64,000 bases of DNA, taken from Sorangium aterium (GTDB taxonomy: Bacteria; Myxococcota_A; Polyangia; Polyangiales; Polyangiaceae). The notes under the pieces are model-generated. The model did not search any database, was not told the origin of the DNA, and saw nothing but the letters and a program-made list of their open reading frames with translations. This document shows, piece by piece, positions 1 through 64,000 of the stretch. The stretch's first letter is position 1. Every line of letters begins with the position of its first letter. A program made the translations under genes and the position numbers. Location: the NCBI RefSeq assembly GCF_028368935.1, contig NZ_JAQNDK010000007.1:310001-374000 (forward strand). The letters run 5' to 3'.

Positions 1-8
1 CGATCGGC

Positions 9-728
9 TCATGTCAGCTCCTTCGAGGCCAATCGCTCCGCGTCGCGGACGAGCTCGTTCATTCGTTCTTCATCGCCGATTTGATAGTAGCCACGAATGC
101 GACCGAGCCCATCGACCAGGACGAACCATTCGCCGTGCATGATCGCGCCGAGCCCGGCCGACGGGTCGGCTCGCTCGAAGCGGATCTTGAACCCCTTCAC
201 CACCACGCGATTCAGCTCCTCGCTCCGACCGGAGAGGAACGACCAGGCACCACGGCCGCTGCTGTAGCGCGCCGCGTACGAGCGCAGCACGTCGGGTGTG
301 TCGTTCTCCGGGTCCAGCGTGATCGAGATGAGGTGGATGGGGAGCGCCTGTCCGCGCGCCGCGCTGCGCTGGGCGATCCGCTCCTGGAACGCCGCCATCT
401 GCGCCGACAGCCTCGGGCAGGACACGGGACAGCTCGCATAGAAGAAGTCGACGATCAGCGTCTGCTCGCGGAGCGACTCCCGCGTGACGGGACGAGCGTC
501 CTGATCCGTCATCGAGAACGCCGGCATCTCGCCGAGCACGGGCGGCGAGGCGGGCGCCTCGCGCACGCGCGACCGCACGCCGAGGAGCGCGATCCCCGCG
601 AGCGCAGAGACGCAGAGCCCGATCTGCACCGGGCGCAGGCGGCCGCGCCGGCGAACCGGCGCTCCGACACCTGCCAGCGATGGCCGCGAAGATGAAGATG
701 TGGAGGGGGAGAGAACCTCGTGCGGCAT
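9..728 (-). CDS. SCO1/SenC family copper-binding thioredoxin-like protein
   Basis: Sco proteins deliver copper to the CuA site of cytochrome oxidase, or act as thiol reductants, on the outer face of the cytoplasmic membrane. The 239-residue product has a basic N-terminus, one membrane segment (about residues 35-50) and a thioredoxin-like domain. The CxxxC copper motif is CPVSC (C100, C104), and the distal histidine is H198 in MHGEWFVLVDG. I chose the ATG at 728 because it leaves a compact N-terminal anchor. The open frame runs further upstream but that part has Cys/His-rich composition unlike a leader. The gene is divergent from a CcmH-like gene and near an MbnP/MbnH pair, which fits copper and cytochrome maturation. 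The family call is secure; the oxidase it serves is not in the window. Confidence 0.88.
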   Translation of the reverse strand: MPHEVLSPSTSSSSRPSLAGVGAPVRRRGRLRPVQIGLCVSALAGIALLGVRSRVREAPASPPVLGEMPAFSMTDQDARPVTRESLREQTLIVDFFYASCPVSCPRLSAQMAAFQERIAQRSAARGQALPIHLISITLDPENDTPDVLRSYAARYSSGRGAWSFLSGRSEELNRVVVKGFKIRFERADPSAGLGAIMHGEWFVLVDGLGRIRGYYQIGDEERMNELVRDAERLASKELT

Positions 729-897
729 GCGCGCGACATTAGGTCGCGCCGTGCAGGTCGAGCAATGCGTCACGGTGTCGCATCCCGTCGAACGATGCTG
801 CCCTATCGCGGCCTCCGGCGCGCATCTGGCCGCGTGGTGACCAGCGCGACATCGTGTCGCAGGGCCGTGGAGGCCGGCAGCGGTAGTCTGTTTCGCC

Positions 898-1506
898 ATG
901 AGCCAGCGAGAGCACCGCGGCGCTGCGAATGACTCGGTCCGTTCCCCTCACGGCGCGCGCGACGTGAGTTCGCCTCTGCGTGTCCGATCGCCGCGGAGTT
1001 GGCGCTGGCGCCGCGCGGTGGCGCTGGCCGCCGCCGTCGCGGGCGTGGCGCTCAGCGCTAGGGCCGAGCCCGCGCCGCCCAGCCAGGCCGCCTCCGAGCT
1101 CGTCGACTCGACCCCGGCGCCTGGCGAGAGGGCGCTTGCAGCGCGTCTGCTCGCGCCTTGTTGCTGGGATCAGACGCTCGATGTCCACGAATCGGAGGTG
1201 GCACGCGATCTTCGTCGCGAGATCCACGCGCGCCTCCGTCGGGGCGAGGCGGCCGACGCCATCGAGCAGGACCTCGTTGTGCGTTACGGCGAACGCCTCC
1301 GCGCGGCGCCCTCGTCGGGCACGCTCGGCCAGGTCGCGCTGGGATTGATGCTGGGCATCGCGGTGACCTTCCTCGGGCTCTTTGCCCTGCTGCGATCGTG
1401 GCGGAGCAACGCAGCGCAGGCCGCTCCGTCCGGAGGCACCCTTGCGGCTGCGCGCGACGAGTACGACGAGCGCCTCGACGACGAGCTCCGGGAGCGCGAC
1501 GCGTGA
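898..1506 (+). CDS. CcmH/CycL-like cytochrome c maturation protein
   Basis: CcmH-type proteins keep apocytochrome CxxCH thiols reduced before haem ligation, in the periplasm. The 202-residue product has an N-terminal hydrophobic segment (about 38-56), a helical domain with APCCW (C88, C89), then the family pattern LRREIHARLRRG and an RYGERLRAAP block. A second membrane segment lies at about 143-164 and the tail is short and acidic. The usual LRCxxC motif is replaced by two adjacent cysteines, a form I believe occurs in deltaproteobacterial homologues, so the redox chemistry may differ. It lies upstream of the MbnP-like and MbnH-like genes; the latter is a c-type cytochrome that would need this machinery. 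Confidence 0.8.
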   Translation: MSQREHRGAANDSVRSPHGARDVSSPLRVRSPRSWRWRRAVALAAAVAGVALSARAEPAPPSQAASELVDSTPAPGERALAARLLAPCCWDQTLDVHESEVARDLRREIHARLRRGEAADAIEQDLVVRYGERLRAAPSSGTLGQVALGLMLGIAVTFLGLFALLRSWRSNAAQAAPSGGTLAAARDEYDERLDDELRERDA

Positions 1507-1738
1507 GTGCACCTGCCATCCCGGTTGATTGGAGAGGAGGCTCAGCAGGGACATCTCGTTATGACCGCGGCGCAGTGGCCGCGTCGGAAAACTCTTCTCC
1601 CCGATTCGGCCGGTTCCCCTTGAAGGACGGCCACGAGCTGCGACAAATTGCTGCACCCAGGAGCGACGAATTTCGAGTAGGCTCCGCTCCGGTGCGGTGG
1701 TGACGCCGTTGTGGCTTCGTAGCTTGAAAGGTTGCCCG

Positions 1739-2599
1739 ATGGTTTGTTCAATGGCTCGTGTCACGCTCCTCGTCGTGGCCTGTCTCGCGGCTCTGAGCGG
1801 GTGCGGCGGGAGCGATGAGGACGTCGTCTCGAAGACGTTCGCGCTGCGCTTCGCCGCCAAGGTCGGCGACAGGCCGTTCTCCTGCACCGACACCTTCGAT
1901 GGAGTCGGCACGACCGGATCGTCGGTGAATGCGCTCGATTTTCGCATGTACGTCTACGACGTGCGGCTCGTTCACGGGGACGGGTCCGAGGAGCCCCTCT
2001 CGCTCGAGCAGGATGGCCAGTGGCAGCGCGACAAGATCGCGTTCCTCGACTTCGAGGACGGCACGGGCTCCTGCGAGACCGGCAGCCCGGAGACGAGGAC
2101 CGAGGTCGTCGGCACTGCCCCCGCCGGCGATTACGCTGGTGTCAGGTTCAACGTGGGCTTGCCCCCGGAGATGAACCACCTGGACGCGGCGACGGCCCCG
2201 GCGCCACTGAACATTCCCGGTATGTGGTGGTCGTGGAAGGGCGGCTACAAGTTCGTGCGCCTCGACCTCATCTCGACGATGAACTCGACGTACTTCTTCC
2301 ACCTCGGGGGTACGAAGTGCGAGGGTACCGTGAGCGAGGGTTACTCGTGCGCCGCTGACAACCTCGCCGAGATACGTATCGACGGGGTCGACCCGGATTC
2401 GAGCACCATCGTTTTTGATATCGCCAGATTCTATGCCGAGTCCGATCTCGACCACCAGGTCGACGGCGAGACGGATCGCACCTCCGGTTGCATGTCCTTC
2501 GAGGGCGACCCAGAATGCCCGCCCGTCTTCAAGGCGCTCGGAATGGGCTTCGATGGCGTGAACCCGTCCGCTGCGCAGACCGCCTTCCGGGTGGAGTGA
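1739..2599 (+). CDS. MbnP-like lipoprotein (metallo-mystery pair, four-Cys family)
   Basis: This is the substrate partner of the MbnP/MbnH pair, in which the di-haem enzyme MbnH oxidises a tryptophan of MbnP to kynurenine to create a copper site. The predicted 286-residue product has a lipoprotein signal with lipobox LSGC (C22). Paired cysteines follow at 49/112, 194/204 and 251/260. A Trp-rich block, GMWWSWKGGYKF (W163, W164, W166), matches the region where the modified Trp lies in characterised members. The ATG at 1739 is preceded by GAAAGG at suitable spacing; the ATG at 1751 is an alternative. One base separates its stop from the next start. The family call is strong; the modification is inferred from the family. 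Confidence 0.85.
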   Translation: MVCSMARVTLLVVACLAALSGCGGSDEDVVSKTFALRFAAKVGDRPFSCTDTFDGVGTTGSSVNALDFRMYVYDVRLVHGDGSEEPLSLEQDGQWQRDKIAFLDFEDGTGSCETGSPETRTEVVGTAPAGDYAGVRFNVGLPPEMNHLDAATAPAPLNIPGMWWSWKGGYKFVRLDLISTMNSTYFFHLGGTKCEGTVSEGYSCAADNLAEIRIDGVDPDSSTIVFDIARFYAESDLDHQVDGETDRTSGCMSFEGDPECPPVFKALGMGFDGVNPSAAQTAFRVE

Positions 2600-2600
2600 G

Positions 2601-3134
2601 ATGTACCTCCTTGGAACAGGGACCTGCCTGCTCGCGCCGCTCTTGGTCTGTGCGCTTGCCGGCTGCGGTGCCTCCGACGAGGGCATGGATGGCCCGAGCG
2701 ACGCGGAGATCCTCCCGGGCGACCCTCGCTTCGAGCGCGATCCGGCGCTCGACGTGGAGAACATCAGCGCCGCTGCGGAGAAGCGCAGCCACAACATGGG
2801 GCAGAACTGCTTCGGCTGCCATCAGCCCCACGGGCCTGGCAAGGGGATCTTCACCACGGCCGGGACGGTATACGCGCCGTCGGGCGCGCCGGTGACAGGC
2901 GGAGCGGTCGAGCTCCGCACGGCCGGCGGAGGCGAGGGAGATCTCGTGCTCTCCGTTGCCATTGACGGGAACGGGAACTTCTTCACGACCGAGCCGCTGC
3001 CCTTCCCGGACCAAGCGCTGTTCTTCTTCCTCCGGTCCCAAGACGGCGAGGGGACCAACGAGATGCCGTTTCCAACCATCTCTGGAGCGTGTAACCTGTG
3101 TCACAACGAACAGCGCCGCATTCTGCTGGAGTGA
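2601..3134 (+). CDS. Small lipoprotein with two CxxCH haem motifs
   Basis: The predicted 177-residue lipoprotein has lipobox LAGC at C22. Two haem c motifs lie near either end: CFGCH (70-74) and CNLCH (154-158). Between them sits a beta-rich segment starting GTVYAPSGAPVTGGAVELR, which resembles a carboxypeptidase-regulatory-like fold. It starts one base after the MbnP-like stop, and its own stop overlaps a GTG for the MbnH-like gene, so the three are probably translationally coupled. A role in moving electrons to or from the peroxidase is an inference from position and haem motifs. I do not recognise a named family. Confidence 0.72.
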   Translation: MYLLGTGTCLLAPLLVCALAGCGASDEGMDGPSDAEILPGDPRFERDPALDVENISAAAEKRSHNMGQNCFGCHQPHGPGKGIFTTAGTVYAPSGAPVTGGAVELRTAGGGEGDLVLSVAIDGNGNFFTTEPLPFPDQALFFFLRSQDGEGTNEMPFPTISGACNLCHNEQRRILLE

Positions 3135-4270
3135 TCCGCGCGAGCACGTCGGCGGCGCTCGTCGCGCTCGCGGCGGCGTCATGTGGGAGCGAGACGGAAG
3201 CGACCTTGCCGGTCGACAGCTACGAGCTCGCCTTGCCGGTCGGCTTCCCGAAGCCGTGGGTGCCGCCCGACAACCCGATGAGCGAGGCGAAGGTCGCGCT
3301 CGGGCGCGCCCTGTTCTTCGACGAGCGCCTGTCGGGCAACGGGACCATGGCGTGCGCCTCGTGTCACGAGCGCGACAGGGGGTTTGCCGACGGCAAGCCT
3401 ACCCCGACAGGCTCGACAGGGGACGCGATCCCGCGCAACGCGATGGGGCTGGCCAACGTCGCCTATTTCCCGCTGCTCACGTGGGGCAACCCCACGCTGT
3501 CGTCGCTCGAGGAGCAAGCGCTCGTCCCGATGTTCGGCGAGAACCCGGTCGAGCTCGGGATCACCGGGGCCGAGGACGTCGTTCTCGACCGGCTCCGCAA
3601 CGATGAGGCGTACAACGCCGCGTTCGTCGCCGCCTTCCCCGGCGAGAGCGAGCCGATCACGTTCGATACCGTCGTGAAGGCGATCGCGACGTTCGAGAGG
3701 ACGCTCCTCTCCGGGCGCTCCGCGTACGATCGTTATACCTACGGCGGAGAGGCGGGAGCGATGTCCGACGCGGCGTTGCGCGGCATGGACCTCTTCTTCT
3801 CCGAGCGGCTCGAGTGTTATCACTGCCACAGCGGGATCAACCTCACGACCGCCTTCCGGAGCGCCGAGACGAAGCAGGCGGAGATGGATTTCCACAACAC
3901 CGGCCTCTACAACCTCGGCTCGGACGGGGACTATCCGCCCGGCGGAGAGGGGCTGTTCGAGTTCACCGGCGACCCGGCGGACAAGGGGAAATTCCGCGTG
4001 CCTTCGCTGCGCAACGTGGAGCTGACGGCGCCTTACATGCACGACGGGAGCGTGGCCACCCTGGAGGAGGTCGTCGACCACTATGCCGCAGGAGGCAGGA
4101 CCATCGACGACGGGCCGTTCGCAGGCGTGGGCAGCGAGAACCCGAACAAGAGCACGCTCGTCAGGGCTTTCACCATCACGCCGGAGGAGAAGGCGGACGT
4201 CGTGGCCTTCATGAAGAGCTTGACCGATCCGGAGTTCGCAGCCGTGGTGGACGGCGCGCCGGCGCCGTAG
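3131..4270 (+). CDS. MbnH-like di-haem cytochrome c peroxidase (MXAN_0977 family)
   Basis: This is a di-haem peroxidase of the MauG/CcpA superfamily, predicted to modify the MbnP-like protein in the periplasm. From the GTG at 3131 it gives 379 residues with a lipoprotein-type signal (LAAASC) and two haem motifs, CASCH (about 75-79) and CYHCH (about 229-233). The core blocks FADGKPTPTGSTGDAIPRNA and YMHDGSVATLEEVVDHYAAGG are typical of this subfamily. The GTG at 3131 overlaps the upstream stop by four bases (GTGA). A GTG at 3098 in the same frame would give a longer leader. The gene converges on the SDR gene. Confidence 0.85.
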   Translation: MIRASTSAALVALAAASCGSETEATLPVDSYELALPVGFPKPWVPPDNPMSEAKVALGRALFFDERLSGNGTMACASCHERDRGFADGKPTPTGSTGDAIPRNAMGLANVAYFPLLTWGNPTLSSLEEQALVPMFGENPVELGITGAEDVVLDRLRNDEAYNAAFVAAFPGESEPITFDTVVKAIATFERTLLSGRSAYDRYTYGGEAGAMSDAALRGMDLFFSERLECYHCHSGINLTTAFRSAETKQAEMDFHNTGLYNLGSDGDYPPGGEGLFEFTGDPADKGKFRVPSLRNVELTAPYMHDGSVATLEEVVDHYAAGGRTIDDGPFAGVGSENPNKSTLVRAFTITPEEKADVVAFMKSLTDPEFAAVVDGAPAP

Positions 4271-4294
4271 CCGGGTGGGTGGCAGTTCCATCGG

Positions 4295-5065
4295 TTACAT
4301 CGGTCGGCCCCCGCTCGCGCGGACGATCTCCCCCGTGACCGCGGTGTTCGCCGCCGAGCACAGGAACACGATCGTTGACGCCACCTCCTCCGGCCGCAGC
4401 AGCCGCCCCACGGGATAGGCCTTCCCGCGCTGCGCGACGAACTCCGGTGATACATGCGCGCTCACCTTGTCGGTCAGCGTCAAGCCCGGCGCCACCACGT
4501 TGGCCAAGATCCCGTGCGGCCCGAGCTCGCGCGCGAGCACGGACGTGAGCCCGTGGAGCGCCGCCTTGGCGGCGGCGTACGGCCCTGCGCCTACCACCCC
4601 GTCGAGCGCCACGCCCGAGAAGATGTTGACGATCCGCCCCCATCCGCGCGCGCGCATCGAGGGCACCGCGGCCTGGATCGCGGCGAAGGCGCCGTCGATG
4701 TTGTCGTGGATGACGCCCTGCCACTCCGCGAGCGGGATGTCCTCGAAGCGCGGCGCTTCCCAGGGCAGGCGCTCGCTCCATCGGACAGCGTTGTTGACGA
4801 GCACATCGATCTGCCCGAAGCGCGCCAGCGTGGCCGCGACCGCCCCCTTGGCCGACTCGACCGATCCGAGGTCGAGCTCCAGCGCGAGCGCCTCGCCGCC
4901 TCGCCGCTCGATCTCCTGCACGACCTCTCGGGCCTTCTCCCGCTCGCTCCGGTAGGTGAGCGCCACGCGGGCCCCCTCGGCCGCGAGCTGCAACGCCACC
5001 TCCTTGCCGATCCCCTGCGAGCCACCGGTCACCAGCGCGCCTCTCTTCTCCAGCCCCAGATCCAT
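4295..5065 (-). CDS. SDR family oxidoreductase
   Basis: Short-chain dehydrogenase/reductase of 256 residues using NAD(P)H; substrate unknown. The Rossmann motif TGGSQGIG is at the N-terminus. NNAV stands in the NNAG position, followed by the serine of IFSGVALDG and the catalytic YAAAK. The C-terminal end GRLLRPEEVASTIVFLCS...GEIVRASGG is typical of FabG-like members. The ATG at 5065 follows GAGGTG. A longer open frame continues upstream but overlaps the divergent TetR gene and its operator. Control by that regulator is likely from the layout. Confidence 0.88.
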   Translation of the reverse strand: MDLGLEKRGALVTGGSQGIGKEVALQLAAEGARVALTYRSEREKAREVVQEIERRGGEALALELDLGSVESAKGAVAATLARFGQIDVLVNNAVRWSERLPWEAPRFEDIPLAEWQGVIHDNIDGAFAAIQAAVPSMRARGWGRIVNIFSGVALDGVVGAGPYAAAKAALHGLTSVLARELGPHGILANVVAPGLTLTDKVSAHVSPEFVAQRGKAYPVGRLLRPEEVASTIVFLCSAANTAVTGEIVRASGGRPM

Positions 5066-5100
5066 GTGACACCTCGCTTTCGACAGGAAGGTAAACAAAA

Positions 5101-5139
5101 TGGAAGAAACTTCCAAGATAAAATTGGAAGAATCTTCCA
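5101..5139. promoter_or_regulatory. Two identical palindromes: candidate TetR operators
   Basis: In the gap between the divergent SDR and TetR genes lie two perfect inverted repeats with 6-bp arms, TGGAAG-AAA-CTTCCA (5101-5115) and TGGAAG-AAT-CTTCCA (5125-5139). Their centres are 24 bp apart. Position, symmetry and duplication fit operator sites bound by the adjacent TetR protein to repress both genes. The symmetry is seen directly; the function is inferred. Confidence 0.65.
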
Positions 5140-5185
5140 GTTGGGCCTGCTGGTCAGCGGTGCGCGGCTGGGGTAGGGGAGGGCC

Positions 5186-5878
5186 ATGGCCGTGGCTCGA
5201 CAGAACGGCGTGGCCCGCCGGGAGGCGCTGCTGGACGCGGCGCTCCGCTGCTTCGAGCAGCGGGGCCTCTTGCGCACAGGCATCGAGGACGTCCGCAAGG
5301 AGGCGGGCGCGAGCCCTTCGAGCGTGTACCACCTCTTCGAGGACTTCCCGGCGCTGGTGGCGGCGCTGCTGGAGCGGACCTTCGAGCGGCTGGTGGGGTA
5401 CGTGACCGCGCGCGTGCTCGACGCGAGGACGGCGCGCTCGGCGGTGCGGGCGCTGGTGGAGGCGCACTTGACCTGGGTGTTCGACCACGAGGCCGAGGCG
5501 CGCTTCATGTACCAGGCGCTCGCGCTGGAGCTCGACGGGCATCACCGCGCCGCGCTCCGGGAGACCAAGGCGCGGCTCAAGGCGGAGACGGTCGCGCACC
5601 TCTCGGAGCTCGGCGTCCTCTCCGGGGCGTGCTCGTCCGAGGCGATGGTCGACGTCGTGCTGCTCGGGCCGGCGCATCAGGCCTGCCGCGCCTACCTCTC
5701 CGGTTCAGGCGCCGTGGACCCCACGTGGATGAAGGAGACCCTGCCCGAGCTCGCATGCGCAGCGATGGGCAAGGTCGACCCGGCGCAACCGGCGGCACGG
5801 ACAGGGCGGCGCGCCGGTGGCGGGGAGCCGCGTCAGCAGGCCGGCGGGAGACGGAAAGGCAAGCTCGAGATCGGCTAG
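5186..5878 (+). CDS. TetR/AcrR family transcriptional regulator
   Basis: A 230-residue DNA-binding repressor. The N-terminal helix-turn-helix (about residues 10-60) reads REALLDAALRCFEQRG...GIEDVRKEAGASPSSVYHLFED, the classic TetR pattern. The rest is a helical ligand domain with an acidic/basic tail rich in Arg and Gly (about 200-230). The ATG is preceded by GGGGAGG. It is divergent from the SDR reductase gene with two identical palindromes between, so it probably controls itself and the reductase. The ligand is unknown. Confidence 0.88.
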   Translation: MAVARQNGVARREALLDAALRCFEQRGLLRTGIEDVRKEAGASPSSVYHLFEDFPALVAALLERTFERLVGYVTARVLDARTARSAVRALVEAHLTWVFDHEAEARFMYQALALELDGHHRAALRETKARLKAETVAHLSELGVLSGACSSEAMVDVVLLGPAHQACRAYLSGSGAVDPTWMKETLPELACAAMGKVDPAQPAARTGRRAGGGEPRQQAGGRRKGKLEIG

Positions 5879-5979
5879 GCGCATCCGCCGAATGCGCATC
5901 GAGGACGACGCCCCCTGTGCGCTCGCCGCCTCATGGTCATCCAAGTCGCGTCGCAAGTGAACAGCCAGGCCTTTGATGC

Positions 5980-6588
5980 TCATCGCGACTTCACTGTCCG
6001 GGCCAAATCCTCCGTGGTTACCCGGAGTTCGATGATGTCGCGCAGCGCGCCGATGGCCTTCGCGCGCCGCTTGTAGAGCGTAGAGAGAGGTAGCCCCGCG
6101 CCTTCCGCCACCTGGGCCATCGGGATCCCATCCAGATCGTGTGCCACGAGAACAAAGCGCAGCTTCGGATCGAGCTCGTTCACCGCGTCGATGGTGCCCG
6201 TTCTGATGCTGTCGGATTCCATCGCGGCGAAGGCATCCGGCGCGGGATCGGCGAGTTCGATCAAATCGACAAGCTCCTCCCTGCGGCGCCGCATACGCTC
6301 GTGATAGTGCGAGGCAACGTGTACGGTGATCGCGTTCAACCAGCGTTCCGGCCTGCCGCGCTTCGGATCGAACCTGGGCCAGCTCTCCCAGGCGGTGAGC
6401 CAGACCTGCCCTGCCACGTCGGTACGATGGCACCGTGGGACCCCCAGCCTCCCCAGCAAGCTCAGCACGGCACGAACGAGCGCTGGGCAAAACAGGCGCG
6501 CGTGCGCGTCGGCTCGCTCGTCTTCATTCGACGGACGACCCGTGGCTTCACCCTCCCCCGACGGCGATGGACAGCTGCGCTCATCCAT
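5980..6588 (-). CDS. ECF-type RNA polymerase sigma factor
   Basis: A 202-residue sigma-70 family protein. Region 2 is at about residues 35-100 (DVAGQVWLTAWESWPRFDP...RPERWLNAITVHVASHYHERMRRRRE). Region 4 is at about 130-185 (LDPKLRFVLVAHDLDGIPMAQVAEGAGLPLSTLYKRRAKAI). Its ATG overlaps the end of the upstream frameshifted membrane-protein gene by eight bases, so the two are translationally coupled. A second, larger sigma factor gene lies further upstream on the same strand. The targets are unknown. Confidence 0.85.
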   Translation of the reverse strand: MDERSCPSPSGEGEATGRPSNEDERADAHARLFCPALVRAVLSLLGRLGVPRCHRTDVAGQVWLTAWESWPRFDPKRGRPERWLNAITVHVASHYHERMRRRREELVDLIELADPAPDAFAAMESDSIRTGTIDAVNELDPKLRFVLVAHDLDGIPMAQVAEGAGLPLSTLYKRRAKAIGALRDIIELRVTTEDLARTVKSR

Positions 6589-7479
6589 GGCTCCCCACTC
6601 CCGGAAGTGTCGTGTTCAGCGGAGAGCGCTCCGCGTCCTCCCAGTCGGACGCACTGGCCGCGCTCGCCCCCCCTTCATCCTGCTGTACTGGGAAGCTCGT
6701 CAGCGCCCCAGCGCGACGGGCGAGCTCCGACCCAGCGGCGGCGCGGACAGGGAGCGGCGACCGAAGCCGCGGCAGTGGAGGCGGTGGGAGCTTCGCCCGC
6801 GGGCTCCTGGCCGCCTGCTCGGGAGACGGCACCACGGGCGGAGGAACGTCGAGCGCACGAGAAGGCGTCGTCGGCGGAAGTGGCGGCACCGAGGTCGGCG
6901 CGGGTGACGACAGCGGACGCGCAGAGCTCTCCCGCCTGGTGACGGGCTCGCCGACCGGGATCACCATGGTCTCCTCTGCGTTTGCTCGATAGTCGTCGTG
7001 CAGCCGCCACAGGCGCTCCCAGTACCGCGCAGGCGTGCCGGTGAAGGCCTCCAGCTGCCGGGGGCAAGGCCGGGGGTCATAGGAAGGTCGCTCCTGAGCA
7101 GCTGCTCCACCTCTCTCGGCGATAGCCCCGTGCTCTCGGCCAGCTTTCTCCTCCACGAAGGGATCGTCGCGCAGAACGACTCGAGGACCCTTCCTGGCCA
7201 GGGGACCTGGCGCGCGCGGGCGTCTGTCAGCTCCGCGAGCGCCGCATCGACATGACAGTCCAGAAGACGCCGGAATCGGTCCCGCTCCCCTGCTGCCTGC
7301 TCCTTCGCATCGGTGAGGGTCGACGTCTCGTCATCATGCGCGTGCTCGCGCGCCTCACGGAGCCCGCGCTCGCGTCCCAGCGCTTCGCGCGCGGTGACCG
7401 CGAAACCGATTGCGACGCAGGCGATCATCGCGAGCCCGAGCGGCGAGACGAGCCACATCGCACCCAGCATCTCCTCCAT
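6581..7479 (-). pseudogene. Membrane protein with HigA/XRE-like segment, split by a 1-nt frameshift
   Basis: Starts at the ATG at 7479 after a strong AGGAGGG site. The first frame gives a membrane helix (MWLVSPLGLAMIACVAIG), a charged helical region, and the start of a HigA-like helix-turn-helix (KLAESTGLSPREVEQLLRSD). The match then continues in another frame as QLEAFTGTPARYWERLWRLH, followed by a Pro-rich tail that ends eight bases inside the next sigma gene. The frames join at a run of five G (7060-7064; C on the coding strand); one extra base would restore about 299 residues. Tight coupling to the next gene supports the second frame. It may be a true mutation, a sequencing error or recoding. 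Function unknown, probably linked to the flanking sigma factors. Confidence 0.6.
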
Positions 7480-7595
7480 GTTCCCTCCTGAACCGTGAGC
7501 ATTCCTGTCCAACGCATGGCAGAGCTCGGCCTTGTGCTGCCTCACGACAGCACCGACCTCACCGCTTGCTTGGCTGTTGATGGACAGCCGAGCCG

Positions 7596-8681
7596 TCAGC
7601 GAAGCTGCCTGAGCATCTCTTCGCGCTCGGCCGCGAGCCGACCGCGCGGGAACTCCTCCGCATGTGCCTCGAGGAGCCGGTGCGCCTCGAGGTCCGCCTC
7701 TGGGCTGTGAGCCTCGATGGCCGTCCGGGCCTGGCTGATCAGGCTCCTCTCGCGCGCGCTGATCGCCGGCTGCGCGTGCGTCGTCGAGGACGACGCATGC
7801 GGAGCAGCCGTTACTAACGGTGCGGGCGTCGTGGTCGCACCGGCGCCATCCTGTCCGGCGCCGCGCACCACGGGGAGCGCAGCGGCCTGGGCTGCGGGCG
7901 ATGCGGAGGACGTCCCCGCCTGCCCGGCGCGGCGCTCCGCGGGGAGCGACGCGGAGGCCGGCCCCGTCAGCGCGGGCCACCCGTCATCGAGAGCCGATCG
8001 AACCCACGACTGCAGCGTGGACGAGGAGGTCACGGCAGCGACCATGGCGCTCATGAGCACGACGCCCGCCCCCTGCGCCAGGAGCCTCCAACTCCAGCGG
8101 AGCAGGGAGCCGATCCACCCCTGGCGTGGAGTGAGCCCGAACGGAACGACGCAGGGGGTCTCGTCCCATCCGCGCGAGCGTTGCTTCGCCCTCCGGCGTT
8201 GCGCCGCCTCCTCCAGCTGCTCGCGGGCTCGACGGTGCAGCGTCTTCACGGCGTCAGGGTGAAGCCCAAGCTCCGCGGCGATCTGGGTCAGCGGGATCTC
8301 CTCGAGGTCATGCTTGATCAAGATGCCCCGGTACTTCGGCTCGACACCGTCGATGAGCTCGCGCACCAGGGCTTCCCGCTGGCGCCACCTGAGCAGCTCT
8401 TCCGGCGTGGGGTGCTCGTCGTGGAGCTCGGGGTCGTCCGACGGCGTCAGCACCTCTCGCCGGCGGCGCGCGCTTCGAACATGGTCGCGCGCCTGGTTGG
8501 CCGCGATCGTGACGCGGTAAGGCGCCGGGTCCCCGCCTGCCTCGATCCGCCCCTCGGCGTCGAGCCCCCGGAGCAGCGCGTCCTGCGCGACGTCCTCGGC
8601 ATCGCGAGCCGGGACGCGGAAGCGCCTCGCCAGGCGCCGGAAGAGCTCGAAGCTGCTGAAGGTCCCCGCTGGCTTGCCCAT
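7596..8681 (-). CDS. ECF sigma factor with membrane-anchored C-terminal extension
   Basis: A 361-residue protein in which a sigma domain is joined to a transmembrane region. Sigma region 2 is at about 15-75 (ARDAEDVAQDALLRG...YRVTIAANQARDHVRSARRRRE). Region 4 is at about 100-155 (VEPKYRGILIKHDLEEIPLTQIAAELGLHPDAVKTLHRRAREQL). A membrane helix follows at about 199-219, then a low-complexity Ala/Ser/Thr/Pro spacer to about 305. The C-terminal helical segment, ending EEFPRGRLAAEREEMLRQL, resembles the tail of myxobacterial anti-sigma/TPR proteins. This suggests a sigma factor and its membrane regulator in one chain, perhaps released by proteolysis. It is probably the first gene of a minus-strand operon. 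Confidence 0.78.
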   Translation of the reverse strand: MGKPAGTFSSFELFRRLARRFRVPARDAEDVAQDALLRGLDAEGRIEAGGDPAPYRVTIAANQARDHVRSARRRREVLTPSDDPELHDEHPTPEELLRWRQREALVRELIDGVEPKYRGILIKHDLEEIPLTQIAAELGLHPDAVKTLHRRAREQLEEAAQRRRAKQRSRGWDETPCVVPFGLTPRQGWIGSLLRWSWRLLAQGAGVVLMSAMVAAVTSSSTLQSWVRSALDDGWPALTGPASASLPAERRAGQAGTSSASPAAQAAALPVVRGAGQDGAGATTTPAPLVTAAPHASSSTTHAQPAISARERSLISQARTAIEAHSPEADLEAHRLLEAHAEEFPRGRLAAEREEMLRQLR

Positions 8682-8911
8682 GCCGGTAGCACGTCTGAGC
8701 GGCCCTCCCGGGGTCAGAAAAGTGAAGGGGCCGGCTCACTTTGGTAGGACAATGTGCGCCAACGCTCCGCCTGCGCGCTCGCACAGCACCCGCCCTCTGG
8801 GAGAGATGACAACGTTGCTGGTTTGCTCTGAAATTTCTCACGGCAAACGCAAGCGCATGGCGATTTCACCCGCCATTGACGCCGAGCAGTTGACGCAACT
8901 ACCGTCGTGAC

Positions 8912-10024
8912 ATGCGTTGCGCTCCACAGCTCCTCTCGATTCTCCTTGCGCTCGGGGCATCAACATGCCTGACGAGCGCAGCGCGCGCCCAGGGCGGCTC
9001 GTCGATGACAAGATCGAGAGAGAACTCGACGGTGAAGGACCATGTTCGCCGTGGCCAGAGGGCGCGCGCGGCGGGGCAGTGGACCGAGGCATATGCCGCC
9101 TACAAGGTGGCATTCGACGCCGCAGACCCGGCGTCGAGCACGGAGCGCGAGCGCGCGGAGATTGCCGGGGAGCTCGGCCTCTGCGAGGTCGCGTTGGGCA
9201 AATACCGCGATGCGGCCGAACACCTGGCCTGGAGCCTCGAGCAGCGCGAGGCGCTGCCGGCCGCGCTGCAGAAGCGATTCGAGGAAGGGCAGCGCAAGGC
9301 AACACCGCACGTCGCGAAGCTCCGTCTCTCCGTCGACCCGCCGGACGCCGAGGTGATCGTCGACACCAAACCGATCGGCCGCGTCGCGCGCGTCTACACG
9401 CTGTTCGTCGAGCCCGGCCTGCACACGGTGCGAGCCCGAGCACCGGGCCGCGAAGATGCGTTCCACACCTTGCGCACCGTGGCGAAGGCGGAGCACGAGA
9501 TCTCGCTTCATTGTCCGCGCGCGTCGGTGAGCAGCGCCGGAGAGGACGCGCCGGGTTCATCGAGCGAAGCGCCGCGAGCCATGAGCTCTCCGGCGGCTGC
9601 GCAGGCGCGGCCTCCCAGCCCATGGGCTTCCTGGCCGGGGACGGCGCGGATAGGCGGCATCGTGGTGACGACGGCGACTGCGGCAGCCGGCGCGGTCTTT
9701 CTCCTGCGCGCTCACGTCGTCCACGGTGATCTGCGCGAGCGGGACATCACGCTTCGCGCGCAGGGGTGGACGTCACATACGTGCCGGGAAGCCAGCGCAC
9801 CGGCGGCGTGCGCCGGCATTCGTGACCGGGTGAACGAGCGGGATCTGTTCGCGACCCTCGGCAAGGTGTCGCTGGCGACGAGCGCCGTGTTCGGCGTGGC
9901 GACGGCGGCCTCGTTCTTCACGGAGGTTGCCTTTTTCGGTGGTGCGCCCAAAGCCGCTGGCCTTCGCATCGTGCCGGTGACGACGAGCGAACGAGCGGGT
10001 GTGCTCGTCGAGGGACCGTGGTGA
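8912..10024 (+). CDS. Exported PEGA-like/TPR-type protein
   Basis: A 370-residue protein with a cleavable signal ending near ARAQG (about 27). A helical tetratricopeptide-like region follows at about 40-130 (GQRARAAGQWTEAYAAYKVAFDAA...GELGLCEVALGKYRDAAEHLAWSL). A short PEGA-like beta segment lies at about 135-195 (LRLSVDPPDAEVIVDTKPIG...VEPGLHTVRARAPGRED). Then comes a Ser/Pro-rich spacer, a membrane helix near 245-265 and a second hydrophobic stretch near 325. The organisation is common in myxobacterial envelope proteins of unknown role. It is divergent from the sigma gene and starts a run of exported-protein genes. Confidence 0.7.
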   Translation: MRCAPQLLSILLALGASTCLTSAARAQGGSSMTRSRENSTVKDHVRRGQRARAAGQWTEAYAAYKVAFDAADPASSTERERAEIAGELGLCEVALGKYRDAAEHLAWSLEQREALPAALQKRFEEGQRKATPHVAKLRLSVDPPDAEVIVDTKPIGRVARVYTLFVEPGLHTVRARAPGREDAFHTLRTVAKAEHEISLHCPRASVSSAGEDAPGSSSEAPRAMSSPAAAQARPPSPWASWPGTARIGGIVVTTATAAAGAVFLLRAHVVHGDLRERDITLRAQGWTSHTCREASAPAACAGIRDRVNERDLFATLGKVSLATSAVFGVATAASFFTEVAFFGGAPKAAGLRIVPVTTSERAGVLVEGPW

Positions 10025-10039
10025 GCGAGAGGCGAGGTC

Positions 10040-11683
10040 ATGCGTTCTAGATCGATGGGTCGCAGTCGAGGGGTCCTCCGTTCGCTGGCGTCCGTCGCGC
10101 TCGGTCTGGCAGGCGCCGCCGGGAACACGGGGTGCTACTCCGACAGCTGTGCGGACAGCTACTGGTGCGAGGTTCCGCCGCCGGAGCCATCTCCTTGTGA
10201 TGGGGATCCGAGGACGGCGACGGCGCTCGACATGTGCGGCGTGTTCGTCGGCGAGGAGGGCGACGACAACAGCCTCGGCACGAAGGACGCGCCGGTGAGG
10301 ACGTTGCAACGTGCGATCGGCCTCGCCGCGCAGGTTCGACGCGACGGCCAGGCGCCGACCCGGCGCGTGTACGCGTGCAGCGGATTGTTCGAGGAGGCCA
10401 TCTCGCTCCCCCAGGGGGTCGACCTCTGGGGCGGCCGTCTGTGTGCCGGCGGCGACTGGTCCTACGGAGGGCCGCTCGACGAGCAGAACGCGTTGACCGT
10501 CATCGCGCCGCCCGTGGGGATCCCGGTGCGGGTCCTCGGGGGGGACGACGCCGTCATCGCGGGGGACGACACGACGTCGGAGATTTTCGGCGTACGCGCC
10601 GTGGCGGCCGACGCCTCCGCCGGCGACCACAAGTCGTCGATCGCGATGATCCTGGAGCATGGGGCCACGGCGATCGTGCAGTCGAGCGTGATCCTCGCAG
10701 GCGACGGCAAGGATGGAGAGCCGGGCGAGGACGCGCCGAGCTTCCGCACGAACGCCGGCGTATTGGGGAACGACGGCGCGGACGCCTGCACCGCGAACGA
10801 GACGGTGGGCGCCCTTCCGGTCGTGACCGCGTGCGGCGACGGGATCGAGTCGACGGGTGGCCAGGGGGGTGATGGAGGCCTCGAGACGGGCGGCGACGGA
10901 ACGTCAGGACTGCCGGAGCCGGACGAGAATCCGCCCGACGTCGGCCTGGGTGGTTTCGGCGCGTCGTCCAGCATGGCGTGCAAGCCAGGGGAGCAGGGGG
11001 CAGACGGCGCCCCTGCAGACCGCGCTGCGGGAGCGGTTGGCGATGGCCTCTTAGGCTTCCATGGATGGGTCGGCGTCCGCGGGGACGACGGGAAGCCGGG
11101 CGGCGTCGGTCAGGGCGGCGGCGGGGGTGGCGGCGGCAAGGGGCGCGGCCCCATGAACGCGTGTCCGACAGGTCGGCCCCAGGGCGGGGCGGCCGGCGGA
11201 TCAGGCGGCAGCGGCGGGTGCGGGGGCAAGGGGGGCAAGGGAGGCGACTACGGCGGCGCGAGCATCGCGATCGTGGCCTTGCAGGGGAGCGACCTCACCG
11301 TCGATGCCAGCACGGTCCTCGGGGCCAAGGGCGGTAATGGCGGGGTCGGCGGAACCGGCCAGTGGGGAGGCCTTGGCGTTGCCGGCGGCCTCGGCGGAAA
11401 CGCTCTTCTGATCGACTCGTCACGAGGGTGCCGCGGCGGCTTTGGCGGCAACGGCGGTCGCGGAGGCGACGCCGGCGGCGGTCTCGGTGGCCACTCGCTC
11501 GGCATCGGCTCCGTGGGCGCCTCCGTGACGATCTTGCAGGATGCGACGGTCTTGCCTGGACAAGCCGGCAGCGGGGGGCTCGGCGGCAATGCACTCGCGG
11601 AAACCGGGCTCGGCAAGGGGAAAGACGGGACTGCGCTGTTCTGGTACCGGTTCGATGCGCCAGATCCGGAACCGCCTCAATGA
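10040..11683 (+). CDS. Glycine-rich exported protein, copy 1 of a tandem pair
   Basis: A 547-residue secreted or lipid-anchored protein with a hydrophobic leader ending near AGNTGC. It opens with a domain containing CGVFVGEEGDDNSLGTKDAP and a right-handed-helix-like arrangement of short beta segments (ISLPQGVDLWGGRL...SVILAGDG). Two long Gly-rich tracts follow, with GGxGG repeats (about residues 340-400 and 430-520). It starts 16 bases after the preceding stop. The next gene is a clear paralogue. PE-PGRS-like matches would probably be compositional. The likely role is a surface or matrix protein; function unknown. Confidence 0.7.
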   Translation: MRSRSMGRSRGVLRSLASVALGLAGAAGNTGCYSDSCADSYWCEVPPPEPSPCDGDPRTATALDMCGVFVGEEGDDNSLGTKDAPVRTLQRAIGLAAQVRRDGQAPTRRVYACSGLFEEAISLPQGVDLWGGRLCAGGDWSYGGPLDEQNALTVIAPPVGIPVRVLGGDDAVIAGDDTTSEIFGVRAVAADASAGDHKSSIAMILEHGATAIVQSSVILAGDGKDGEPGEDAPSFRTNAGVLGNDGADACTANETVGALPVVTACGDGIESTGGQGGDGGLETGGDGTSGLPEPDENPPDVGLGGFGASSSMACKPGEQGADGAPADRAAGAVGDGLLGFHGWVGVRGDDGKPGGVGQGGGGGGGGKGRGPMNACPTGRPQGGAAGGSGGSGGCGGKGGKGGDYGGASIAIVALQGSDLTVDASTVLGAKGGNGGVGGTGQWGGLGVAGGLGGNALLIDSSRGCRGGFGGNGGRGGDAGGGLGGHSLGIGSVGASVTILQDATVLPGQAGSGGLGGNALAETGLGKGKDGTALFWYRFDAPDPEPPQ

Positions 11684-11720
11684 ATCGCCCTGTGCTGGCG
11701 GCACACGTCAGGAGACGCAT

Positions 11721-13250
11721 ATGAGGAAGAGCACCGCAGCGACCTTGATCCTTCTGCTGTCCCCGTGGGCGACCGGCTGCGGAACTGCGCCCGGCGTGAA
11801 CGACCCTGGTGTGACGCCTTGTGAAGGCACCTCGTGCGAGGACGAGCCGCCCCCGGAGTCGGTCTGCGTCGAGCACGTCGCCGCCGACATCCTCGACGAC
11901 GGCTGCGGCGTGTTCCTCGCCGGAAACGTTGGTGGCGGCGACGACAGGAACCCCGGCACGAAGGCGAAGCCGGTGTACACCGTCGCACGCGCCATCGAGC
12001 TCGCGCGCGCTGGAAGAGGGCGCGTGTTCCTCTGCAATGAGGGATTCATCGTGGAGGAGATCAGGGTGCCCTCCGGCGTGGATCTTCTCGGGGGCTTCCA
12101 CTGCCGGAAATGGGTGCGCGACCCCCTGCGCCCGTGGACCCTGTTGAATCACGATCGGGTCTTCGGCCCCATGATAATCGTCGAGCCCGCGGGCCCCGAG
12201 GACAGCGGGGCCGCCGACGGGGTGTCGACGCTGGCCGATCTCCACGTCCCCTCGTCGGGCGAGGTCGGCGTGCTCGTTCAGTCGAGCACGGCAGTGGAGA
12301 TTCTGCGGAGCGAGATCTCCACCCGCGGAGGAAATGGAGGCCACGCAGGCGAGAAGTGGCAGTACAAGCAACCGGACGGACCGGATGGCATGTTCGGTGG
12401 GGACGCGTGCTCGGCGGCCATCGTCGCCGGCGGGCCTGCAGTGGTGAACCAGTGCGAGAGCGGGCTCACGAGCATTGGCGGCAAGGGAGGGGACGGCCGC
12501 CCCGACAGCGCCGAGGATGGAGGCGATGGGGAGCCCGCCGACCTTTTGCCGCCTGCAAGCGGTGGTATCGGGGAGCAGGACAACCGCAGTTGTAGCAGCG
12601 GATCCGAGGGGGGCCCTGGGGCTTCGGGAACGCAGGGCGCGCCGGGCAAGGGCATCGGGCGCCTCACCGACATAGGGTGGGAGGGCGACACGGGGGGCGA
12701 GGGGACCTGGGGCACGCCGGGCCAGGGCGGCGGCGGCGGCGGCGGTCGTCGGGGCGGGCTCGCCGTGTGCGGCGTGGCGTCGAAGGGAGGCCCAGGAGGA
12801 GGCTCGGGAGGGGCCGGCGGTTGCGGAGGCCGAGGAGGCCGCGGGGGAGCGAACGGACAGCCGTGCATCGGCGTTCTCGCGGTTCACGCCCGGCTGACCG
12901 TGCGCGACACCAAGATCACGGCGGACTTTGGCGGCTACGGCGGCGACGGCGGGGAACCCCAGCGCGGCGCCATAGGCGGCCGAGGCGCACCGGGCGGAAC
13001 GCTGGGAGATGAACTCGCCGCCTGTTACGGCGGCCAGGGCGGCCAAGGAGGGCCCGGCGGCTACGGCGGCCCCGGGCGCGGCGGCGACTCGATCGGCATC
13101 GCCTACCTCGACGAGGACCAGCTCACGCTGGAGGGCGTCACCATCGAGACCGGACAGCCGGGCAAGGGCGGCACCAGCTGGAACTACGATGGCAGCACGA
13201 CGGTGGGGGAGAGCGGCGAGGCCCACGAGACGCTTCGGTTTCCCGAATAG
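11721..13250 (+). CDS. Glycine-rich lipoprotein, copy 2 of a tandem pair
   Basis: A 509-residue lipoprotein (lipobox ATGC) with the same plan as the preceding gene: an N-terminal block with CGVFLAGNVGGGDDRNPGTKA, a VPSGVDLLGGFHCRKW segment matching LPQGVDLWGGRLCAGGDW upstream, and alternating Gly-rich tracts with GGxGGxGG repeats. CAGGAGA precedes the ATG at 11721. The two genes most likely arose by tandem duplication and divergence, since the first domains align in order while the Gly-rich tracts differ in length. Function unknown. Confidence 0.7.
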   Translation: MRKSTAATLILLLSPWATGCGTAPGVNDPGVTPCEGTSCEDEPPPESVCVEHVAADILDDGCGVFLAGNVGGGDDRNPGTKAKPVYTVARAIELARAGRGRVFLCNEGFIVEEIRVPSGVDLLGGFHCRKWVRDPLRPWTLLNHDRVFGPMIIVEPAGPEDSGAADGVSTLADLHVPSSGEVGVLVQSSTAVEILRSEISTRGGNGGHAGEKWQYKQPDGPDGMFGGDACSAAIVAGGPAVVNQCESGLTSIGGKGGDGRPDSAEDGGDGEPADLLPPASGGIGEQDNRSCSSGSEGGPGASGTQGAPGKGIGRLTDIGWEGDTGGEGTWGTPGQGGGGGGGRRGGLAVCGVASKGGPGGGSGGAGGCGGRGGRGGANGQPCIGVLAVHARLTVRDTKITADFGGYGGDGGEPQRGAIGGRGAPGGTLGDELAACYGGQGGQGGPGGYGGPGRGGDSIGIAYLDEDQLTLEGVTIETGQPGKGGTSWNYDGSTTVGESGEAHETLRFPE

Positions 13251-13256
13251 CCGAAG

Positions 13257-14378
13257 TCACGTCATGCGAGGATCGGCGCAGAGATCGGCGACCGAGTCCA
13301 CGGGCCAGCTCGCCAGGAAGCTGGAGGCCCAAGCGACCATGGCGGCCGGCGGCTCGCCTTCACCGTCCCACGAAGCGACCAGCGCTTCGAGCTCGCGCTT
13401 GGCCGCCATGGCGCGGAGAGTCTTCGGCGATTCGTCGTGCGGGCGCATGCGCGCAAGCTCCTCCAGCATCTTGTCCTTGTGCAGGAAGCCGTCTGTAGAT
13501 GCCGACCAATAAAGCCCAAACGACTGTCGATATGGCTCCGGCATCTGCTGAATCATCCTGGGCAAATCGAGCAGTATTCCGATCTGGTAGTGCGCGCGGA
13601 GCACGGTAAGCACCGTAATGAACCGTTCTGTCAAGCTACTCGGGTCGAGCGTCACGACCGCCCCGCTCTCGGGCGGCGCCGGCTCCACCCACTGATTATC
13701 TAGGCTGAAAAGGCAATCGTACAGCGTCGCGCCGCGCATGCTAACCACCACGTCCGGCACGAGCGTGGTACCGACCTCCGGTGGCATGGGCTGACAACCG
13801 AAGGTCGACTCGATCTCATGGGCAATCCACGTCGCGCAAGGCCGTTCGTCTGGCGCCAGATCGAAGGTGAACTCACGTCGTGTGACGGTCGCGCTATGTA
13901 GCCTCTCATCATCCGGGTTCAGTACGAGATCGGGCCCCAAAGCACCTCGTGAAATGGAGAAATTAATGCCGTACGGAACCACGAAGCCGGCAGGCGGCAT
14001 AGCAAGATCGATCATGCGATAGCTGTAAACGACATAGTATGGAGCCAGAAAGCTCACGTGAAACCAAAGCGTTCGACGGTCGGGCGCGTTCGGCAGATCG
14101 ACTGTGAACGAATAACATGCGTCGCAGGTGCCGGCAGGTAGGTGGAGAGATCGATTCATGAGTGGCATATCAGGAAATCGCTCTGAAATGCGATGCCGCA
14201 TAGCATGCCAGCGCTCGTCCTTGGATGCTTGGATCCGCGCAGCCACGAGCCGGGCATGTTCTTCAGTCTGTTCGCGCTGTGAGTCGTCCTGCCAAAATTG
14301 GTGCGGGTCGGGACCGCCGATCCCACGGGGGAAATATCGGTACACGATTTCCAGTAGTTGATCGACCGTGTGCTTCAT
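13257..14378 (-). CDS. Protein of unknown function
   Basis: A 373-residue cytoplasmic protein without signal peptide or membrane segments. I do not recognise a family. The N-terminal 60 residues are helical and charged (TVDQLLEIVYRYFPRG). A middle section is rich in aromatic residues (SFLAPYYVVYSYRMIDLAMPP), with beta-rich blocks and a C-terminal helical part rich in Glu and Ala. The GC content and third-position bias are somewhat lower than in neighbouring genes, which may mean later acquisition. The ATG at 14378 is preferred; the open frame extends upstream through an 11-base homopolymer. It converges on the Gly-rich gene pair with a gap of a few bases. Confidence 0.6.
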   Translation of the reverse strand: MKHTVDQLLEIVYRYFPRGIGGPDPHQFWQDDSQREQTEEHARLVAARIQASKDERWHAMRHRISERFPDMPLMNRSLHLPAGTCDACYSFTVDLPNAPDRRTLWFHVSFLAPYYVVYSYRMIDLAMPPAGFVVPYGINFSISRGALGPDLVLNPDDERLHSATVTRREFTFDLAPDERPCATWIAHEIESTFGCQPMPPEVGTTLVPDVVVSMRGATLYDCLFSLDNQWVEPAPPESGAVVTLDPSSLTERFITVLTVLRAHYQIGILLDLPRMIQQMPEPYRQSFGLYWSASTDGFLHKDKMLEELARMRPHDESPKTLRAMAAKRELEALVASWDGEGEPPAAMVAWASSFLASWPVDSVADLCADPRMT

Positions 14379-14486
14379 GACTTGTTGACCACTACACCAA
14401 GGTTCTTGTGTTGTTCCGCGAACATCTTCTGCGCGTTCGTGAAAAATCTGAGCAAGATATGCCAGGCGGCAGCGCAAAACGACCCG

Positions 14487-14497
14487 CCCCCCCCCCC
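14487..14497. repeat. Homopolymer tract of 11 C
   Basis: Eleven consecutive C (G on the minus strand) lie about 110 bases upstream of the start of the unknown minus-strand gene. Such tracts are prone to slippage during replication and sequencing. If the tract sits in the promoter or leader it could vary expression; that is a suggestion only. Confidence 0.5.
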
Positions 14498-14575
14498 TCC
14501 ATCTCGCCTGCGACCACATTCGTCACTTCAGCACTCTACATCGCCGCCTGGTGGGCCGAGATGAATCCCCAAAAA

Positions 14576-15025
14576 CTATTTCGTATAGGCATCCCAATCG
14601 AGAACACGACCACGGACGCGGGTCGCACCGTCCAGAGCGTGCGCCATCGCGCTCCGGCCTGCGAGGCGCGAGCGCTTGTCGTTCTGCTGGCAGTGGTGCC
14701 ACCTCCACAGCGTCGAGCAGAGCAGCTGATTTTTGGAAAGCGCTCGCCGCCGAGGCAGGCGGCGGAGAGTTCTCGAGGCGGGCCGCGGACCGCGCATCGC
14801 CTCGGCCTCGCCGCGCTGCTTCGCGGCGGGCAGGCGGGCGCCGTCGGGGGTGAGGTCGTCGAGCAGCCACTCACCGGCTTCCCGCAAGAGCTCGAGCTCC
14901 TCCCACGTGAAGGGGTGTTTTCCGCGGAGCGCGCCCGCGTGTTCCTCGTGCAGGTGGGCCAGCGCCATGCCGTCGCCGGCCATGTCGTACTTGCCGCTGC
15001 GCTCGCCCTGTCCGTGGCGGCGCAT
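14576..15025 (-). CDS. Possible small protein of unknown function
   Basis: A possible 149-residue product. The first 80 residues look protein-like, with KYDMAGDGMALAHLHEEHAG followed by HPFTWEELELLREAGEWLLD. The last 65 residues are Arg-rich and less convincing, so the true end may be elsewhere or the gene may be decayed. No signal peptide or membrane helix. It is divergent from the deoxyhypusine-synthase-like gene. Weak call based on composition alone. Confidence 0.3.
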   Translation of the reverse strand: MRRHGQGERSGKYDMAGDGMALAHLHEEHAGALRGKHPFTWEELELLREAGEWLLDDLTPDGARLPAAKQRGEAEAMRGPRPASRTLRRLPRRRALSKNQLLCSTLWRWHHCQQNDKRSRLAGRSAMAHALDGATRVRGRVLDWDAYTK

Positions 15026-15216
15026 GTCTCCTGCACGGTTCCCGCCCGTCGAGACGGACTTGACACGATCCTCGCGACTTGTGCTACGGTCCCCGCCGAA
15101 GCCACCCGACGCGTCGATGGCGGCCCGGCATGTGTCGGTCCGTAGCGCGTCCCTGGTGGCCTGCGCGACCCGAGACCACCGGGACGATCTTCGTGGTCGC
15201 CGAGGCTCGGCAAAAC

Positions 15217-16254
15217 ATGGCTGTGACGAAGTCGGCATCGACGACGCTGCCCCTCCTCTCGTTCGTTCTCCGCAACTACAAGAATTTCAACGCCCGCGCG
15301 ACGCGCGACGCGCTCCTCGCGTACTGGGAGCACATCGAGCGCGGGGGGAAGATGTTCTGGGCCGTGGCCGGAGCCATGTCTTCGGCCCAGCTCGGCATCA
15401 CGCTGGCGCCGGCCATCCGTGCCGGCCTGATCCATGGCATGTCCGTGACCGGCGCCAACCTGGAGGAGTCGCTGTTTCGCCTCGTGGCGCACGACGGCTA
15501 CCGTGACTTCCCCGACTACCGTTACTTCACCAAGCAGGACGACACGCGGATCCTCGACAACCGGATGCGGCGCGTGACCGACACAAGCATCCCCGAGGAC
15601 GAGGCCTTCCGCGCGGTGGAAAAGCACATCGTCCCCAGGTGGGAGCGGGCGACGGCGAGCGGCGAGCGCCGCTTCTGGCACGAGTACTTCTACGAGCTGG
15701 TCCGGGCGGTCGAGCCCGCGCTCCACCGTGGACCGCCCGAGGAGTGCTGGTTGCTCGCCGCCGCGGAGGCCGGGCTGCCGCTGGTCGTCCCGGGCCACGA
15801 GGACTCGACCTTCGGCAACATCTTCGCGTCCTACGTGAAGCGGGGCGAGTGCAGCGCGAGCATCGTGAAGTCAGGCATCGAGTACATGGCCGAGCTCTAC
15901 GATCAGTACCGCGCGCTCAGCGCAGGCGCGGGCGTGGGGTTCTTCCAGATCGGCGGGGGGATCGCGGGAGACTTCCCCATCTGCGTTGTGCCGTCGCTCA
16001 AGTACGATCTCGACGAACCGGCCCGGCCCTGGGCCTACTTCTGCCAGATCTCCGACTCGACAACGTCCTACGGCTCGTACTCCGGCGCCACGCCCAACGA
16101 GAAGATCACCTGGGACAAGCTGACCGCGGACACGCCGATGTTCGTGATCGAGTCGGACGCCACCATCGTGGCGCCGCTCCTGCTGGGAGCGCTGCTCGAG
16201 TGCAAGCGCCACCCGGCCGAGGCTCGGGCCATCATCGAGGCGCGCGGCGCGTGA
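15217..16254 (+). CDS. Deoxyhypusine synthase-like protein
   Basis: A 345-residue member of the deoxyhypusine/homospermidine synthase family, which transfers the aminobutyl group of spermidine to a lysine or amine using NAD. Family features include the SVTGANLEESLF block, the NAD-region sequence VPGHEDSTFGNIFASYVKRG, FFQIGGGIAGDFPIC and YGSYSGATPNEKITWDKL. The lysine in WDKL aligns with the catalytic lysine of the eukaryotic WGK motif. Bacteria lack eIF5A, so the substrate is more likely a polyamine or another protein. The ATG at 15217 is chosen because it begins just before the conserved region. It lies 43 bases before the epimerase gene, probably one operon. Confidence 0.82.
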   Translation: MAVTKSASTTLPLLSFVLRNYKNFNARATRDALLAYWEHIERGGKMFWAVAGAMSSAQLGITLAPAIRAGLIHGMSVTGANLEESLFRLVAHDGYRDFPDYRYFTKQDDTRILDNRMRRVTDTSIPEDEAFRAVEKHIVPRWERATASGERRFWHEYFYELVRAVEPALHRGPPEECWLLAAAEAGLPLVVPGHEDSTFGNIFASYVKRGECSASIVKSGIEYMAELYDQYRALSAGAGVGFFQIGGGIAGDFPICVVPSLKYDLDEPARPWAYFCQISDSTTSYGSYSGATPNEKITWDKLTADTPMFVIESDATIVAPLLLGALLECKRHPAEARAIIEARGA

Positions 16255-16297
16255 GCGTCGGCGGCTCTCCTCATTCCTGAAGCGAGGTTGCAAGACG

Positions 16298-17341
16298 ATG
16301 AGCAAGAAGAAGGTCCTGATCACGGGCGGCGCGGGCTTCCTCGGGATCAATCTGGTACGGCACCTGCTCGAGCGCGGCTATGAAGTCACGTCGCTCGATC
16401 TCCTGGACTTCGACTACCCCGAGCGGTCGAGCATCCGCGAGGTGCGCGGGGATATCCGTGACGCGGCGGCCGTCGACGCGGCGGTGAAGGGGCACGACTT
16501 TGTCGTGCACACCGCGGCCGCGCTGCCCCTGTACACGGCGGAGGAGATCTACACGACCGACGTGATCGGCACGCGCGTGGTCATGAGCGCCGCGCGCCGC
16601 CACGGCGTCGAGCGCGCGGTGCACATCTCCTCCACGGCCGTGTACGGCATCCCCGACCACCACCCGCTCTGCGAGGACGACCGGCTCGACGGCGTGGGTC
16701 CGTACGGACAGGCCAAGATCCAGGCCGAGGTCGTGTGCCTGGAGGAGCGCGGCCGGGGGCTCGTTGTGCCCATCATCCGGCCCAAGTCCTTCATCGGCCC
16801 GGAGCGGCTCGGGGTCTTCGCCCTGCTCTATGACTGGGCGCTCGACGGCAAGGGCTTCCCCATGATCGGCGACGGCAAGAACCGCTACCAGCTCCTCGAC
16901 GTGGCCGATCTCTGCGAGGCCATCTACCTGTGCATGACGAAGGATGCGTCGGTCGCCAACGACACGTTCAATATCGGCGCGAAGGAGTTCACCACCATGG
17001 GCGAGGACTACCAGGCGGTGCTCGACGCGGTGGGCAAGGGCAAGAAGATCGTGCCCTTCCCGGCGGCGCCGGCGGTGCTCGGCCTGCGCGCGCTCGAGGC
17101 GATGGGCGTGTCGCCGCTCTACAAGTGGGTCTACGAGACGGCATCGAAGGACTCGTTCGTGTCGATCGAGAAGGCCGAGCGGGTGCTCGGCTACGCGCCG
17201 AAGTACTCGAACAAGGACGCGCTGGTGCGCAACCTCGAGTGGTACCGGGCGCACCGGAGCGAGTTCGAGAGCCGTTCGGGCGTGACCCATCGCGTGCCAT
17301 GGAAGCAGGGCGCGATCGGCCTGTTGAAGACGTTCTTCTGA
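16298..17341 (+). CDS. NAD-dependent epimerase/dehydratase (extended SDR)
   Basis: A 347-residue extended SDR enzyme. The NAD-binding motif GGAGFLG is at about 10-16, with an acidic residue after beta 2 (SLDLLD). The catalytic serine is in HISSTAVYG and the YxxxK motif is YGQAK. The C-terminal half has the substrate-domain pattern RYQLLDVADLCEAIYLC and the end EWYRAHRSEF. Members act on nucleotide sugars, or on sterols and flavonoid-like alcohols; the substrate cannot be read here. It follows the deoxyhypusine-synthase-like gene by 43 bases and precedes a phosphotransferase gene. Confidence 0.85.
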   Translation: MSKKKVLITGGAGFLGINLVRHLLERGYEVTSLDLLDFDYPERSSIREVRGDIRDAAAVDAAVKGHDFVVHTAAALPLYTAEEIYTTDVIGTRVVMSAARRHGVERAVHISSTAVYGIPDHHPLCEDDRLDGVGPYGQAKIQAEVVCLEERGRGLVVPIIRPKSFIGPERLGVFALLYDWALDGKGFPMIGDGKNRYQLLDVADLCEAIYLCMTKDASVANDTFNIGAKEFTTMGEDYQAVLDAVGKGKKIVPFPAAPAVLGLRALEAMGVSPLYKWVYETASKDSFVSIEKAERVLGYAPKYSNKDALVRNLEWYRAHRSEFESRSGVTHRVPWKQGAIGLLKTFF

Positions 17342-17484
17342 CGGGCGCGCGGCGTGGTGAACGCCGTCCTCTCGATCTCAGGGCGCGGGCTCCCGAAGGT
17401 CGCCGAGCCGCCGGACTGGACGGCTGGGAGCTCGCGCGTTGCGGACATCGCAAAGGCGCGGAGGCTGCTAGGGTGGGCCCCGGA

Positions 17485-18372
17485 ATGAGCATCGAGGACG
17501 ACGCGCCTCTGCTGCAGGTGATGAGCCATCTCGGCCTGACCCGGGATGCGCTGCTCGGCATCGGCGGTGAAGCCTGCGTGTTCGCACTGGGCGGCGAGCG
17601 GGTCGTGCGCGTCCACCATCCCGGGACCGTCCGGGAGACGGTCGTTCGACGAGCCCAGCTGCTCGAGGGCTTCCACGAGCCCGCGAGCGCGGTGCCGTTC
17701 TCGATCCCCCGTGTCCTGGAGATGACCGAGCTGCACGGCCGCCTCATCACATTCGAGCAGCGGTTCCCCGGGCGACCCCTCTTGCAGGTGCTCGGCGAGG
17801 CGGCCGGCGCCGAGCGTGAACGCCTCATCACCTGCTATCTCGAGGCCTCGACGCACCTTCGAGCCCTGCGGGTGAGCGCTGCGTGGTACGGCGATCTCTG
17901 CGAAGCCGAGCCGATCCGGACGCCCTCTTACCGCGCTTACCTCGAGCTGCGAGCAAGGAAGAGCCTGGCCTGCGCCGGGAGCGCGTTCGACGGCATCGAT
18001 CCAGCGCGCCTGGCCGCGGCGCTGCCCGAGCCGGAGCGACCGAGCTTCGTGCACATGGACTTCTATCCAGGCAATGTGCTGGTCGAAGGCCAGCAGGTGA
18101 GCGCCGTCATCGACTTCGGGGGCCCACCCATCGTGGGAGACGCTCGGCTCGATCCCCTGTCGGCCGTCATCTACCTCACGCCGTTCATCACCACGACCGC
18201 CACGGATCGCGACCGACGCCTCGCCCGGGAGTGGCTGCAGGCGCAGCACCTCGACGCGCTGTTCGAGCCCGCAGAGCGATGGCTCGCCGCCCGCTGGTCG
18301 TTCGCGACCGACGACGTGCGCCTGCATCGATGGTGTCGACGCGTGTTGCTCGGACACCAGGGGGATCCGTGA
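17485..18372 (+). CDS. Phosphotransferase, APH/choline kinase fold
   Basis: A 295-residue kinase-like enzyme that probably phosphorylates a small molecule. The N-terminal ATP lobe contains LGIGGEACVFALGGERVVRV. The catalytic loop is HMDFYPGNVLVEG and the metal-binding aspartate is in VIDFGG, both characteristic of aminoglycoside phosphotransferase family proteins. The ATG at 17485 is the first methionine before the conserved lobe; about 140 non-coding bases separate it from the epimerase. Antibiotic resistance is possible but not indicated, as most family members act on housekeeping metabolites. Confidence 0.8.
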   Translation: MSIEDDAPLLQVMSHLGLTRDALLGIGGEACVFALGGERVVRVHHPGTVRETVVRRAQLLEGFHEPASAVPFSIPRVLEMTELHGRLITFEQRFPGRPLLQVLGEAAGAERERLITCYLEASTHLRALRVSAAWYGDLCEAEPIRTPSYRAYLELRARKSLACAGSAFDGIDPARLAAALPEPERPSFVHMDFYPGNVLVEGQQVSAVIDFGGPPIVGDARLDPLSAVIYLTPFITTTATDRDRRLAREWLQAQHLDALFEPAERWLAARWSFATDDVRLHRWCRRVLLGHQGDP

Positions 18373-18762
18373 AGCGAACCCGTGGATCCACGCGGCGGGC
18401 GGTTCCTCCGGCCGTCTACACGGGGCCGCCCGTCTGCTTTGCCGATCGTCCAGGCGGGTTGGAATACACCTGGCGAGTCAGGGGGACAGCGCTGCACATG
18501 AGGCCGACGCGAAGCCCGGTACGCTCCGGCAGTCGCCGCGCCGCTAGAAGAATACGGCGGAGCGCTCCGACGCGGCCCTCGCTACTTTCGGTAACATCTG
18601 AGCCGCTCGCTACTTTTGGTAACACGCGGGCCGCTCGCCACGTTTGGTAACGTGAGCCGCTCGCTACTTTTGGTAACATGTGAGCCATTCGTGCGATGCG
18701 TCGAGCCGCGTGCGTCGTGCATAATCCTTTGAGCGCCTTCCGGGAATTTGTATCCTCACCTC
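18373..18762. other. 390-bp intergenic region with a repeat array
   Basis: This gap separates the phosphotransferase from the deacetylase lipoprotein. The left 200 bases hold nothing I can assign. The right half holds four degenerate repeats built on GCTACTTTTGGTAAC, listed separately. The short minus-strand reading frame through the repeats is a by-product of the repeated sequence. Confidence 0.6.
18581..18677. repeat. Four spaced copies of GCTACTTTTGGTAAC
   Basis: Cores at 18581-18595, 18609-18623, 18637-18651 and 18663-18677, at spacings of 28, 28 and 26 bases. The flanks GCCGCTC before and ATSTGA-like after are also partly conserved. The array lies upstream of the deacetylase lipoprotein. 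It could be a regulator-binding array, or the multiple terminal repeats left by an IS21-like element, although no transposase remnant is present. Confidence 0.6.
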
Positions 18763-20076
18763 ATGCCGAACTCTTTGCGATTCCTCCACTTCGAAAATTT
18801 TCCTGCGTCATCGTCCTTGGCGCTCGGTGCGATGTTGTTGCTGGGCACGCTGCACGTCAGCGGCTGCGGCGGTGATGACGGGGAGGATACCTCCAGCGGC
18901 ACCACCGGTGGCCAGCAGACGACGAGCAGCAACAGCAGCAGCAGCAGCAGCGGCGGCACGCCGGGAAGCTCCTCCTCCAGCGGCGGGGAGCCCAGCACGA
19001 CCTCGGCGTCGACCGGGGGCGACGGCGGCGCGGACCCGGCCGGCACCGGCGGCGCGGACCCGGCCGGCACCGGCGGCTCGGACCCGGCTGGCACCGGCGG
19101 AGCGGGTGCGGGTGGAGGTGGGACGGGCGGTGGCGGTGATGGGGGATCGCTGCCCGACTCCGGCATTCCGCCGGCGCCCGGCGGTGGCAATGTGCCGAAG
19201 CCGGCCGGCGGGGCGGGCGGGTTCAAGGTCGTCGACTGGGCCGGCTTCGCGGGCGCCGTGACGTACAGCTTCGACGACGTGAACCAGACCCAGATCCAGC
19301 ACTTCGATGAGATGATGGCGCTCGACGTGCCGTTCACCTTCTACGTCTGGACCGGTAAGCAGGAAGCGAACAACGCGGTCTGGAAACAGGCGCTGACGCG
19401 CGGGCACGAGCTCGCCAACCACACGAGGAGCCACTCGAGCAACGACAACGGCTCCGATACGGACGCCGCGACGAAGGACATGAAGGACAAGTACGACGTC
19501 ACGCCGTACACGATGGCGGCCCCGAACGGCGCGGGTGTATACGAGGGCATCGCCCGGACGCGCTTCATGATCAATCGCGGCGTGTCCAACGCCCTGATCG
19601 GCCCGAACGACAACAGCAATCCGTTCGTTCTGCCCACCTACATTCCCCCGACCAACGCCTCCAAGGCGCAGATGGACTCGGAGGTCTCGAGCGCGCGAAG
19701 CGGCAAGAAGTGGCGGACCTTCTGCATCCACGGCTTCACCGGCGGCAACGACGGCGCCTATCAGCCCATCCCGTTCCAGGCCTGGGTCGATCACGTCAAG
19801 GCCGTCAAGGCATACGGCGACGTGTGGATCGGCACCATGGAGACCATCGGTGCCTACTGGCGCGGCCAGAAGGCGATCACCGACGGCACCAACACCAAGA
19901 ACGGGAACGACACGACCTACAACTGGACGCTCCCCACCAACTTCCCGCCGGGCAAGTACGTGCGCGTGACGGTCACCGGCGGCACGCTCAAGCAGAACGG
20001 CGCCCCGCTCAAGTGGGATCCGCACGGCTACTACGAAGTGGCGCTCGACGCGAAGTCCGTCACGCTCTCGCCGTGA
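18763..20076 (+). CDS. Polysaccharide deacetylase-like (CE4) lipoprotein
   Basis: A 437-residue lipoprotein (lipobox VSGC). After the lipobox comes a spacer of about 110 residues rich in Ser, Gly and Thr, including three copies of DPAGTGG. The C-terminal domain is a NodB-like deacetylase: AVTYSFDDV supplies the Asp pair and HELANHTRSH supplies the two metal-binding histidines of the HxxxH motif. ICIHGF may be the later catalytic His block. The end looks like a beta-sandwich (YVRVTVTGGTLKQNG). Likely action is removal of N- or O-acetyl groups from a cell-surface glycan. The ATG at 18763 is the likely start. Confidence 0.8.
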   Translation: MPNSLRFLHFENFPASSSLALGAMLLLGTLHVSGCGGDDGEDTSSGTTGGQQTTSSNSSSSSSGGTPGSSSSSGGEPSTTSASTGGDGGADPAGTGGADPAGTGGSDPAGTGGAGAGGGGTGGGGDGGSLPDSGIPPAPGGGNVPKPAGGAGGFKVVDWAGFAGAVTYSFDDVNQTQIQHFDEMMALDVPFTFYVWTGKQEANNAVWKQALTRGHELANHTRSHSSNDNGSDTDAATKDMKDKYDVTPYTMAAPNGAGVYEGIARTRFMINRGVSNALIGPNDNSNPFVLPTYIPPTNASKAQMDSEVSSARSGKKWRTFCIHGFTGGNDGAYQPIPFQAWVDHVKAVKAYGDVWIGTMETIGAYWRGQKAITDGTNTKNGNDTTYNWTLPTNFPPGKYVRVTVTGGTLKQNGAPLKWDPHGYYEVALDAKSVTLSP

Positions 20077-20128
20077 CGCGAGCCGCCCGAAGCCCCGCGC
20101 CGTCACCGGCGCGGCTTCGGGCGTAGCC

Positions 20129-20160
20129 GCCCCAACCAGGGCAGATCCCTCGGTTGGGGC
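20129..20160. terminator. Candidate hairpin after the deacetylase gene
   Basis: GCCCCAACC (20129-20137) pairs perfectly with GGTTGGGGC (20152-20160) around a 14-base loop, about 50 bases after the deacetylase stop. There is no clear T run behind it, so it may be a Rho-dependent or weak terminator. Confidence 0.4.
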
Positions 20161-20212
20161 TTGACGTCTTCTAAGCGTTTGGGTCTCCTCTCCCCCGGCG
20201 AGAGCGCGTCCC

Positions 20213-21031
20213 ATGCCTGACATCAGCGGTAACACCATGGGGAGCTTCGCTCGGTTGCTCCGCGAACCAGTCATTCATTTCCTCTTCATCGGCGCGCTCT
20301 TGTTCCTCGGCCACCGGCTCGTCGCCGGCGATCCCAGGGAGATCGTCGTCAGCACGGGGCTGAAGGCGGACCTGGAACGGCAGTTCCGCGACAACATGGG
20401 GCGGGCGCCGACGGCGGCGGAGCTTGCGGAGGCGCTCGACGGGTGGAAGCGGGACGAGGTGCTCTACCGTGAGGCGCTGCGGGAGGGGCTCGATCGGCAG
20501 GATGCGACGGTGCGGGTCGCGCTGGCCGAGAAGCTGCGGACACGGGCGGCTCAGCCGGTGGCGGCGCGGGAGCCGACGGATGCAGAGCTGGACGCGTGGC
20601 TGGCTTCTCACCGGAGCAAGTATGAGACGCCGCTGCGGTACGATTTCGAGGTCGTGACCTTTCCCAGGAGCGATCCGGCGGCAGAGGAGCAGCGGTCGAC
20701 GTATCGACGGGCGCTGGCCGACGGTGCGGACCCGAGGACGCTCGGTCGTCCGATCGTGGGTGGCAACCTCACCCGCGATTCACTCGCAGACAAGTTCGGA
20801 CCGGCGGTCTCCGAGAGCATTGGCAGCTCGGCGCTCGCGACGTGGCAGCCCCTGGAGACCCAGGACAGCCTGCTGCTCGTGCGGGTCAACCAGGTAAGCG
20901 GGGGGCTGCCCAGCCGCGAGGCGATCCGCGCGATCCTCACCACCGACTGGGCCGCCGCAAGGAAGAAGGAAGCCGTCGACGAGTTCGTCAAGAGCCTCCT
21001 CGCGCAGTACAGATTCAAGGAGAATCCTTGA
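20213..21031 (+). CDS. Membrane-anchored parvulin-like peptidyl-prolyl isomerase
   Basis: A 272-residue protein with an N-terminal membrane anchor (about 19-38, PVIHFLFIGALLFLGHRLV). The SurA/PpiC-like helical domain includes LKADLERQFRDNMGRAPTAAEL and DEVLYREALREGL, followed by a degenerate rotamase region (YDFEVVTFPRSDPAAEE...PIVGGNLTRDSLADKFGP). It would act in the periplasm. Its stop overlaps the TTG start of the HupE gene. In many proteobacteria PPIase-like genes of this type sit beside HupE/UreJ_2 genes, so it may help fold that protein's exported domain. Confidence 0.75.
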   Translation: MPDISGNTMGSFARLLREPVIHFLFIGALLFLGHRLVAGDPREIVVSTGLKADLERQFRDNMGRAPTAAELAEALDGWKRDEVLYREALREGLDRQDATVRVALAEKLRTRAAQPVAAREPTDAELDAWLASHRSKYETPLRYDFEVVTFPRSDPAAEEQRSTYRRALADGADPRTLGRPIVGGNLTRDSLADKFGPAVSESIGSSALATWQPLETQDSLLLVRVNQVSGGLPSREAIRAILTTDWAAARKKEAVDEFVKSLLAQYRFKENP

Positions 21032-22026
21032 GTCGTTCGCGTCTGCTCCGGCTGGCTCGGTCCCTGCCATTCTTGCTGGCCCTGCTCCTGGCGCCCGCCC
21101 CCGCGGCTGGCCACGCGCTCAACTCGGCGCTTCTTTCGCTGACGGAGGTGGAAGGTCACGACGGGCGGTTCCTCGTGCGCTGGCAGGCGAGCTCGTCAGC
21201 GCTGGAGGCCGAGCTCGCGACGCCCGCCGTGTTCCCCCCGGCCTGCAAGGTCGAGGGAGCGTATCTCGACTGCGGTCACGACGGCCTGGTCGGCACCATC
21301 GAGCTCCCCTGGCTCGCGGGGACCGAGACCAACGTGATGGTCGTTGTCGAGTGGCGGAATGGAAGCCGGCTTGTCCGGGTGTTGACAGGCAACGACCCGA
21401 GCCTCGTGGTCTACGGTATTCCCGCCTCCGCCGGGCTCCGCGCGCTCCGGCCGATCATGGTCGACTACTCGTGGCTCGGCATCGAGCACATCCTGACCGG
21501 GTTCGACCATCTCCTCTTCGTCATCGCGCTCACGCTCCTCGTGCGCGGCCGCCGGAAGCTTCTCGGCGCTGTCACGGCCTTCACGGTCGCGCACAGCCTG
21601 ACGCTCGCCTGCGCCGTGTTCGGCTGGTTGACGCTGCCTGCCCCGCCGGTCGAAGCGGCCATCGCGCTCTCGATCGTTCTGGTCTGCGGCGAGTGCCTAC
21701 GGTCGACCGACTCGCTCACGCGCCGGGCCCCCTGGGCCGTCACGTTCGCCTTCGGGCTGCTTCACGGGCTCGGGTTCGCTTCGTCGTTGCTCGACATCGG
21801 GCTGCCGGAGAGGCATGTGCCGATCGCGCTCTTGTTCTTCAACGTGGGCGTGGAGATCGGCCAGCTCGGCGTGATTGCGCTGGTGGTCGCGCTGCGCCTC
21901 CTGGCCGCGCGGGTCCCCACGCAGCCAGCGACGGTGAGGCGCGGCGTTGTGTATGCGATGGGCGCAATGGCAGGCTACTGGTCGATCGAGCGCGTCGTGG
22001 CGATGCTGACGGACGCCCGCATGTAG
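21028..22026 (+). CDS. HupE/UreJ_2 family membrane protein
   Basis: A 332-residue protein of the HupE/UreJ_2 family, proposed in some bacteria to be a nickel or other metal permease. It has a signal peptide (cleavage near PAAGHA), an exported beta-rich domain (about 28-140) and then six or so membrane helices. These carry the family blocks GIEHILTGFDHLLFVIAL, FTVAHSLTLACAVFG and LLHGLGFASSL, with conserved His and Asp residues in the membrane. I chose the TTG at 21028 because AAGGAG stands eight bases before it and it overlaps the previous stop by four bases. Substrate unknown. Confidence 0.83.
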   Translation: MSRSRLLRLARSLPFLLALLLAPAPAAGHALNSALLSLTEVEGHDGRFLVRWQASSSALEAELATPAVFPPACKVEGAYLDCGHDGLVGTIELPWLAGTETNVMVVVEWRNGSRLVRVLTGNDPSLVVYGIPASAGLRALRPIMVDYSWLGIEHILTGFDHLLFVIALTLLVRGRRKLLGAVTAFTVAHSLTLACAVFGWLTLPAPPVEAAIALSIVLVCGECLRSTDSLTRRAPWAVTFAFGLLHGLGFASSLLDIGLPERHVPIALLFFNVGVEIGQLGVIALVVALRLLAARVPTQPATVRRGVVYAMGAMAGYWSIERVVAMLTDARM

Positions 22027-22098
22027 GGGATCCCGCAGGCTGCGGCGTGGAGGCGGCCCCTTCGCGCTCCACGCAGCGCCCGACAGGCGCCTCGCCGC

Positions 22099-23271
22099 TC
22101 ACCGCTTCTCGCCGTTCCCTGACGCAGCGGGCGCGCCGCCCCCCGGCGTTGCGTCCACCGCGCCCGGCCCGAGCAGCGTGCCGCACATCGTCTTGCACAG
22201 GATGTCGGTCGCCTTGCACTCGCACTTGCCCTGCTGCTTGAGCTCGAGCTTCCCGCGCATCTCCTCGACCGTGAACTGCGCCATCCGCTCGACGCGAGCC
22301 ATGTCCCACCCCTCCTGGACCTGCCGGGGCGTCCTCGGCTCGGTGGCCTTGCCGTCGGGCTCGGCGCAGCAGCGGAAGCTCAGGAAGTAATAATAGAACC
22401 CCTCGTCGTGGGTGTAGATCTTCGGCCGGCACTGGTTGCGCACGCCCTTGTACCAGGGGCCGCCGGTGTGGACGCTGTCGAACTTGCCGCGCCAGCCGCC
22501 GCTCGTCTCGCTCGCCACCACCTCGTCGGTGTTCGCGGGCAGGTCGGCGACGCCATAGTCGCTGATGCACTGGGGCTGCGACCCGCTCCGCACCCCCTTC
22601 CAGAGGCGGGCCAGCTCGGTCGGGTCGCGCTTCGCGACCTTCTTCATGTCGGGATCGTCCCACATGTGGTCGCCGTTGCACTTCGTCGCGTCGCGCGAGT
22701 ACCCGTAAGGGAACGGCTTCATCTCGGGGCCCTCGCAGGCGAGCGTCCACTCCGACTCGGTGCAGAGGCGCTTGCCGACGGCGGCGCACTTGACCTGCGC
22801 CTGGTGGAAGCGGTTCATCACCTCGGGCCGCTCCCCCTTCTTGTTCGGCCACTCGTACGTGTCGATGCAATAGCGCTTCTTCGTCTTGTCGCCCGTGCAG
22901 CGGGCCGGGGTGGGGGCGAACTCCTCGCAGATCGTCTTCTTGTTCGACTTGTCGTACCAGCTGCGGAGGCAGCTGTGCTCGACCTCGCTGCAGTACTCGC
23001 CCTCGACGAGCTTCATGTCGGCCGGGCACGCCTGCTCCTCGGCGGCGGCGGTCTCCCCGCCGGCCGTCCCCGTCTGGGCTGGGGGCGCGCCGGCCTCCGG
23101 GGCGGGAGGCGCCGCGGCTCCAGGCTCGGCGGGGGACGGCGCGGGCGCGGGCGGTCGGCCGTCGTGCGCGCGCGGGGAGGGCACCGACTGGGCGGGCTCC
23201 GGGGGCGCGCCGGAGCAGGCGGCGGCGAGCGTCAGGGCGGGGAGGGAGAGGGGGAGCAGGAGGCGTCGCAT
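22099..23271 (-). CDS. Lipoprotein with FGE-sulfatase/SUMF1-like domain
   Basis: A 390-residue lipoprotein with lipobox LAAAC and a Pro/Ala-rich spacer. The rest is a formylglycine-generating-enzyme-like fold: KLCTESEWTLACEGPEMKPFPYG matches the CTExEWxxAC block, and FYYYFLSFRCC the terminal FRC block. About 18 cysteines in the mature part suggest many disulfides, as expected for an exported protein. The conserved oxidative cysteine pair cannot be confirmed, so it may be a binding rather than catalytic member. Start at 23271, with an ATG at 23283 as alternative. Divergent from the penicillin acylase gene. Confidence 0.72.
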   Translation of the reverse strand: MRRLLLPLSLPALTLAAACSGAPPEPAQSVPSPRAHDGRPPAPAPSPAEPGAAAPPAPEAGAPPAQTGTAGGETAAAEEQACPADMKLVEGEYCSEVEHSCLRSWYDKSNKKTICEEFAPTPARCTGDKTKKRYCIDTYEWPNKKGERPEVMNRFHQAQVKCAAVGKRLCTESEWTLACEGPEMKPFPYGYSRDATKCNGDHMWDDPDMKKVAKRDPTELARLWKGVRSGSQPQCISDYGVADLPANTDEVVASETSGGWRGKFDSVHTGGPWYKGVRNQCRPKIYTHDEGFYYYFLSFRCCAEPDGKATEPRTPRQVQEGWDMARVERMAQFTVEEMRGKLELKQQGKCECKATDILCKTMCGTLLGPGAVDATPGGGAPAASGNGEKR

Positions 23272-23532
23272 GCCCGGCGTCATAGTCGAGATCGCGGCGA
23301 GGGGAACCAGGCGTCGCGCCCCCGGATCGACGCCGCGCGCCCCGGCCGGGCCGGAGGCGGTCCGGCGGGGGCCGCGCGCGCTCCGGGCGGCGGGCGCGCC
23401 GGGAGCCCCGGCTCCACGATGTGGCGCTGCGGATCTCGCCCTCTGCTCCGGCAGGCTATCGACGCGCACAGTTCGCCGTTCCCGCCGAAGGCGCGTGATA
23501 TCGTGCGCCCGAAGGCAGAAGGAGTATCGCTG

Positions 23533-26226
23533 ATGATGCGTACGGCTCGTTTCGGTTCGCTGGTTCTTGCGTTCGTCTTTGCCGCTTCGGCGGCCGCCGT
23601 TTCGTGCGGCGACGACGGCGAAGCCCCGTCCAGCGCGGCAAGTGGCAATGGCGGTGAAGGCGGCGGAGGAGCAGCGGGTGGCGGGGGCGCAGCGGGCGGC
23701 GGCGCCGGGGGATCGGACGCCGGCGGCGTGACGATTCCCGATCTCGACGGGGATGTCCGGGCGGTGACCGACGAGCTCGGGGTCCTCCACCTCGAGTGCG
23801 CGTCCGACGACGACTGCTTCGCCGCGCTCGGTTACTTCCACGCTCAGAACCGCTTCTTCTTCATGGATTTCATCCGCAACCTCGTCGAGGGGTCGCTCGG
23901 CGGGCTGGTGAAGGCGGGCGCGCAGGTGCTCGAGCAGGACTATCGGAACCGCCATTTCTTCACGACGCGCGACGGCGAGCCGCTCGAGAGGGCGCTCTAC
24001 GAGCAGGCGAGTCCGGAGGTGAAAGGGCATCTGGACGCGTATGCGCGCGGCGTGAACGCCTGGCTCGCCGACATGCGGAACAAGAGGAACGGCGCGACGC
24101 TGACCGTCGAGTACAACCTCGCGCTCATGGTGAAGGAGGCGATCCGCGACTGGAGGCCGGAAGACAGCACCGCCGTCGGCCTCTACGTGCTCAACGACCT
24201 CTCGAACAACAGCGGGCAAGAGCTCGAGCTCGCGGCGCAGATACCGCTGTTCGACGCGGCGCTCGCCGCCGATCTGTTCTCGCCCGCGCCTGTGTTCGAC
24301 GCGTCCACCGTGCCCGCCGCGCAGACGGCGGACCTCGTGCGGCCCTTCGCGCCCGAGGCCGTGTCGCGGCTCTCGCCGCGCCGGGCGCTCCTCGCGGGCG
24401 CGGCGAAGCGCGCGGCGAAGGTCGGCGACGGCCGACGCAAGATGGCGGGCGACGCCGGGTCGAACAACTGGGCTGTCGGCCCGGGCCGCACCGAGAGCGG
24501 CCACGCCCTCCTGGCGAACGATCCGCACCTGTTGCTCGGCAATCCCAGCATCTGGTTCCCCGTCGAGCTCGACGCCAAGAGCAGGGGCGACGGCGAATAC
24601 CACGTCGCCGGCGCCACGATTCCGGGCATGCCGGGCGTGATAGTCGGACAGAACGAGTCCATCGGCTGGGGCGTGACCACCGCGTACTACGACCTGGCCG
24701 ACGTCTACCTGGAGACGCTCACCGGGGACGGCGCGTCGGTCGACTTCAAGGGGGAAGACGTGGCGATCGTCGAGAAGAAGTTCTCGTTCAAGGACGCGGC
24801 TTCCGGCGAGACGATCGAGAAGACCTTCCGCTGGGTCCCGCACCACGGGCCCATCGTGAGCGAGGACGCGGACGCCGGCACCGCCGTGACCATCCGGTGG
24901 CGCGGGCACGACGGCGGGACGGACCTCGACGCGTTCTTCGCCCTCGGGCGCGCTGGAAGCGTCGCCGAAGCCAGGACGGGGCTCGAGGCGACCAGCACCG
25001 TCAGCCAGAATTTCGTCGTCGTCGACACCGAGGGGAACATCGGATGGTTCCCGTACAGCAAGGTGCCGGCGCGGCCCTGGGCGTCGCCCGAGGTGCCCGC
25101 GTGGCTGCCGCTCCCGGGTGACGGGAGCGCCGAGTGGGGCGACCCGATCCCGTTCGCCGAGCTGCCGCAGCTCCTCAACCCGCCTGCGGCCGCGATCGCG
25201 ACGGCGAACGGCGACATGACGGGCGCGACCGCCGACGGCGATCCCACGAACGACGGGCAGGGCGCGCTCCAGGCGTGGGGCAAGGCCGACGGGACGCGCG
25301 AGCAGCGGATCCTCGATCTGCTCGACGGAGGCGGCGACGCGCATTCGCCCGACACCATGACGGCGATGCAAGGCGACACGTACTCGCTCTATGGCAGCTT
25401 CGTCGTGCCTGCCGTGCTCTCGGCGGCGGAGCTGGCGACGTTGACGGACGCTGAGCAGGCCGTCGTCGACGCGCTCGCCGCCTGGGACTATACGTGTCCG
25501 ACAGGGCTCGACGGGCACGATCCGGCGCGCGCGGGCAAGGTGGAGGACGCGACGCTCGCCGCCGAGTCGATCGGCTGCACGGCGTTCCACGCGACGTTCT
25601 ATGCGATCGTCAGCGAGGCGCTGGGCGACGAGGCAGCGGCGGCGGGCGTCGATGAGCCCGGGTTCGGGCTGGCCTTCGTGGCGCGCGCGCTGCGCGATCC
25701 GGCGCGCCTGAGCTCGGGCCCCCTGCTCTGGGACGACGTGACCACCGACGGCGTGGCGGAGACGCAGGACGACATCGTGCTCCGGGCGCTCACGAAGGCG
25801 GCCGCCTCGCTCGCGGTCATCGGCCCGGCGGACGACTGGCGCTGGGGCCGCGTCCACACCCTCTCGCTCCGCAGCATCTTCGATAACTTCGGCCTCGCGG
25901 TGTACAACGCGGGGCCTTACGCCGCGCCGGGCGGGCTCTTCACCGTCAACGTCGCCAGCCCGAGATCGCGCGCGCTCCCGCCGGACGGCAAGAAGCCCAG
26001 CTTCGCCTTCGCCAACGGGCCGTCGATCCGCCTCATCATCGACGCGGATCCGGAGGGCCCGAAGATGCGCTTCGGCCTCCCCGGCGGGTCGGACCTCCAC
26101 CGCGAGAGCGCGTTCTACAACAACCTCCTTCCGCAATGGCTCGACAACGAGCCGCTCGAGTTCCACTTCGGACCGGGCGCGGTGACGGATCCGGCGAGCG
26201 TGGTGGACGTCTCGCCGGCGCGCTGA
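23533..26226 (+). CDS. Penicillin acylase family lipoprotein (Ntn hydrolase)
   Basis: An 897-residue precursor. It has a lipoprotein signal (VSC lipobox), a Gly-rich spacer, and a region with AVTDELGVLHLECASDDDCFAALGYFHAQNRFFFMDF typical of the alpha chain. The autocatalytic cut is expected before the serine of GSNNWAVGPGRTESGHALLANDPHL, which becomes the beta-chain nucleophile. The beta chain continues with PGMPGVIVGQNESIGWGVTT. AGGAG precedes the ATG pair at 23533/23536. Related enzymes cleave amides such as acyl-homoserine lactones, acylated antibiotics or lipopeptides. The lipid anchor suggests action at the cell envelope. Confidence 0.86.
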   Translation: MMRTARFGSLVLAFVFAASAAAVSCGDDGEAPSSAASGNGGEGGGGAAGGGGAAGGGAGGSDAGGVTIPDLDGDVRAVTDELGVLHLECASDDDCFAALGYFHAQNRFFFMDFIRNLVEGSLGGLVKAGAQVLEQDYRNRHFFTTRDGEPLERALYEQASPEVKGHLDAYARGVNAWLADMRNKRNGATLTVEYNLALMVKEAIRDWRPEDSTAVGLYVLNDLSNNSGQELELAAQIPLFDAALAADLFSPAPVFDASTVPAAQTADLVRPFAPEAVSRLSPRRALLAGAAKRAAKVGDGRRKMAGDAGSNNWAVGPGRTESGHALLANDPHLLLGNPSIWFPVELDAKSRGDGEYHVAGATIPGMPGVIVGQNESIGWGVTTAYYDLADVYLETLTGDGASVDFKGEDVAIVEKKFSFKDAASGETIEKTFRWVPHHGPIVSEDADAGTAVTIRWRGHDGGTDLDAFFALGRAGSVAEARTGLEATSTVSQNFVVVDTEGNIGWFPYSKVPARPWASPEVPAWLPLPGDGSAEWGDPIPFAELPQLLNPPAAAIATANGDMTGATADGDPTNDGQGALQAWGKADGTREQRILDLLDGGGDAHSPDTMTAMQGDTYSLYGSFVVPAVLSAAELATLTDAEQAVVDALAAWDYTCPTGLDGHDPARAGKVEDATLAAESIGCTAFHATFYAIVSEALGDEAAAAGVDEPGFGLAFVARALRDPARLSSGPLLWDDVTTDGVAETQDDIVLRALTKAAASLAVIGPADDWRWGRVHTLSLRSIFDNFGLAVYNAGPYAAPGGLFTVNVASPRSRALPPDGKKPSFAFANGPSIRLIIDADPEGPKMRFGLPGGSDLHRESAFYNNLLPQWLDNEPLEFHFGPGAVTDPASVVDVSPAR

Positions 26227-26477
26227 CCCTGCGCGATCGCGCGGAGGGCCCCGGCGGCGCCATGTCGCCGGTCGCCGCTGGCGCGGGTCATCGCGGCCGC
26301 CGCCCGCGCAGGCGCGTGATCCAGACTCCAAGGATCCCTCGGGTCCGCGGGTTCTTGGGACACCGATGATTCCATTCTGATGCACAGAGAACGCCGTTGC
26401 GCCTAGGGCTATCCCCTGCTCGTATCGGGGCGCGCCTGGCGCGCTTCTCCTGCGCTGCGATGAGGCGCGAATGAGCA

Positions 26478-28349
26478 TTGGCCGTGAAGCGATCCCTGAT
26501 TCGTGACCTGCGCCGCAGTCTGAATTACCTATCTCCCCACCGTGGCCGGCTTTCCGTGTGCCTCGCGCTCACCCTCGTCTCGGGCGGCCTGCCCGCGCTC
26601 GAGCCGCTCGCGCACCGCGCGATCTTCGACCAGATCTCGGCGAGCGCCGGTGTCTTCGGCCCCGGGAGCGGGCCGGCCGCGCCCGGGGAGCAGGGCGCCC
26701 GGGCCCTCGCCGGCATGACGCTCGCCCTGTGCGCGCTCGTCGTCCTCCGGCAGATCGCGGAGGGCCTGGGGGCGCTCTCCGTCTGGCGGGTGCGGCTCCG
26801 CATCAACCGGGACCTGCTCGACGAGACCACCGCGCGGCTGCACGCGCTGCCCCTCTCGTACCATCAGGAGAGGGGCGTCGGAGAGACCATGACGCGGGTC
26901 GATCGCGGCATCACGTCGCTCATGGACTGCCTCTCTTCTGTCGCGTTCCAGCTCTTCCCGGCGCTCGTCTACCTCGTCGTCTCGCTCGGGATCATGCTCC
27001 GGCTGAGCCCGCTGCTCGCGCTGGTCGCGGTCGGGTTCATCGTGCCTCCGCTGCTCTTCGGCAGGGCGACCACCGCGCGCCTCGTGGAGCGCGAGCGCGA
27101 GGTGCTCGACCGCTGGTGCGGTATCTACAACCGCTTTCAGCAGGTGCTCTCGGGCATCAAGACGGTCAAGGCGTTCGCGCGCGAGGCGGACGAGCACGCC
27201 CGGTTCATCGGCTCCGTCGAGGAGGCGCAAAGCGAGGTGCTCCGGAGCATCGGGCTCCAGACGCGGCTCTCCGCGGGCCGGAGCGTGTGCGTCAACATCG
27301 GCCGCGTGGTGCTGCTCGGCGTGGGGGGCCTGCTCGTCCTCCGCGGGGAGCTCGGCGTCGGCACGCTCGTCGCGTTCCTCGGCTATGTCGGCGGCCTCTA
27401 TGGCCCTGCGCAGACGCTCCTCGGCGTCTACGAGACGGCGCGCCGCGCCGAGGTCGGCCTGGCGGCGATCTTCGGCGTGCTCGACGCCGAGGTCGCGGTC
27501 GCCGATCCGGAGCGCGCCGTGAGCCCGGAGCACATCCGCGGCGACCTCGAGCTCGACAAGGTGAGCTTCCGCTATCAGCGCGCCGCCGGGCGGGCGGTCA
27601 TCGACGGGATCTCGCTCTCGATCCGCGCCGGCGAGTTCGTGGCGGTCGTGGGCCCGAGCGGCGCCGGGAAGAGCACGCTCGCCGATCTGCTCCTGCGGCT
27701 CCACGATCCGACCTCCGGGGCGATCCGCATCGACGGGCACGACCTCCGGGCGCTGTCGCAGCGCGCGCTCCGGCGGAAGCTCGGGATCGTCACGCAGGAG
27801 CCGTTCCTCTTCGAGGACACCATCGAGGCGAACCTCCGGTATGGCTCGCCCGACGCGACGAAGGAGGCGCTCCGCGCCGCGGCGCGCGCCGCCTGCGCGG
27901 ACGGGTTCATCGAGCGGCTCCCTCTGGGGTATCAGACCCTCGTCGGCCGCGGCGGCGTGGCGCTCTCCGGCGGGGAGCGGCAACGCCTCGCGATCGCGCG
28001 CACGCTGCTCAAGGACCCGTCGGTCGTCATCCTCGACGAGCCCACGAGCAGCCTCGATATCGCGAGCGAGACGGCGGTGCAGCAGGCCATCGAGGGGCTC
28101 TCGCGGGGCCGCACCACGCTGCTCATCGCGCACCGCCTCTCCACCACCACGCGCGCGGATCGCGTCGTCGTCATCGACGGCGGGCGCGTCGTCGAGCAGG
28201 GCCCGCCCGCGGCGCTCCTCCGCCGCGGCGGGGCGTACCGCCGAATGATGGACCTCTGGCGGGCGCACGAGCCCTCCGGGGCGAGAGGCCTCGGCCGCCG
28301 AGCGGGTGCGCTGGAGCTGCTCGAGGCCGCGGCCGTGCCCGGCGCGTGA
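26478..28349 (+). CDS. ABC transporter, fused permease and ATPase
   Basis: A 623-residue half-transporter of the exporter type. The membrane domain (about 1-330) has six predicted helices and the coupling region YHQERGVGETMTRVDRGI. The nucleotide-binding domain has Walker A GPSGAGKST (about 392), Q-loop VTQEPFLFEDTI, signature LSGGERQRL (about 496), Walker B VVILDEP (about 516) and a switch His in LLIAHRLST. The start is uncertain: a TTG at 26478 or a GTG at 26484, since an in-frame stop lies just upstream. MsbA-like lipid or peptide export is possible. It is not adjacent to the biosynthetic locus. Confidence 0.87.
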   Translation: MAVKRSLIRDLRRSLNYLSPHRGRLSVCLALTLVSGGLPALEPLAHRAIFDQISASAGVFGPGSGPAAPGEQGARALAGMTLALCALVVLRQIAEGLGALSVWRVRLRINRDLLDETTARLHALPLSYHQERGVGETMTRVDRGITSLMDCLSSVAFQLFPALVYLVVSLGIMLRLSPLLALVAVGFIVPPLLFGRATTARLVEREREVLDRWCGIYNRFQQVLSGIKTVKAFAREADEHARFIGSVEEAQSEVLRSIGLQTRLSAGRSVCVNIGRVVLLGVGGLLVLRGELGVGTLVAFLGYVGGLYGPAQTLLGVYETARRAEVGLAAIFGVLDAEVAVADPERAVSPEHIRGDLELDKVSFRYQRAAGRAVIDGISLSIRAGEFVAVVGPSGAGKSTLADLLLRLHDPTSGAIRIDGHDLRALSQRALRRKLGIVTQEPFLFEDTIEANLRYGSPDATKEALRAAARAACADGFIERLPLGYQTLVGRGGVALSGGERQRLAIARTLLKDPSVVILDEPTSSLDIASETAVQQAIEGLSRGRTTLLIAHRLSTTTRADRVVVIDGGRVVEQGPPAALLRRGGAYRRMMDLWRAHEPSGARGLGRRAGALELLEAAAVPGA

Positions 28350-28461
28350 GCAAATCCCGAGGCGCCGGGTCGAAGCATGATCCAGGGGCGGGGGCGCAGG
28401 GCGACGCCGCACGCCCGATCTGAGCCGTCGCGGCGGGGGCCGGCCATCTAGAGGCTACCCG

Positions 28462-29094
28462 ATGTCCGCGAACCTCCGCGTCGTTCGAAAGCCCCGTCCG
28501 CCGGACGGCCCTGCCGGCGCGCAGCTCACCTCAGCCGACATCCTGCGCGGCCTGCACGCTCGGAACCCCGCGGCGGAGCGCCGCCTGCTCGACGCTTACG
28601 CGGGCCTCGTCGAGCGGATGCTGTTTCGCATCCTTGGCGACGTCCGGAGCCTCGAGGACCTGGTCCAGGACGTGTTCGCCCGGGTGTTCTCGCGCATCGA
28701 CGACGTGCGCGAGCCCGAGGCGCTGAAGGCCTTCATCACCAGCGTCACCGTGTTCGTCGCGCGCGAGGCGCTCCGCAAGAAGCGCAGGCACCGCTGGCTC
28801 GCGTTCTTCGCGAGCGACGAGATGCCGGAGGTCGCGGCCAGCGCCGACCCGGAGGCCCGGCAGGGCGTGCGTGCCTTCTACCGCGCCCTGGAGACGCTCG
28901 ACGCCGACGATCGGCTGGCCTTCACGCTGCGCATCGTGGAGGGCCAGGAGCTCACCGAGGTGGCCTCCGCGTGCAAGGTGTCGCTCGCCACCGTCAAGCG
29001 CCGGATCCAGCGCGCGGAGCTCGCGTTTGTCGAGCGCTGCAAGAAGGACGAAGTTCTCTCTACCTGGCTCGCGGAGGGCGACCGATGGACGTGA
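28462..29094 (+). CDS. ECF-type RNA polymerase sigma factor
   Basis: A 210-residue sigma factor. Region 2 is at about 30-95 (AERRLLDAYAGLVERMLFRILGDVRSLEDLVQDVFARVFSRI). Region 4 is at about 135-190 (LETLDADDRLAFTLRIVEGQELTEVASACKVSLATVKRRIQRAEL). The last 10 bases overlap the start of the FecR-domain gene, so the two are co-translated. Sigma/FecR pairs usually respond to an envelope or iron signal. Confidence 0.87.
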   Translation: MSANLRVVRKPRPPDGPAGAQLTSADILRGLHARNPAAERRLLDAYAGLVERMLFRILGDVRSLEDLVQDVFARVFSRIDDVREPEALKAFITSVTVFVAREALRKKRRHRWLAFFASDEMPEVAASADPEARQGVRAFYRALETLDADDRLAFTLRIVEGQELTEVASACKVSLATVKRRIQRAELAFVERCKKDEVLSTWLAEGDRWT

Positions 29095-30386
29095 GGACCA
29101 AAGACGTCGCGGCCGTGGGGCGCCGGGTCGCCGCGCACCAGGACGCCGCGCTCGAGCGGCTGGTGCGGCCGTCGACCGCGGATCGACTCCAGGCGATCTA
29201 CCGCAAGGAGGCCGCGCTCTCGCTGAACGCCGGGGCGGCTCCCCTCTCACGGCGGCTCGGCGTCGCGCTCGCCGCGGCGTGCGTCGCCGCTTCGGTCCTC
29301 TGGTTCGTGCTGTTCTCGCCGGGCGACCCGTTGACCTACCGGGTCGCAGGGGCGCCCGGCGCCGTCGGCAGGTGGGTGGCGGCGGACGCGTCGCAGGTCG
29401 GGCTCGACTTCTCCGACGGGTCGCGCGTGGACCTCTCGCCCGGAACGCGCGCCCGCGTGACCGAGGTCGGCCCCCGGGGCGCGAGCGTCCTCCTCGAGCG
29501 CGGCTCGCTGCACGTGCGCGTCGTGCATCGCGACGACACCCGGTGGGTCGTGGCCGGGGGGCCTTTCGAGGTCCACGTGATCGGCACCGAGTTCGACGTC
29601 ACGTGGAACACGGAGGCCGAGGAGCTCTCGGTCTCGATGATCACCGGCCGCGTGCGCATCCTGGGCCCGTGCGTCGACCCATCGGGGCGCGCGGTCGCCG
29701 CCCCCGAAGCGACGCGGCTGACGTGCGCGGCTCCTCGATCCGTTGCGCCGCAGGCGTCGTCGCCGGCGCCTGATCCGGAGGCAATCCCGTCCGCTCGGCC
29801 TCCCGCCCCCCTCCCGAGCCCGAGCGCCGCCGCGTCCGTTCCCGCGCCCGCGCCCGCGCCGCCGTCCCTTGGCTCGCCGCGGCCCCGCGCGGGCGAGCCC
29901 CTGGCCGATTCCCCCGCCGAGCGGTGGCGCGCGCACCTCGCCGCGGGCAAGCTCGGTGAGGCGCTCGCGGACGTGGAGCTCCTCGGCATCGACACGGTGC
30001 TCGGGCGCGCCGGCGGCGCGGAGCTCGTCGATCTCGGCTCCGCTGCGCGGCTTTCGCGCAAGCCGAGCGTCGCGGCCAGGTTCTACGAGGCGGCGCGCCA
30101 GCGGTTTGCCGGGAGCGACGCCGCGGCTGCAGCGGCGTACCACCTCGGCCGCATGGCGTTCGACGGGCGCGGCGCCTGGGCGGAGGCCGAGCGCTGGTTC
30201 GCCGTGTACCTCGCGGAGAGGCCGCGCGGCGCGCTCGCGCCGGAGGCGCTCGGCCGCTCGATCGAGTGCGCGAGGAACCTCCAGCTCCGCGCGCGCGCCA
30301 GCGAGCTCGCCGCGCGCTACCTCGCGGCGTACCCGAACGGCGCCCACGCCGGGCTCGCGGCGACGCTCGTCCATGGGGCCGATTGA
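29085..30386 (+). CDS. FecR-domain membrane protein with TPR-like tail
   Basis: A 433-residue protein acting as the putative anti-sigma or signal-relay partner of the overlapping sigma gene. The cytoplasmic N-terminus (about 1-55) is followed by one membrane helix (about 57-77). A FecR domain lies at about 95-185 (LDFSDGSRVDLSPGTRARVTEV...ERGSLHVRVVH...FEVHVIGTEFDV). Next come a Pro/Ala-rich linker and a TPR-like end (RFYEAARQRFAGSDAAAAAAYHLGRMAFDGRGAWAEAERWF). The ATG at 29085 overlaps the sigma gene by 10 bases. Confidence 0.85.
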   Translation: MDVRTKDVAAVGRRVAAHQDAALERLVRPSTADRLQAIYRKEAALSLNAGAAPLSRRLGVALAAACVAASVLWFVLFSPGDPLTYRVAGAPGAVGRWVAADASQVGLDFSDGSRVDLSPGTRARVTEVGPRGASVLLERGSLHVRVVHRDDTRWVVAGGPFEVHVIGTEFDVTWNTEAEELSVSMITGRVRILGPCVDPSGRAVAAPEATRLTCAAPRSVAPQASSPAPDPEAIPSARPPAPLPSPSAAASVPAPAPAPPSLGSPRPRAGEPLADSPAERWRAHLAAGKLGEALADVELLGIDTVLGRAGGAELVDLGSAARLSRKPSVAARFYEAARQRFAGSDAAAAAAYHLGRMAFDGRGAWAEAERWFAVYLAERPRGALAPEALGRSIECARNLQLRARASELAARYLAAYPNGAHAGLAATLVHGAD

Positions 30387-30484
30387 GGCCTCCGCTCGGC
30401 AGCCTGCATGCTGGATCGAGCCTTCGCCCGCGGAGGTCGCGGCCGCCACGCCGGCGCCGCCTGCGCTCGCCGCGAGCGCGCGCC

Positions 30485-31555
30485 GTGGCGAGCTCGATAG
30501 GCTGCGCGCTCGTCGCTTCGCTGACGTTCGCGGCGTTCGCGGCCCCGTGCTCCGCCGACGAGGCGCCGCCGATCACGGTCGTCGCCGGCGCGCGCGGGGC
30601 GCTGGCGTACCGCCTCTCGCAGGAGCTCGAAGCGGCGGGCCTGCAGGTACGGGTCGAAGCGAGCCCGGCGGCGGCTGGTTCCGGCGGGCTGCTCATCGTC
30701 ATCCCTGAAGGCGAGCAGGGAGCCATCGAAATCTGGTCGGACTCGAGCGGGCGCGCGGACCTGGTCGCGAGCGTCGCGCCCGACGGCCCGCTCGACACCC
30801 GGGTGCTCCGCGCGGCGGAGCTGGTGCGGGCGCTCCGGTCGACGGCCGGGGCCCCCGCCGGAGCCGCCGGACCAGCGCCGGCGGCCGTCGGACCAGCGGC
30901 GGCGGCCGTCGCGCCGGCTCCGGCTCCGGTCCAGCCCTCTCCCGTCGCGCCTCCTGCCGCGTTGCCCGGCGAGGCGTGGGGAAGCCCGCCGCTCCGCGCC
31001 TGGGCGCCGCCCTCGCCGCCGTTCGCGGTGCCCGCGGCGCCCAGGGCCCCGCTCGTCGAGGTGGGTGTCGCGATCGCCCTGGGATGGCAGGCGCCTGGCG
31101 CCTCGCTGGCGCTCGATGCCTCGCTCCGCATCTGGCCCTCGGCCCGGATCGGCGCCGGGCTCCTGGCGGACCTGTCGATCATCGGTCCGGAGATCGAGGC
31201 GGCGGAAGGCAAGGTTCGCTTTCGCCGCTCGCTCTTCGGCGCCGAGCTCGCCCTCGCGCCCATCGAGAGGAGCCGTCGATTCGGACTCGTCCTCTCCCCC
31301 GGCGTGGGTCTCAGCTACGTGAGCGCGTCCGGCGATGCGAGACCGCCCTATATCGACAGCGATGAGTCCACGTTCACCGCCCTCGTGTACGGGCGAGGCG
31401 AGGCGCGTTTCCGGCTCATCGACTCCGTGGTTCTCACGGCGGGCGCGCTCGGCGGCGCGGCGATCCCGCCTGTCGATATCCGGTTCGCAGGACGGGTGAT
31501 CTCGACGTTCAGCCCGCTCGCGTCGTTCTCGTTCGGCGTCGTCGTCCAGAGGTGA
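30485..31555 (+). CDS. Exported, probably outer-membrane protein of the sigma/FecR operon
   Basis: A 356-residue protein from a GTG at 30485, with a signal peptide (IGCALVASLTFAAFAAPCSADEA). The first domain (ITVVAGARGALAYRLSQELEAAGLQVRVEAS) looks like the periplasmic part of myxobacterial sigma/FecR operon proteins. An Ala/Pro spacer leads to a C-terminal region of alternating amphipathic strands (VGVAIALGWQAPGASLALDASL...AELALAPIERSRRFGLVLSPGVGLSYVSA), consistent with a small beta barrel. The start is uncertain. No named family is recognised. Confidence 0.62.
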   Translation: MASSIGCALVASLTFAAFAAPCSADEAPPITVVAGARGALAYRLSQELEAAGLQVRVEASPAAAGSGGLLIVIPEGEQGAIEIWSDSSGRADLVASVAPDGPLDTRVLRAAELVRALRSTAGAPAGAAGPAPAAVGPAAAAVAPAPAPVQPSPVAPPAALPGEAWGSPPLRAWAPPSPPFAVPAAPRAPLVEVGVAIALGWQAPGASLALDASLRIWPSARIGAGLLADLSIIGPEIEAAEGKVRFRRSLFGAELALAPIERSRRFGLVLSPGVGLSYVSASGDARPPYIDSDESTFTALVYGRGEARFRLIDSVVLTAGALGGAAIPPVDIRFAGRVISTFSPLASFSFGVVVQR

Positions 31556-31630
31556 GCCGCCGCCACGACAGGCGGCCATTCATAGGAGCAAGCCACGCGC
31601 ACTTCTTCAATCGAGATAGGAGAGACCTCC

Positions 31631-33238
31631 TTGAAACACCTCCTCGTACCTGGATGCACCGTGCTCATGACGCTTGTCGCCGCATGCGACAGAATCCCGC
31701 TCGATCCCATACGCGATGATGGCGCCGGAGGTGGCGCGACGGGAGCGGGCGGGGCCGGCGGCAGCGGCGGCGCAGGCGGCAACGGTGGGGCCGGCGGCAG
31801 CGGCGGCGCCGGCGGCAGCGGCGGCGCAGGCGGCAGCGGCGGCGCAGGCGGCAGCGACGCCGTCGCCGGCAGCGGCGGCGCAGGCGCCGGCGGCGCCGTC
31901 GGCAGCGGCGATCCTCTGTGGAGCCGGCACTTCGCCGCGAACCCACGCCAACCCCACGTATGGGTGGGCAGCCGCATCGCCGTGGACGAACCCGGCAACC
32001 TCGTCGTCGCGACGGCGGTCGCCGATGGCGTCGACTTCGGCGACGGTCCGCTCTCGACAGGGGGCAGTCTGGTCTTCTCCCTCGCGAGGTTCGACGGCGA
32101 AGGAGAACCCCTCTGGCACAAGGAATTCCCCGGTTCCGCCTACCCGCGTGACGTCGCGGTCAACCAGGCGGGGCTCATTGCCACGGCGGGGACGTATTAC
32201 GGGACCGGCGTCGACTTCGGAGGTGGTTTGCTCGTGGGGCAGGAGTCGGATGGCGACGCCTTCGTGGCCGTCTTCACGGCAGACGGAGATCACGTCTGGT
32301 CGGCTCGAATCGGCGTCGATGGTGATCAATGGGCGGACAGCCTCGCCATGGATGCAGCCGGGAACGTCGTCGTGGCAGGGACGTTCATGGGCCAGATCAG
32401 CCTCTGCGGCGCCTCGCTGACCAGCGTCGGTGACATCGACTCGTTCATCGCGAAATTCGACCCTGCGGGGAGCTGCCTCTGGAGCAAGCAGCTCGGCTAC
32501 ACGGAGATCCACAACGTCGCCCTCGACGCGTCGGGCAGCGTCGTCCTCGCCGGCAGCTTCGGCGACTATTACGCCGAGGCGATCGATCTCGGCGGCGGGC
32601 CGCTGACCACCGCGGGCAGCGAGGATATCTTCGTGGCGAAGCTCGATGCTGCCGGTGAGCACGTCTGGAGCAAACGGTTCGGCGACGAGGCGCTCCAGAG
32701 GGCGTACGGCGTCGCGGTCGACGGCGCTGGAAACGTCGTCATCAGCGGGACGTTCCTCGGGAGCGTGGATTTCGGCGCAGGTCCGCTGGTGAGCGCGGGA
32801 GGGTACGGTCCTCTCGAACCCGGCTCCGTCACGTGGGGCGGCAACGCCTTCGTGACCAAGCTGAACCCGGCAGGTGAGCTCCTCTGGGCCAAGCGCCTCG
32901 GGCAGTATGGGCCGCAGACGGCGCTGGACGCCGCGGCGACCGTGGACGGCGACATCGCGATCACCGGCTTGATGTACGGCGACGTCGACTTCGGCACGGG
33001 CCCGATGGACTGCACCTACGGCGATGCCTTCGTCGCGAAGCTCGACGCGACGGGCACGGTCCGCTGGGTGAAGCACACAGGCGGCAGGGAGCAACAGTAC
33101 GGCTATTCCACGGCCATGGACGCGACCGGCGACGTGTACGCCGCCGGGCCGTTCGTCGGCACCATCGACTTTGGCACGGGGCCGCTGGTGACTCCGACGT
33201 CTACCCGGGCGATTTTCCTCGCGAAGTTCGGCCCCTGA
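31631..33238 (+). CDS. Lipoprotein with SBBP-type beta-propeller repeats
   Basis: A 535-residue lipoprotein (lipobox LVAAC at C20). A spacer of GGAGGSGG repeats (about 30-90) carries a propeller built from repeats of the type LAMDAAGNVVVAGTFMGQ...DSFIAKFDPAG, seen at least seven times. Such SBBP-repeat lipoproteins are abundant in myxobacteria, and I know of no assigned activity. Three neighbouring lipoproteins in this window share the Gly/Ser-tether design. Confidence 0.8.
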   Translation: MKHLLVPGCTVLMTLVAACDRIPLDPIRDDGAGGGATGAGGAGGSGGAGGNGGAGGSGGAGGSGGAGGSGGAGGSDAVAGSGGAGAGGAVGSGDPLWSRHFAANPRQPHVWVGSRIAVDEPGNLVVATAVADGVDFGDGPLSTGGSLVFSLARFDGEGEPLWHKEFPGSAYPRDVAVNQAGLIATAGTYYGTGVDFGGGLLVGQESDGDAFVAVFTADGDHVWSARIGVDGDQWADSLAMDAAGNVVVAGTFMGQISLCGASLTSVGDIDSFIAKFDPAGSCLWSKQLGYTEIHNVALDASGSVVLAGSFGDYYAEAIDLGGGPLTTAGSEDIFVAKLDAAGEHVWSKRFGDEALQRAYGVAVDGAGNVVISGTFLGSVDFGAGPLVSAGGYGPLEPGSVTWGGNAFVTKLNPAGELLWAKRLGQYGPQTALDAAATVDGDIAITGLMYGDVDFGTGPMDCTYGDAFVAKLDATGTVRWVKHTGGREQQYGYSTAMDATGDVYAAGPFVGTIDFGTGPLVTPTSTRAIFLAKFGP

Positions 33239-33268
33239 GGCCGCGGACGGCGGTCCGCGAGGTGGCCC

Positions 33269-34261
33269 TCAGCGCAGGCAGGCGCCGAGCCATCGCGCGG
33301 CGTTCTGCCCGAGGGCGGGGCCCAGGAGCTCGGGGGGCAGGTGAAGGCCCTGATAGGTGCCGATGGTGCGGGCCGATTGATCGGCGGTTTGACGAAAGAA
33401 GCGAAACTTGTCCTCTTTCAAGAGACCCATGTTCGACTCCGCCTGCAGGTCCCACAGCTCCATCGACATGGGGTCCAGCCCGCTTGTCACAAGGTCGGTC
33501 CCGAACAGGAAGCGCTCGGGCCAGCGAGAGAACAGCCTGAGGAGCTGGGCGCGATCCCGCTCGAGGCTCGCGAAGCCCTCTGTCGCCGGGCCGGCAGACC
33601 CATGGCTCGTATCGACGAGGAGGCGCGGAAACGCCTCCATCAGGGACTCCATGCGCGCGAGGTCGGTCCGGCTGCCGCAGAGATGCGCGCACACGAGCCT
33701 CAGGTCGGGGAAGGCGCGCAGGACCGCCTCGAGCTCGCTCCTGTAACGGACGGTGTTGGCATGAAGGAGAACCGGAATCGCCTGATCCGCGAGCGCCTGC
33801 CACATCGCCTGGTGCGAGGGGTCGTCGAGGGGACGCTCGTGGAAGAGGTTGTGCCCCTGGTAAAGCTTCACGCCGCAGGCGCCTCGGCTGCGCAGCTCGG
33901 CGAGGTACGCGAGGTCGTCGTGACCCAGATCCAGGGTGACGAAGGGAATGAGCTTTCCACGGTGAGCCGCTGTGGCGTCGAGGACGAGCTCATTGCCTGC
34001 GCGGTAGCCCGAGAGGCCCGAGCCGCCGCGGCCGCTTGTCAGGTCCGGGCTCGCCAGGACGACGGCGCGATCGATGTGGTGCTTGGCCATGTGCGCGAGC
34101 AATGGTGCCACCGCGTTGGCCTCCGTCAGGTGCACATGGATGTCGATGACCTCCTGACGGGCCGGCGGAGCCGGCGACGAACGGCACCCCAGGACGGCGG
34201 CGAGCGCGGCGCCCCACGCGATGCTCCGGAAGCGAGCGCCGCGATCGGCGCGCGAGCGCAT
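33269..34261 (-). CDS. Amidohydrolase_2 family metal-dependent hydrolase
   Basis: A 330-residue TIM-barrel hydrolase with a lipoprotein-like leader (LAAVLGC). Metal-site motifs are IDIHVHL (HxH), LLHANT, VCAHLCGS, DTSHGS and FGTDL (terminal aspartate). The class covers decarboxylases and lactone or amide hydrolases; the substrate is unknown. The ATG at 34261 is the best start for the leader. An in-frame extension to 34495 runs across a 26-bp palindrome and is unlikely. It converges on the propeller lipoprotein gene. Confidence 0.8.
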   Translation of the reverse strand: MRSRADRGARFRSIAWGAALAAVLGCRSSPAPPARQEVIDIHVHLTEANAVAPLLAHMAKHHIDRAVVLASPDLTSGRGGSGLSGYRAGNELVLDATAAHRGKLIPFVTLDLGHDDLAYLAELRSRGACGVKLYQGHNLFHERPLDDPSHQAMWQALADQAIPVLLHANTVRYRSELEAVLRAFPDLRLVCAHLCGSRTDLARMESLMEAFPRLLVDTSHGSAGPATEGFASLERDRAQLLRLFSRWPERFLFGTDLVTSGLDPMSMELWDLQAESNMGLLKEDKFRFFRQTADQSARTIGTYQGLHLPPELLGPALGQNAARWLGACLR

Positions 34262-34457
34262 CGAATGAGGGCGATGAGGACGGCGGCGATCACGAGAGCG
34301 ATGAGGGACGATCGAACGATGCGGATCCATCGCCGATAAGGATACGCGGTGACAGGGATGGCGCCATGAAAAAGGAAGGAGTCGCGAGAATATGAAAATG
34401 GCATGAGCTGGTGATTCGCTTCTGGACCTGCTTTGTGCGAACGCTCGGTGTTTGCGC

Positions 34458-34483
34458 CTCCAGGGCGAAGCTTCGCCCTGGAG
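34458..34483. promoter_or_regulatory. 26-bp perfect palindrome upstream of a lipoprotein gene
   Basis: CTCCAGGGCGAAG at 34458-34470 is followed without a loop by its exact reverse complement to 34483. The centre is about 45 bases before the lipoprotein ATG at 34516. It could be an operator or an RNA hairpin affecting transcription of that gene or of the divergent amidohydrolase. The symmetry is exact; the function is inferred. Confidence 0.55.
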
Positions 34484-34515
34484 TTGGTTATTCATTTGTG
34501 CCCAATGGAGTTATC

Positions 34516-35295
34516 ATGTCGCTCATTCACAGCTCGGTTCGTCTCATGGGGTTCGCAGCGCTCTACGCGTCTTTGTTTGCAACGACGTCTTGCTCGCGCT
34601 GGCTGGACGATGCCGTAGGCCCAGGCGCCGAAGGAGGCGGCGGCAGCGATGCCAGCGGCAGCGGCGGCACCGGCATCAGCGGCAGCGCCATCAGCGGTAG
34701 CGCCATCAGCGGCAGCGGCGGCAGCGGCAGCAGCGGCAGCGGCGGCAGCGGCGGCAGCGGCGGCACTGGTGGGGCTGGCGTGGGCGGGGCCGCGACCGGG
34801 AGCGGCGGAGCGTCTGTTTGCGCGGACGACGCCTACGAGGCGAACGACGCGTCCACCTCCGCGGCTCCGCTCGCCTATGACCACACCGACGACAGCCTTG
34901 GTCCCAGCGCGTGGTTTTCGAAGATCGATCTCGTCCTCTGCCAGGGCGACGAGGACTGGTACCTGCTCGACACCACCTCTCTCGGCATCGAGGAGGTCAA
35001 CTGGAGCCTTCGCGTCCTGGCCTCCGGGGCAGGGCTGTGCGGCGAGGGTTGTGAGCAGTATACTCCGCCCCCCGGTCCAGAGAACACGTTGATCGTGGAG
35101 GTCTACAGCGCTGCCACGATGGAGCTCCTCGGGGCCGAGGAGAGCGATCATGGACGGGTATGGCTCGATGGAGGGGGCGCGGATTCGGCGAACGATCTGC
35201 TGCTCCGCGTCTATGGGCCGCCCGAGGCGAACTACCCGTACGACATGAGCTTCGTCGCCAAGTCCTATGAAGGGGAGGACGAGTGCGAATGCTGA
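34516..35295 (+). CDS. Lipoprotein with Gly/Ser spacer, unknown function
   Basis: A 259-residue lipoprotein (lipobox TTSC). The spacer contains GSAIS repeats and GSGGSG repeats, followed by an acidic domain (about 110-255) with ADDAYEANDASTSAAPLAYDHTD, WYLLDTTSLGIEEVNW and LLLRVYGPPEANYPYDMSF. This resembles the beta-sandwich pre-peptidase C-terminal (PPC) fold seen in secreted proteins. GGAG stands six bases before the ATG at 34516. Function unknown; surface display is likely. Confidence 0.7.
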   Translation: MSLIHSSVRLMGFAALYASLFATTSCSRWLDDAVGPGAEGGGGSDASGSGGTGISGSAISGSAISGSGGSGSSGSGGSGGSGGTGGAGVGGAATGSGGASVCADDAYEANDASTSAAPLAYDHTDDSLGPSAWFSKIDLVLCQGDEDWYLLDTTSLGIEEVNWSLRVLASGAGLCGEGCEQYTPPPGPENTLIVEVYSAATMELLGAEESDHGRVWLDGGGADSANDLLLRVYGPPEANYPYDMSFVAKSYEGEDECEC

Positions 35296-35480
35296 GCTTC
35301 GCCTGGCGCCGCGGCGCCCGCTCTACGACCTCGTCGTGCGGATTACCTCCTGCAAAATAAAAGCAGCCCCGCTCGGCCCGTCGGACGCGCCGCTCGAATC
35401 TCGCATGGATCGCCGTGTCAGCGCGTCGATCTGCGCGTGAGCGAGCTTTACTTATCGCATTCGAAGGCTACCCTCCATGC

Positions 35481-37463
35481 ATGCGAATCCTTGGAATCAG
35501 CGGGGGTCACGAGCCGGACCATCTCGGTTATCCGAGACCAGCATTCAACGCGGCGACGTCGCATGACGGCGCCGCCGTCCTCCTCGAGGACGGCGAGGTC
35601 GTCGCGGCGATCGAGCAGGAGCGGCTGAACCGCCTCAAGCACTCGAACAAAGCCCCGTTCCAGGCGGCCCGCTTCTGCCTGGAGAGCCGTGGGCTCCGCG
35701 TCGACGAGGTCGACTACCTCTGCTTTTACATCAGCGAAGAATGGTGCGACGCCCAGGTGAAGCGCGGGCTCTTCTCCAAAGGCCCCGAGCTGCGCACGGC
35801 GAACGACGTCATGAGGCGCCTCGTGCTCGCCGAGTTCGGCGTCGACGTGGGGCCCGAGCGCATCCAGTTCGTCAAGCATCACACGGCCCACGCGATGAGC
35901 GCCCTGATCGGCTCGGGGTACGAGAGCAGCCTCGTCTTGACGCTCGACGGCTGCGGCGACGGCGAGTCGGGATCCGTCTCCATCGGCTCCGGCGGAGAGC
36001 TTCGCTCGTTGAGAGACATCCCGGAGCGGGACTCGCTCGGCAATTTCTACGTCCAGGTGATACGGTTCCTCGGGTTCTCGCCGTTCGACGAGTACAAGGT
36101 CATGGGGCTCGCCCCGTACGGCGATCCGCGCAGGTACCGGGCGCTGTTCCAGGCGATGGTCGCGCTGCTCCCGGAGGGCGCATGGGCCATCGACTTCGAC
36201 AAGATCGCCGATCTCCACGGCGCGATCCGGCCGCGCGCGCCGCGGGAGCCGATCACGCAGGACCACAAGGACATCGCCGCCTCGCTCCAGGAGGCGCTCG
36301 AGACCATCGTCTTCCATTGCCTGCGGCACTTCCAGCGCGAGACCCGGCAGGTGAACCTCTGCTTCGCGGGCGGCGTCGCGCACAACTGCACCTTGAACGG
36401 GAAGATCCTCCGCTCCGGGCTGTTCGAGCGGGTGTTCGTCCAGCCGGCCGCGCACGACGCCGGCTGTGCGCTCGGCTCCGCCATGGCCGTGCACGCGCGA
36501 AAGGCCCCGGCGCGGCGGATGCCCGCGATGAGCCACCCGTACTGGGGGAGGCACATCGGCGAGCGGGGCGAGATCCGGAGAGCGCTCGACGCGTGGCGCG
36601 ATTTCATCCGCGTGGAGGAGCTCGCCGACGCGCCGAAGGCCGCCGCCGAGCTACTCGCGGCGGGCAGCGTGATCGGGTGGGCGCAGGGTCGGTCCGAGTT
36701 CGGCCCGCGCGCGCTCGGCAACCGCAGCATCCTGGCGGATCCCAGGCCGGCGGCGAACAAGGACATCATCAACGCCATGGTGAAGAAGCGCGAGGAGTTC
36801 CGGCCCTTCGCGCCCGCGGTGACGGAGGAGGACGCGCGCGACTATTTCGATCTCGGCGGTGCGGAGACCATGCCCTTCATGATCTTCACCGTGCCCGTCC
36901 ACGAACAGAAGCGACAGCTGCTCGGCGCCGTCACGCACGTGGACGGGACCGCGCGGGTCCAGACGGTCTCCAGGCGTATGAACCCGCGCTTCTGGCAGCT
37001 CATCCGGGCCTTCGGCGACATCACCGGCGTGCCGGTGGTGCTCAACACCTCCTTCAACAACAACGCCGAGCCGATCGTCGATTCGGTCGACGACTGCGTG
37101 ACCTGCTTTCTGACGACGCGGCTCGACAAGCTGGTCGTCGGCGACCACCTCGTCCACAAGAAGCCCGCGCCGCTCTCGGCCTATGCGGAGCTCGTCCCCT
37201 CGTATCCGACCTTCGTGAAGCTGCTCTCGCTGCGAGGGCCCACGCCGGGCGGCTACGAGGTCGAGCGCGCGATCGTCACGACCTACAATGACGCACGAAC
37301 CCCGGTCTCCGCCGAGGCGTTCGAGGTCCTCTGGCGGGCCGACGGCCGGAAGCGGCTCCGCGAGCTGCTCGACGGCGTGGAGGATCGGGAGGCGGTGATC
37401 GCCGAGCTGATCGAGCTGTGGTCGCAGCGCGTGGTGCGCCTGCTGCCTGCCACCGACGATTGA
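35481..37463 (+). CDS. NodU/TobZ-type O-carbamoyltransferase
   Basis: A 660-residue enzyme that uses carbamoyl phosphate and ATP to carbamoylate a hydroxyl group. The N-terminal ASKHA-fold part contains HHTAHAMSALIGSGYE and LTLDGCGDGESGS, with haem-independent His metal ligands. The C-terminal YrdC-like part contains GWAQGRSEFGPRALGNRSILADPR, FRPFAPAVTEEDARDYF and VVLNTSFNNNAEPIVDS. About 70 extra residues at the end resemble a small helical domain. The ATG at 35481 begins MRILGISGGHE, the usual start of the family. It lies at the downstream end of the NRPS/PKS unit, on the other strand, so product carbamoylation is plausible but unproved. Confidence 0.87.
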   Translation: MRILGISGGHEPDHLGYPRPAFNAATSHDGAAVLLEDGEVVAAIEQERLNRLKHSNKAPFQAARFCLESRGLRVDEVDYLCFYISEEWCDAQVKRGLFSKGPELRTANDVMRRLVLAEFGVDVGPERIQFVKHHTAHAMSALIGSGYESSLVLTLDGCGDGESGSVSIGSGGELRSLRDIPERDSLGNFYVQVIRFLGFSPFDEYKVMGLAPYGDPRRYRALFQAMVALLPEGAWAIDFDKIADLHGAIRPRAPREPITQDHKDIAASLQEALETIVFHCLRHFQRETRQVNLCFAGGVAHNCTLNGKILRSGLFERVFVQPAAHDAGCALGSAMAVHARKAPARRMPAMSHPYWGRHIGERGEIRRALDAWRDFIRVEELADAPKAAAELLAAGSVIGWAQGRSEFGPRALGNRSILADPRPAANKDIINAMVKKREEFRPFAPAVTEEDARDYFDLGGAETMPFMIFTVPVHEQKRQLLGAVTHVDGTARVQTVSRRMNPRFWQLIRAFGDITGVPVVLNTSFNNNAEPIVDSVDDCVTCFLTTRLDKLVVGDHLVHKKPAPLSAYAELVPSYPTFVKLLSLRGPTPGGYEVERAIVTTYNDARTPVSAEAFEVLWRADGRKRLRELLDGVEDREAVIAELIELWSQRVVRLLPATDD

Positions 37464-37551
37464 CGGCGGAGGAGGGGGGGCGCCGCCGAGCGCCCCGCGG
37501 CCGGCGCTCCCCCGCATTCTCATAGGCGTTACCACCATCGGTCACCAACCT

Positions 37552-37795
37552 GAACGTTTACGTGGTCGTGAACGTGAACGTGAACGTTTACGTGGTCGTG
37601 AACGTGAACGTGAACGTTTACGTGGTCGTGAACGTGAACGTTTACGTGGTCGTGAACGTTTACGTAGTCGTGGTCGTGGTCGTGGTCGTGGTCGTTCACG
37701 GCCTATCGTTGACGACCACGACCACGACCACGACCACGACTACGACCACGACCACGACTACGACTACGACTACGACTGCGACTACGTAAACGTTC
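37552..37795. repeat. 244-nt hexamer-based imperfect palindrome
   Basis: The left arm starts with three 30-bp tandem units built from GTGAAC, GTTTAC and GTGGTC hexamers (37551-37640). The centre is a perfect 33-bp inverted repeat, 37663-37695 against 37712-37744, with a 16-base loop. The outer ends GAACGTTTACGT (37552-37563) and ACGTAAACGTTC (37784-37795) are exact complements. It sits between the convergent carbamoyltransferase and FkbM genes, so as RNA it could terminate transcription from both sides. The rest of 37464-37847 holds no gene. Confidence 0.85.
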
Positions 37796-37847
37796 GGATG
37801 TAGGAAAACGCGGCGCGAAGCTTGGTTGACGTCGACGCTCCCGCATT

Positions 37848-38675
37848 CTACCGGTACCCCGCCACGGTGATGATCACGTCCTCGGGGCAGATCTGGTCGG
37901 TCTCCACCTCGAACCCGTGATCGCGCAGCATCCGCCGGACACGCTCGCCTCTCCCGCCGAAGTCGTGCAGCTCGAGGACGACGGCCCGGATCCTCCCCCA
38001 GTCATCGGGGCGAATGCCCTCCAGCACGTCGATCTCGGCCTTCTCGGCGTCGATCTTGAGCAGGTCGATCTGCCCGATCTGCTCCCGCTCGATGAGCTCG
38101 GACAGCGTCGCGAGCTCGCACTCCACTCGCCTCATTCCACGCCTCATCCACCAGGCATGACAGTCGATGAGCACCGAGTTCACCGCGCGCGGGAGGTGCT
38201 TCATATAGGCCGGCAGATCCGCGTGGTGCTTCTCCCGGATCCGCTCGTCGTAGATGGCCGCGAGCGTGGCCTGTTTGTCGTCGCTCGCCATCATGTCGTA
38301 CATGCTCGAGATGGCGCCCTGGCGTGGAGCGTAGTGGAACGTCGCCGTGCCCGCGGCCCGACCCAGGCCCGCGCGGTGCAGGCGCACGCGCTCCGAGCCG
38401 GACGATCCCAGGTTCATCCGGAGGAGCTCGAAGGTCTCGGGGATCGGCTCGAAGCAGTGGATCCGCGCTCGCCCGCCTGTGCGCTTCAGCACCTCGAGCG
38501 CGAAGAGACCGATGTTCGCGCCGACGTCGATCACGGTCACCTCTCCGCTGGTCAGGAGGCTCTGCACGCGGGGCCGGAAGTAGCCCTGCACCTGGAGATG
38601 CAGCGTCCTCGCCATGTCGGGGACGCGATCGTGAACGACCCTCTGGTCTGGCAACTCGATTGCGAACGTCTTCAT
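37848..38675 (-). CDS. FkbM family methyltransferase
   Basis: A 275-residue SAM-dependent enzyme. The SAM motif is VIDVGANIGLFALEVL, followed by HCFEPIPETFELLRMNL and VRLHRAGLGRAAGTATFHYA. The block LLKIDAEKAEIDVLEGI is typical of the FkbM family, which O-methylates natural products or glycans. The start is the ATG at 38675, just after a 21-bp tandem duplication. It lies 86 bases after the NRPS stop on the same strand and may be part of that operon. It could methylate the assembled product. Confidence 0.87.
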   Translation of the reverse strand: MKTFAIELPDQRVVHDRVPDMARTLHLQVQGYFRPRVQSLLTSGEVTVIDVGANIGLFALEVLKRTGGRARIHCFEPIPETFELLRMNLGSSGSERVRLHRAGLGRAAGTATFHYAPRQGAISSMYDMMASDDKQATLAAIYDERIREKHHADLPAYMKHLPRAVNSVLIDCHAWWMRRGMRRVECELATLSELIEREQIGQIDLLKIDAEKAEIDVLEGIRPDDWGRIRAVVLELHDFGGRGERVRRMLRDHGFEVETDQICPEDVIITVAGYR

Positions 38676-38715
38676 ATGGGCTCATCCAAACGTAATTTGG
38701 GCTCATCCAAACGTA
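38674..38715 (-). repeat. 21-bp tandem duplication abutting the FkbM start codon
   Basis: 38674-38694 and 38695-38715 are identical except at one base (ATATGGGC against ATTTGGGC). On the coding strand both copies carry TACGTTTGGATGAGCCC, and the first overlaps the ATG. The duplication places a second copy of the leader region upstream of the start and could affect ribosome access. Confidence 0.8.
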
Positions 38716-38761
38716 GTGTGTCCATCCCTCGCCCCGCCGCGCGCACGCGCGCGGGCTCCGC

Positions 38762-41700
38762 TCACCCGCAAGCGCGCGCGATCGCCTGCAGATCGTCGAT
38801 GACGTCACCGGCGACCCGCTGCGCGGTCGCCGGCGCATGCACGTTCGCGCTGTAGCGCCACCGGAACGTCAGGGCCCCTCCGCGGACGAGGACGTGGCAC
38901 TCGAACAGGTTGAACCTCAGGTTCGTCGCCGCCTCGTCGTACCCCGTGGACTCGCTCGCCACGCGGAGGATCGAGCCCTGCGCAGGCGGCTCGACGCGCC
39001 CCTGGTAGTTGAAAAGGATCCCCGGTCGCTTCCGGAGCCGCCCGAGCTCCGCGCTGAGCCCGGCGTCGCCGCCCAGGTACTTGAGGAGGTTGTAGCCGTG
39101 GCCCCCGTTCGGGATGCGATCGAGCTGCCGGCTCGTATCGAGCAGCGCCGCGAGCGGCTCTCGCTGGCTCGAGCGCCGGAGCACGAGCACCCGCTCGGCG
39201 CTCAGCCACCCCACCGTGCGCGACGCGTCGAGCTCCGGGCGATGGGGCATCAGATCACGCCCCGAGTTGAGGACCATGATGTCCTGCCAATCGCGGCCCG
39301 TCCACGCGGTCACGCCGCGGAGGACCGCGGCGATGAGCGCGTGCTCCGTGCTCACCCCGAAGCGCGCCGGCAAGTCCCGCAAGATGACCTGAGACTCCTG
39401 CTCCGAGAGCGACGCCCAGTGATCACGGACCGACTCCACCGTACAGAGATGGCGGGTCGCCGGGTGGTCCGCTGGGAGGGGATCGATCTCGTTCCAGGGC
39501 AGCGAGAGCCAGTAGGCGCGCTCGTTGGGCAGGATCTCCTCGCTCACCCACCGCTCGAGCGCGCGCGTCCAGCGGCCGGCCGAGGCGCCCGCGGGCGGCA
39601 GGCGGGGCGTGGCCGTCGTCGCGAGCTGATCGTAGATGGATTGCAGATCGAGCGCGGCGATCATCATCGACATCCAGTCGACGACGAGGTGGTGCGCGTT
39701 GAGCCACAACCGCCCTCTCCCCTGCTCGTCCCACCGGAAAAACACGATCCGGAACAGCCGCCCGCGCTCGAGCTCGTATTCGTCTTGCATGCGATCGCAA
39801 TGCCGCTCGATCTCGGTCCCGCGCCGATCCTCCGGGATCCCGGACAGATCGACGCAGGCGAACGGCGCCTCGGTCCACGGCGCGTCGATCACCTGGCGAA
39901 AGCCGCTCGGGGTGCGCTCGAAGCGCGCGCGGAGCGCCTCATGGTGGTTGACGAGGACGAGCGAAGCGCGCGCGAGCCTGTCGAGATCGAGCGGCGCCAC
40001 GGCCTCCAGCAGCAGGTTCACGTTCCAGCGCGCCGGGCGGGTGCGCCCGGGGGCCTCCTCCAGATACCAGCGCTGGAGGACGGTGAGCGGCCGCTCCCCA
40101 TTCTCTGGTTCGACGTCCACCGCCGCGCGCTCCAGCGAGGCGCAGGCGGCCGAAAGGCGCGCGATCGTCTGGTGCTGGAAGAGCTGCCTTGGCGTGACAT
40201 CGAGCCCCGCCTCCCGCGCCCGCTCGACGAGCGCAATGCCAAGGAGCGAATCCCCTCCGAGCGCGAAGAAATTGTCGTCCACGCCCACCCGATCCAGCTT
40301 GAGGACGCCGGCCCAGAGCGCTGCCATGCGGCGCTCTGCCTCCGACGACGGCGCCCGGTAAGCCGCGCTGGCCCCCTGGTGGTGCCGGTGAGCGAGCTCG
40401 AGGAGCGCGCTCCGATCGACCTTGCCGTTGGCCGTCAGCGGCATGCGCTCCAGCGCGACCCACGCGCTGGGTACCATGTACTGCGGCAGCCTCGCGGCGA
40501 CGACCTCCTCCAGGGCGCGAGGCTCGAGCGCGGCGCCCTGTGCCGCCACGTAGCAGGCCACGAGGCGCCTGGCCCCGCTCGGGGTCGACTCCACGCACAC
40601 CACCGCTTGCTCGACCTCGGGATGCTGCGCCAGCGCGGCCTCGATCTCCCCGAGCTCGATGCGGTTTCCCTGGATCTTCACCTGGAAGTCTTCCCGCCCG
40701 ATGAACTCGATGTTCCCGTCCGGAAGGAATCGCCCGAGATCGCCGGTCCAGTAGAGCCGCTCGCCCGTCTCCGGGTGCTCGAGGAAGCGCTCCGCCGTCT
40801 GCGCAGGATCCCGGTAGTAGCCGCGGGCGAGGCAGATCCCGCCGACGTACATGCGGCCGACGACCCAGTCGGGACACGGGTGCATGCGCTCGTCGAGCAC
40901 GTGGACACGCTGGTTCGGGAGGGGCTTGCCGTAAGGGATGCTCCTCCAGGTCGAATCCACCTCTCCGACGGGATAGAAGATCGACCAGATCGACGTCTCC
41001 GTCGGCCCCCCCGCGCCGATGACCCGCGCCCCCGGGCAAGCGCGGCGGATCCGATCGGGCAGCGGCACGGGGATCCAGTCGCCGCTCAGGATGACCCAGC
41101 GCAGCGAGGGGCACGCCGGAGGAGCGCCGCCGAGGTGCTCGACGAACATCTGCATCAGCGCGGGCACCGAGTTCCAGACGGTGACCCGGTGGGTCTCGAT
41201 GAGGTGCCGCCAGTGCGCCGGATCCCGCGCCGCCTCGGGCGAGGGGATGACCAGGGCGCCTCCCGCGCCGAGCAGGCCGAACACGTCGTACACCGAGAGA
41301 TCGAAGTGAACGGCGGAGAGCGCGAGGGCGCGATCCGATGAGGAGACCTGGAAGCGCTCGTTGATCTCGACGATCGTGTTCAGCGGGCCGCGGTGGTCGA
41401 GCGCCACGCCCTTGGGCTTCCCCGTCGAGCCCGACGTGAACAGCACATAGGCGAGATCGTCCGGCCCCTGGACCGCCGCGACCGGGCTGTCGTCCTCCGA
41501 CGCGGACGCGCTGTCGTCGTCGACCGCGATCAGGCGCAGGGCCTCGGGCCAGGCCAGCGAGGAGGCCAGACGCTCCTGCGTGAGGACGATCTCCGCCTCC
41601 CCCTGATCCAGGACCGCGCGGATGCGCTCGATGGGCCACTCCGGATCGACGGGCAGGTACGCCGCCCCCGATTTGAGGGCTGCCAGGATCGCCACGATCT

Positions 41701-44700
41701 GCGCCCACCCCTTCGCCGCGGCCACAGCGACGAGCGCGTTCGGCCGGGCTCCGAGCGCGCGAAGGCGACGGGCGAGCGCGCTGCTCTTCCGATCGAGCTC
41801 CCCGTAGGTGAGCGTCCCCTCGGGGCTGATGATCGCCGGCGCAGCGGGGTTCAGCGCCGCTTGCCGCATGAACCCGCTGTGCAGGAGGTCGCTCGAGACC
41901 TCACGGGTGGTGCTGTTGACGCCGGCGCGGACGGCCCGCTGCCGCTCAGGGAGCTTGATGGTCGCCGCCCTGGTCCAGGGCGCGCCGTCCCGGGAGAGGC
42001 GGCTCAGGAGCGCCGCGTACGCCTCCAGGAGATCCGCCGCGAGGCCTTCAGGGAACAGATCGTCGGCGGAGCCGAAGCTCAGCACGAAGCCCTCGTCGTC
42101 CTGCTGGATCTCGTGCTCGATGCAGGGAGCCTGCGTGCCTTGTCCTCCTCCCTCGGGTCGGAAGGGCGCACAGACGCGCAGCCGGACGGCCGTCGCGCCG
42201 GGGTGACGCACGGCTTCGTCCGGCGCTCGTGTCCCGGGCGCGGCGCGCGCCATGGCCTCGTCGAAGGCCCGGGCGAGGTCGACGAACGGCGCCTTGACGC
42301 CGCGGCTCACCTCGATCTGCCCGCTCCCTGCGCCGATGGAGACGGACAGCAATCCGTTCTGCGGCTCGCCCGGCGCGCCGACCACGACGGCCAGCGGCGA
42401 CGTGCTCCACGCGGCGACCGCCTGCGCGAAGGCGGCGGCGACGGCCGCGCCCGGGGCCACGCCGAGGAGCGCCGCGCGCGCCTCGAGCCCGCGGAGGAGC
42501 CCGGCGTCGACGCGCCGGGCGCGGCGGACGAGCCGAGGAGGCTCCCCCGCGAGGTCGCTCCGCACGAACGGGAGCGCAGGCGCCGAGAGCCCCCGGCGCG
42601 CAGCCGCTGCGGTCGCGGGTCCGAGCGCCTCGCCGCGGAGGAGCGCCGAGACCCTCGCCTCGGGCTCGCGCGCCGCCTCGGTGAGGAGGCGCTGGAGGAG
42701 CTCGGCGTGGCGCGCGATCGTCGCCTCGCGGAACAGCGCCGTGTCGTACTCGATATGACCGCTCAGGGTCGCCCCGTCGCGCTGCATCGACAGGGTGATG
42801 TCGTACTGCGATGTGCCGGGATCGAGGTCGATCGGCGTCACCCGCGCCCGGCCCAGCGAGACCGGCGCTGGCACCTTGGGCTGGAAGGCGAACATCACCT
42901 GGAACAGCGGAGTCCGGCCGAGATCTCGCTCCGGCCGAACGGCGTTGACGAGCCGCTCGAACGGGATGTCCGCGTGAGCGAACACGCGCACCGCGGCGCC
43001 GCGCACCCGCGCGAGGAGCGCGCTGAAGGCCGGGTCGTCCCCGAGATCGCCGCGGAAGACAAGGGTGTTTACGAAGCACCCGATGACGCCCTCGAGCTCG
43101 GGGTGATCACGCCCAGCGATCGGCGTCCCGACGAGGAGATCCGCCTGCCCGCTGAGCCGGTGGAGCAGCGCGAGGAACCCGGCCATCAGGACCATGAACG
43201 GCGTCACGCCGCGCTCGCGGCCGAGGTCCTCGACGGCCTCGGTCAGCGCCCGCGAAAAGCGGAAGTGGTGCCGCGCCCCCTGGTACCGCTTCTCCGCGGG
43301 GCGAGGGTGATCCGTCGGGAGATCGAGCGTCTGGCCGGCCCCCGCGAGCTCGGCCTTCCAGAAGGCGATCTCCTCGCTCCGCGCCGCCTCGTCCCACCGC
43401 TGCCGCTCGTGGACCGCGTGGTCGCCGTGCTGGACCGGGAGCGGCTCCCAGCGCGGGCGCTCGCCCGCCGAGATCGCTTCGTAGGCGGCGGCGAGCTCGC
43501 GCACGAAGATCTCGTGCGACCAGCCGTCGGTCACGATGTGGTGCATCGCGAACGCGAACAGGTACCGCTCGTCGTCGAGCTGCGCGAGCTCGGCCCGCAC
43601 CAGGGGGCCTCGGGCGAGGTCGAACGGGCGCCCCGCCATCCGCCGCAGCCGCGCGAGCGCCGTCGCCTCGCGCGCGTCCCGGGCGAGCGCCCGGTGATCG
43701 ACCTCCTCGAAGTCGAGCTGCGCCGATGGCTGGACGATCTGGACGGGAGCCCCGTCCACGACGCGGAACACGGTGCGGAGGGCCTCGTGCCGCTCGATGA
43801 CGGCGTGGATCGCGCGCTCCAGGGAGCGCACGCACAGGGGCCCCGCGATCTCGGCCGCGCCGCCGACGTTGTAGGCCCCTGTTCCGGGCGCCAGCCGGTC
43901 CAGGAACCAGAGCCGCGTCTGCGCGTACGACAGCGGGATCACCCCGCCCGGGTCGCGGCGGCGCAGCGCCGGACGCGTCGACGGACGCGCGAGCTGCTCG
44001 ATCCGCCGCGCCAGATCGGCGAGCGACGGCGTGTCGAACAGCCACCGGAGCGGCACCTCCACGCCGGCGCGCTCGCGGATGCGGGAGACGGCGCGCATCG
44101 CGAGCAGCGAATGGCCCCCGAGCTCGAAGAAATGGTCGGTCCTGCCCGGCGCGCGCCCGAGGAGCTCTTCCCAGACGGCGGCCACGAGCCTCTCCATCTC
44201 GGTCGCCGGCTCCTGCCGATCGCGCGCCGGCGGGCGCTCCAGCGCGTCCAGGCCCGGGAGCGCCTTGCGGTCGATCTTGCCGTTCGGCGTCTGCGGCATC
44301 CGGGGCAGCTCGACGAAGCGCGCCGGCAGCATGGCTTCGGGCAAGAACGCGCGCGCGTGCGCCCGGAGCGCCTCGGGGCTCACCGGCCCCGCCGCGGGCA
44401 CGTAATAGGCGACGAGCACCGCCTCGCCCACCGCGTCCCGGTGCGCCGCGCAGACGCATTCCCCGACGCCGGGGTGGCGCGCCACGGTCGCCTCGATCTC
44501 GCCGAGCTCGATTCGGAAGCCGCGGATCTTCACCTGATGATCGATCCGGCCGAGGAACTCGAGCCGCCCGTCGTGCGTGATGCGCGCCAGGTCGCCGGTG
44601 CGGTACATCCGCGCGCCCGGCGCCGGCGAGAACGGGTCGTCCACGAACCGCTCCCGGGTCAGGTCAGGCCGGCCGTGGTACCCGCGGGCCAGGCCCGCTC

Positions 44701-47224
44701 CGCCGATGTAGAGCTCCCCGGCCACGCCGATCGGGAGCCGCTCGCGCCGCTCGTCCAGGAGGTAGATGCGCGTGTTGGCGATCGGGGATCCCAGGGTGAT
44801 CGTGTCCGGATCGTCGACGCGCGCCGCGGCGGACCACACGGTCGTCTCCGTCGGGCCATACAGGTTCCAGAGGCAGCCCGCGCGCGCGCCGATCTCCCGG
44901 GCGAGGTCCGGCGGCAGCGCCTCCCCGCCTGCCAGCGCGCGGAGGCGCGGGCTGCCCGTCCACCCCGCCGCGAGCAGGAGGCGCCAGGTGCTCGGCGTCG
45001 CCTGCATGACCGTCGCCCCCGAGCGCTCCAGCGCGCGCAGGAGCGCTGTGCCGTCCCGCGCTTCGGCGGCGGACACGAGGACCGTCCGCCCGCCGACGCT
45101 CAGCGGCAGAAACAGCTCCAGGACGGAGATATCGAAGGACGCCGTGGTCACCGACAGCAGCACGTCGCCGGCGTCGAGGCCGGGCCTTTCCCGCATCGCC
45201 TCAAGGAAGTTCACGACGCTGCGGTGCTCGACCTGCACGCCTTTCGGGTGCCCGGTCGAGCCCGACGTATAGATGACGTAGGCGAGGTTCCGGCTGCAGG
45301 GCGGCGCCGCGAGCGGCTCCTCGGCCAGGCCGGAATCCTCGGTGAGATCCTCGAAGAACGCCGTCCGCTGCGGCTCGCCGGCGAGCGGGCGTCGCAGCGC
45401 GCGCTGCGTGAGCAGGACGGCGGCCCCGACGTCGCGCAGGATATAGGCGATGCGCTCGCCCGGCAGCGCGGGATCCAGGGGTACGTAGGCGCCGCCCGAT
45501 CTCAGGATCGCGAGCAGCCCGATGACGAGATCGATCGATCGGTCCATGCAGATCGCCACCGGGACGTCCGGACCGACGCCCATCGCGCGCAGCCGGCGCG
45601 CGAGGCGGGCCGAGGCGCGGTCGAGCTCTCCGTACGTGATCTCGCCCTCGCCGAACGCGAGCGCGACGCGCTCCGGATGGCGCTGCGCCTGCCGCTCGAA
45701 GAGCTCGTGGACGCAGAGCTCCTCGGGAAAAGGTCGCTCTGTCCGGTTCCATTGATCGAGGTGCAGCGCGTCGGCCTCGTGCACGACCGGCAGGTGGAGC
45801 ACGCGCGTGTCGGGGCGCGCCGCCGCCGCGCGCAGGAGCGCCTCATAGCTCCTGAGCATCCGCTCCGCCGTATCGCTGCGGAACAGGTCGGTGTCGTACT
45901 CCAGATCGAGCCGGAGGCCCTGCGGGCGGTCCCAGGCCTCGACGGTCCAGTCGAACTTCGACGTCGTCACCGGCACCTCGACCGGCTCGACCGTGAGCCC
46001 GGTGAAGGCCGGCAGATCGGCGGCAGCGGTCTGCAGGATGAAGAGGGTCTGGAACAGCGCCGCGTGGGACGTGCTCCGCTCGGGTTGCAGCGCCTCCACG
46101 AGCAGCTCGAACGGCAGATCGTCGTGCGCGAAGGCGTCGAGCACGTCGCGCTTCGTGCGGCGGAGCAGCTCGACGAAGCTGGGGTTGTCCGAGAGGTCGG
46201 CGCGGAGCGCGAGGTTGTTGACGAACATCCCGGCGAGCGGCTCGATCTCTCGCCGCGTCCGCCCGGCGACGGGCGACCCGACCACGACGTCGAGCTTCTG
46301 CGTGACGCGACAGAGGAGGACCTGGTACGCGGCGAGGAGCGCCATGAAGAGGGTGACGCCCTCCCGCTGGCACAGCGCCTTCACCGCCGCGCCGAGCCGG
46401 GGTGACAGCGTGAGCGACGCCTTCGCCCCCCGGTGCGCCTGCGAGGCCGGGCGCGGACGGTCCAGCGGGAGCTCGAGGAGCGCCGGCGCGCCGCGCAGCC
46501 GCTCCTTCCAGTACGCGAGCGCCCGTTGAAGGCGCTCCTGGCTCCACTGGCTCCGCTGCCAGACGGCGTGATCGCCGTACCGGACGGGCAGCTCGGCCAG
46601 CCGCGGGGCGCGCCCCGCGACGAGCTCATTGTAGAGCGCGCCGAGGTCCCGGAGCAGCACGCCCCAGCTCCAGTGATCGCTGGCGATGTGGTGAGTCGCC
46701 ATGAGCAGGACGTGCTCCTCTGCGGCCAGGCGAAAGAGCGCTGTCCGGAGGAGGTCGCCTCGCTCCAGGACGAAGGGCGCCTGGGCGATCTCTGCGCACT
46801 GGAGGGCGAGCTCGCGCTCGCGGGCCGCCGGATCCACCGCGGAGAGGTCCGTGACCGCCACGGCGACGCCGGACGGCGGCAGCACCTCCTGGTAGGCCTC
46901 CTCGGCGTCCTCGCCGAAGCGCGTCCGCAAGATCTCGTGCCGCTCCACGAGGAGCGAGAGGGCCCGCTCGAGCGCGGCCACGTCGAGCGAGCCCCGGAGC
47001 CGCGCGGCCCCCTGGAGGTTGTATGCAGGGCTGTCGGGCGCGTACCGGTACAGGAACCAGAGCCGCTGCTGCGCGAACGACAGGGGGAACCTCGACCGCG
47101 TCCCGCTCCGCTGCGGCCCCGCCGCCGCGCCGCCGCCGGACGGACGTTGTCCCTTCAGCTTCGCGACGAGCGCCTTGAGCTCCTGGGACGACAGGCCTTT
47201 GATCCGCTGCTCTAGCTCGCTCAC
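38762..47224 (-). CDS. NRPS: C-A(Gly)-PCP-C-(half Cy)-A(Cys-like)-PCP-E
   Basis: A 2820-residue, last assembly-line protein. Domain order with rough positions: C1 (HHIASDHW, about 180), A1 (YTSGSTGHPKG, about 656), PCP1 (LGGHSLL, about 1037), C2 (HHIVTDGW, about 1231), a half Cy-like segment (about 1535-1725), A2 (TSGSTGKPKG, about 1933), PCP2 (LGGDSLL, about 2328), then an E-like domain (HHLVVDW, about 2514; GHGYNLLKYL; ILFNYQGR). The A1 pocket reads DILQLGLVWK, the glycine code; A2 reads DLYNLSAIWK, close to the cysteine code. No thioesterase follows. The GTG at 47224 follows AGGAG; a TTG lies at 47242. The helical N-terminus suits docking. Assembly proceeds from the PKS upstream. Confidence 0.9.
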   Translation of the reverse strand: MSELEQRIKGLSSQELKALVAKLKGQRPSGGGAAAGPQRSGTRSRFPLSFAQQRLWFLYRYAPDSPAYNLQGAARLRGSLDVAALERALSLLVERHEILRTRFGEDAEEAYQEVLPPSGVAVAVTDLSAVDPAARERELALQCAEIAQAPFVLERGDLLRTALFRLAAEEHVLLMATHHIASDHWSWGVLLRDLGALYNELVAGRAPRLAELPVRYGDHAVWQRSQWSQERLQRALAYWKERLRGAPALLELPLDRPRPASQAHRGAKASLTLSPRLGAAVKALCQREGVTLFMALLAAYQVLLCRVTQKLDVVVGSPVAGRTRREIEPLAGMFVNNLALRADLSDNPSFVELLRRTKRDVLDAFAHDDLPFELLVEALQPERSTSHAALFQTLFILQTAAADLPAFTGLTVEPVEVPVTTSKFDWTVEAWDRPQGLRLDLEYDTDLFRSDTAERMLRSYEALLRAAAARPDTRVLHLPVVHEADALHLDQWNRTERPFPEELCVHELFERQAQRHPERVALAFGEGEITYGELDRASARLARRLRAMGVGPDVPVAICMDRSIDLVIGLLAILRSGGAYVPLDPALPGERIAYILRDVGAAVLLTQRALRRPLAGEPQRTAFFEDLTEDSGLAEEPLAAPPCSRNLAYVIYTSGSTGHPKGVQVEHRSVVNFLEAMRERPGLDAGDVLLSVTTASFDISVLELFLPLSVGGRTVLVSAAEARDGTALLRALERSGATVMQATPSTWRLLLAAGWTGSPRLRALAGGEALPPDLAREIGARAGCLWNLYGPTETTVWSAAARVDDPDTITLGSPIANTRIYLLDERRERLPIGVAGELYIGGAGLARGYHGRPDLTRERFVDDPFSPAPGARMYRTGDLARITHDGRLEFLGRIDHQVKIRGFRIELGEIEATVARHPGVGECVCAAHRDAVGEAVLVAYYVPAAGPVSPEALRAHARAFLPEAMLPARFVELPRMPQTPNGKIDRKALPGLDALERPPARDRQEPATEMERLVAAVWEELLGRAPGRTDHFFELGGHSLLAMRAVSRIRERAGVEVPLRWLFDTPSLADLARRIEQLARPSTRPALRRRDPGGVIPLSYAQTRLWFLDRLAPGTGAYNVGGAAEIAGPLCVRSLERAIHAVIERHEALRTVFRVVDGAPVQIVQPSAQLDFEEVDHRALARDAREATALARLRRMAGRPFDLARGPLVRAELAQLDDERYLFAFAMHHIVTDGWSHEIFVRELAAAYEAISAGERPRWEPLPVQHGDHAVHERQRWDEAARSEEIAFWKAELAGAGQTLDLPTDHPRPAEKRYQGARHHFRFSRALTEAVEDLGRERGVTPFMVLMAGFLALLHRLSGQADLLVGTPIAGRDHPELEGVIGCFVNTLVFRGDLGDDPAFSALLARVRGAAVRVFAHADIPFERLVNAVRPERDLGRTPLFQVMFAFQPKVPAPVSLGRARVTPIDLDPGTSQYDITLSMQRDGATLSGHIEYDTALFREATIARHAELLQRLLTEAAREPEARVSALLRGEALGPATAAAARRGLSAPALPFVRSDLAGEPPRLVRRARRVDAGLLRGLEARAALLGVAPGAAVAAAFAQAVAAWSTSPLAVVVGAPGEPQNGLLSVSIGAGSGQIEVSRGVKAPFVDLARAFDEAMARAAPGTRAPDEAVRHPGATAVRLRVCAPFRPEGGGQGTQAPCIEHEIQQDDEGFVLSFGSADDLFPEGLAADLLEAYAALLSRLSRDGAPWTRAATIKLPERQRAVRAGVNSTTREVSSDLLHSGFMRQAALNPAAPAIISPEGTLTYGELDRKSSALARRLRALGARPNALVAVAAAKGWAQIVAILAALKSGAAYLPVDPEWPIERIRAVLDQGEAEIVLTQERLASSLAWPEALRLIAVDDDSASASEDDSPVAAVQGPDDLAYVLFTSGSTGKPKGVALDHRGPLNTIVEINERFQVSSSDRALALSAVHFDLSVYDVFGLLGAGGALVIPSPEAARDPAHWRHLIETHRVTVWNSVPALMQMFVEHLGGAPPACPSLRWVILSGDWIPVPLPDRIRRACPGARVIGAGGPTETSIWSIFYPVGEVDSTWRSIPYGKPLPNQRVHVLDERMHPCPDWVVGRMYVGGICLARGYYRDPAQTAERFLEHPETGERLYWTGDLGRFLPDGNIEFIGREDFQVKIQGNRIELGEIEAALAQHPEVEQAVVCVESTPSGARRLVACYVAAQGAALEPRALEEVVAARLPQYMVPSAWVALERMPLTANGKVDRSALLELAHRHHQGASAAYRAPSSEAERRMAALWAGVLKLDRVGVDDNFFALGGDSLLGIALVERAREAGLDVTPRQLFQHQTIARLSAACASLERAAVDVEPENGERPLTVLQRWYLEEAPGRTRPARWNVNLLLEAVAPLDLDRLARASLVLVNHHEALRARFERTPSGFRQVIDAPWTEAPFACVDLSGIPEDRRGTEIERHCDRMQDEYELERGRLFRIVFFRWDEQGRGRLWLNAHHLVVDWMSMMIAALDLQSIYDQLATTATPRLPPAGASAGRWTRALERWVSEEILPNERAYWLSLPWNEIDPLPADHPATRHLCTVESVRDHWASLSEQESQVILRDLPARFGVSTEHALIAAVLRGVTAWTGRDWQDIMVLNSGRDLMPHRPELDASRTVGWLSAERVLVLRRSSQREPLAALLDTSRQLDRIPNGGHGYNLLKYLGGDAGLSAELGRLRKRPGILFNYQGRVEPPAQGSILRVASESTGYDEAATNLRFNLFECHVLVRGGALTFRWRYSANVHAPATAQRVAGDVIDDLQAIARACG

Positions 47225-47262
47225 CTCGACGCTCCTCTCCAAGGTTCCAGCGCGTTCACGGC

Positions 47263-50200
47263 TCAGGACGGCTCGCCGGGCGCGGCCGCGTCTGTCATCG
47301 ACTCGAGCACCGCGAGGCGCTCGGCGAGAGCGCTCGTGATCTTCTCGGCGAGCCGGGCGACGGTCGCCCCCTCGAACATGTCCTGCTTCGGCAGATCGAC
47401 GTCGAACGCGTCGTTGATCCGCGAGAGGATCTGGATCGCCAGGAGCGAGTGGCCGCCGAGGCTGAAGAACTCGTCATGGATGCCGATCGGCCGCCGGCCG
47501 AGCAGCTCCTCCCACTGCGAGCACACAACGCGCTCTATCTCGTCGCGAGGCCGCTCGTCATCGCCGAGGGGCCGCCGCGGGCTCGCGGAGGGCTCCCGCC
47601 GGGCGCGGCGCTGCTGCTCGGCGAGGGCCGGGAAGTCGCGCGGCGAGACCACGATCTGCTCGGGCCCGGTGAGCGCGAGGATCTGCTCGAGTGCCTTCAT
47701 CCCGTCCTCCGGGGCGATGCCGCGCGACGCCCTTCGCGACGGCGCGGCGAGGGCGGCGCCGCCGTGGACGCGCTGAAGGACGAAGCGGGTCACATCGGCG
47801 ATGACCCGCCCCTGCTCGTCGAGCAGGGTCACGTCCGCGGAGAGCGCACGGCCAGGCTCGGTATCGTCGCGGCGCAGGCGGACATGGCTGAACAGCCTCG
47901 ATGGAGTGGGCGCCAGGCAGACCACGCGGCCATACCCCGCAGGGAGGTAGATCCCTCGAGGGTCGAGCACGGCGGTCACCGAGGTGGCCACGTCGAGCAG
48001 CGCCGGGTGCAGACCGTACACGGACAGATCCGCCGCGAACTCCGGGCGAAGGCCGAGCTCGGCGAGCGCCTCGTCCTCCCCGACGTGGAGCGATTCGATG
48101 CAGTCCCAGCGAGGTCCCCACCGGAGCAAGCCGCTCGCGTTGACGGCCTCGAAGAGCTGCCGCGCGGCCGCCGGGCGGCAGCGCCGCCGGATCGACGCGA
48201 CAGGCGCGTGCTCGCGCGTCTCGTCGAGCGCGGGCGTCCAGGTGCCCGACGCGAGCCGCTCCCTGACCCCGGCAGGGCCCGGGGCGAAGATCGAGAACTC
48301 GGTCCGCGCCCCGCGCTGCTCGCTCTCGAGACAGACGTCCTGCGGCGCCCCGTCCTCCACGCGGCAGGGCGTGTGGAAGCGGACCTCATGCAGCTCGACG
48401 GCGCCCCTCCCCGCGAGCGTGGCCGCGGCCCGCGCCATCTCGAGCAGGGTCGTGCCGGAGACCAGCCCGTCGCGCTGCGTCCGGTGCTCCGCGACAGGCC
48501 AGTCGCGCGCCAGGCTGAACCGCTTGTGGAACACCCGGGGCCCGGGCGCCGCGCCGTCCACCCGATCGATCAGCGGGTGGTGCCCCCGGAGGCTCGACCC
48601 TGGCCCAGGCAGCAACGGTCCTGGCCGGGTGATCCCGGCCCGCGCCGCCATCCCGATCTGCTCCCAGCCGTCCCAGGCGATGGCGAAGCTCGGGTTGCCG
48701 GTCGCGCTCTGGTACGCCCCGGCGAAGGCGTCGAGGTACGCATTCGCGGCGGCGTAGTCCGCCTGTCCGATCGCCCCGAGGTGCGAGAACGTCGATGAGA
48801 ACAGCACGAGGAAGGGCTGCTCTCCCTCCCGCCCGAGCTGGTCGGCGAGGTTCCGTGTCCCGGTGGTCTTCGGCGACAGCACCCGGCAGATCTCCTCGTT
48901 CGTCCGCGCCTCGAGCGGGCCGGCGCCCGGGATCCCGGCGCCGTGGAAGATCCCGTCGATGCGCCCGAAGCGGGCCCTCGCCTCGGCGAAGACGCGCGCC
49001 ACGTCCTGCGGCTCGGCGACGTCCCCGGGAGCGACGACGAGCTCCGTGCCTTCCGCCTCCATCCGCCCGAGCGCCTCGAGGATCTCCGCGGTCGCGGCCA
49101 GCGCCCCGTCGCGCTCCCGGTAGCTCGACCACTCCGATCGCGGCGGGAGCGGCGTCCTCCCCATCAGCACGAGCTTCGCCGCCCAGGCGCGCGCGAGGTG
49201 CTCGGCAAGGCGCAGCCCGATCCCGCCGAAGGCGCCCGTGATCAGGTAGACGCCCCCGCGCCGCAAGCGCGACGCTTCCGCGGCCGGCGATGGAGGGAGG
49301 ATCGCCTGGAACGCGGGCACCCAGCGCTGCTGCGCGCGCAGCAGCACGAGGTCGTGCTCCGGCTCGCCCGCGAGCTCCCGGAAGAGGGCCCGCGCCCACG
49401 ATGTGGCGGCCTCCCCGTCGCGCGGCGGGACCACATCGACGGCGCGACAGCGGACGCCGGCGAGCTCGTTGCCCAGGCTGCGGCAGAGGCCGACGAGCGC
49501 GGCGTGGTCCGGCGAAGGGGTCGTCTCGCCGGCGATCGCGTGGGCTCCCCGGGTCACGATCGCGAGCTCGATCCCCGCCCCTGGCGGCGCGGCGCCGAGG
49601 CTCCGCGAGACGGCGCACACGCTGAGCAAGCCCCTCCGCAAGATCGCTTCAGCGCCCTCGCCCGGCCCCCCCAGCGCGCTCCACAGGTGGACGATGCGTC
49701 CGGGAAAGAGGCCTTGCCCGTCGAGGGTCGAGAGCAGCGCCCGGAGATCCTCCTCGCTGTCAGGGCGCAGGACGAACGCGAGGTCGCCCGACGCGGCGAA
49801 CGCCGGCCCGGGGCGCGCGGTGATCACGCGAGCGCCCGAGCCGCGGACGTGCGCCTCCAGCGCGCCCGCGCCCTCGTCTGCGTCGGTGAGGAGCAGCCAC
49901 GGCGCCCCGTTCTCGAGCCGGGATAGCGGGGCGGCCTCATGGAGACGAGACCAGCGGAGCCGGAACAGCCGCGCTCCTCCGGTGTCCTCCGCGCCCTCGT
50001 GGGCCATCGTCTCCGCCGTGCCCGTGGACGGCTCCGGCAGCCCGTCCTCGACCGCGTGGCGCCTCCGCTCGAAGGGGTAGGTCGGCAATGGGACGCGGCG
50101 CGCCCGGGCGTCCGGGAATACCGCCTGCCAGCGCAGGTCGGCGCCGCGCGCCCACAGCTCGCCGGCCGCCTCGAGCAGCACGCGCCGGCCCTTTCCGGTG

Positions 50201-52671
50201 TCGCCCGGCCCTGGCAGCAGGGGAACGGCCGCGCTCTCCGCGCTCCCCCCGAGCTGCGCGCGCACGAGCGAGCACAGCGTCGAGCCGGGCCCGACCTCCA
50301 CGAACAGGTGCGGTCCTTCGCCCTCGAGCGCCGCCTTGACGCCGTCGCCGAAGCGGACCGCGCGCCGCAGGTGGTCAGCCCAGTACTGGGCGCTCCGCGC
50401 CATCGAGCCCGTCATCCACCCGCCGGTGACGTTGGAGAGGAGGGGAATCCGGGGCTCGCGCAGCGTGATCCCCGCCATGGCCCTGCGGAACTCGTCCAGG
50501 ATCGGCTCGGTCGCGGCGGAGTGGAACGCGTGGGAGGTCTGGAGCCGGCGGCCCTTGATCCCGCGCGCGCCGAGCTGCGCCTCGTACCTCGCGATGGCCG
50601 CCTCGGGGCCGGAGACGACGCACAGCTCGGGCCCGTTCACCGCGGCGAGCGACAGCGCTTGTGGCAGGCTCTCGAGCGCTGCCCCCTCGGACAGCGGCAC
50701 CGCGAGCATCGCCCCGCGCGGCAGCGACTGCATCAACCTTGCGCGCACCGCGACCGCCCGGAGCGCGTCCTCGAGCGAGAACACCCCCGCGACGCAGGCC
50801 GCCACGAGCTCGCCGACGCTGTGCCCGAGGAGCGCCTCGGCGCGCGCTCCCCACGACTCGAGCAGCCGCGCCGCGGCGTACTCGACGGCGAACAACGCCG
50901 GCTGAGCGACCTCCGTCTCCCGGAGCTCCTCGGCCGGGCCATTGAACAGCAGCGCTCTCAGATCGCGGCCAAGGTGCGGCCGGAGCCGCTCCGCGCACTC
51001 GTCCAGGATCTCCCGGACAACGGCGTGCTCCTCGTACAGCGACCAGCCCATTCCAGGGTGCTGGCTCCCCTGGCCGGTGAACAGCATCACCACGCCGGCG
51101 GTGCCCGTCCGCGCCCCTCGCCCAGGCCTGGGCGCGCGCAGCCGCGCGACGGCGTCCGGCGACGACGACGCGACGACGAAATCGCGGTGCGGGAACCTCC
51201 GCCTCCCCTCGAGCAGCGTGAACGCCGCGTCGCGCAAGGAGATCTCCGGGTGCCCCTCGAGGTGCTCCGCGAGGCGCGATCGCATCGCTGCCAGGGCGGC
51301 CTCGCTCCGGGCCGACAGCGCCAGGATCTCGCTCTCTCCGCCGGGGGTCGGGTGATAGACCGGCCCTTCCTGGAGGACCGCGTGCACGTTCGCTCCCCCG
51401 ATCCCGAACGAGCTCACGCCCGCTCGCCGAGGGCCGTTGTCCCTCGGCCAGGCGCGGAGCTCCGTGTTCACATAGAAAGGGGAGCTGTCGAAGTCGATCT
51501 CCGCGTTGGGCCGCCGGTAGTGGAGCGTGGCCGGGATCTGCGCGTGCCGGAGCGCCAGCACCGTCTTGATGAGCCCGACGATGCCGGCCGCCGTGTTCGA
51601 GTGGCCCACGTTCCCTTTCACCGATCCGAGGGCGCACCGGCGGAGCGGGGCGGCGGCGCGCCGGAAGGCCTGCTCCAGGGCGCGGACCTCGATGGGGTCG
51701 CCGAGCGACGTGCCGGTCCCGTGCGCCTCGACGTAGTCGATGGTGTCCGGCCGGACGCCGGCCACCTCGTGCGCCATCACGATCACCGAGGCTTGCCCGT
51801 CGACGCTCGGGGCGGTGTACCCGACCTTGGCGGAGCCGTCGTTGTTCGTCGCGGACCCGAGGACGATCGCGTGGATGAAATCGCCCTGCGCGATCGCGTC
51901 CTCGAGCCGCCTCAGCACGACGACCCCGACCGCGTCGCCGAACACGGTCCCCGCGGCGTCAGCGTCGAAAGGACGGCAGTGGCCGTCGGGGGAGCATGGC
52001 CCGCCCTTCTCGTAGAAGTACCCGCGCCGCTCCGGGAACATCACCGACGCCGCGCCCGCGATCGCCATGTCGCACTCGACGGCGCGCAGGCTCTGGCATG
52101 CTTGATGGACCGCCGCGAGCCCTGTGGAGCAGGCCGTCTGGACGCTGATGCTCGGTCCCTTGAGGTTGAGTTTGTACGCGACGCGCGTCGTCAGGTAGTC
52201 CTTGTCGCTCGCGATCAGGAGCTGCATCGCCTCGGAGGACTCGAACTTGTGGAGCAGCGCGCGGTGGTGCGAGAGGAGATACGAGTTCATCTTGGCGCCG
52301 GCGAAGACGCCTATCCAGCCGGGGAACCGCTCGGCGTCGTGACCTGCGTCCTCGAGCGCCTCGTACGCGCACTCGAGGAACAGCCGCTGCTGCGGATCGA
52401 TCCACTGCGCCTCCCGCTCGCTGTATCCGAAGAAGTCGGCGTCGAACCACTCCGGCCTGTCGAGGCAAGGTCGCGCCTTGACGTAGCCCGGATCCCTCAC
52501 CTGGGCGCGAGGGACCCCGGCGGCGATCAGCTCCTCTTCCGTGAAGCGGGCGATGGACTCCCTGCCATCGCGCAGGTTCCTCCAGAACGCCTCTGGATCG
52601 TTCGCCTGCGGGAACCGCCCGCTCAGCCCGACGATCGCGATGGCGTCGCGCAGATCTCCGAGGTCCTGCAT
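47263..52671 (-). CDS. Type I PKS module: KS-AT-KR-DH-ACP
   Basis: An 1802-residue PKS extending the chain by one malonyl unit. KS: active Cys in QTACSTG (about 180), with EAHGTGT and KGNVGHS histidines. AT: GHSVGE (about 617) with HAFH (about 715), predicting malonyl-CoA. KR: TGAFGGIG (about 1148) and the Tyr of QADYAAANAY. A DH-like domain follows the KR (AEHRTQRDGLVSGTTLLEM, about 1393; HPALLDVA), with an altered HxxxGxxxxP block, so its activity is uncertain. ACP: LGGHSLL (about 1741). KR before DH is unusual. Three bases separate it from the FAAL-NRPS stop upstream, and 38 bases from the next NRPS start. Confidence 0.92.
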   Translation of the reverse strand: MQDLGDLRDAIAIVGLSGRFPQANDPEAFWRNLRDGRESIARFTEEELIAAGVPRAQVRDPGYVKARPCLDRPEWFDADFFGYSEREAQWIDPQQRLFLECAYEALEDAGHDAERFPGWIGVFAGAKMNSYLLSHHRALLHKFESSEAMQLLIASDKDYLTTRVAYKLNLKGPSISVQTACSTGLAAVHQACQSLRAVECDMAIAGAASVMFPERRGYFYEKGGPCSPDGHCRPFDADAAGTVFGDAVGVVVLRRLEDAIAQGDFIHAIVLGSATNNDGSAKVGYTAPSVDGQASVIVMAHEVAGVRPDTIDYVEAHGTGTSLGDPIEVRALEQAFRRAAAPLRRCALGSVKGNVGHSNTAAGIVGLIKTVLALRHAQIPATLHYRRPNAEIDFDSSPFYVNTELRAWPRDNGPRRAGVSSFGIGGANVHAVLQEGPVYHPTPGGESEILALSARSEAALAAMRSRLAEHLEGHPEISLRDAAFTLLEGRRRFPHRDFVVASSSPDAVARLRAPRPGRGARTGTAGVVMLFTGQGSQHPGMGWSLYEEHAVVREILDECAERLRPHLGRDLRALLFNGPAEELRETEVAQPALFAVEYAAARLLESWGARAEALLGHSVGELVAACVAGVFSLEDALRAVAVRARLMQSLPRGAMLAVPLSEGAALESLPQALSLAAVNGPELCVVSGPEAAIARYEAQLGARGIKGRRLQTSHAFHSAATEPILDEFRRAMAGITLREPRIPLLSNVTGGWMTGSMARSAQYWADHLRRAVRFGDGVKAALEGEGPHLFVEVGPGSTLCSLVRAQLGGSAESAAVPLLPGPGDTGKGRRVLLEAAGELWARGADLRWQAVFPDARARRVPLPTYPFERRRHAVEDGLPEPSTGTAETMAHEGAEDTGGARLFRLRWSRLHEAAPLSRLENGAPWLLLTDADEGAGALEAHVRGSGARVITARPGPAFAASGDLAFVLRPDSEEDLRALLSTLDGQGLFPGRIVHLWSALGGPGEGAEAILRRGLLSVCAVSRSLGAAPPGAGIELAIVTRGAHAIAGETTPSPDHAALVGLCRSLGNELAGVRCRAVDVVPPRDGEAATSWARALFRELAGEPEHDLVLLRAQQRWVPAFQAILPPSPAAEASRLRRGGVYLITGAFGGIGLRLAEHLARAWAAKLVLMGRTPLPPRSEWSSYRERDGALAATAEILEALGRMEAEGTELVVAPGDVAEPQDVARVFAEARARFGRIDGIFHGAGIPGAGPLEARTNEEICRVLSPKTTGTRNLADQLGREGEQPFLVLFSSTFSHLGAIGQADYAAANAYLDAFAGAYQSATGNPSFAIAWDGWEQIGMAARAGITRPGPLLPGPGSSLRGHHPLIDRVDGAAPGPRVFHKRFSLARDWPVAEHRTQRDGLVSGTTLLEMARAAATLAGRGAVELHEVRFHTPCRVEDGAPQDVCLESEQRGARTEFSIFAPGPAGVRERLASGTWTPALDETREHAPVASIRRRCRPAAARQLFEAVNASGLLRWGPRWDCIESLHVGEDEALAELGLRPEFAADLSVYGLHPALLDVATSVTAVLDPRGIYLPAGYGRVVCLAPTPSRLFSHVRLRRDDTEPGRALSADVTLLDEQGRVIADVTRFVLQRVHGGAALAAPSRRASRGIAPEDGMKALEQILALTGPEQIVVSPRDFPALAEQQRRARREPSASPRRPLGDDERPRDEIERVVCSQWEELLGRRPIGIHDEFFSLGGHSLLAIQILSRINDAFDVDLPKQDMFEGATVARLAEKITSALAERLAVLESMTDAAAPGEPS

Positions 52672-52674
52672 CGT

Positions 52675-55600
52675 TCAATCCTCCGGCTTGCCCTGGCGCG
52701 AGGCTTGCTCCGACGCGGACGGCGCGAGCCCGCGCCGCTCCAGGCCGCGCTCGCGCTGCCGCCGGGCGCGCGCGGTGATGGCGTCGAACCGGGCGCCCTC
52801 CGCCGCGCCCGGCGCGGCCCCGGGCGCCGCCGCATCCTCGCCTTTCGCCGAGGAGGGCGCGTTCACCCCGAGCGTCCTCAGGTACGCCGCCTGCTGGGAC
52901 ACCGTCGGATGCTCGAACAGGTGCACAAGGGGAACATCGCGGCTGAAGCGCTCGCGGAGGCTGCGCGCCATGCTGACGAGCAGGAGCGAATCGCCCCCGA
53001 GGTCGAAGAAGTTGTCGTCGTGACCGACGCGCGGGCGTCTCAGCACCTCGGCCCAGATGCTGGCAATGGCGCTCTCCAGCCCGTCGCTCGCCGCCGCGGA
53101 GGGCCTCGCCCAGGCTCGCTCTGCGGGCGGCGGCGCGTCCTCCGGGGCTGACCGCTGCGCGCCCTCCGGGGCTGACCGCTGCGCGCCCTCCGCCGGGCCA
53201 GGGAGCCTGTCGACGACGACCACCCTGACGGGCTCCTCCGTCCAGCGCTCTGCGACGTACGACGAGAGCGCTCGCGCGAGCCCATCGCGCGGCCGCTCCG
53301 GCCTCGCCAGGGCGGCGCCCTGCGGCGGCGCGGCGCGCGTCGCGGCGTCGACCATGGCCGCCAGCGCCGCCGACTCGCGGGCCAGCGCCTCGAGGGTGGT
53401 GTCCGCGTCCGAGATGGCCCCCCCGACGAGGCCGTGGAGGTATTCGTGGCGCGGGCCGACCTGGAAGAGGTGGGCGACCTGCGCGAAATCGAACCCGCCC
53501 GTCTGACAGAGGCCGATCTGGTGATCCGGCGCCGTCGACTCGAGCAGATGGGCGATGACGCCGGCCTCCATGAGGCACAGATCCCGCGCCCGGCTGCCGT
53601 ACACCGGCTCGATGGCGCCTAGATCCGCCACGAGGTACACGCTGAACGCCGAGCTGTCGAACGCCTGCCCGTTGGGGCCCCCGTGGACCGAGCGGTCGAT
53701 GTCCGCGCCGGGCTGGATCGCGACCAGCTGCTCGCGCTCCGGGTGGAAGTAGTACGTGCCTCCGGGGACCCGCTCGATCCGATCCGGCTTCACATACAGG
53801 TACACGTGCACCGGATACAGGTTGCCCGCCGAGGCGTAGAGCTGCTTGGCGAGCGGATAACCCGGCAGCCTCACCGGAGACAGCTGCCTCAGGAAGCGCG
53901 CCAGACGTTCGAAGGCGATGGGCTCGCTCCGGAACTGGCGATAGCTGCGCCGCCGCGCGAACGCCGAGAGATCCTCGTCCGTGCGCGCGCGCGCGATCAG
54001 GGGGATGGCGGCCCCGGAGAGATCATCGCGCTGCGCCGGCTTGCTCAGCTTGAACTTCAGCCTCGCGATCGGATCCTGCAGCAAGGGTACCTCCGGGTCC
54101 GCCGCGCCCTCTCGGGCCGTCACGTACGCGACCAGCCCGGCGCGCTCGTCCGCGGCGCGCTCCACCCTCGCTGCCGCGACGCTCGGGTGCTCGCGGAGCA
54201 GCGCCTCGACCCCGGGCGCGAGCCCCGGATCAGCCGCATTGTCCCGCGGAGGCGCGATGACCTGCTCTTCCACGCCGGACTCGCGCGCTGGATCCGGAAG
54301 GGCGCTGCGATCGACCTTGCCGTTGCTGGTGAGGGGGAGGCGGTGCACCTCCACGAAGGCGCTCGGCACCATGTAGTCCGGGAGCTTCGAGGCGATGAAC
54401 GCCCGCAGCGCGGGCGCCTCGAGCGCCTTGCCCGGGGCCGGAACGACATGGGCGATGAGCCGCTTTCCACCGCTCGCCGTGCTCCCCACCGAGACAGCGG
54501 CGCTCGCCACGTCGGGGTGCTGCAGCAGCGCGGCCTCGATCTCCTCGAGCTCGATCCTGTGCCCTTGAATCTTCACCTGGAAGTCTTCGCGTCCCAGGAA
54601 TTCGATGTTCCCGTCCGGCAGACAGCGTCCCAGGTCGCCGGTCCAGTACAGCCGCTCTCCGGTCTCCGGGTGTGTCACGAAGCGCTCGCGCGTCCTCTCC
54701 TCGTCCCGCCAGTAGCCGCGCGCGAGGCCCATGCCGCCGATGTAGAGGCGCCCGGGCACCCCGTCGGGACACGGCTCCATCGCCCCGTCGAGCACGTGGA
54801 ACCGCTGGTTCGCGAGCGGCTTGCCGTAAGGGATGCTCTTCCAGCTCGGATCCACGCGGGTGATCGGATAGGCGATCGACCAGATCGACGCCTCCGTCGC
54901 CCCGCCGAGGCTCAGCACCGACGCGCCCGGGAACGCCTCGCGGATGCGATCGGGCAGGGTCACCGGGATCCAGTCCCCGCTGAGGAGCACGGCGCGCAGG
55001 GGCGCGGGGGCGCCCGGGCGCTCCGCCCGGTGCTCCACGAGCATCTGCATGAGCGCCGGGACGGTGTTCCACAGCGTCACGCCGTGCCGGGACATCAGCT
55101 CCTCCCAGTGGCCGGGATCGCGCAGCCGGCCCGGCTCGGGCAGCACCACCGCGCCCCCCGCCGCCCACAGGCCGAAGAGGTCGTAGACCGACAGATCGAA
55201 GGCGAGCGCCGAGAGCGACAGGACACGATCGGACGCGTTCACGCCGAGGCGCGCGTTCACGTCCGCGAGGGTGTTCACGGCGCCGCGGTGATCGATCGCC
55301 ACGCCCTTCGGCCTCCCCGTCGAGCCCGAGGTGAAGATGACGTAGGCCAGATCGTCGGGTTGCTGAGCGGCCTCGATGGGCGACTCGTCCTCTGACAGCC
55401 CGCCCGGCGCGTCCAGGGGCACGACGATCGTCCCCGCGGGCCACCGGGCCGGCTCCGCGAACCGCGCCTGGGTAAGGACGATCTGCACCTCGCCCTGCGC
55501 CAGGATCCCCCAGAGCCGCTCTCGGGGCCACGCCGGATCCACAGGCAGGTAGGCAGCCCCGGACTTGAGGACGCCGAGCGCCCCCAGCGCCTGCGCGATG

Positions 55601-58600
55601 CCCTTCTCGCAGGCGACGGCGACGAGGGTGTTGGGACGCGCGCCGCGGCCCCGCAAGGCGCGGCCGAGGGCGTTGCTCTGCCGGTCGAGCTCCCCGTAGG
55701 TGATGCTCCCCTCGGGCGCGATCACCGCGGGCGACCCGCCGCGGGCCGCCGCGCTCCGGAGGAACGCCGCGTGGAGCAGCTCCTCCGGCGCGGGCCGCTG
55801 CGTCCGGTTCATCCGGGCGCGCGCCTCCTGCTGCGCGACCGGGAGCGCGACCCTCGCCCGCTGGAGCGCCTCGTCGCCGCGCGCCAGCCGGGTGAGCAGA
55901 TCGAGATAGGACTCGAGCATCGCTCCGACCATCCCCTCGGGGAAGAGCCCCTCGACGACATCCCAGGAGAACGCGAGCTCCCCCTGGTCCTCGGTCACCT
56001 GATGATCGAGCCACACCTGCGGTGTCTGGGTGACCATGAAGACCTCCTTGCCGAGCCAGGAGAACAGCGACTGCGGCTCGGCCCCTCCCTGGCCCAGCAG
56101 GCTCGTGAACACCACGGGGACGCTCGGCGCGTGCGCCTGGCGGAGCGCCGGGATCGCCCCCGCGCGCCGGTGCTCGATTGCCCTCCAGATCTGGTCCTGG
56201 GTGGCGCGCGCCAGCTCGGAGACCGCTTTGCGCCCGCCCACGTCGAAGCCCACGAGCACCACCGTGGTGAAGTCGCCGACGATCGCCGCGACGTCCTCGT
56301 GCAGCCGCGGGCGCTCGAACGACGTCAGCGTGAGCGAGAACTCCGGGCGGGCGCTCCACTTCCCGAGCACCTGGGCGAACGCCGCGAGGACGACGGCCGA
56401 AGGCGTGAGGCGGCTCGCCTTCGCCCGGCCCTTCAGCGACTCCCACGCGGCCCGATCGAGGCGCCCCCTGTGCCGCACGAACCGGGGCGGCGTGACGTCT
56501 CGAGGCTTCCCGGCGAGCGGCAGGTCGGGCGCCGGGGGGAGGCTCGCCACGCGCTCGCGCCAGAACGCGAGCGAGCGCTCGTGATCCGCTGTCTGTCGAT
56601 GGCGCTCCGCATCGACGATGCAGTCCCGGAAGGTCACGCCGAGCGGCGGCAGCTCGAGCTCGGGCTGCTCGTAGAAGCGCTCCAGATCGCGCGAGACGAT
56701 CCCGCAGCTCCAGGCGTCGAGCGCGAGGAGATCCAGGTTGATGTGCACGCGGCGCCGGCCGTCTGGAAGGAGCGACACGCCGGCGTCGAACAGGGGCCAT
56801 TCCGTGGGCGCGAACACGCGGTGGGACAGCCGATGACGGATGTCCTCGAGCGCCCGGCCGGCGTCGGCCGGCGTCATCGCGCGGAGGTCCCAGATCTTCG
56901 GCTCGAAGCGGGGCACCGTCCGCTGCACCCGCTGGAGCCCGTCTCCGGTGAACACGGCCCTGAGCATCCCGTGCCGTGCGATGACCCGATTCCACGCTCG
57001 CTCGAAGCGCTCGAGATCCAGCCCATCACACTCCCGCTCGAGGTAGCCGTGACAGCCGACGCCCCCGAGGTCGAAGGCGCTCTCCCGCCCGACCAGATAC
57101 GCCCGCTGCACGTCGGTCTGGGGAAAGGGCGCGCCCGGGTCGTCGTCGCCTGGGCTGACGACGGGGGCCTCTCCCTCGCGGCCGCCGGGCGAGAGCGGCC
57201 CCGCGAGCAGGCGCGACAGCTCGGTCAACGTCATTCCCTCGATCAAGCTCGCCGGCGAGACCTGCCTTCCGCTGAGCCCCGCGATGCGCTCCGCCAGCTG
57301 GATCGCCTTGACCGACTCGAGCCCGATCTCGACGAGCGGCACGTCCCAGCGCAGCTGTGCGCTGTCCACCTGAAGGAGGTCTCCCACGAGCGCCCCGAGG
57401 CGCGCGGTACAGCTCGATCCGCCGGGCTGCGCGCCTCCCGTCGCGGAGGCCCCGTCCTGGGCCGCGGCCGCGCCATCGCGCGCGTTCGCGCCGTGGAACA
57501 CGCCGAGGGGCCCGAGCTCGCCGCGCAGAAAGGCCGCCTTGCACGCCCTCCGCTGCACTTTCCCGCTCGTGGTCTTGGGGAGGCGGCGCGGGGGGAGGAG
57601 CACGACCGCGTGCACCGGGAGCCCGAACTGCTGCGCCACGGCGCGCCGAGCGGCGCGCGCGAGCGCCTCGAGATCGAGCCCGCGCTGCCCGCGCTTGATC
57701 TCCTGGCAGACGACGATCGCCTCCGGCTCCTCGACAGGGAGGCTCAGCCCGTCCTCGAGGCCCACGGAGAAGGCCGCTCCAGCGTCGGGCGCAAAGGCCT
57801 CGTGGGCGGAGCACACAGCGAGCTCGAGGTCCTGCGGATAGTAATTGCGTCCCCGGACGATGATGACGTCCTTGAGCCGCCCTGTGATGAACAGCTCTCC
57901 CTCCTGCAAGAACCCGAGATCGCCGGTCCGCAGGAAGCGCAGGTCGCCCGCCCCGCGCAGCCGCGCGCCGAACGAGGCGCTGGTCGCCTCCGGGTTCTTC
58001 CAGTAGCCGCTCACCACCGCGCTGCCCTCGACCCACACCTCGCCCACCTGCAGATCCGGCGCGGGCTCTCCGCTGGCTGGATCGACGATCGCGACGCGCG
58101 TGCCGGGCAGGGGTCGGCCGCAGCTCACGATCTCCTGTGCGCCGGGCTCCGCGGCGGCGCAGGCGCGCGCCCGCCCCTGTTGCAGCTCCGTGGAGCTCAC
58201 CCGGACGACGCGCGGCGGGCGCCTCGGCGAGACGCTGACCCCCAGCGTCGCCTCGGCCAGGCCGTAGGAGGGCCGCAGCGCGTCGGGCCGGAATCCGCTC
58301 GGCGCGAAGGCCTCGAGGAAGCGCGTGAGCGTCCCCGCGCGGACGGGCTCGGCCCCGTTGATCACCGTCTTCCATGCGGACAGATCGAGCCGTGCGCGCT
58401 GCTCCGCGGTCGAGCTCGTCACGCAGAGATCGAAGGCGAAGTTCGGAGCCGCGCTGTGGTGGCCGCGGTGGCGCGACAGCGCCTCGAGCCAGCGCATGGG
58501 CCGGAAGATGAACGACGCCGGAGGCATGCTGATGCACCTGCCGCCCACGAAGAGCGGCAGCATGATCCCGTGGATCAGCCCCAGATCGTGGAAGTGGGGC

Positions 58601-59310
58601 AGCCAGCTGACGAAGGTGTCGCCGCGCTCGATCCCGAACCCCTCGGCGAGCATGCGGCAGTTCTGCAGGACGTTGCGATGGCTGACCATCACGCCCTTGG
58701 GGCTGGAGGTCGAGCCGGAGGTATATTGCAGATAAGCGACGTCATCTATCGTGCCGCGGGCGGCGCGCGCGTCCTCGACGCCACGCGCGCCGCCCGCGCG
58801 TGCGGCGTCGGCGCCCGAGGAGCACTCCTCCAGCGTGTGAACGGCGAGCCCGGAGCGCGACGTCGACCCGCTCCGCTCCCGCGGCGCCGCTCCCGCGGCG
58901 AGCGCGCACGCAGGGGCACAGTCGGCCGTGATGGCGTCGAACCGAGACTCCGTCCGATTCGGCCGCGGGAGCGAGGTCGGGACAGCCACCATGTCCGCCA
59001 GCAGGCAGCCGAAGAACGCCTCGATGAACTCGAGCCCAGGGGCGAACAGGAGGAGGACGCGGCTCTTCGGCGGATAGCGCGCGCGGAGGAAGGCGGCGAT
59101 CGCCTGAGCGCGGGCGTGGAGCGCGGCGAACGAGAGCGCCGCCGTCTCCTCCTCGCCTTCGTGGAGATGGACGTACGCGGGCGCGTCGCCGAGCTCTTCC
59201 GCGCGGCGAGCGAGCAGCTCAGGCAGTGACGTCAGGGCGCTCCGAGATCCAGACAGGTCGTCCTGTGCGGCGCCGGGCGCATGCCCAGAAAAAGTCATGC
59301 CAAGTGTCAC
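52675..59310 (-). CDS. Loading FAAL-ACP fused to Cy-A(Cys)-Ox-PCP
   Basis: A 2211-residue, first assembly-line protein. A fatty-acyl-AMP ligase (YTSGSTSSPKG, about 195) loads an acyl starter onto an ACP (Ser in IGLESVKAI, about 663). Then come a heterocyclisation domain (DLLALDAWS, matching DxxxxDxxS, about 862), A (TSGSTGRPKG, about 1325), an FMN-type oxidase (RRSYRQF about 1788, to GLCQTGGFDF about 1935) and PCP (LGGDSLL, about 2107). The A pocket reads DLYNLSLIWK, the cysteine code, so an acyl-thiazole is predicted. The oxidase lies after the A10 motif NGKVDR. The GTG at 59310 follows AAAGGA; an ATG at 59298 is an alternative. Confidence 0.9.
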   Translation of the reverse strand: MTLGMTFSGHAPGAAQDDLSGSRSALTSLPELLARRAEELGDAPAYVHLHEGEEETAALSFAALHARAQAIAAFLRARYPPKSRVLLLFAPGLEFIEAFFGCLLADMVAVPTSLPRPNRTESRFDAITADCAPACALAAGAAPRERSGSTSRSGLAVHTLEECSSGADAARAGGARGVEDARAARGTIDDVAYLQYTSGSTSSPKGVMVSHRNVLQNCRMLAEGFGIERGDTFVSWLPHFHDLGLIHGIMLPLFVGGRCISMPPASFIFRPMRWLEALSRHRGHHSAAPNFAFDLCVTSSTAEQRARLDLSAWKTVINGAEPVRAGTLTRFLEAFAPSGFRPDALRPSYGLAEATLGVSVSPRRPPRVVRVSSTELQQGRARACAAAEPGAQEIVSCGRPLPGTRVAIVDPASGEPAPDLQVGEVWVEGSAVVSGYWKNPEATSASFGARLRGAGDLRFLRTGDLGFLQEGELFITGRLKDVIIVRGRNYYPQDLELAVCSAHEAFAPDAGAAFSVGLEDGLSLPVEEPEAIVVCQEIKRGQRGLDLEALARAARRAVAQQFGLPVHAVVLLPPRRLPKTTSGKVQRRACKAAFLRGELGPLGVFHGANARDGAAAAQDGASATGGAQPGGSSCTARLGALVGDLLQVDSAQLRWDVPLVEIGLESVKAIQLAERIAGLSGRQVSPASLIEGMTLTELSRLLAGPLSPGGREGEAPVVSPGDDDPGAPFPQTDVQRAYLVGRESAFDLGGVGCHGYLERECDGLDLERFERAWNRVIARHGMLRAVFTGDGLQRVQRTVPRFEPKIWDLRAMTPADAGRALEDIRHRLSHRVFAPTEWPLFDAGVSLLPDGRRRVHINLDLLALDAWSCGIVSRDLERFYEQPELELPPLGVTFRDCIVDAERHRQTADHERSLAFWRERVASLPPAPDLPLAGKPRDVTPPRFVRHRGRLDRAAWESLKGRAKASRLTPSAVVLAAFAQVLGKWSARPEFSLTLTSFERPRLHEDVAAIVGDFTTVVLVGFDVGGRKAVSELARATQDQIWRAIEHRRAGAIPALRQAHAPSVPVVFTSLLGQGGAEPQSLFSWLGKEVFMVTQTPQVWLDHQVTEDQGELAFSWDVVEGLFPEGMVGAMLESYLDLLTRLARGDEALQRARVALPVAQQEARARMNRTQRPAPEELLHAAFLRSAAARGGSPAVIAPEGSITYGELDRQSNALGRALRGRGARPNTLVAVACEKGIAQALGALGVLKSGAAYLPVDPAWPRERLWGILAQGEVQIVLTQARFAEPARWPAGTIVVPLDAPGGLSEDESPIEAAQQPDDLAYVIFTSGSTGRPKGVAIDHRGAVNTLADVNARLGVNASDRVLSLSALAFDLSVYDLFGLWAAGGAVVLPEPGRLRDPGHWEELMSRHGVTLWNTVPALMQMLVEHRAERPGAPAPLRAVLLSGDWIPVTLPDRIREAFPGASVLSLGGATEASIWSIAYPITRVDPSWKSIPYGKPLANQRFHVLDGAMEPCPDGVPGRLYIGGMGLARGYWRDEERTRERFVTHPETGERLYWTGDLGRCLPDGNIEFLGREDFQVKIQGHRIELEEIEAALLQHPDVASAAVSVGSTASGGKRLIAHVVPAPGKALEAPALRAFIASKLPDYMVPSAFVEVHRLPLTSNGKVDRSALPDPARESGVEEQVIAPPRDNAADPGLAPGVEALLREHPSVAAARVERAADERAGLVAYVTAREGAADPEVPLLQDPIARLKFKLSKPAQRDDLSGAAIPLIARARTDEDLSAFARRRSYRQFRSEPIAFERLARFLRQLSPVRLPGYPLAKQLYASAGNLYPVHVYLYVKPDRIERVPGGTYYFHPEREQLVAIQPGADIDRSVHGGPNGQAFDSSAFSVYLVADLGAIEPVYGSRARDLCLMEAGVIAHLLESTAPDHQIGLCQTGGFDFAQVAHLFQVGPRHEYLHGLVGGAISDADTTLEALARESAALAAMVDAATRAAPPQGAALARPERPRDGLARALSSYVAERWTEEPVRVVVVDRLPGPAEGAQRSAPEGAQRSAPEDAPPPAERAWARPSAAASDGLESAIASIWAEVLRRPRVGHDDNFFDLGGDSLLLVSMARSLRERFSRDVPLVHLFEHPTVSQQAAYLRTLGVNAPSSAKGEDAAAPGAAPGAAEGARFDAITARARRQRERGLERRGLAPSASEQASRQGKPED
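53140..53187 (-). repeat. 24-bp exact tandem duplication in an interdomain linker
   Basis: 53140-53163 and 53164-53187 are identical and in frame, encoding GAQRSAPE twice in the linker between the oxidase and PCP domains. A recent slippage or duplication event that lengthens the linker without breaking the frame. Confidence 0.8.
58762..58800. repeat. Dispersed 39-bp GC-rich element, copy in the FAAL gene
   Basis: Exact match to 59831-59869. The arms GGCGCGCG and CGCGCGCC could pair. This copy is in frame within the FAAL coding sequence and encodes a stretch in GGARGVEDARAARGT, which looks like an insert just before the conserved DDVAYLQYTSGST block. Confidence 0.7.
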
Positions 59311-59882
59311 GAACGGTTCCTTTCGATTCAAGCACGCAAGACCACCTGCGCGCACCCAGGCGCTTCACCCATCGAATCGATGCATGCGGCCCGCAGCACA
59401 TCCAATGCTATGCGGGAGATGCAGTGTGCGCCAACGGTCGAGGTGATTCACCGGGCTCGGCGCTCGCTTCGCTGCGAGCCCGAGAGGATCGTGGGTTACG
59501 GGGAACGCTCGAGCAACGGGCGCAGGTCATGACACGAAGGAGAGGGCTTGTCTAGCCCACCCATCGACGGAGCATGACATCACCTGACGATGCGGAAGAG
59601 GCCTGTGGCGCGGTGATGTGCTAGGCGCGCTCACCGCATGATCGCCTCGCAGGGGAGCAATCGTTAAATAGTGTTATTTATTGTTGAGAACGACGCCGAC
59701 CGACGAACCCGGTCGCATGACGAGATCACTCGCTCGATCTGTCGCAAACTGTCGAATGGCCCGCGCGCGGCGCACAGCCGCCCTCGGGCCGAGCGGCGAT
59801 GGCCTCTCGAAGCGCTGCTCCTGGTCGGACGGCGCGCGCGTCCTCGACGCCACGCGCGCCGCCCGCGCGCCCGCGCGCCCGC
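59311..59882. promoter_or_regulatory. 570-bp region upstream of the biosynthetic operon
   Basis: This gap holds the likely promoter of the assembly-line operon. On the minus strand, an AT-rich stretch at about 59662-59690 contains TTAAATAGTG and TTATTTATTG and stands out from the GC-rich surroundings, so a promoter may lie there. A hairpin (GGGCTCG at 59453-59459 with CGAGCCC at 59475-59481) follows in the leader. The second copy of the 39-bp element is also here. No gene is visible. Confidence 0.45.
59831..59869. repeat. Dispersed 39-bp GC-rich element, intergenic copy
   Basis: Exact match to 58762-58800, in the same orientation, 1069 bases away. It lies 14 bases past the stop of the LolA-like gene. 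The palindromic arms and occurrence both inside and outside a gene fit a REP-like element. Confidence 0.7.
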
Positions 59883-60533
59883 TCAGCCCTGCTTCGGCGC
59901 CTTCATCCGCGCCGGATCCACGCTCACGTCGCGCGCGACCTTGCCGAACGCGATGACGCTCCGGTCGCCGTTTCGCTCCTCGATGACCACGCGCCGCACC
60001 GACCACAGCTCCGGCCCCGAGGTCATCTCGAGGCTGCGCACGTGCTTCGCGACCTCCTCGGCCCGCGGCCGCGCCGCCAGCGTGATCCCGTCCGCGCGGC
60101 TCGGGATCGACAGATCGTAGCGCGCCCGCAGCTTCCCGAGGTCGCCGCCGAGCAGCACCAAGAGGTCCGACAGCACCGCCCCGAAGCGCCCCGCCGCGCC
60201 CCGCCCCGCGCCCGTCGCGCCCTTCGGCGTCGCGAAGCCGAACCCCTCGGGCGTGATCCAGTAGGTGATCGCGTCCGGCGGCTTCAGCTCCCACCGGAGC
60301 CGGTCGGGCAGCACCAGCGTCATCTCGCCGTCGCTCTTCACCGCCGTCGCCAGCAGGCCGATGCTCCGCTCCTGCGTGAACGGCGCGACCAGCGTCTTCA
60401 CCGACGCGCGCGCCCGCGTGATCTCGGCGAGCGCGTCGCCCACCTCGTCCGCGCGCGCGCGGCGCGCGTGGCTGCCGAGCGACAGCGCCCCGCCGCACGC
60501 CGCGAGCCCCTTCAGGAAAGATCGTCGCTGCAT
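59883..60533 (-). CDS. LolA-like outer-membrane lipoprotein carrier, Tat-type leader
   Basis: A 216-residue exported protein. The leader has RRSFLKG followed by a hydrophobic stretch and ARADE cleavage, fitting Tat export. The mature part has the LolA/DUF2092-like pattern VKTLVAPFTQERSIGLLATAVKSDGEMTLVLPDRLRWELKPPDAITYWITPEG. LolA carries lipoproteins across the periplasm, or members of the superfamily bind other lipids. It begins 40 bases after the kinase-peroxidase stop and probably shares its transcript. Confidence 0.8.
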   Translation of the reverse strand: MQRRSFLKGLAACGGALSLGSHARRARADEVGDALAEITRARASVKTLVAPFTQERSIGLLATAVKSDGEMTLVLPDRLRWELKPPDAITYWITPEGFGFATPKGATGAGRGAAGRFGAVLSDLLVLLGGDLGKLRARYDLSIPSRADGITLAARPRAEEVAKHVRSLEMTSGPELWSVRRVVIEERNGDRSVIAFGKVARDVSVDPARMKAPKQG

Positions 60534-60573
60534 CCTCGTCTCGTCCTCCTCATGTCAGACGAGCGGGCCGCGC

Positions 60574-63099
<2,526 letters not shown>

Positions 63100-63513
63100 G
63101 GTCTGGTCGACCCGGTCGCCGCTCCGATGCCGCGACCTTGGCGCCCCGAATCGCATTGTCGGACGGAAGGTCGCGCTAGGCAATCTTGCGGTAAGGCCAC
63201 GCCGGACGAGAGGTGTCCCACCTCCGGTGTACGGGCGTGTGAAGAGATGGCACCCCGAAACCACGCCGAAATAATTGCGATTTCGCGTCGGGTGTGTCGC
63301 CGCTGCGCTGCGGGGAGGGCCCTCGTCGGCGCGGCGGCGCGGCGCTTTCGTGCTCGCCGCGGGATGAGGCGCATCCCGGGCGCGCGGCTGTCGCGCTCGC
63401 TCGCCACACACACACCACGCTTGCCACGCTCACCACCACGGCGTCACGGCATGGAGACGGCGCCGCCGCGCTTGCGCGAGGGACGGAGCGGTTATTTAGT
63501 TGCGTCTGTTTAT
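63100..63513. promoter_or_regulatory. 414-bp region upstream of the kinase-peroxidase gene
   Basis: No gene is seen. The segment 63267-63285 contains CGAAAT and ATTTCG as inverted arms around seven bases, inside a small AT-rich patch about 170 bases before the kinase start. It may hold the promoter or an operator. A second AT-rich patch lies at 63490-63520, next to the end of the acyltransferase gene. Short CA repeats occur near 63410. Confidence 0.4.
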
Positions 63514-64000
63514 TTAAGGATTGTCGTTGCCGCGCTCACCGCCTTCGTGGGGGGAGCCGGCGCGCTCCCAGGCGGCGTAGTCGCCGCTCGTGAGCAGCGG
63601 ATCTTCGGGCATGGCGTCGGGCTCGGCCGTGTCGAGCGCCGGGTCGAACGCCGGATCGAGCAGCCGGGTGAGGTCGAAGCGGAGGAAGCGGCCGGCGAGG
63701 TGGGGGCCTTCGCTGACCCAGAGGACGCGCGCCGTGGCGTCCATGACGACCGCGTGGGTGGCGATGAGCGCGTCGATCGCGCGCCGGTCGCCGAGCGGCA
63801 GCGGCGCGCCGCCGCGCCCGCGCCTGTCGCGCAGGACGTCGATCGCCGCCTCGACCGTCGCGCCCTCGGGCAGCGCCGCGAGCCGCTCGTCGAGGCGGCG
63901 CGCCGCGGGCGGGTCGAGGTCTCGGCCAGGACGCGGAGGTTGCGCGGATCGCCGGCGAGCGGCCCCTCGAAGTGGTTGGTGAGCGGCACCTTGCCGCGGC
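63514..64000 (-). pseudogene. C45-like acyltransferase/hydrolase, 3' part, with a 1-nt frameshift
   Basis: The gene starts beyond the right edge. One frame gives PLTNHFEGPLAGDPRNLRVLAETS, including the TNHF block typical of acyl-CoA:6-aminopenicillanic-acid acyltransferase-like proteins. The match continues in another frame from about 63920 as AARRLDERLAALPEGATVEA and then ATARVLWVSEGPHLAGRFLR, ending LTSGDYAAWERAGSPHEG. Adding one base near 63915 would join the two. Mutation and sequencing error cannot be told apart here. The family call is moderate. Confidence 0.5.

Follow-up and report, generated by a model that had tools for sequence, protein, structure and literature searches.

A cluster of five genes in the genome of Sorangium aterium encodes a hybrid NRPS-PKS line whose product, taking the predicted scheme as a whole and judging from the sequence, is fairly likely to be a fatty-acyl-capped thiazole peptide with a carbamate. 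Clusters of this class are already known; what varies here is the last module and the last domain, with two odd features, a half Cy domain in front of the last A domain and a terminal E-like domain without the catalytic Glu. The analysed DNA (the window) comprised 64,000 nt, positions 310,001-374,000 of contig NZ_JAQNDK010000007.1 in a genome of 13.5 Mb (GCF_028368935.1). The gene set, the domain order, the status of the motifs, the conservation and the relatedness of the two Cys-type A domains were read directly from the sequence.

Organisation, conservation and surroundings of the cluster

The cluster consists of the following genes:
52675-59355, minus strand: P1, FAAL-ACP-Cy-A(Cys)-Ox-PCP (Pfam domains, PDB matches; orthologues 71-88% identical)
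47263-52671, minus strand: P2, KS-AT(malonyl)-KR-DH-ACP, with KR ahead of DH (Pfam, motifs)
38762-47242, minus strand: P3, C-A(Gly)-PCP-C-half Cy-A(Cys-like)-PCP-E-like (Pfam, BLAST against the Cy-A of P1)
37848-38675, minus strand: FkbM-family methyltransferase (domain search; kept in all four strains)
35415-37463, plus strand: O-carbamoyltransferase of the GdmN/NovN type, likely start at 35481 (full-length match; adjoins the cluster in all four strains)

P1, P2 and P3 are intact ORFs that follow each other with hardly any gaps between them, and GC3 showed a strong coding bias in all three. Translation of P1 probably begins at 59310 (GTG) or 59298 (ATG). Pfam assigned two AMP-binding domains, one Condensation domain, a Nitroreductase-type Ox domain and two carrier domains to P1, KS, AT, KR, PS-DH and ACP to P2, and three Condensation-family domains, two A and two PCP domains to P3. 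Orthologues were found in S. cellulosum So0008-312 (G166; 88-90% identity), So ce26 (G164; 71-75%) and So ceGT47 (G165; 71-74%), of which the last two have finished genomes. The cluster was thus present in four of the six Sorangium genomes examined, in dissimilar flanking contexts. The recurrence of P1-P3 in three further members of the genus, 71-90% identical, puts their arrangement far beyond chance.

The domain order that the first-pass annotation had claimed for three collinear proteins was borne out by the intact ORFs, the Pfam assignments and these orthologues, and so was the FkbM methyltransferase downstream. As a parts list it was correct in its domains but incomplete, since both the half Cy in P3 and the carbamoyltransferase had been omitted. 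The carbamoyltransferase has N- and C-terminal carbamoyltransferase domains and resembles GdmN (E 1e-163) and NovN (5e-161) over its full length; here, however, the gene sits in an NRPS-PKS cluster. It lies convergent after the FkbM gene in the window and in So0008-312, where it is cut by the contig start, and divergent ahead of P1 in So ce26 and So ceGT47. Because it was present in all four strains in two arrangements, we assigned it to the pathway, and the finished product should for this reason bear a carbamoyl group. The earlier proposal of FkbM as the sole tailoring enzyme is not supported in view of this conservation. No enzyme that would make the hydroxyl for carbamoylation was found in the cluster; the carbamoyl group would go onto an acyl-chain hydroxyl or, should the DH be weak, onto that at the polyketide beta carbon, and FkbM may methylate another O or S.

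Flanking genes were compared with stretches of G164, G165 and G166 (the first 20 kb of G166). LolA-like and kinase-MauG genes flank the cluster in the window and RCC1-repeat proteins in So0008-312, while in So ce26 the side of the carbamoyltransferase holds an NADH dehydrogenase 49 kDa-like gene and the far side has thioredoxin-like and HEAT-repeat genes. The right flank of the window lies millions of bases away from the cluster in So ce26 and So ceGT47. Several neighbours were considered as cluster parts and rejected: a penicillin-amidase protein, an ABC exporter and an amidohydrolase had no match beside the cluster in G164, G165 and G166, two ABC matches falling in G163, a genome without the cluster, and the LolA-like and kinase-MauG genes were unmatched beside the relatives' clusters, their region lying elsewhere in other Sorangium genomes. 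The kinase-MauG gene (60574-63411, minus strand) encodes a 945-aa protein with a Ser/Thr kinase domain (residues 122-380) and a MauG-type di-haem peroxidase domain (653-800), and each of the five other Sorangium genomes searched has a match to its DNA. At 22408-29094 (plus strand) the 1272-aa penicillin-amidase-domain protein is followed by the ABC exporter and a sigma-70-type factor, a region unlinked to the cluster in the relatives. A palindrome-like GC-rich repeat of 44 nt was also observed, in two copies that are 98% identical, one in a low-complexity loop of the FAAL gene (58757-58800) and the other upstream (59826-59869); its 33-base core occurs at just these two sites genome-wide with up to three mismatches allowed.

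The predicted acyl-thiazole start and polyketide step

The following domains of P1 and P2, all on the minus strand, bear on the first part of the pathway:
57496-59238, minus strand: FAAL domain (fatty acyl-AMP ligase) of P1; best PDB matches 7r7e and the FAALs FadD32, FadD23 and FadD28; NCBIfam FAAL models
57220-57423, minus strand: acyl carrier domain of P1; carrier Ser in all four strains (GLES/GLDS)
55876-57132, minus strand: Cy domain of P1; motifs DxxxxDxxS, PVVFTS and QTPxVxxDH; best PDB matches Irp2, EpoB and BmdB
54286-55788, minus strand: A domain of P1; code DLYNLSLIWK (Cys) in all four strains
53437-53958, minus strand: BmdC-like Ox domain of P1, between A and PCP; best PDB match BmdC
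52879-53070, minus strand: PCP of P1 (Pfam)
47752-48579, minus strand: DH domain of P2; His and the Asp of HPALLD in all four strains, HxxxGxxxxP and DxxxQ/H motifs altered

At the head of P1 a FAAL-type adenylating domain precedes a carrier domain, the arrangement of a FAAL-initiated hybrid NRPS-PKS. The Cy domain with its DxxxxD and FTS/QTP motifs, the Cys code and the FMN-type oxidase are those of a thiazole-forming module, and the Cy motifs and the code are retained in all four orthologues. The codes of the A domains in P1 and P3 (Cys, Gly and Cys-like) were read through the Stachelhaus column mapping, which we assume to apply. EpoB has the domain order Cy-A-Ox-PCP. P1 is like EpoB (epothilone) and BmdB/BmdC (bacillamide) in its Cy motifs, its Cys code and its BmdC-related Ox (PDB 5t7z, 7ly7, 7ly5), but differs from the EpoB and BmdB modules in that the donor would be an acyl chain loaded by a FAAL within the same protein. 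For the scheme we infer every substrate and step as follows. The FAAL would load an activated fatty acid onto the first carrier; the Cy would join this acyl chain with Cys and close the thiazoline, which the Ox would oxidise to give a 2-alkylthiazole-4-carbonyl chain.

In P2 the KS Cys, the AT motifs GHSVG and HAFH and the KR Lys, Ser and Tyr were kept in all four strains, HAFH being a motif that we take to indicate malonyl specificity. P2 would extend the chain with malonate, followed by reduction and probable dehydration, to a 3-(thiazolyl)acryloyl unit. Within the module (47752-49254) KR lies ahead of DH, the opposite of the usual PKS order DH-KR.

Since the DH departs from the usual HxxxGxxxxP and DxxxQ/H motifs, a serious rival to dehydration is that this domain is inactive or leaky and that the beta-hydroxyl made by the KR persists beside the thiazole, as a natural site of O-carbamoylation or O-methylation. 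The DH is also among the faster-evolving domains (omega 0.37-0.72), and the conserved carbamoyltransferase requires a hydroxyl in a cluster that has no hydroxylase. The catalytic His and Asp are, however, retained in all four strains, and the domain still matches the GphF and Cur dehydratases; we regard a surviving hydroxyl as possible, with dehydration as the preferred outcome.

The last module of P3

The domains of P3, again on the minus strand, were located as follows:
44276-45700, minus strand: first A domain (A1); code DILQLG(L/M)VWK (Gly), DILQLGLVWK in the window
42623-43951, minus strand: second C domain (C2), complete, with HHIVTDG
41933-42583, minus strand: half Cy, a degenerate Cy C-terminal lobe (residues 1554-1770 of P3) whose catalytic motifs are gone
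40388-41890, minus strand: second A domain (A2); code DLYNIS(A/S)IWK, DLYNISAIWK in the window; sister to the A domain of P1
38765-40105, minus strand: E-like domain at the end of P3, catalytic Glu absent (VLNSGRD or VLHAGRD)

When the Cy-A of P1 was compared with P3 by BLAST, the match ran without a break from Cy query residue 203 through the A domain (52% over 751 aa, the Cy part being weak), which identifies residues 1554-1770 of P3 as a Cy C-lobe between the complete C domain and A2. This segment matched the Cy C-lobe of P1 with E values of 1e-14 to 1e-17 in all four strains, against E > 0.01 for lobes of C or E domains. A complete Cy with DxxxxD was not found before the last A domain of P3, the C-lobe alone being present, and the motifs FTS and QTPQVWLDH are missing from the segment. 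A2 and the A domain of P1 formed sister clades (support 0.966) in a tree built from 22 A domains. From this relationship and the Cy remnant, the simplest reading of the sequences is duplication of a Cy-A(Cys) module ahead of the split of these strains, with a whole C domain taking the place of its Cy N-lobe.

Alternatively, the half Cy could be a structural spacer or docking surface retained between C2 and A2 instead of a fossil. It stays in frame at about 220 aa in all four strains, and its omega is below 1 (0.64, 0.71 and 0.74 in three strain pairs). Compared with C2 (0.23-0.47) and A2 (0.26-0.40) these values are high; they were obtained by simple counting on GC-rich codons, where the contrast between domains alone is meaningful. 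In the three strain pairs the half Cy had the lowest identity of all domains (54% against 79-82% for its neighbours between the window strain, G000, and So ce26, G164), its omega was the highest or among the top three, and it has no active-site motif. Fast evolution by itself is no proof that function was lost, since the first carrier (omega 0.53-0.76) and the DH are fast too, as is the P2 linker (0.43-0.60). On balance we hold a retained spacer to be unlikely and prefer the remnant of a duplicated module.

Outside this cluster no half Cy was detected in 183 genomes of the order; eight matched, four of them through this cluster, and the matches in G151, G145, G163 and G146 were rejected because they lie in Cy domains that are intact by motif, with an upstream DxxxxD and the FT/QTP motifs. 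A plasmid search with P3 returned nothing beyond NRPS of < 60% identity. Structure models from four-row alignments (pLDDT 35.7 for C2 with the half Cy, 34.5 for the E domain) were not used.

P3 would add Gly and then a Cys-like residue, the latter as an ordinary amide because all that is left of its Cy is an inactive C-lobe, preceded by a complete C domain; uncyclised, this last residue would keep an open thiol. The pocket of A2 differs from the Cys code DLYNLSLIWK at two positions in all four strains, which makes Cys uncertain as the substrate. The first-pass interpretation was partly supported: its scaffold of acyl starter, thiazole, two-carbon unit, Gly and Cys is plausible and agrees with the domains, but it lacked the carbamoyl group, and the A2 pocket, the altered DH motifs and the missing release step qualify it.

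P3 terminates with the E-like domain, no later domain or docking tail being present, and the flanking ORFs that were scanned included neither a thioesterase nor a reductase. Both its motifs and its clustering with E domains in a tree of 35 domains mark this last domain as E-type. It shares RTVGW, GHGYNLLxYL and FNYQG with the E domains of PvdL, GrsA and TycA, PvdL being the best match (4e-40), but differs from them in having Leu for the Glu of EGHGRE in all four strains and DW(M/I)S for DGVSW. PMC7551626 places two residues in the epimerase active site, the HHxxxDG His and the EGHGRE Glu. All four orthologues retain the former but have Leu in place of the latter (VLNSGRD in two, VLHAGRD in two), whereas all 13 control E domains, drawn from 377 genomes of the phylum (up to four candidates scored per genome, E 1e-40 or better), have Glu. 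The domain is probably not an epimerase, and its annotation as one is not supported by a motif that lacks the catalytic Glu in every orthologue.

That the domain works despite its changed motif, leaving a D-configured last residue, with a free acid or ester released by a thioesterase encoded elsewhere, seems to us doubtful. In its favour, all four strains retain the HHxxxD His as well as the EGHGRE Arg, and the domain lies on the E side of the tree under ordinary purifying selection (omega 0.28-0.39); against this stand the Leu in place of the active-site Glu named in PMC7551626, the Glu of every control and the missing Trp of DGVSW. A bolder, twofold proposal would make the E-like domain itself the release catalyst, whose kept His hands the Cys-terminal chain with its open thiol on to water, to an amine or to the thiol of the chain itself, and would see in the half Cy the natural trace of a recombination between N- and C-lobe through which a Cys module that formed rings came to form amides; as a conjunction we consider this improbable. 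A half domain, an E domain without Glu and the missing release domain might even suggest that the cluster as a whole is in decay and yields no product, but this is very improbable, as all cluster ORFs are intact in four diverged strains, bar one carbamoyltransferase cut by a contig end, and omega is well below 1 in nearly all domains.

Relatives and significance of the pathway

Among the published papers searched we found no characterised pathway matching this cluster. None of the known or new pairs given in the consulted part of a study of 72 Sorangium strains fits (PMC12800573), and the consulted part of PMC6616573 names no matching Sorangium pathway. The thiamyxins, as described in the section of PMC10100342 consulted, likewise derive from a myxobacterial NRPS-PKS hybrid with thiazol(in)es, but have GNAT loading, nine NRPS modules and a thioesterase, none of which is found here. 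A distantly related cluster, on contig C106 of G151, a genome of the same family, shares the FAAL-type start, Cy-A(Cys)-Ox, the Gly module and a protein with KS-AT-KR-DH that is 42% alike to P2 over its full length; it differs in its intact Cy, its gene order and an extra luciferase-like monooxygenase, which sits in the middle of an NRPS protein.

The junction of the N- and C-lobes of condensation-type domains is a fusion site used by NRPS engineers (XUC approach). The last module of P3 would show a natural swap from ring closure to a plain amide by recombination inside such a domain. With no thioesterase found for the line and, at its end, an E domain that is constrained yet lacks the catalytic Glu, chain release becomes a clear, testable question. 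Besides its thiazole the predicted product would carry both a lipid tail and a carbamate, with possibly a free thiol as well, in a pathway that four Sorangium strains have kept.
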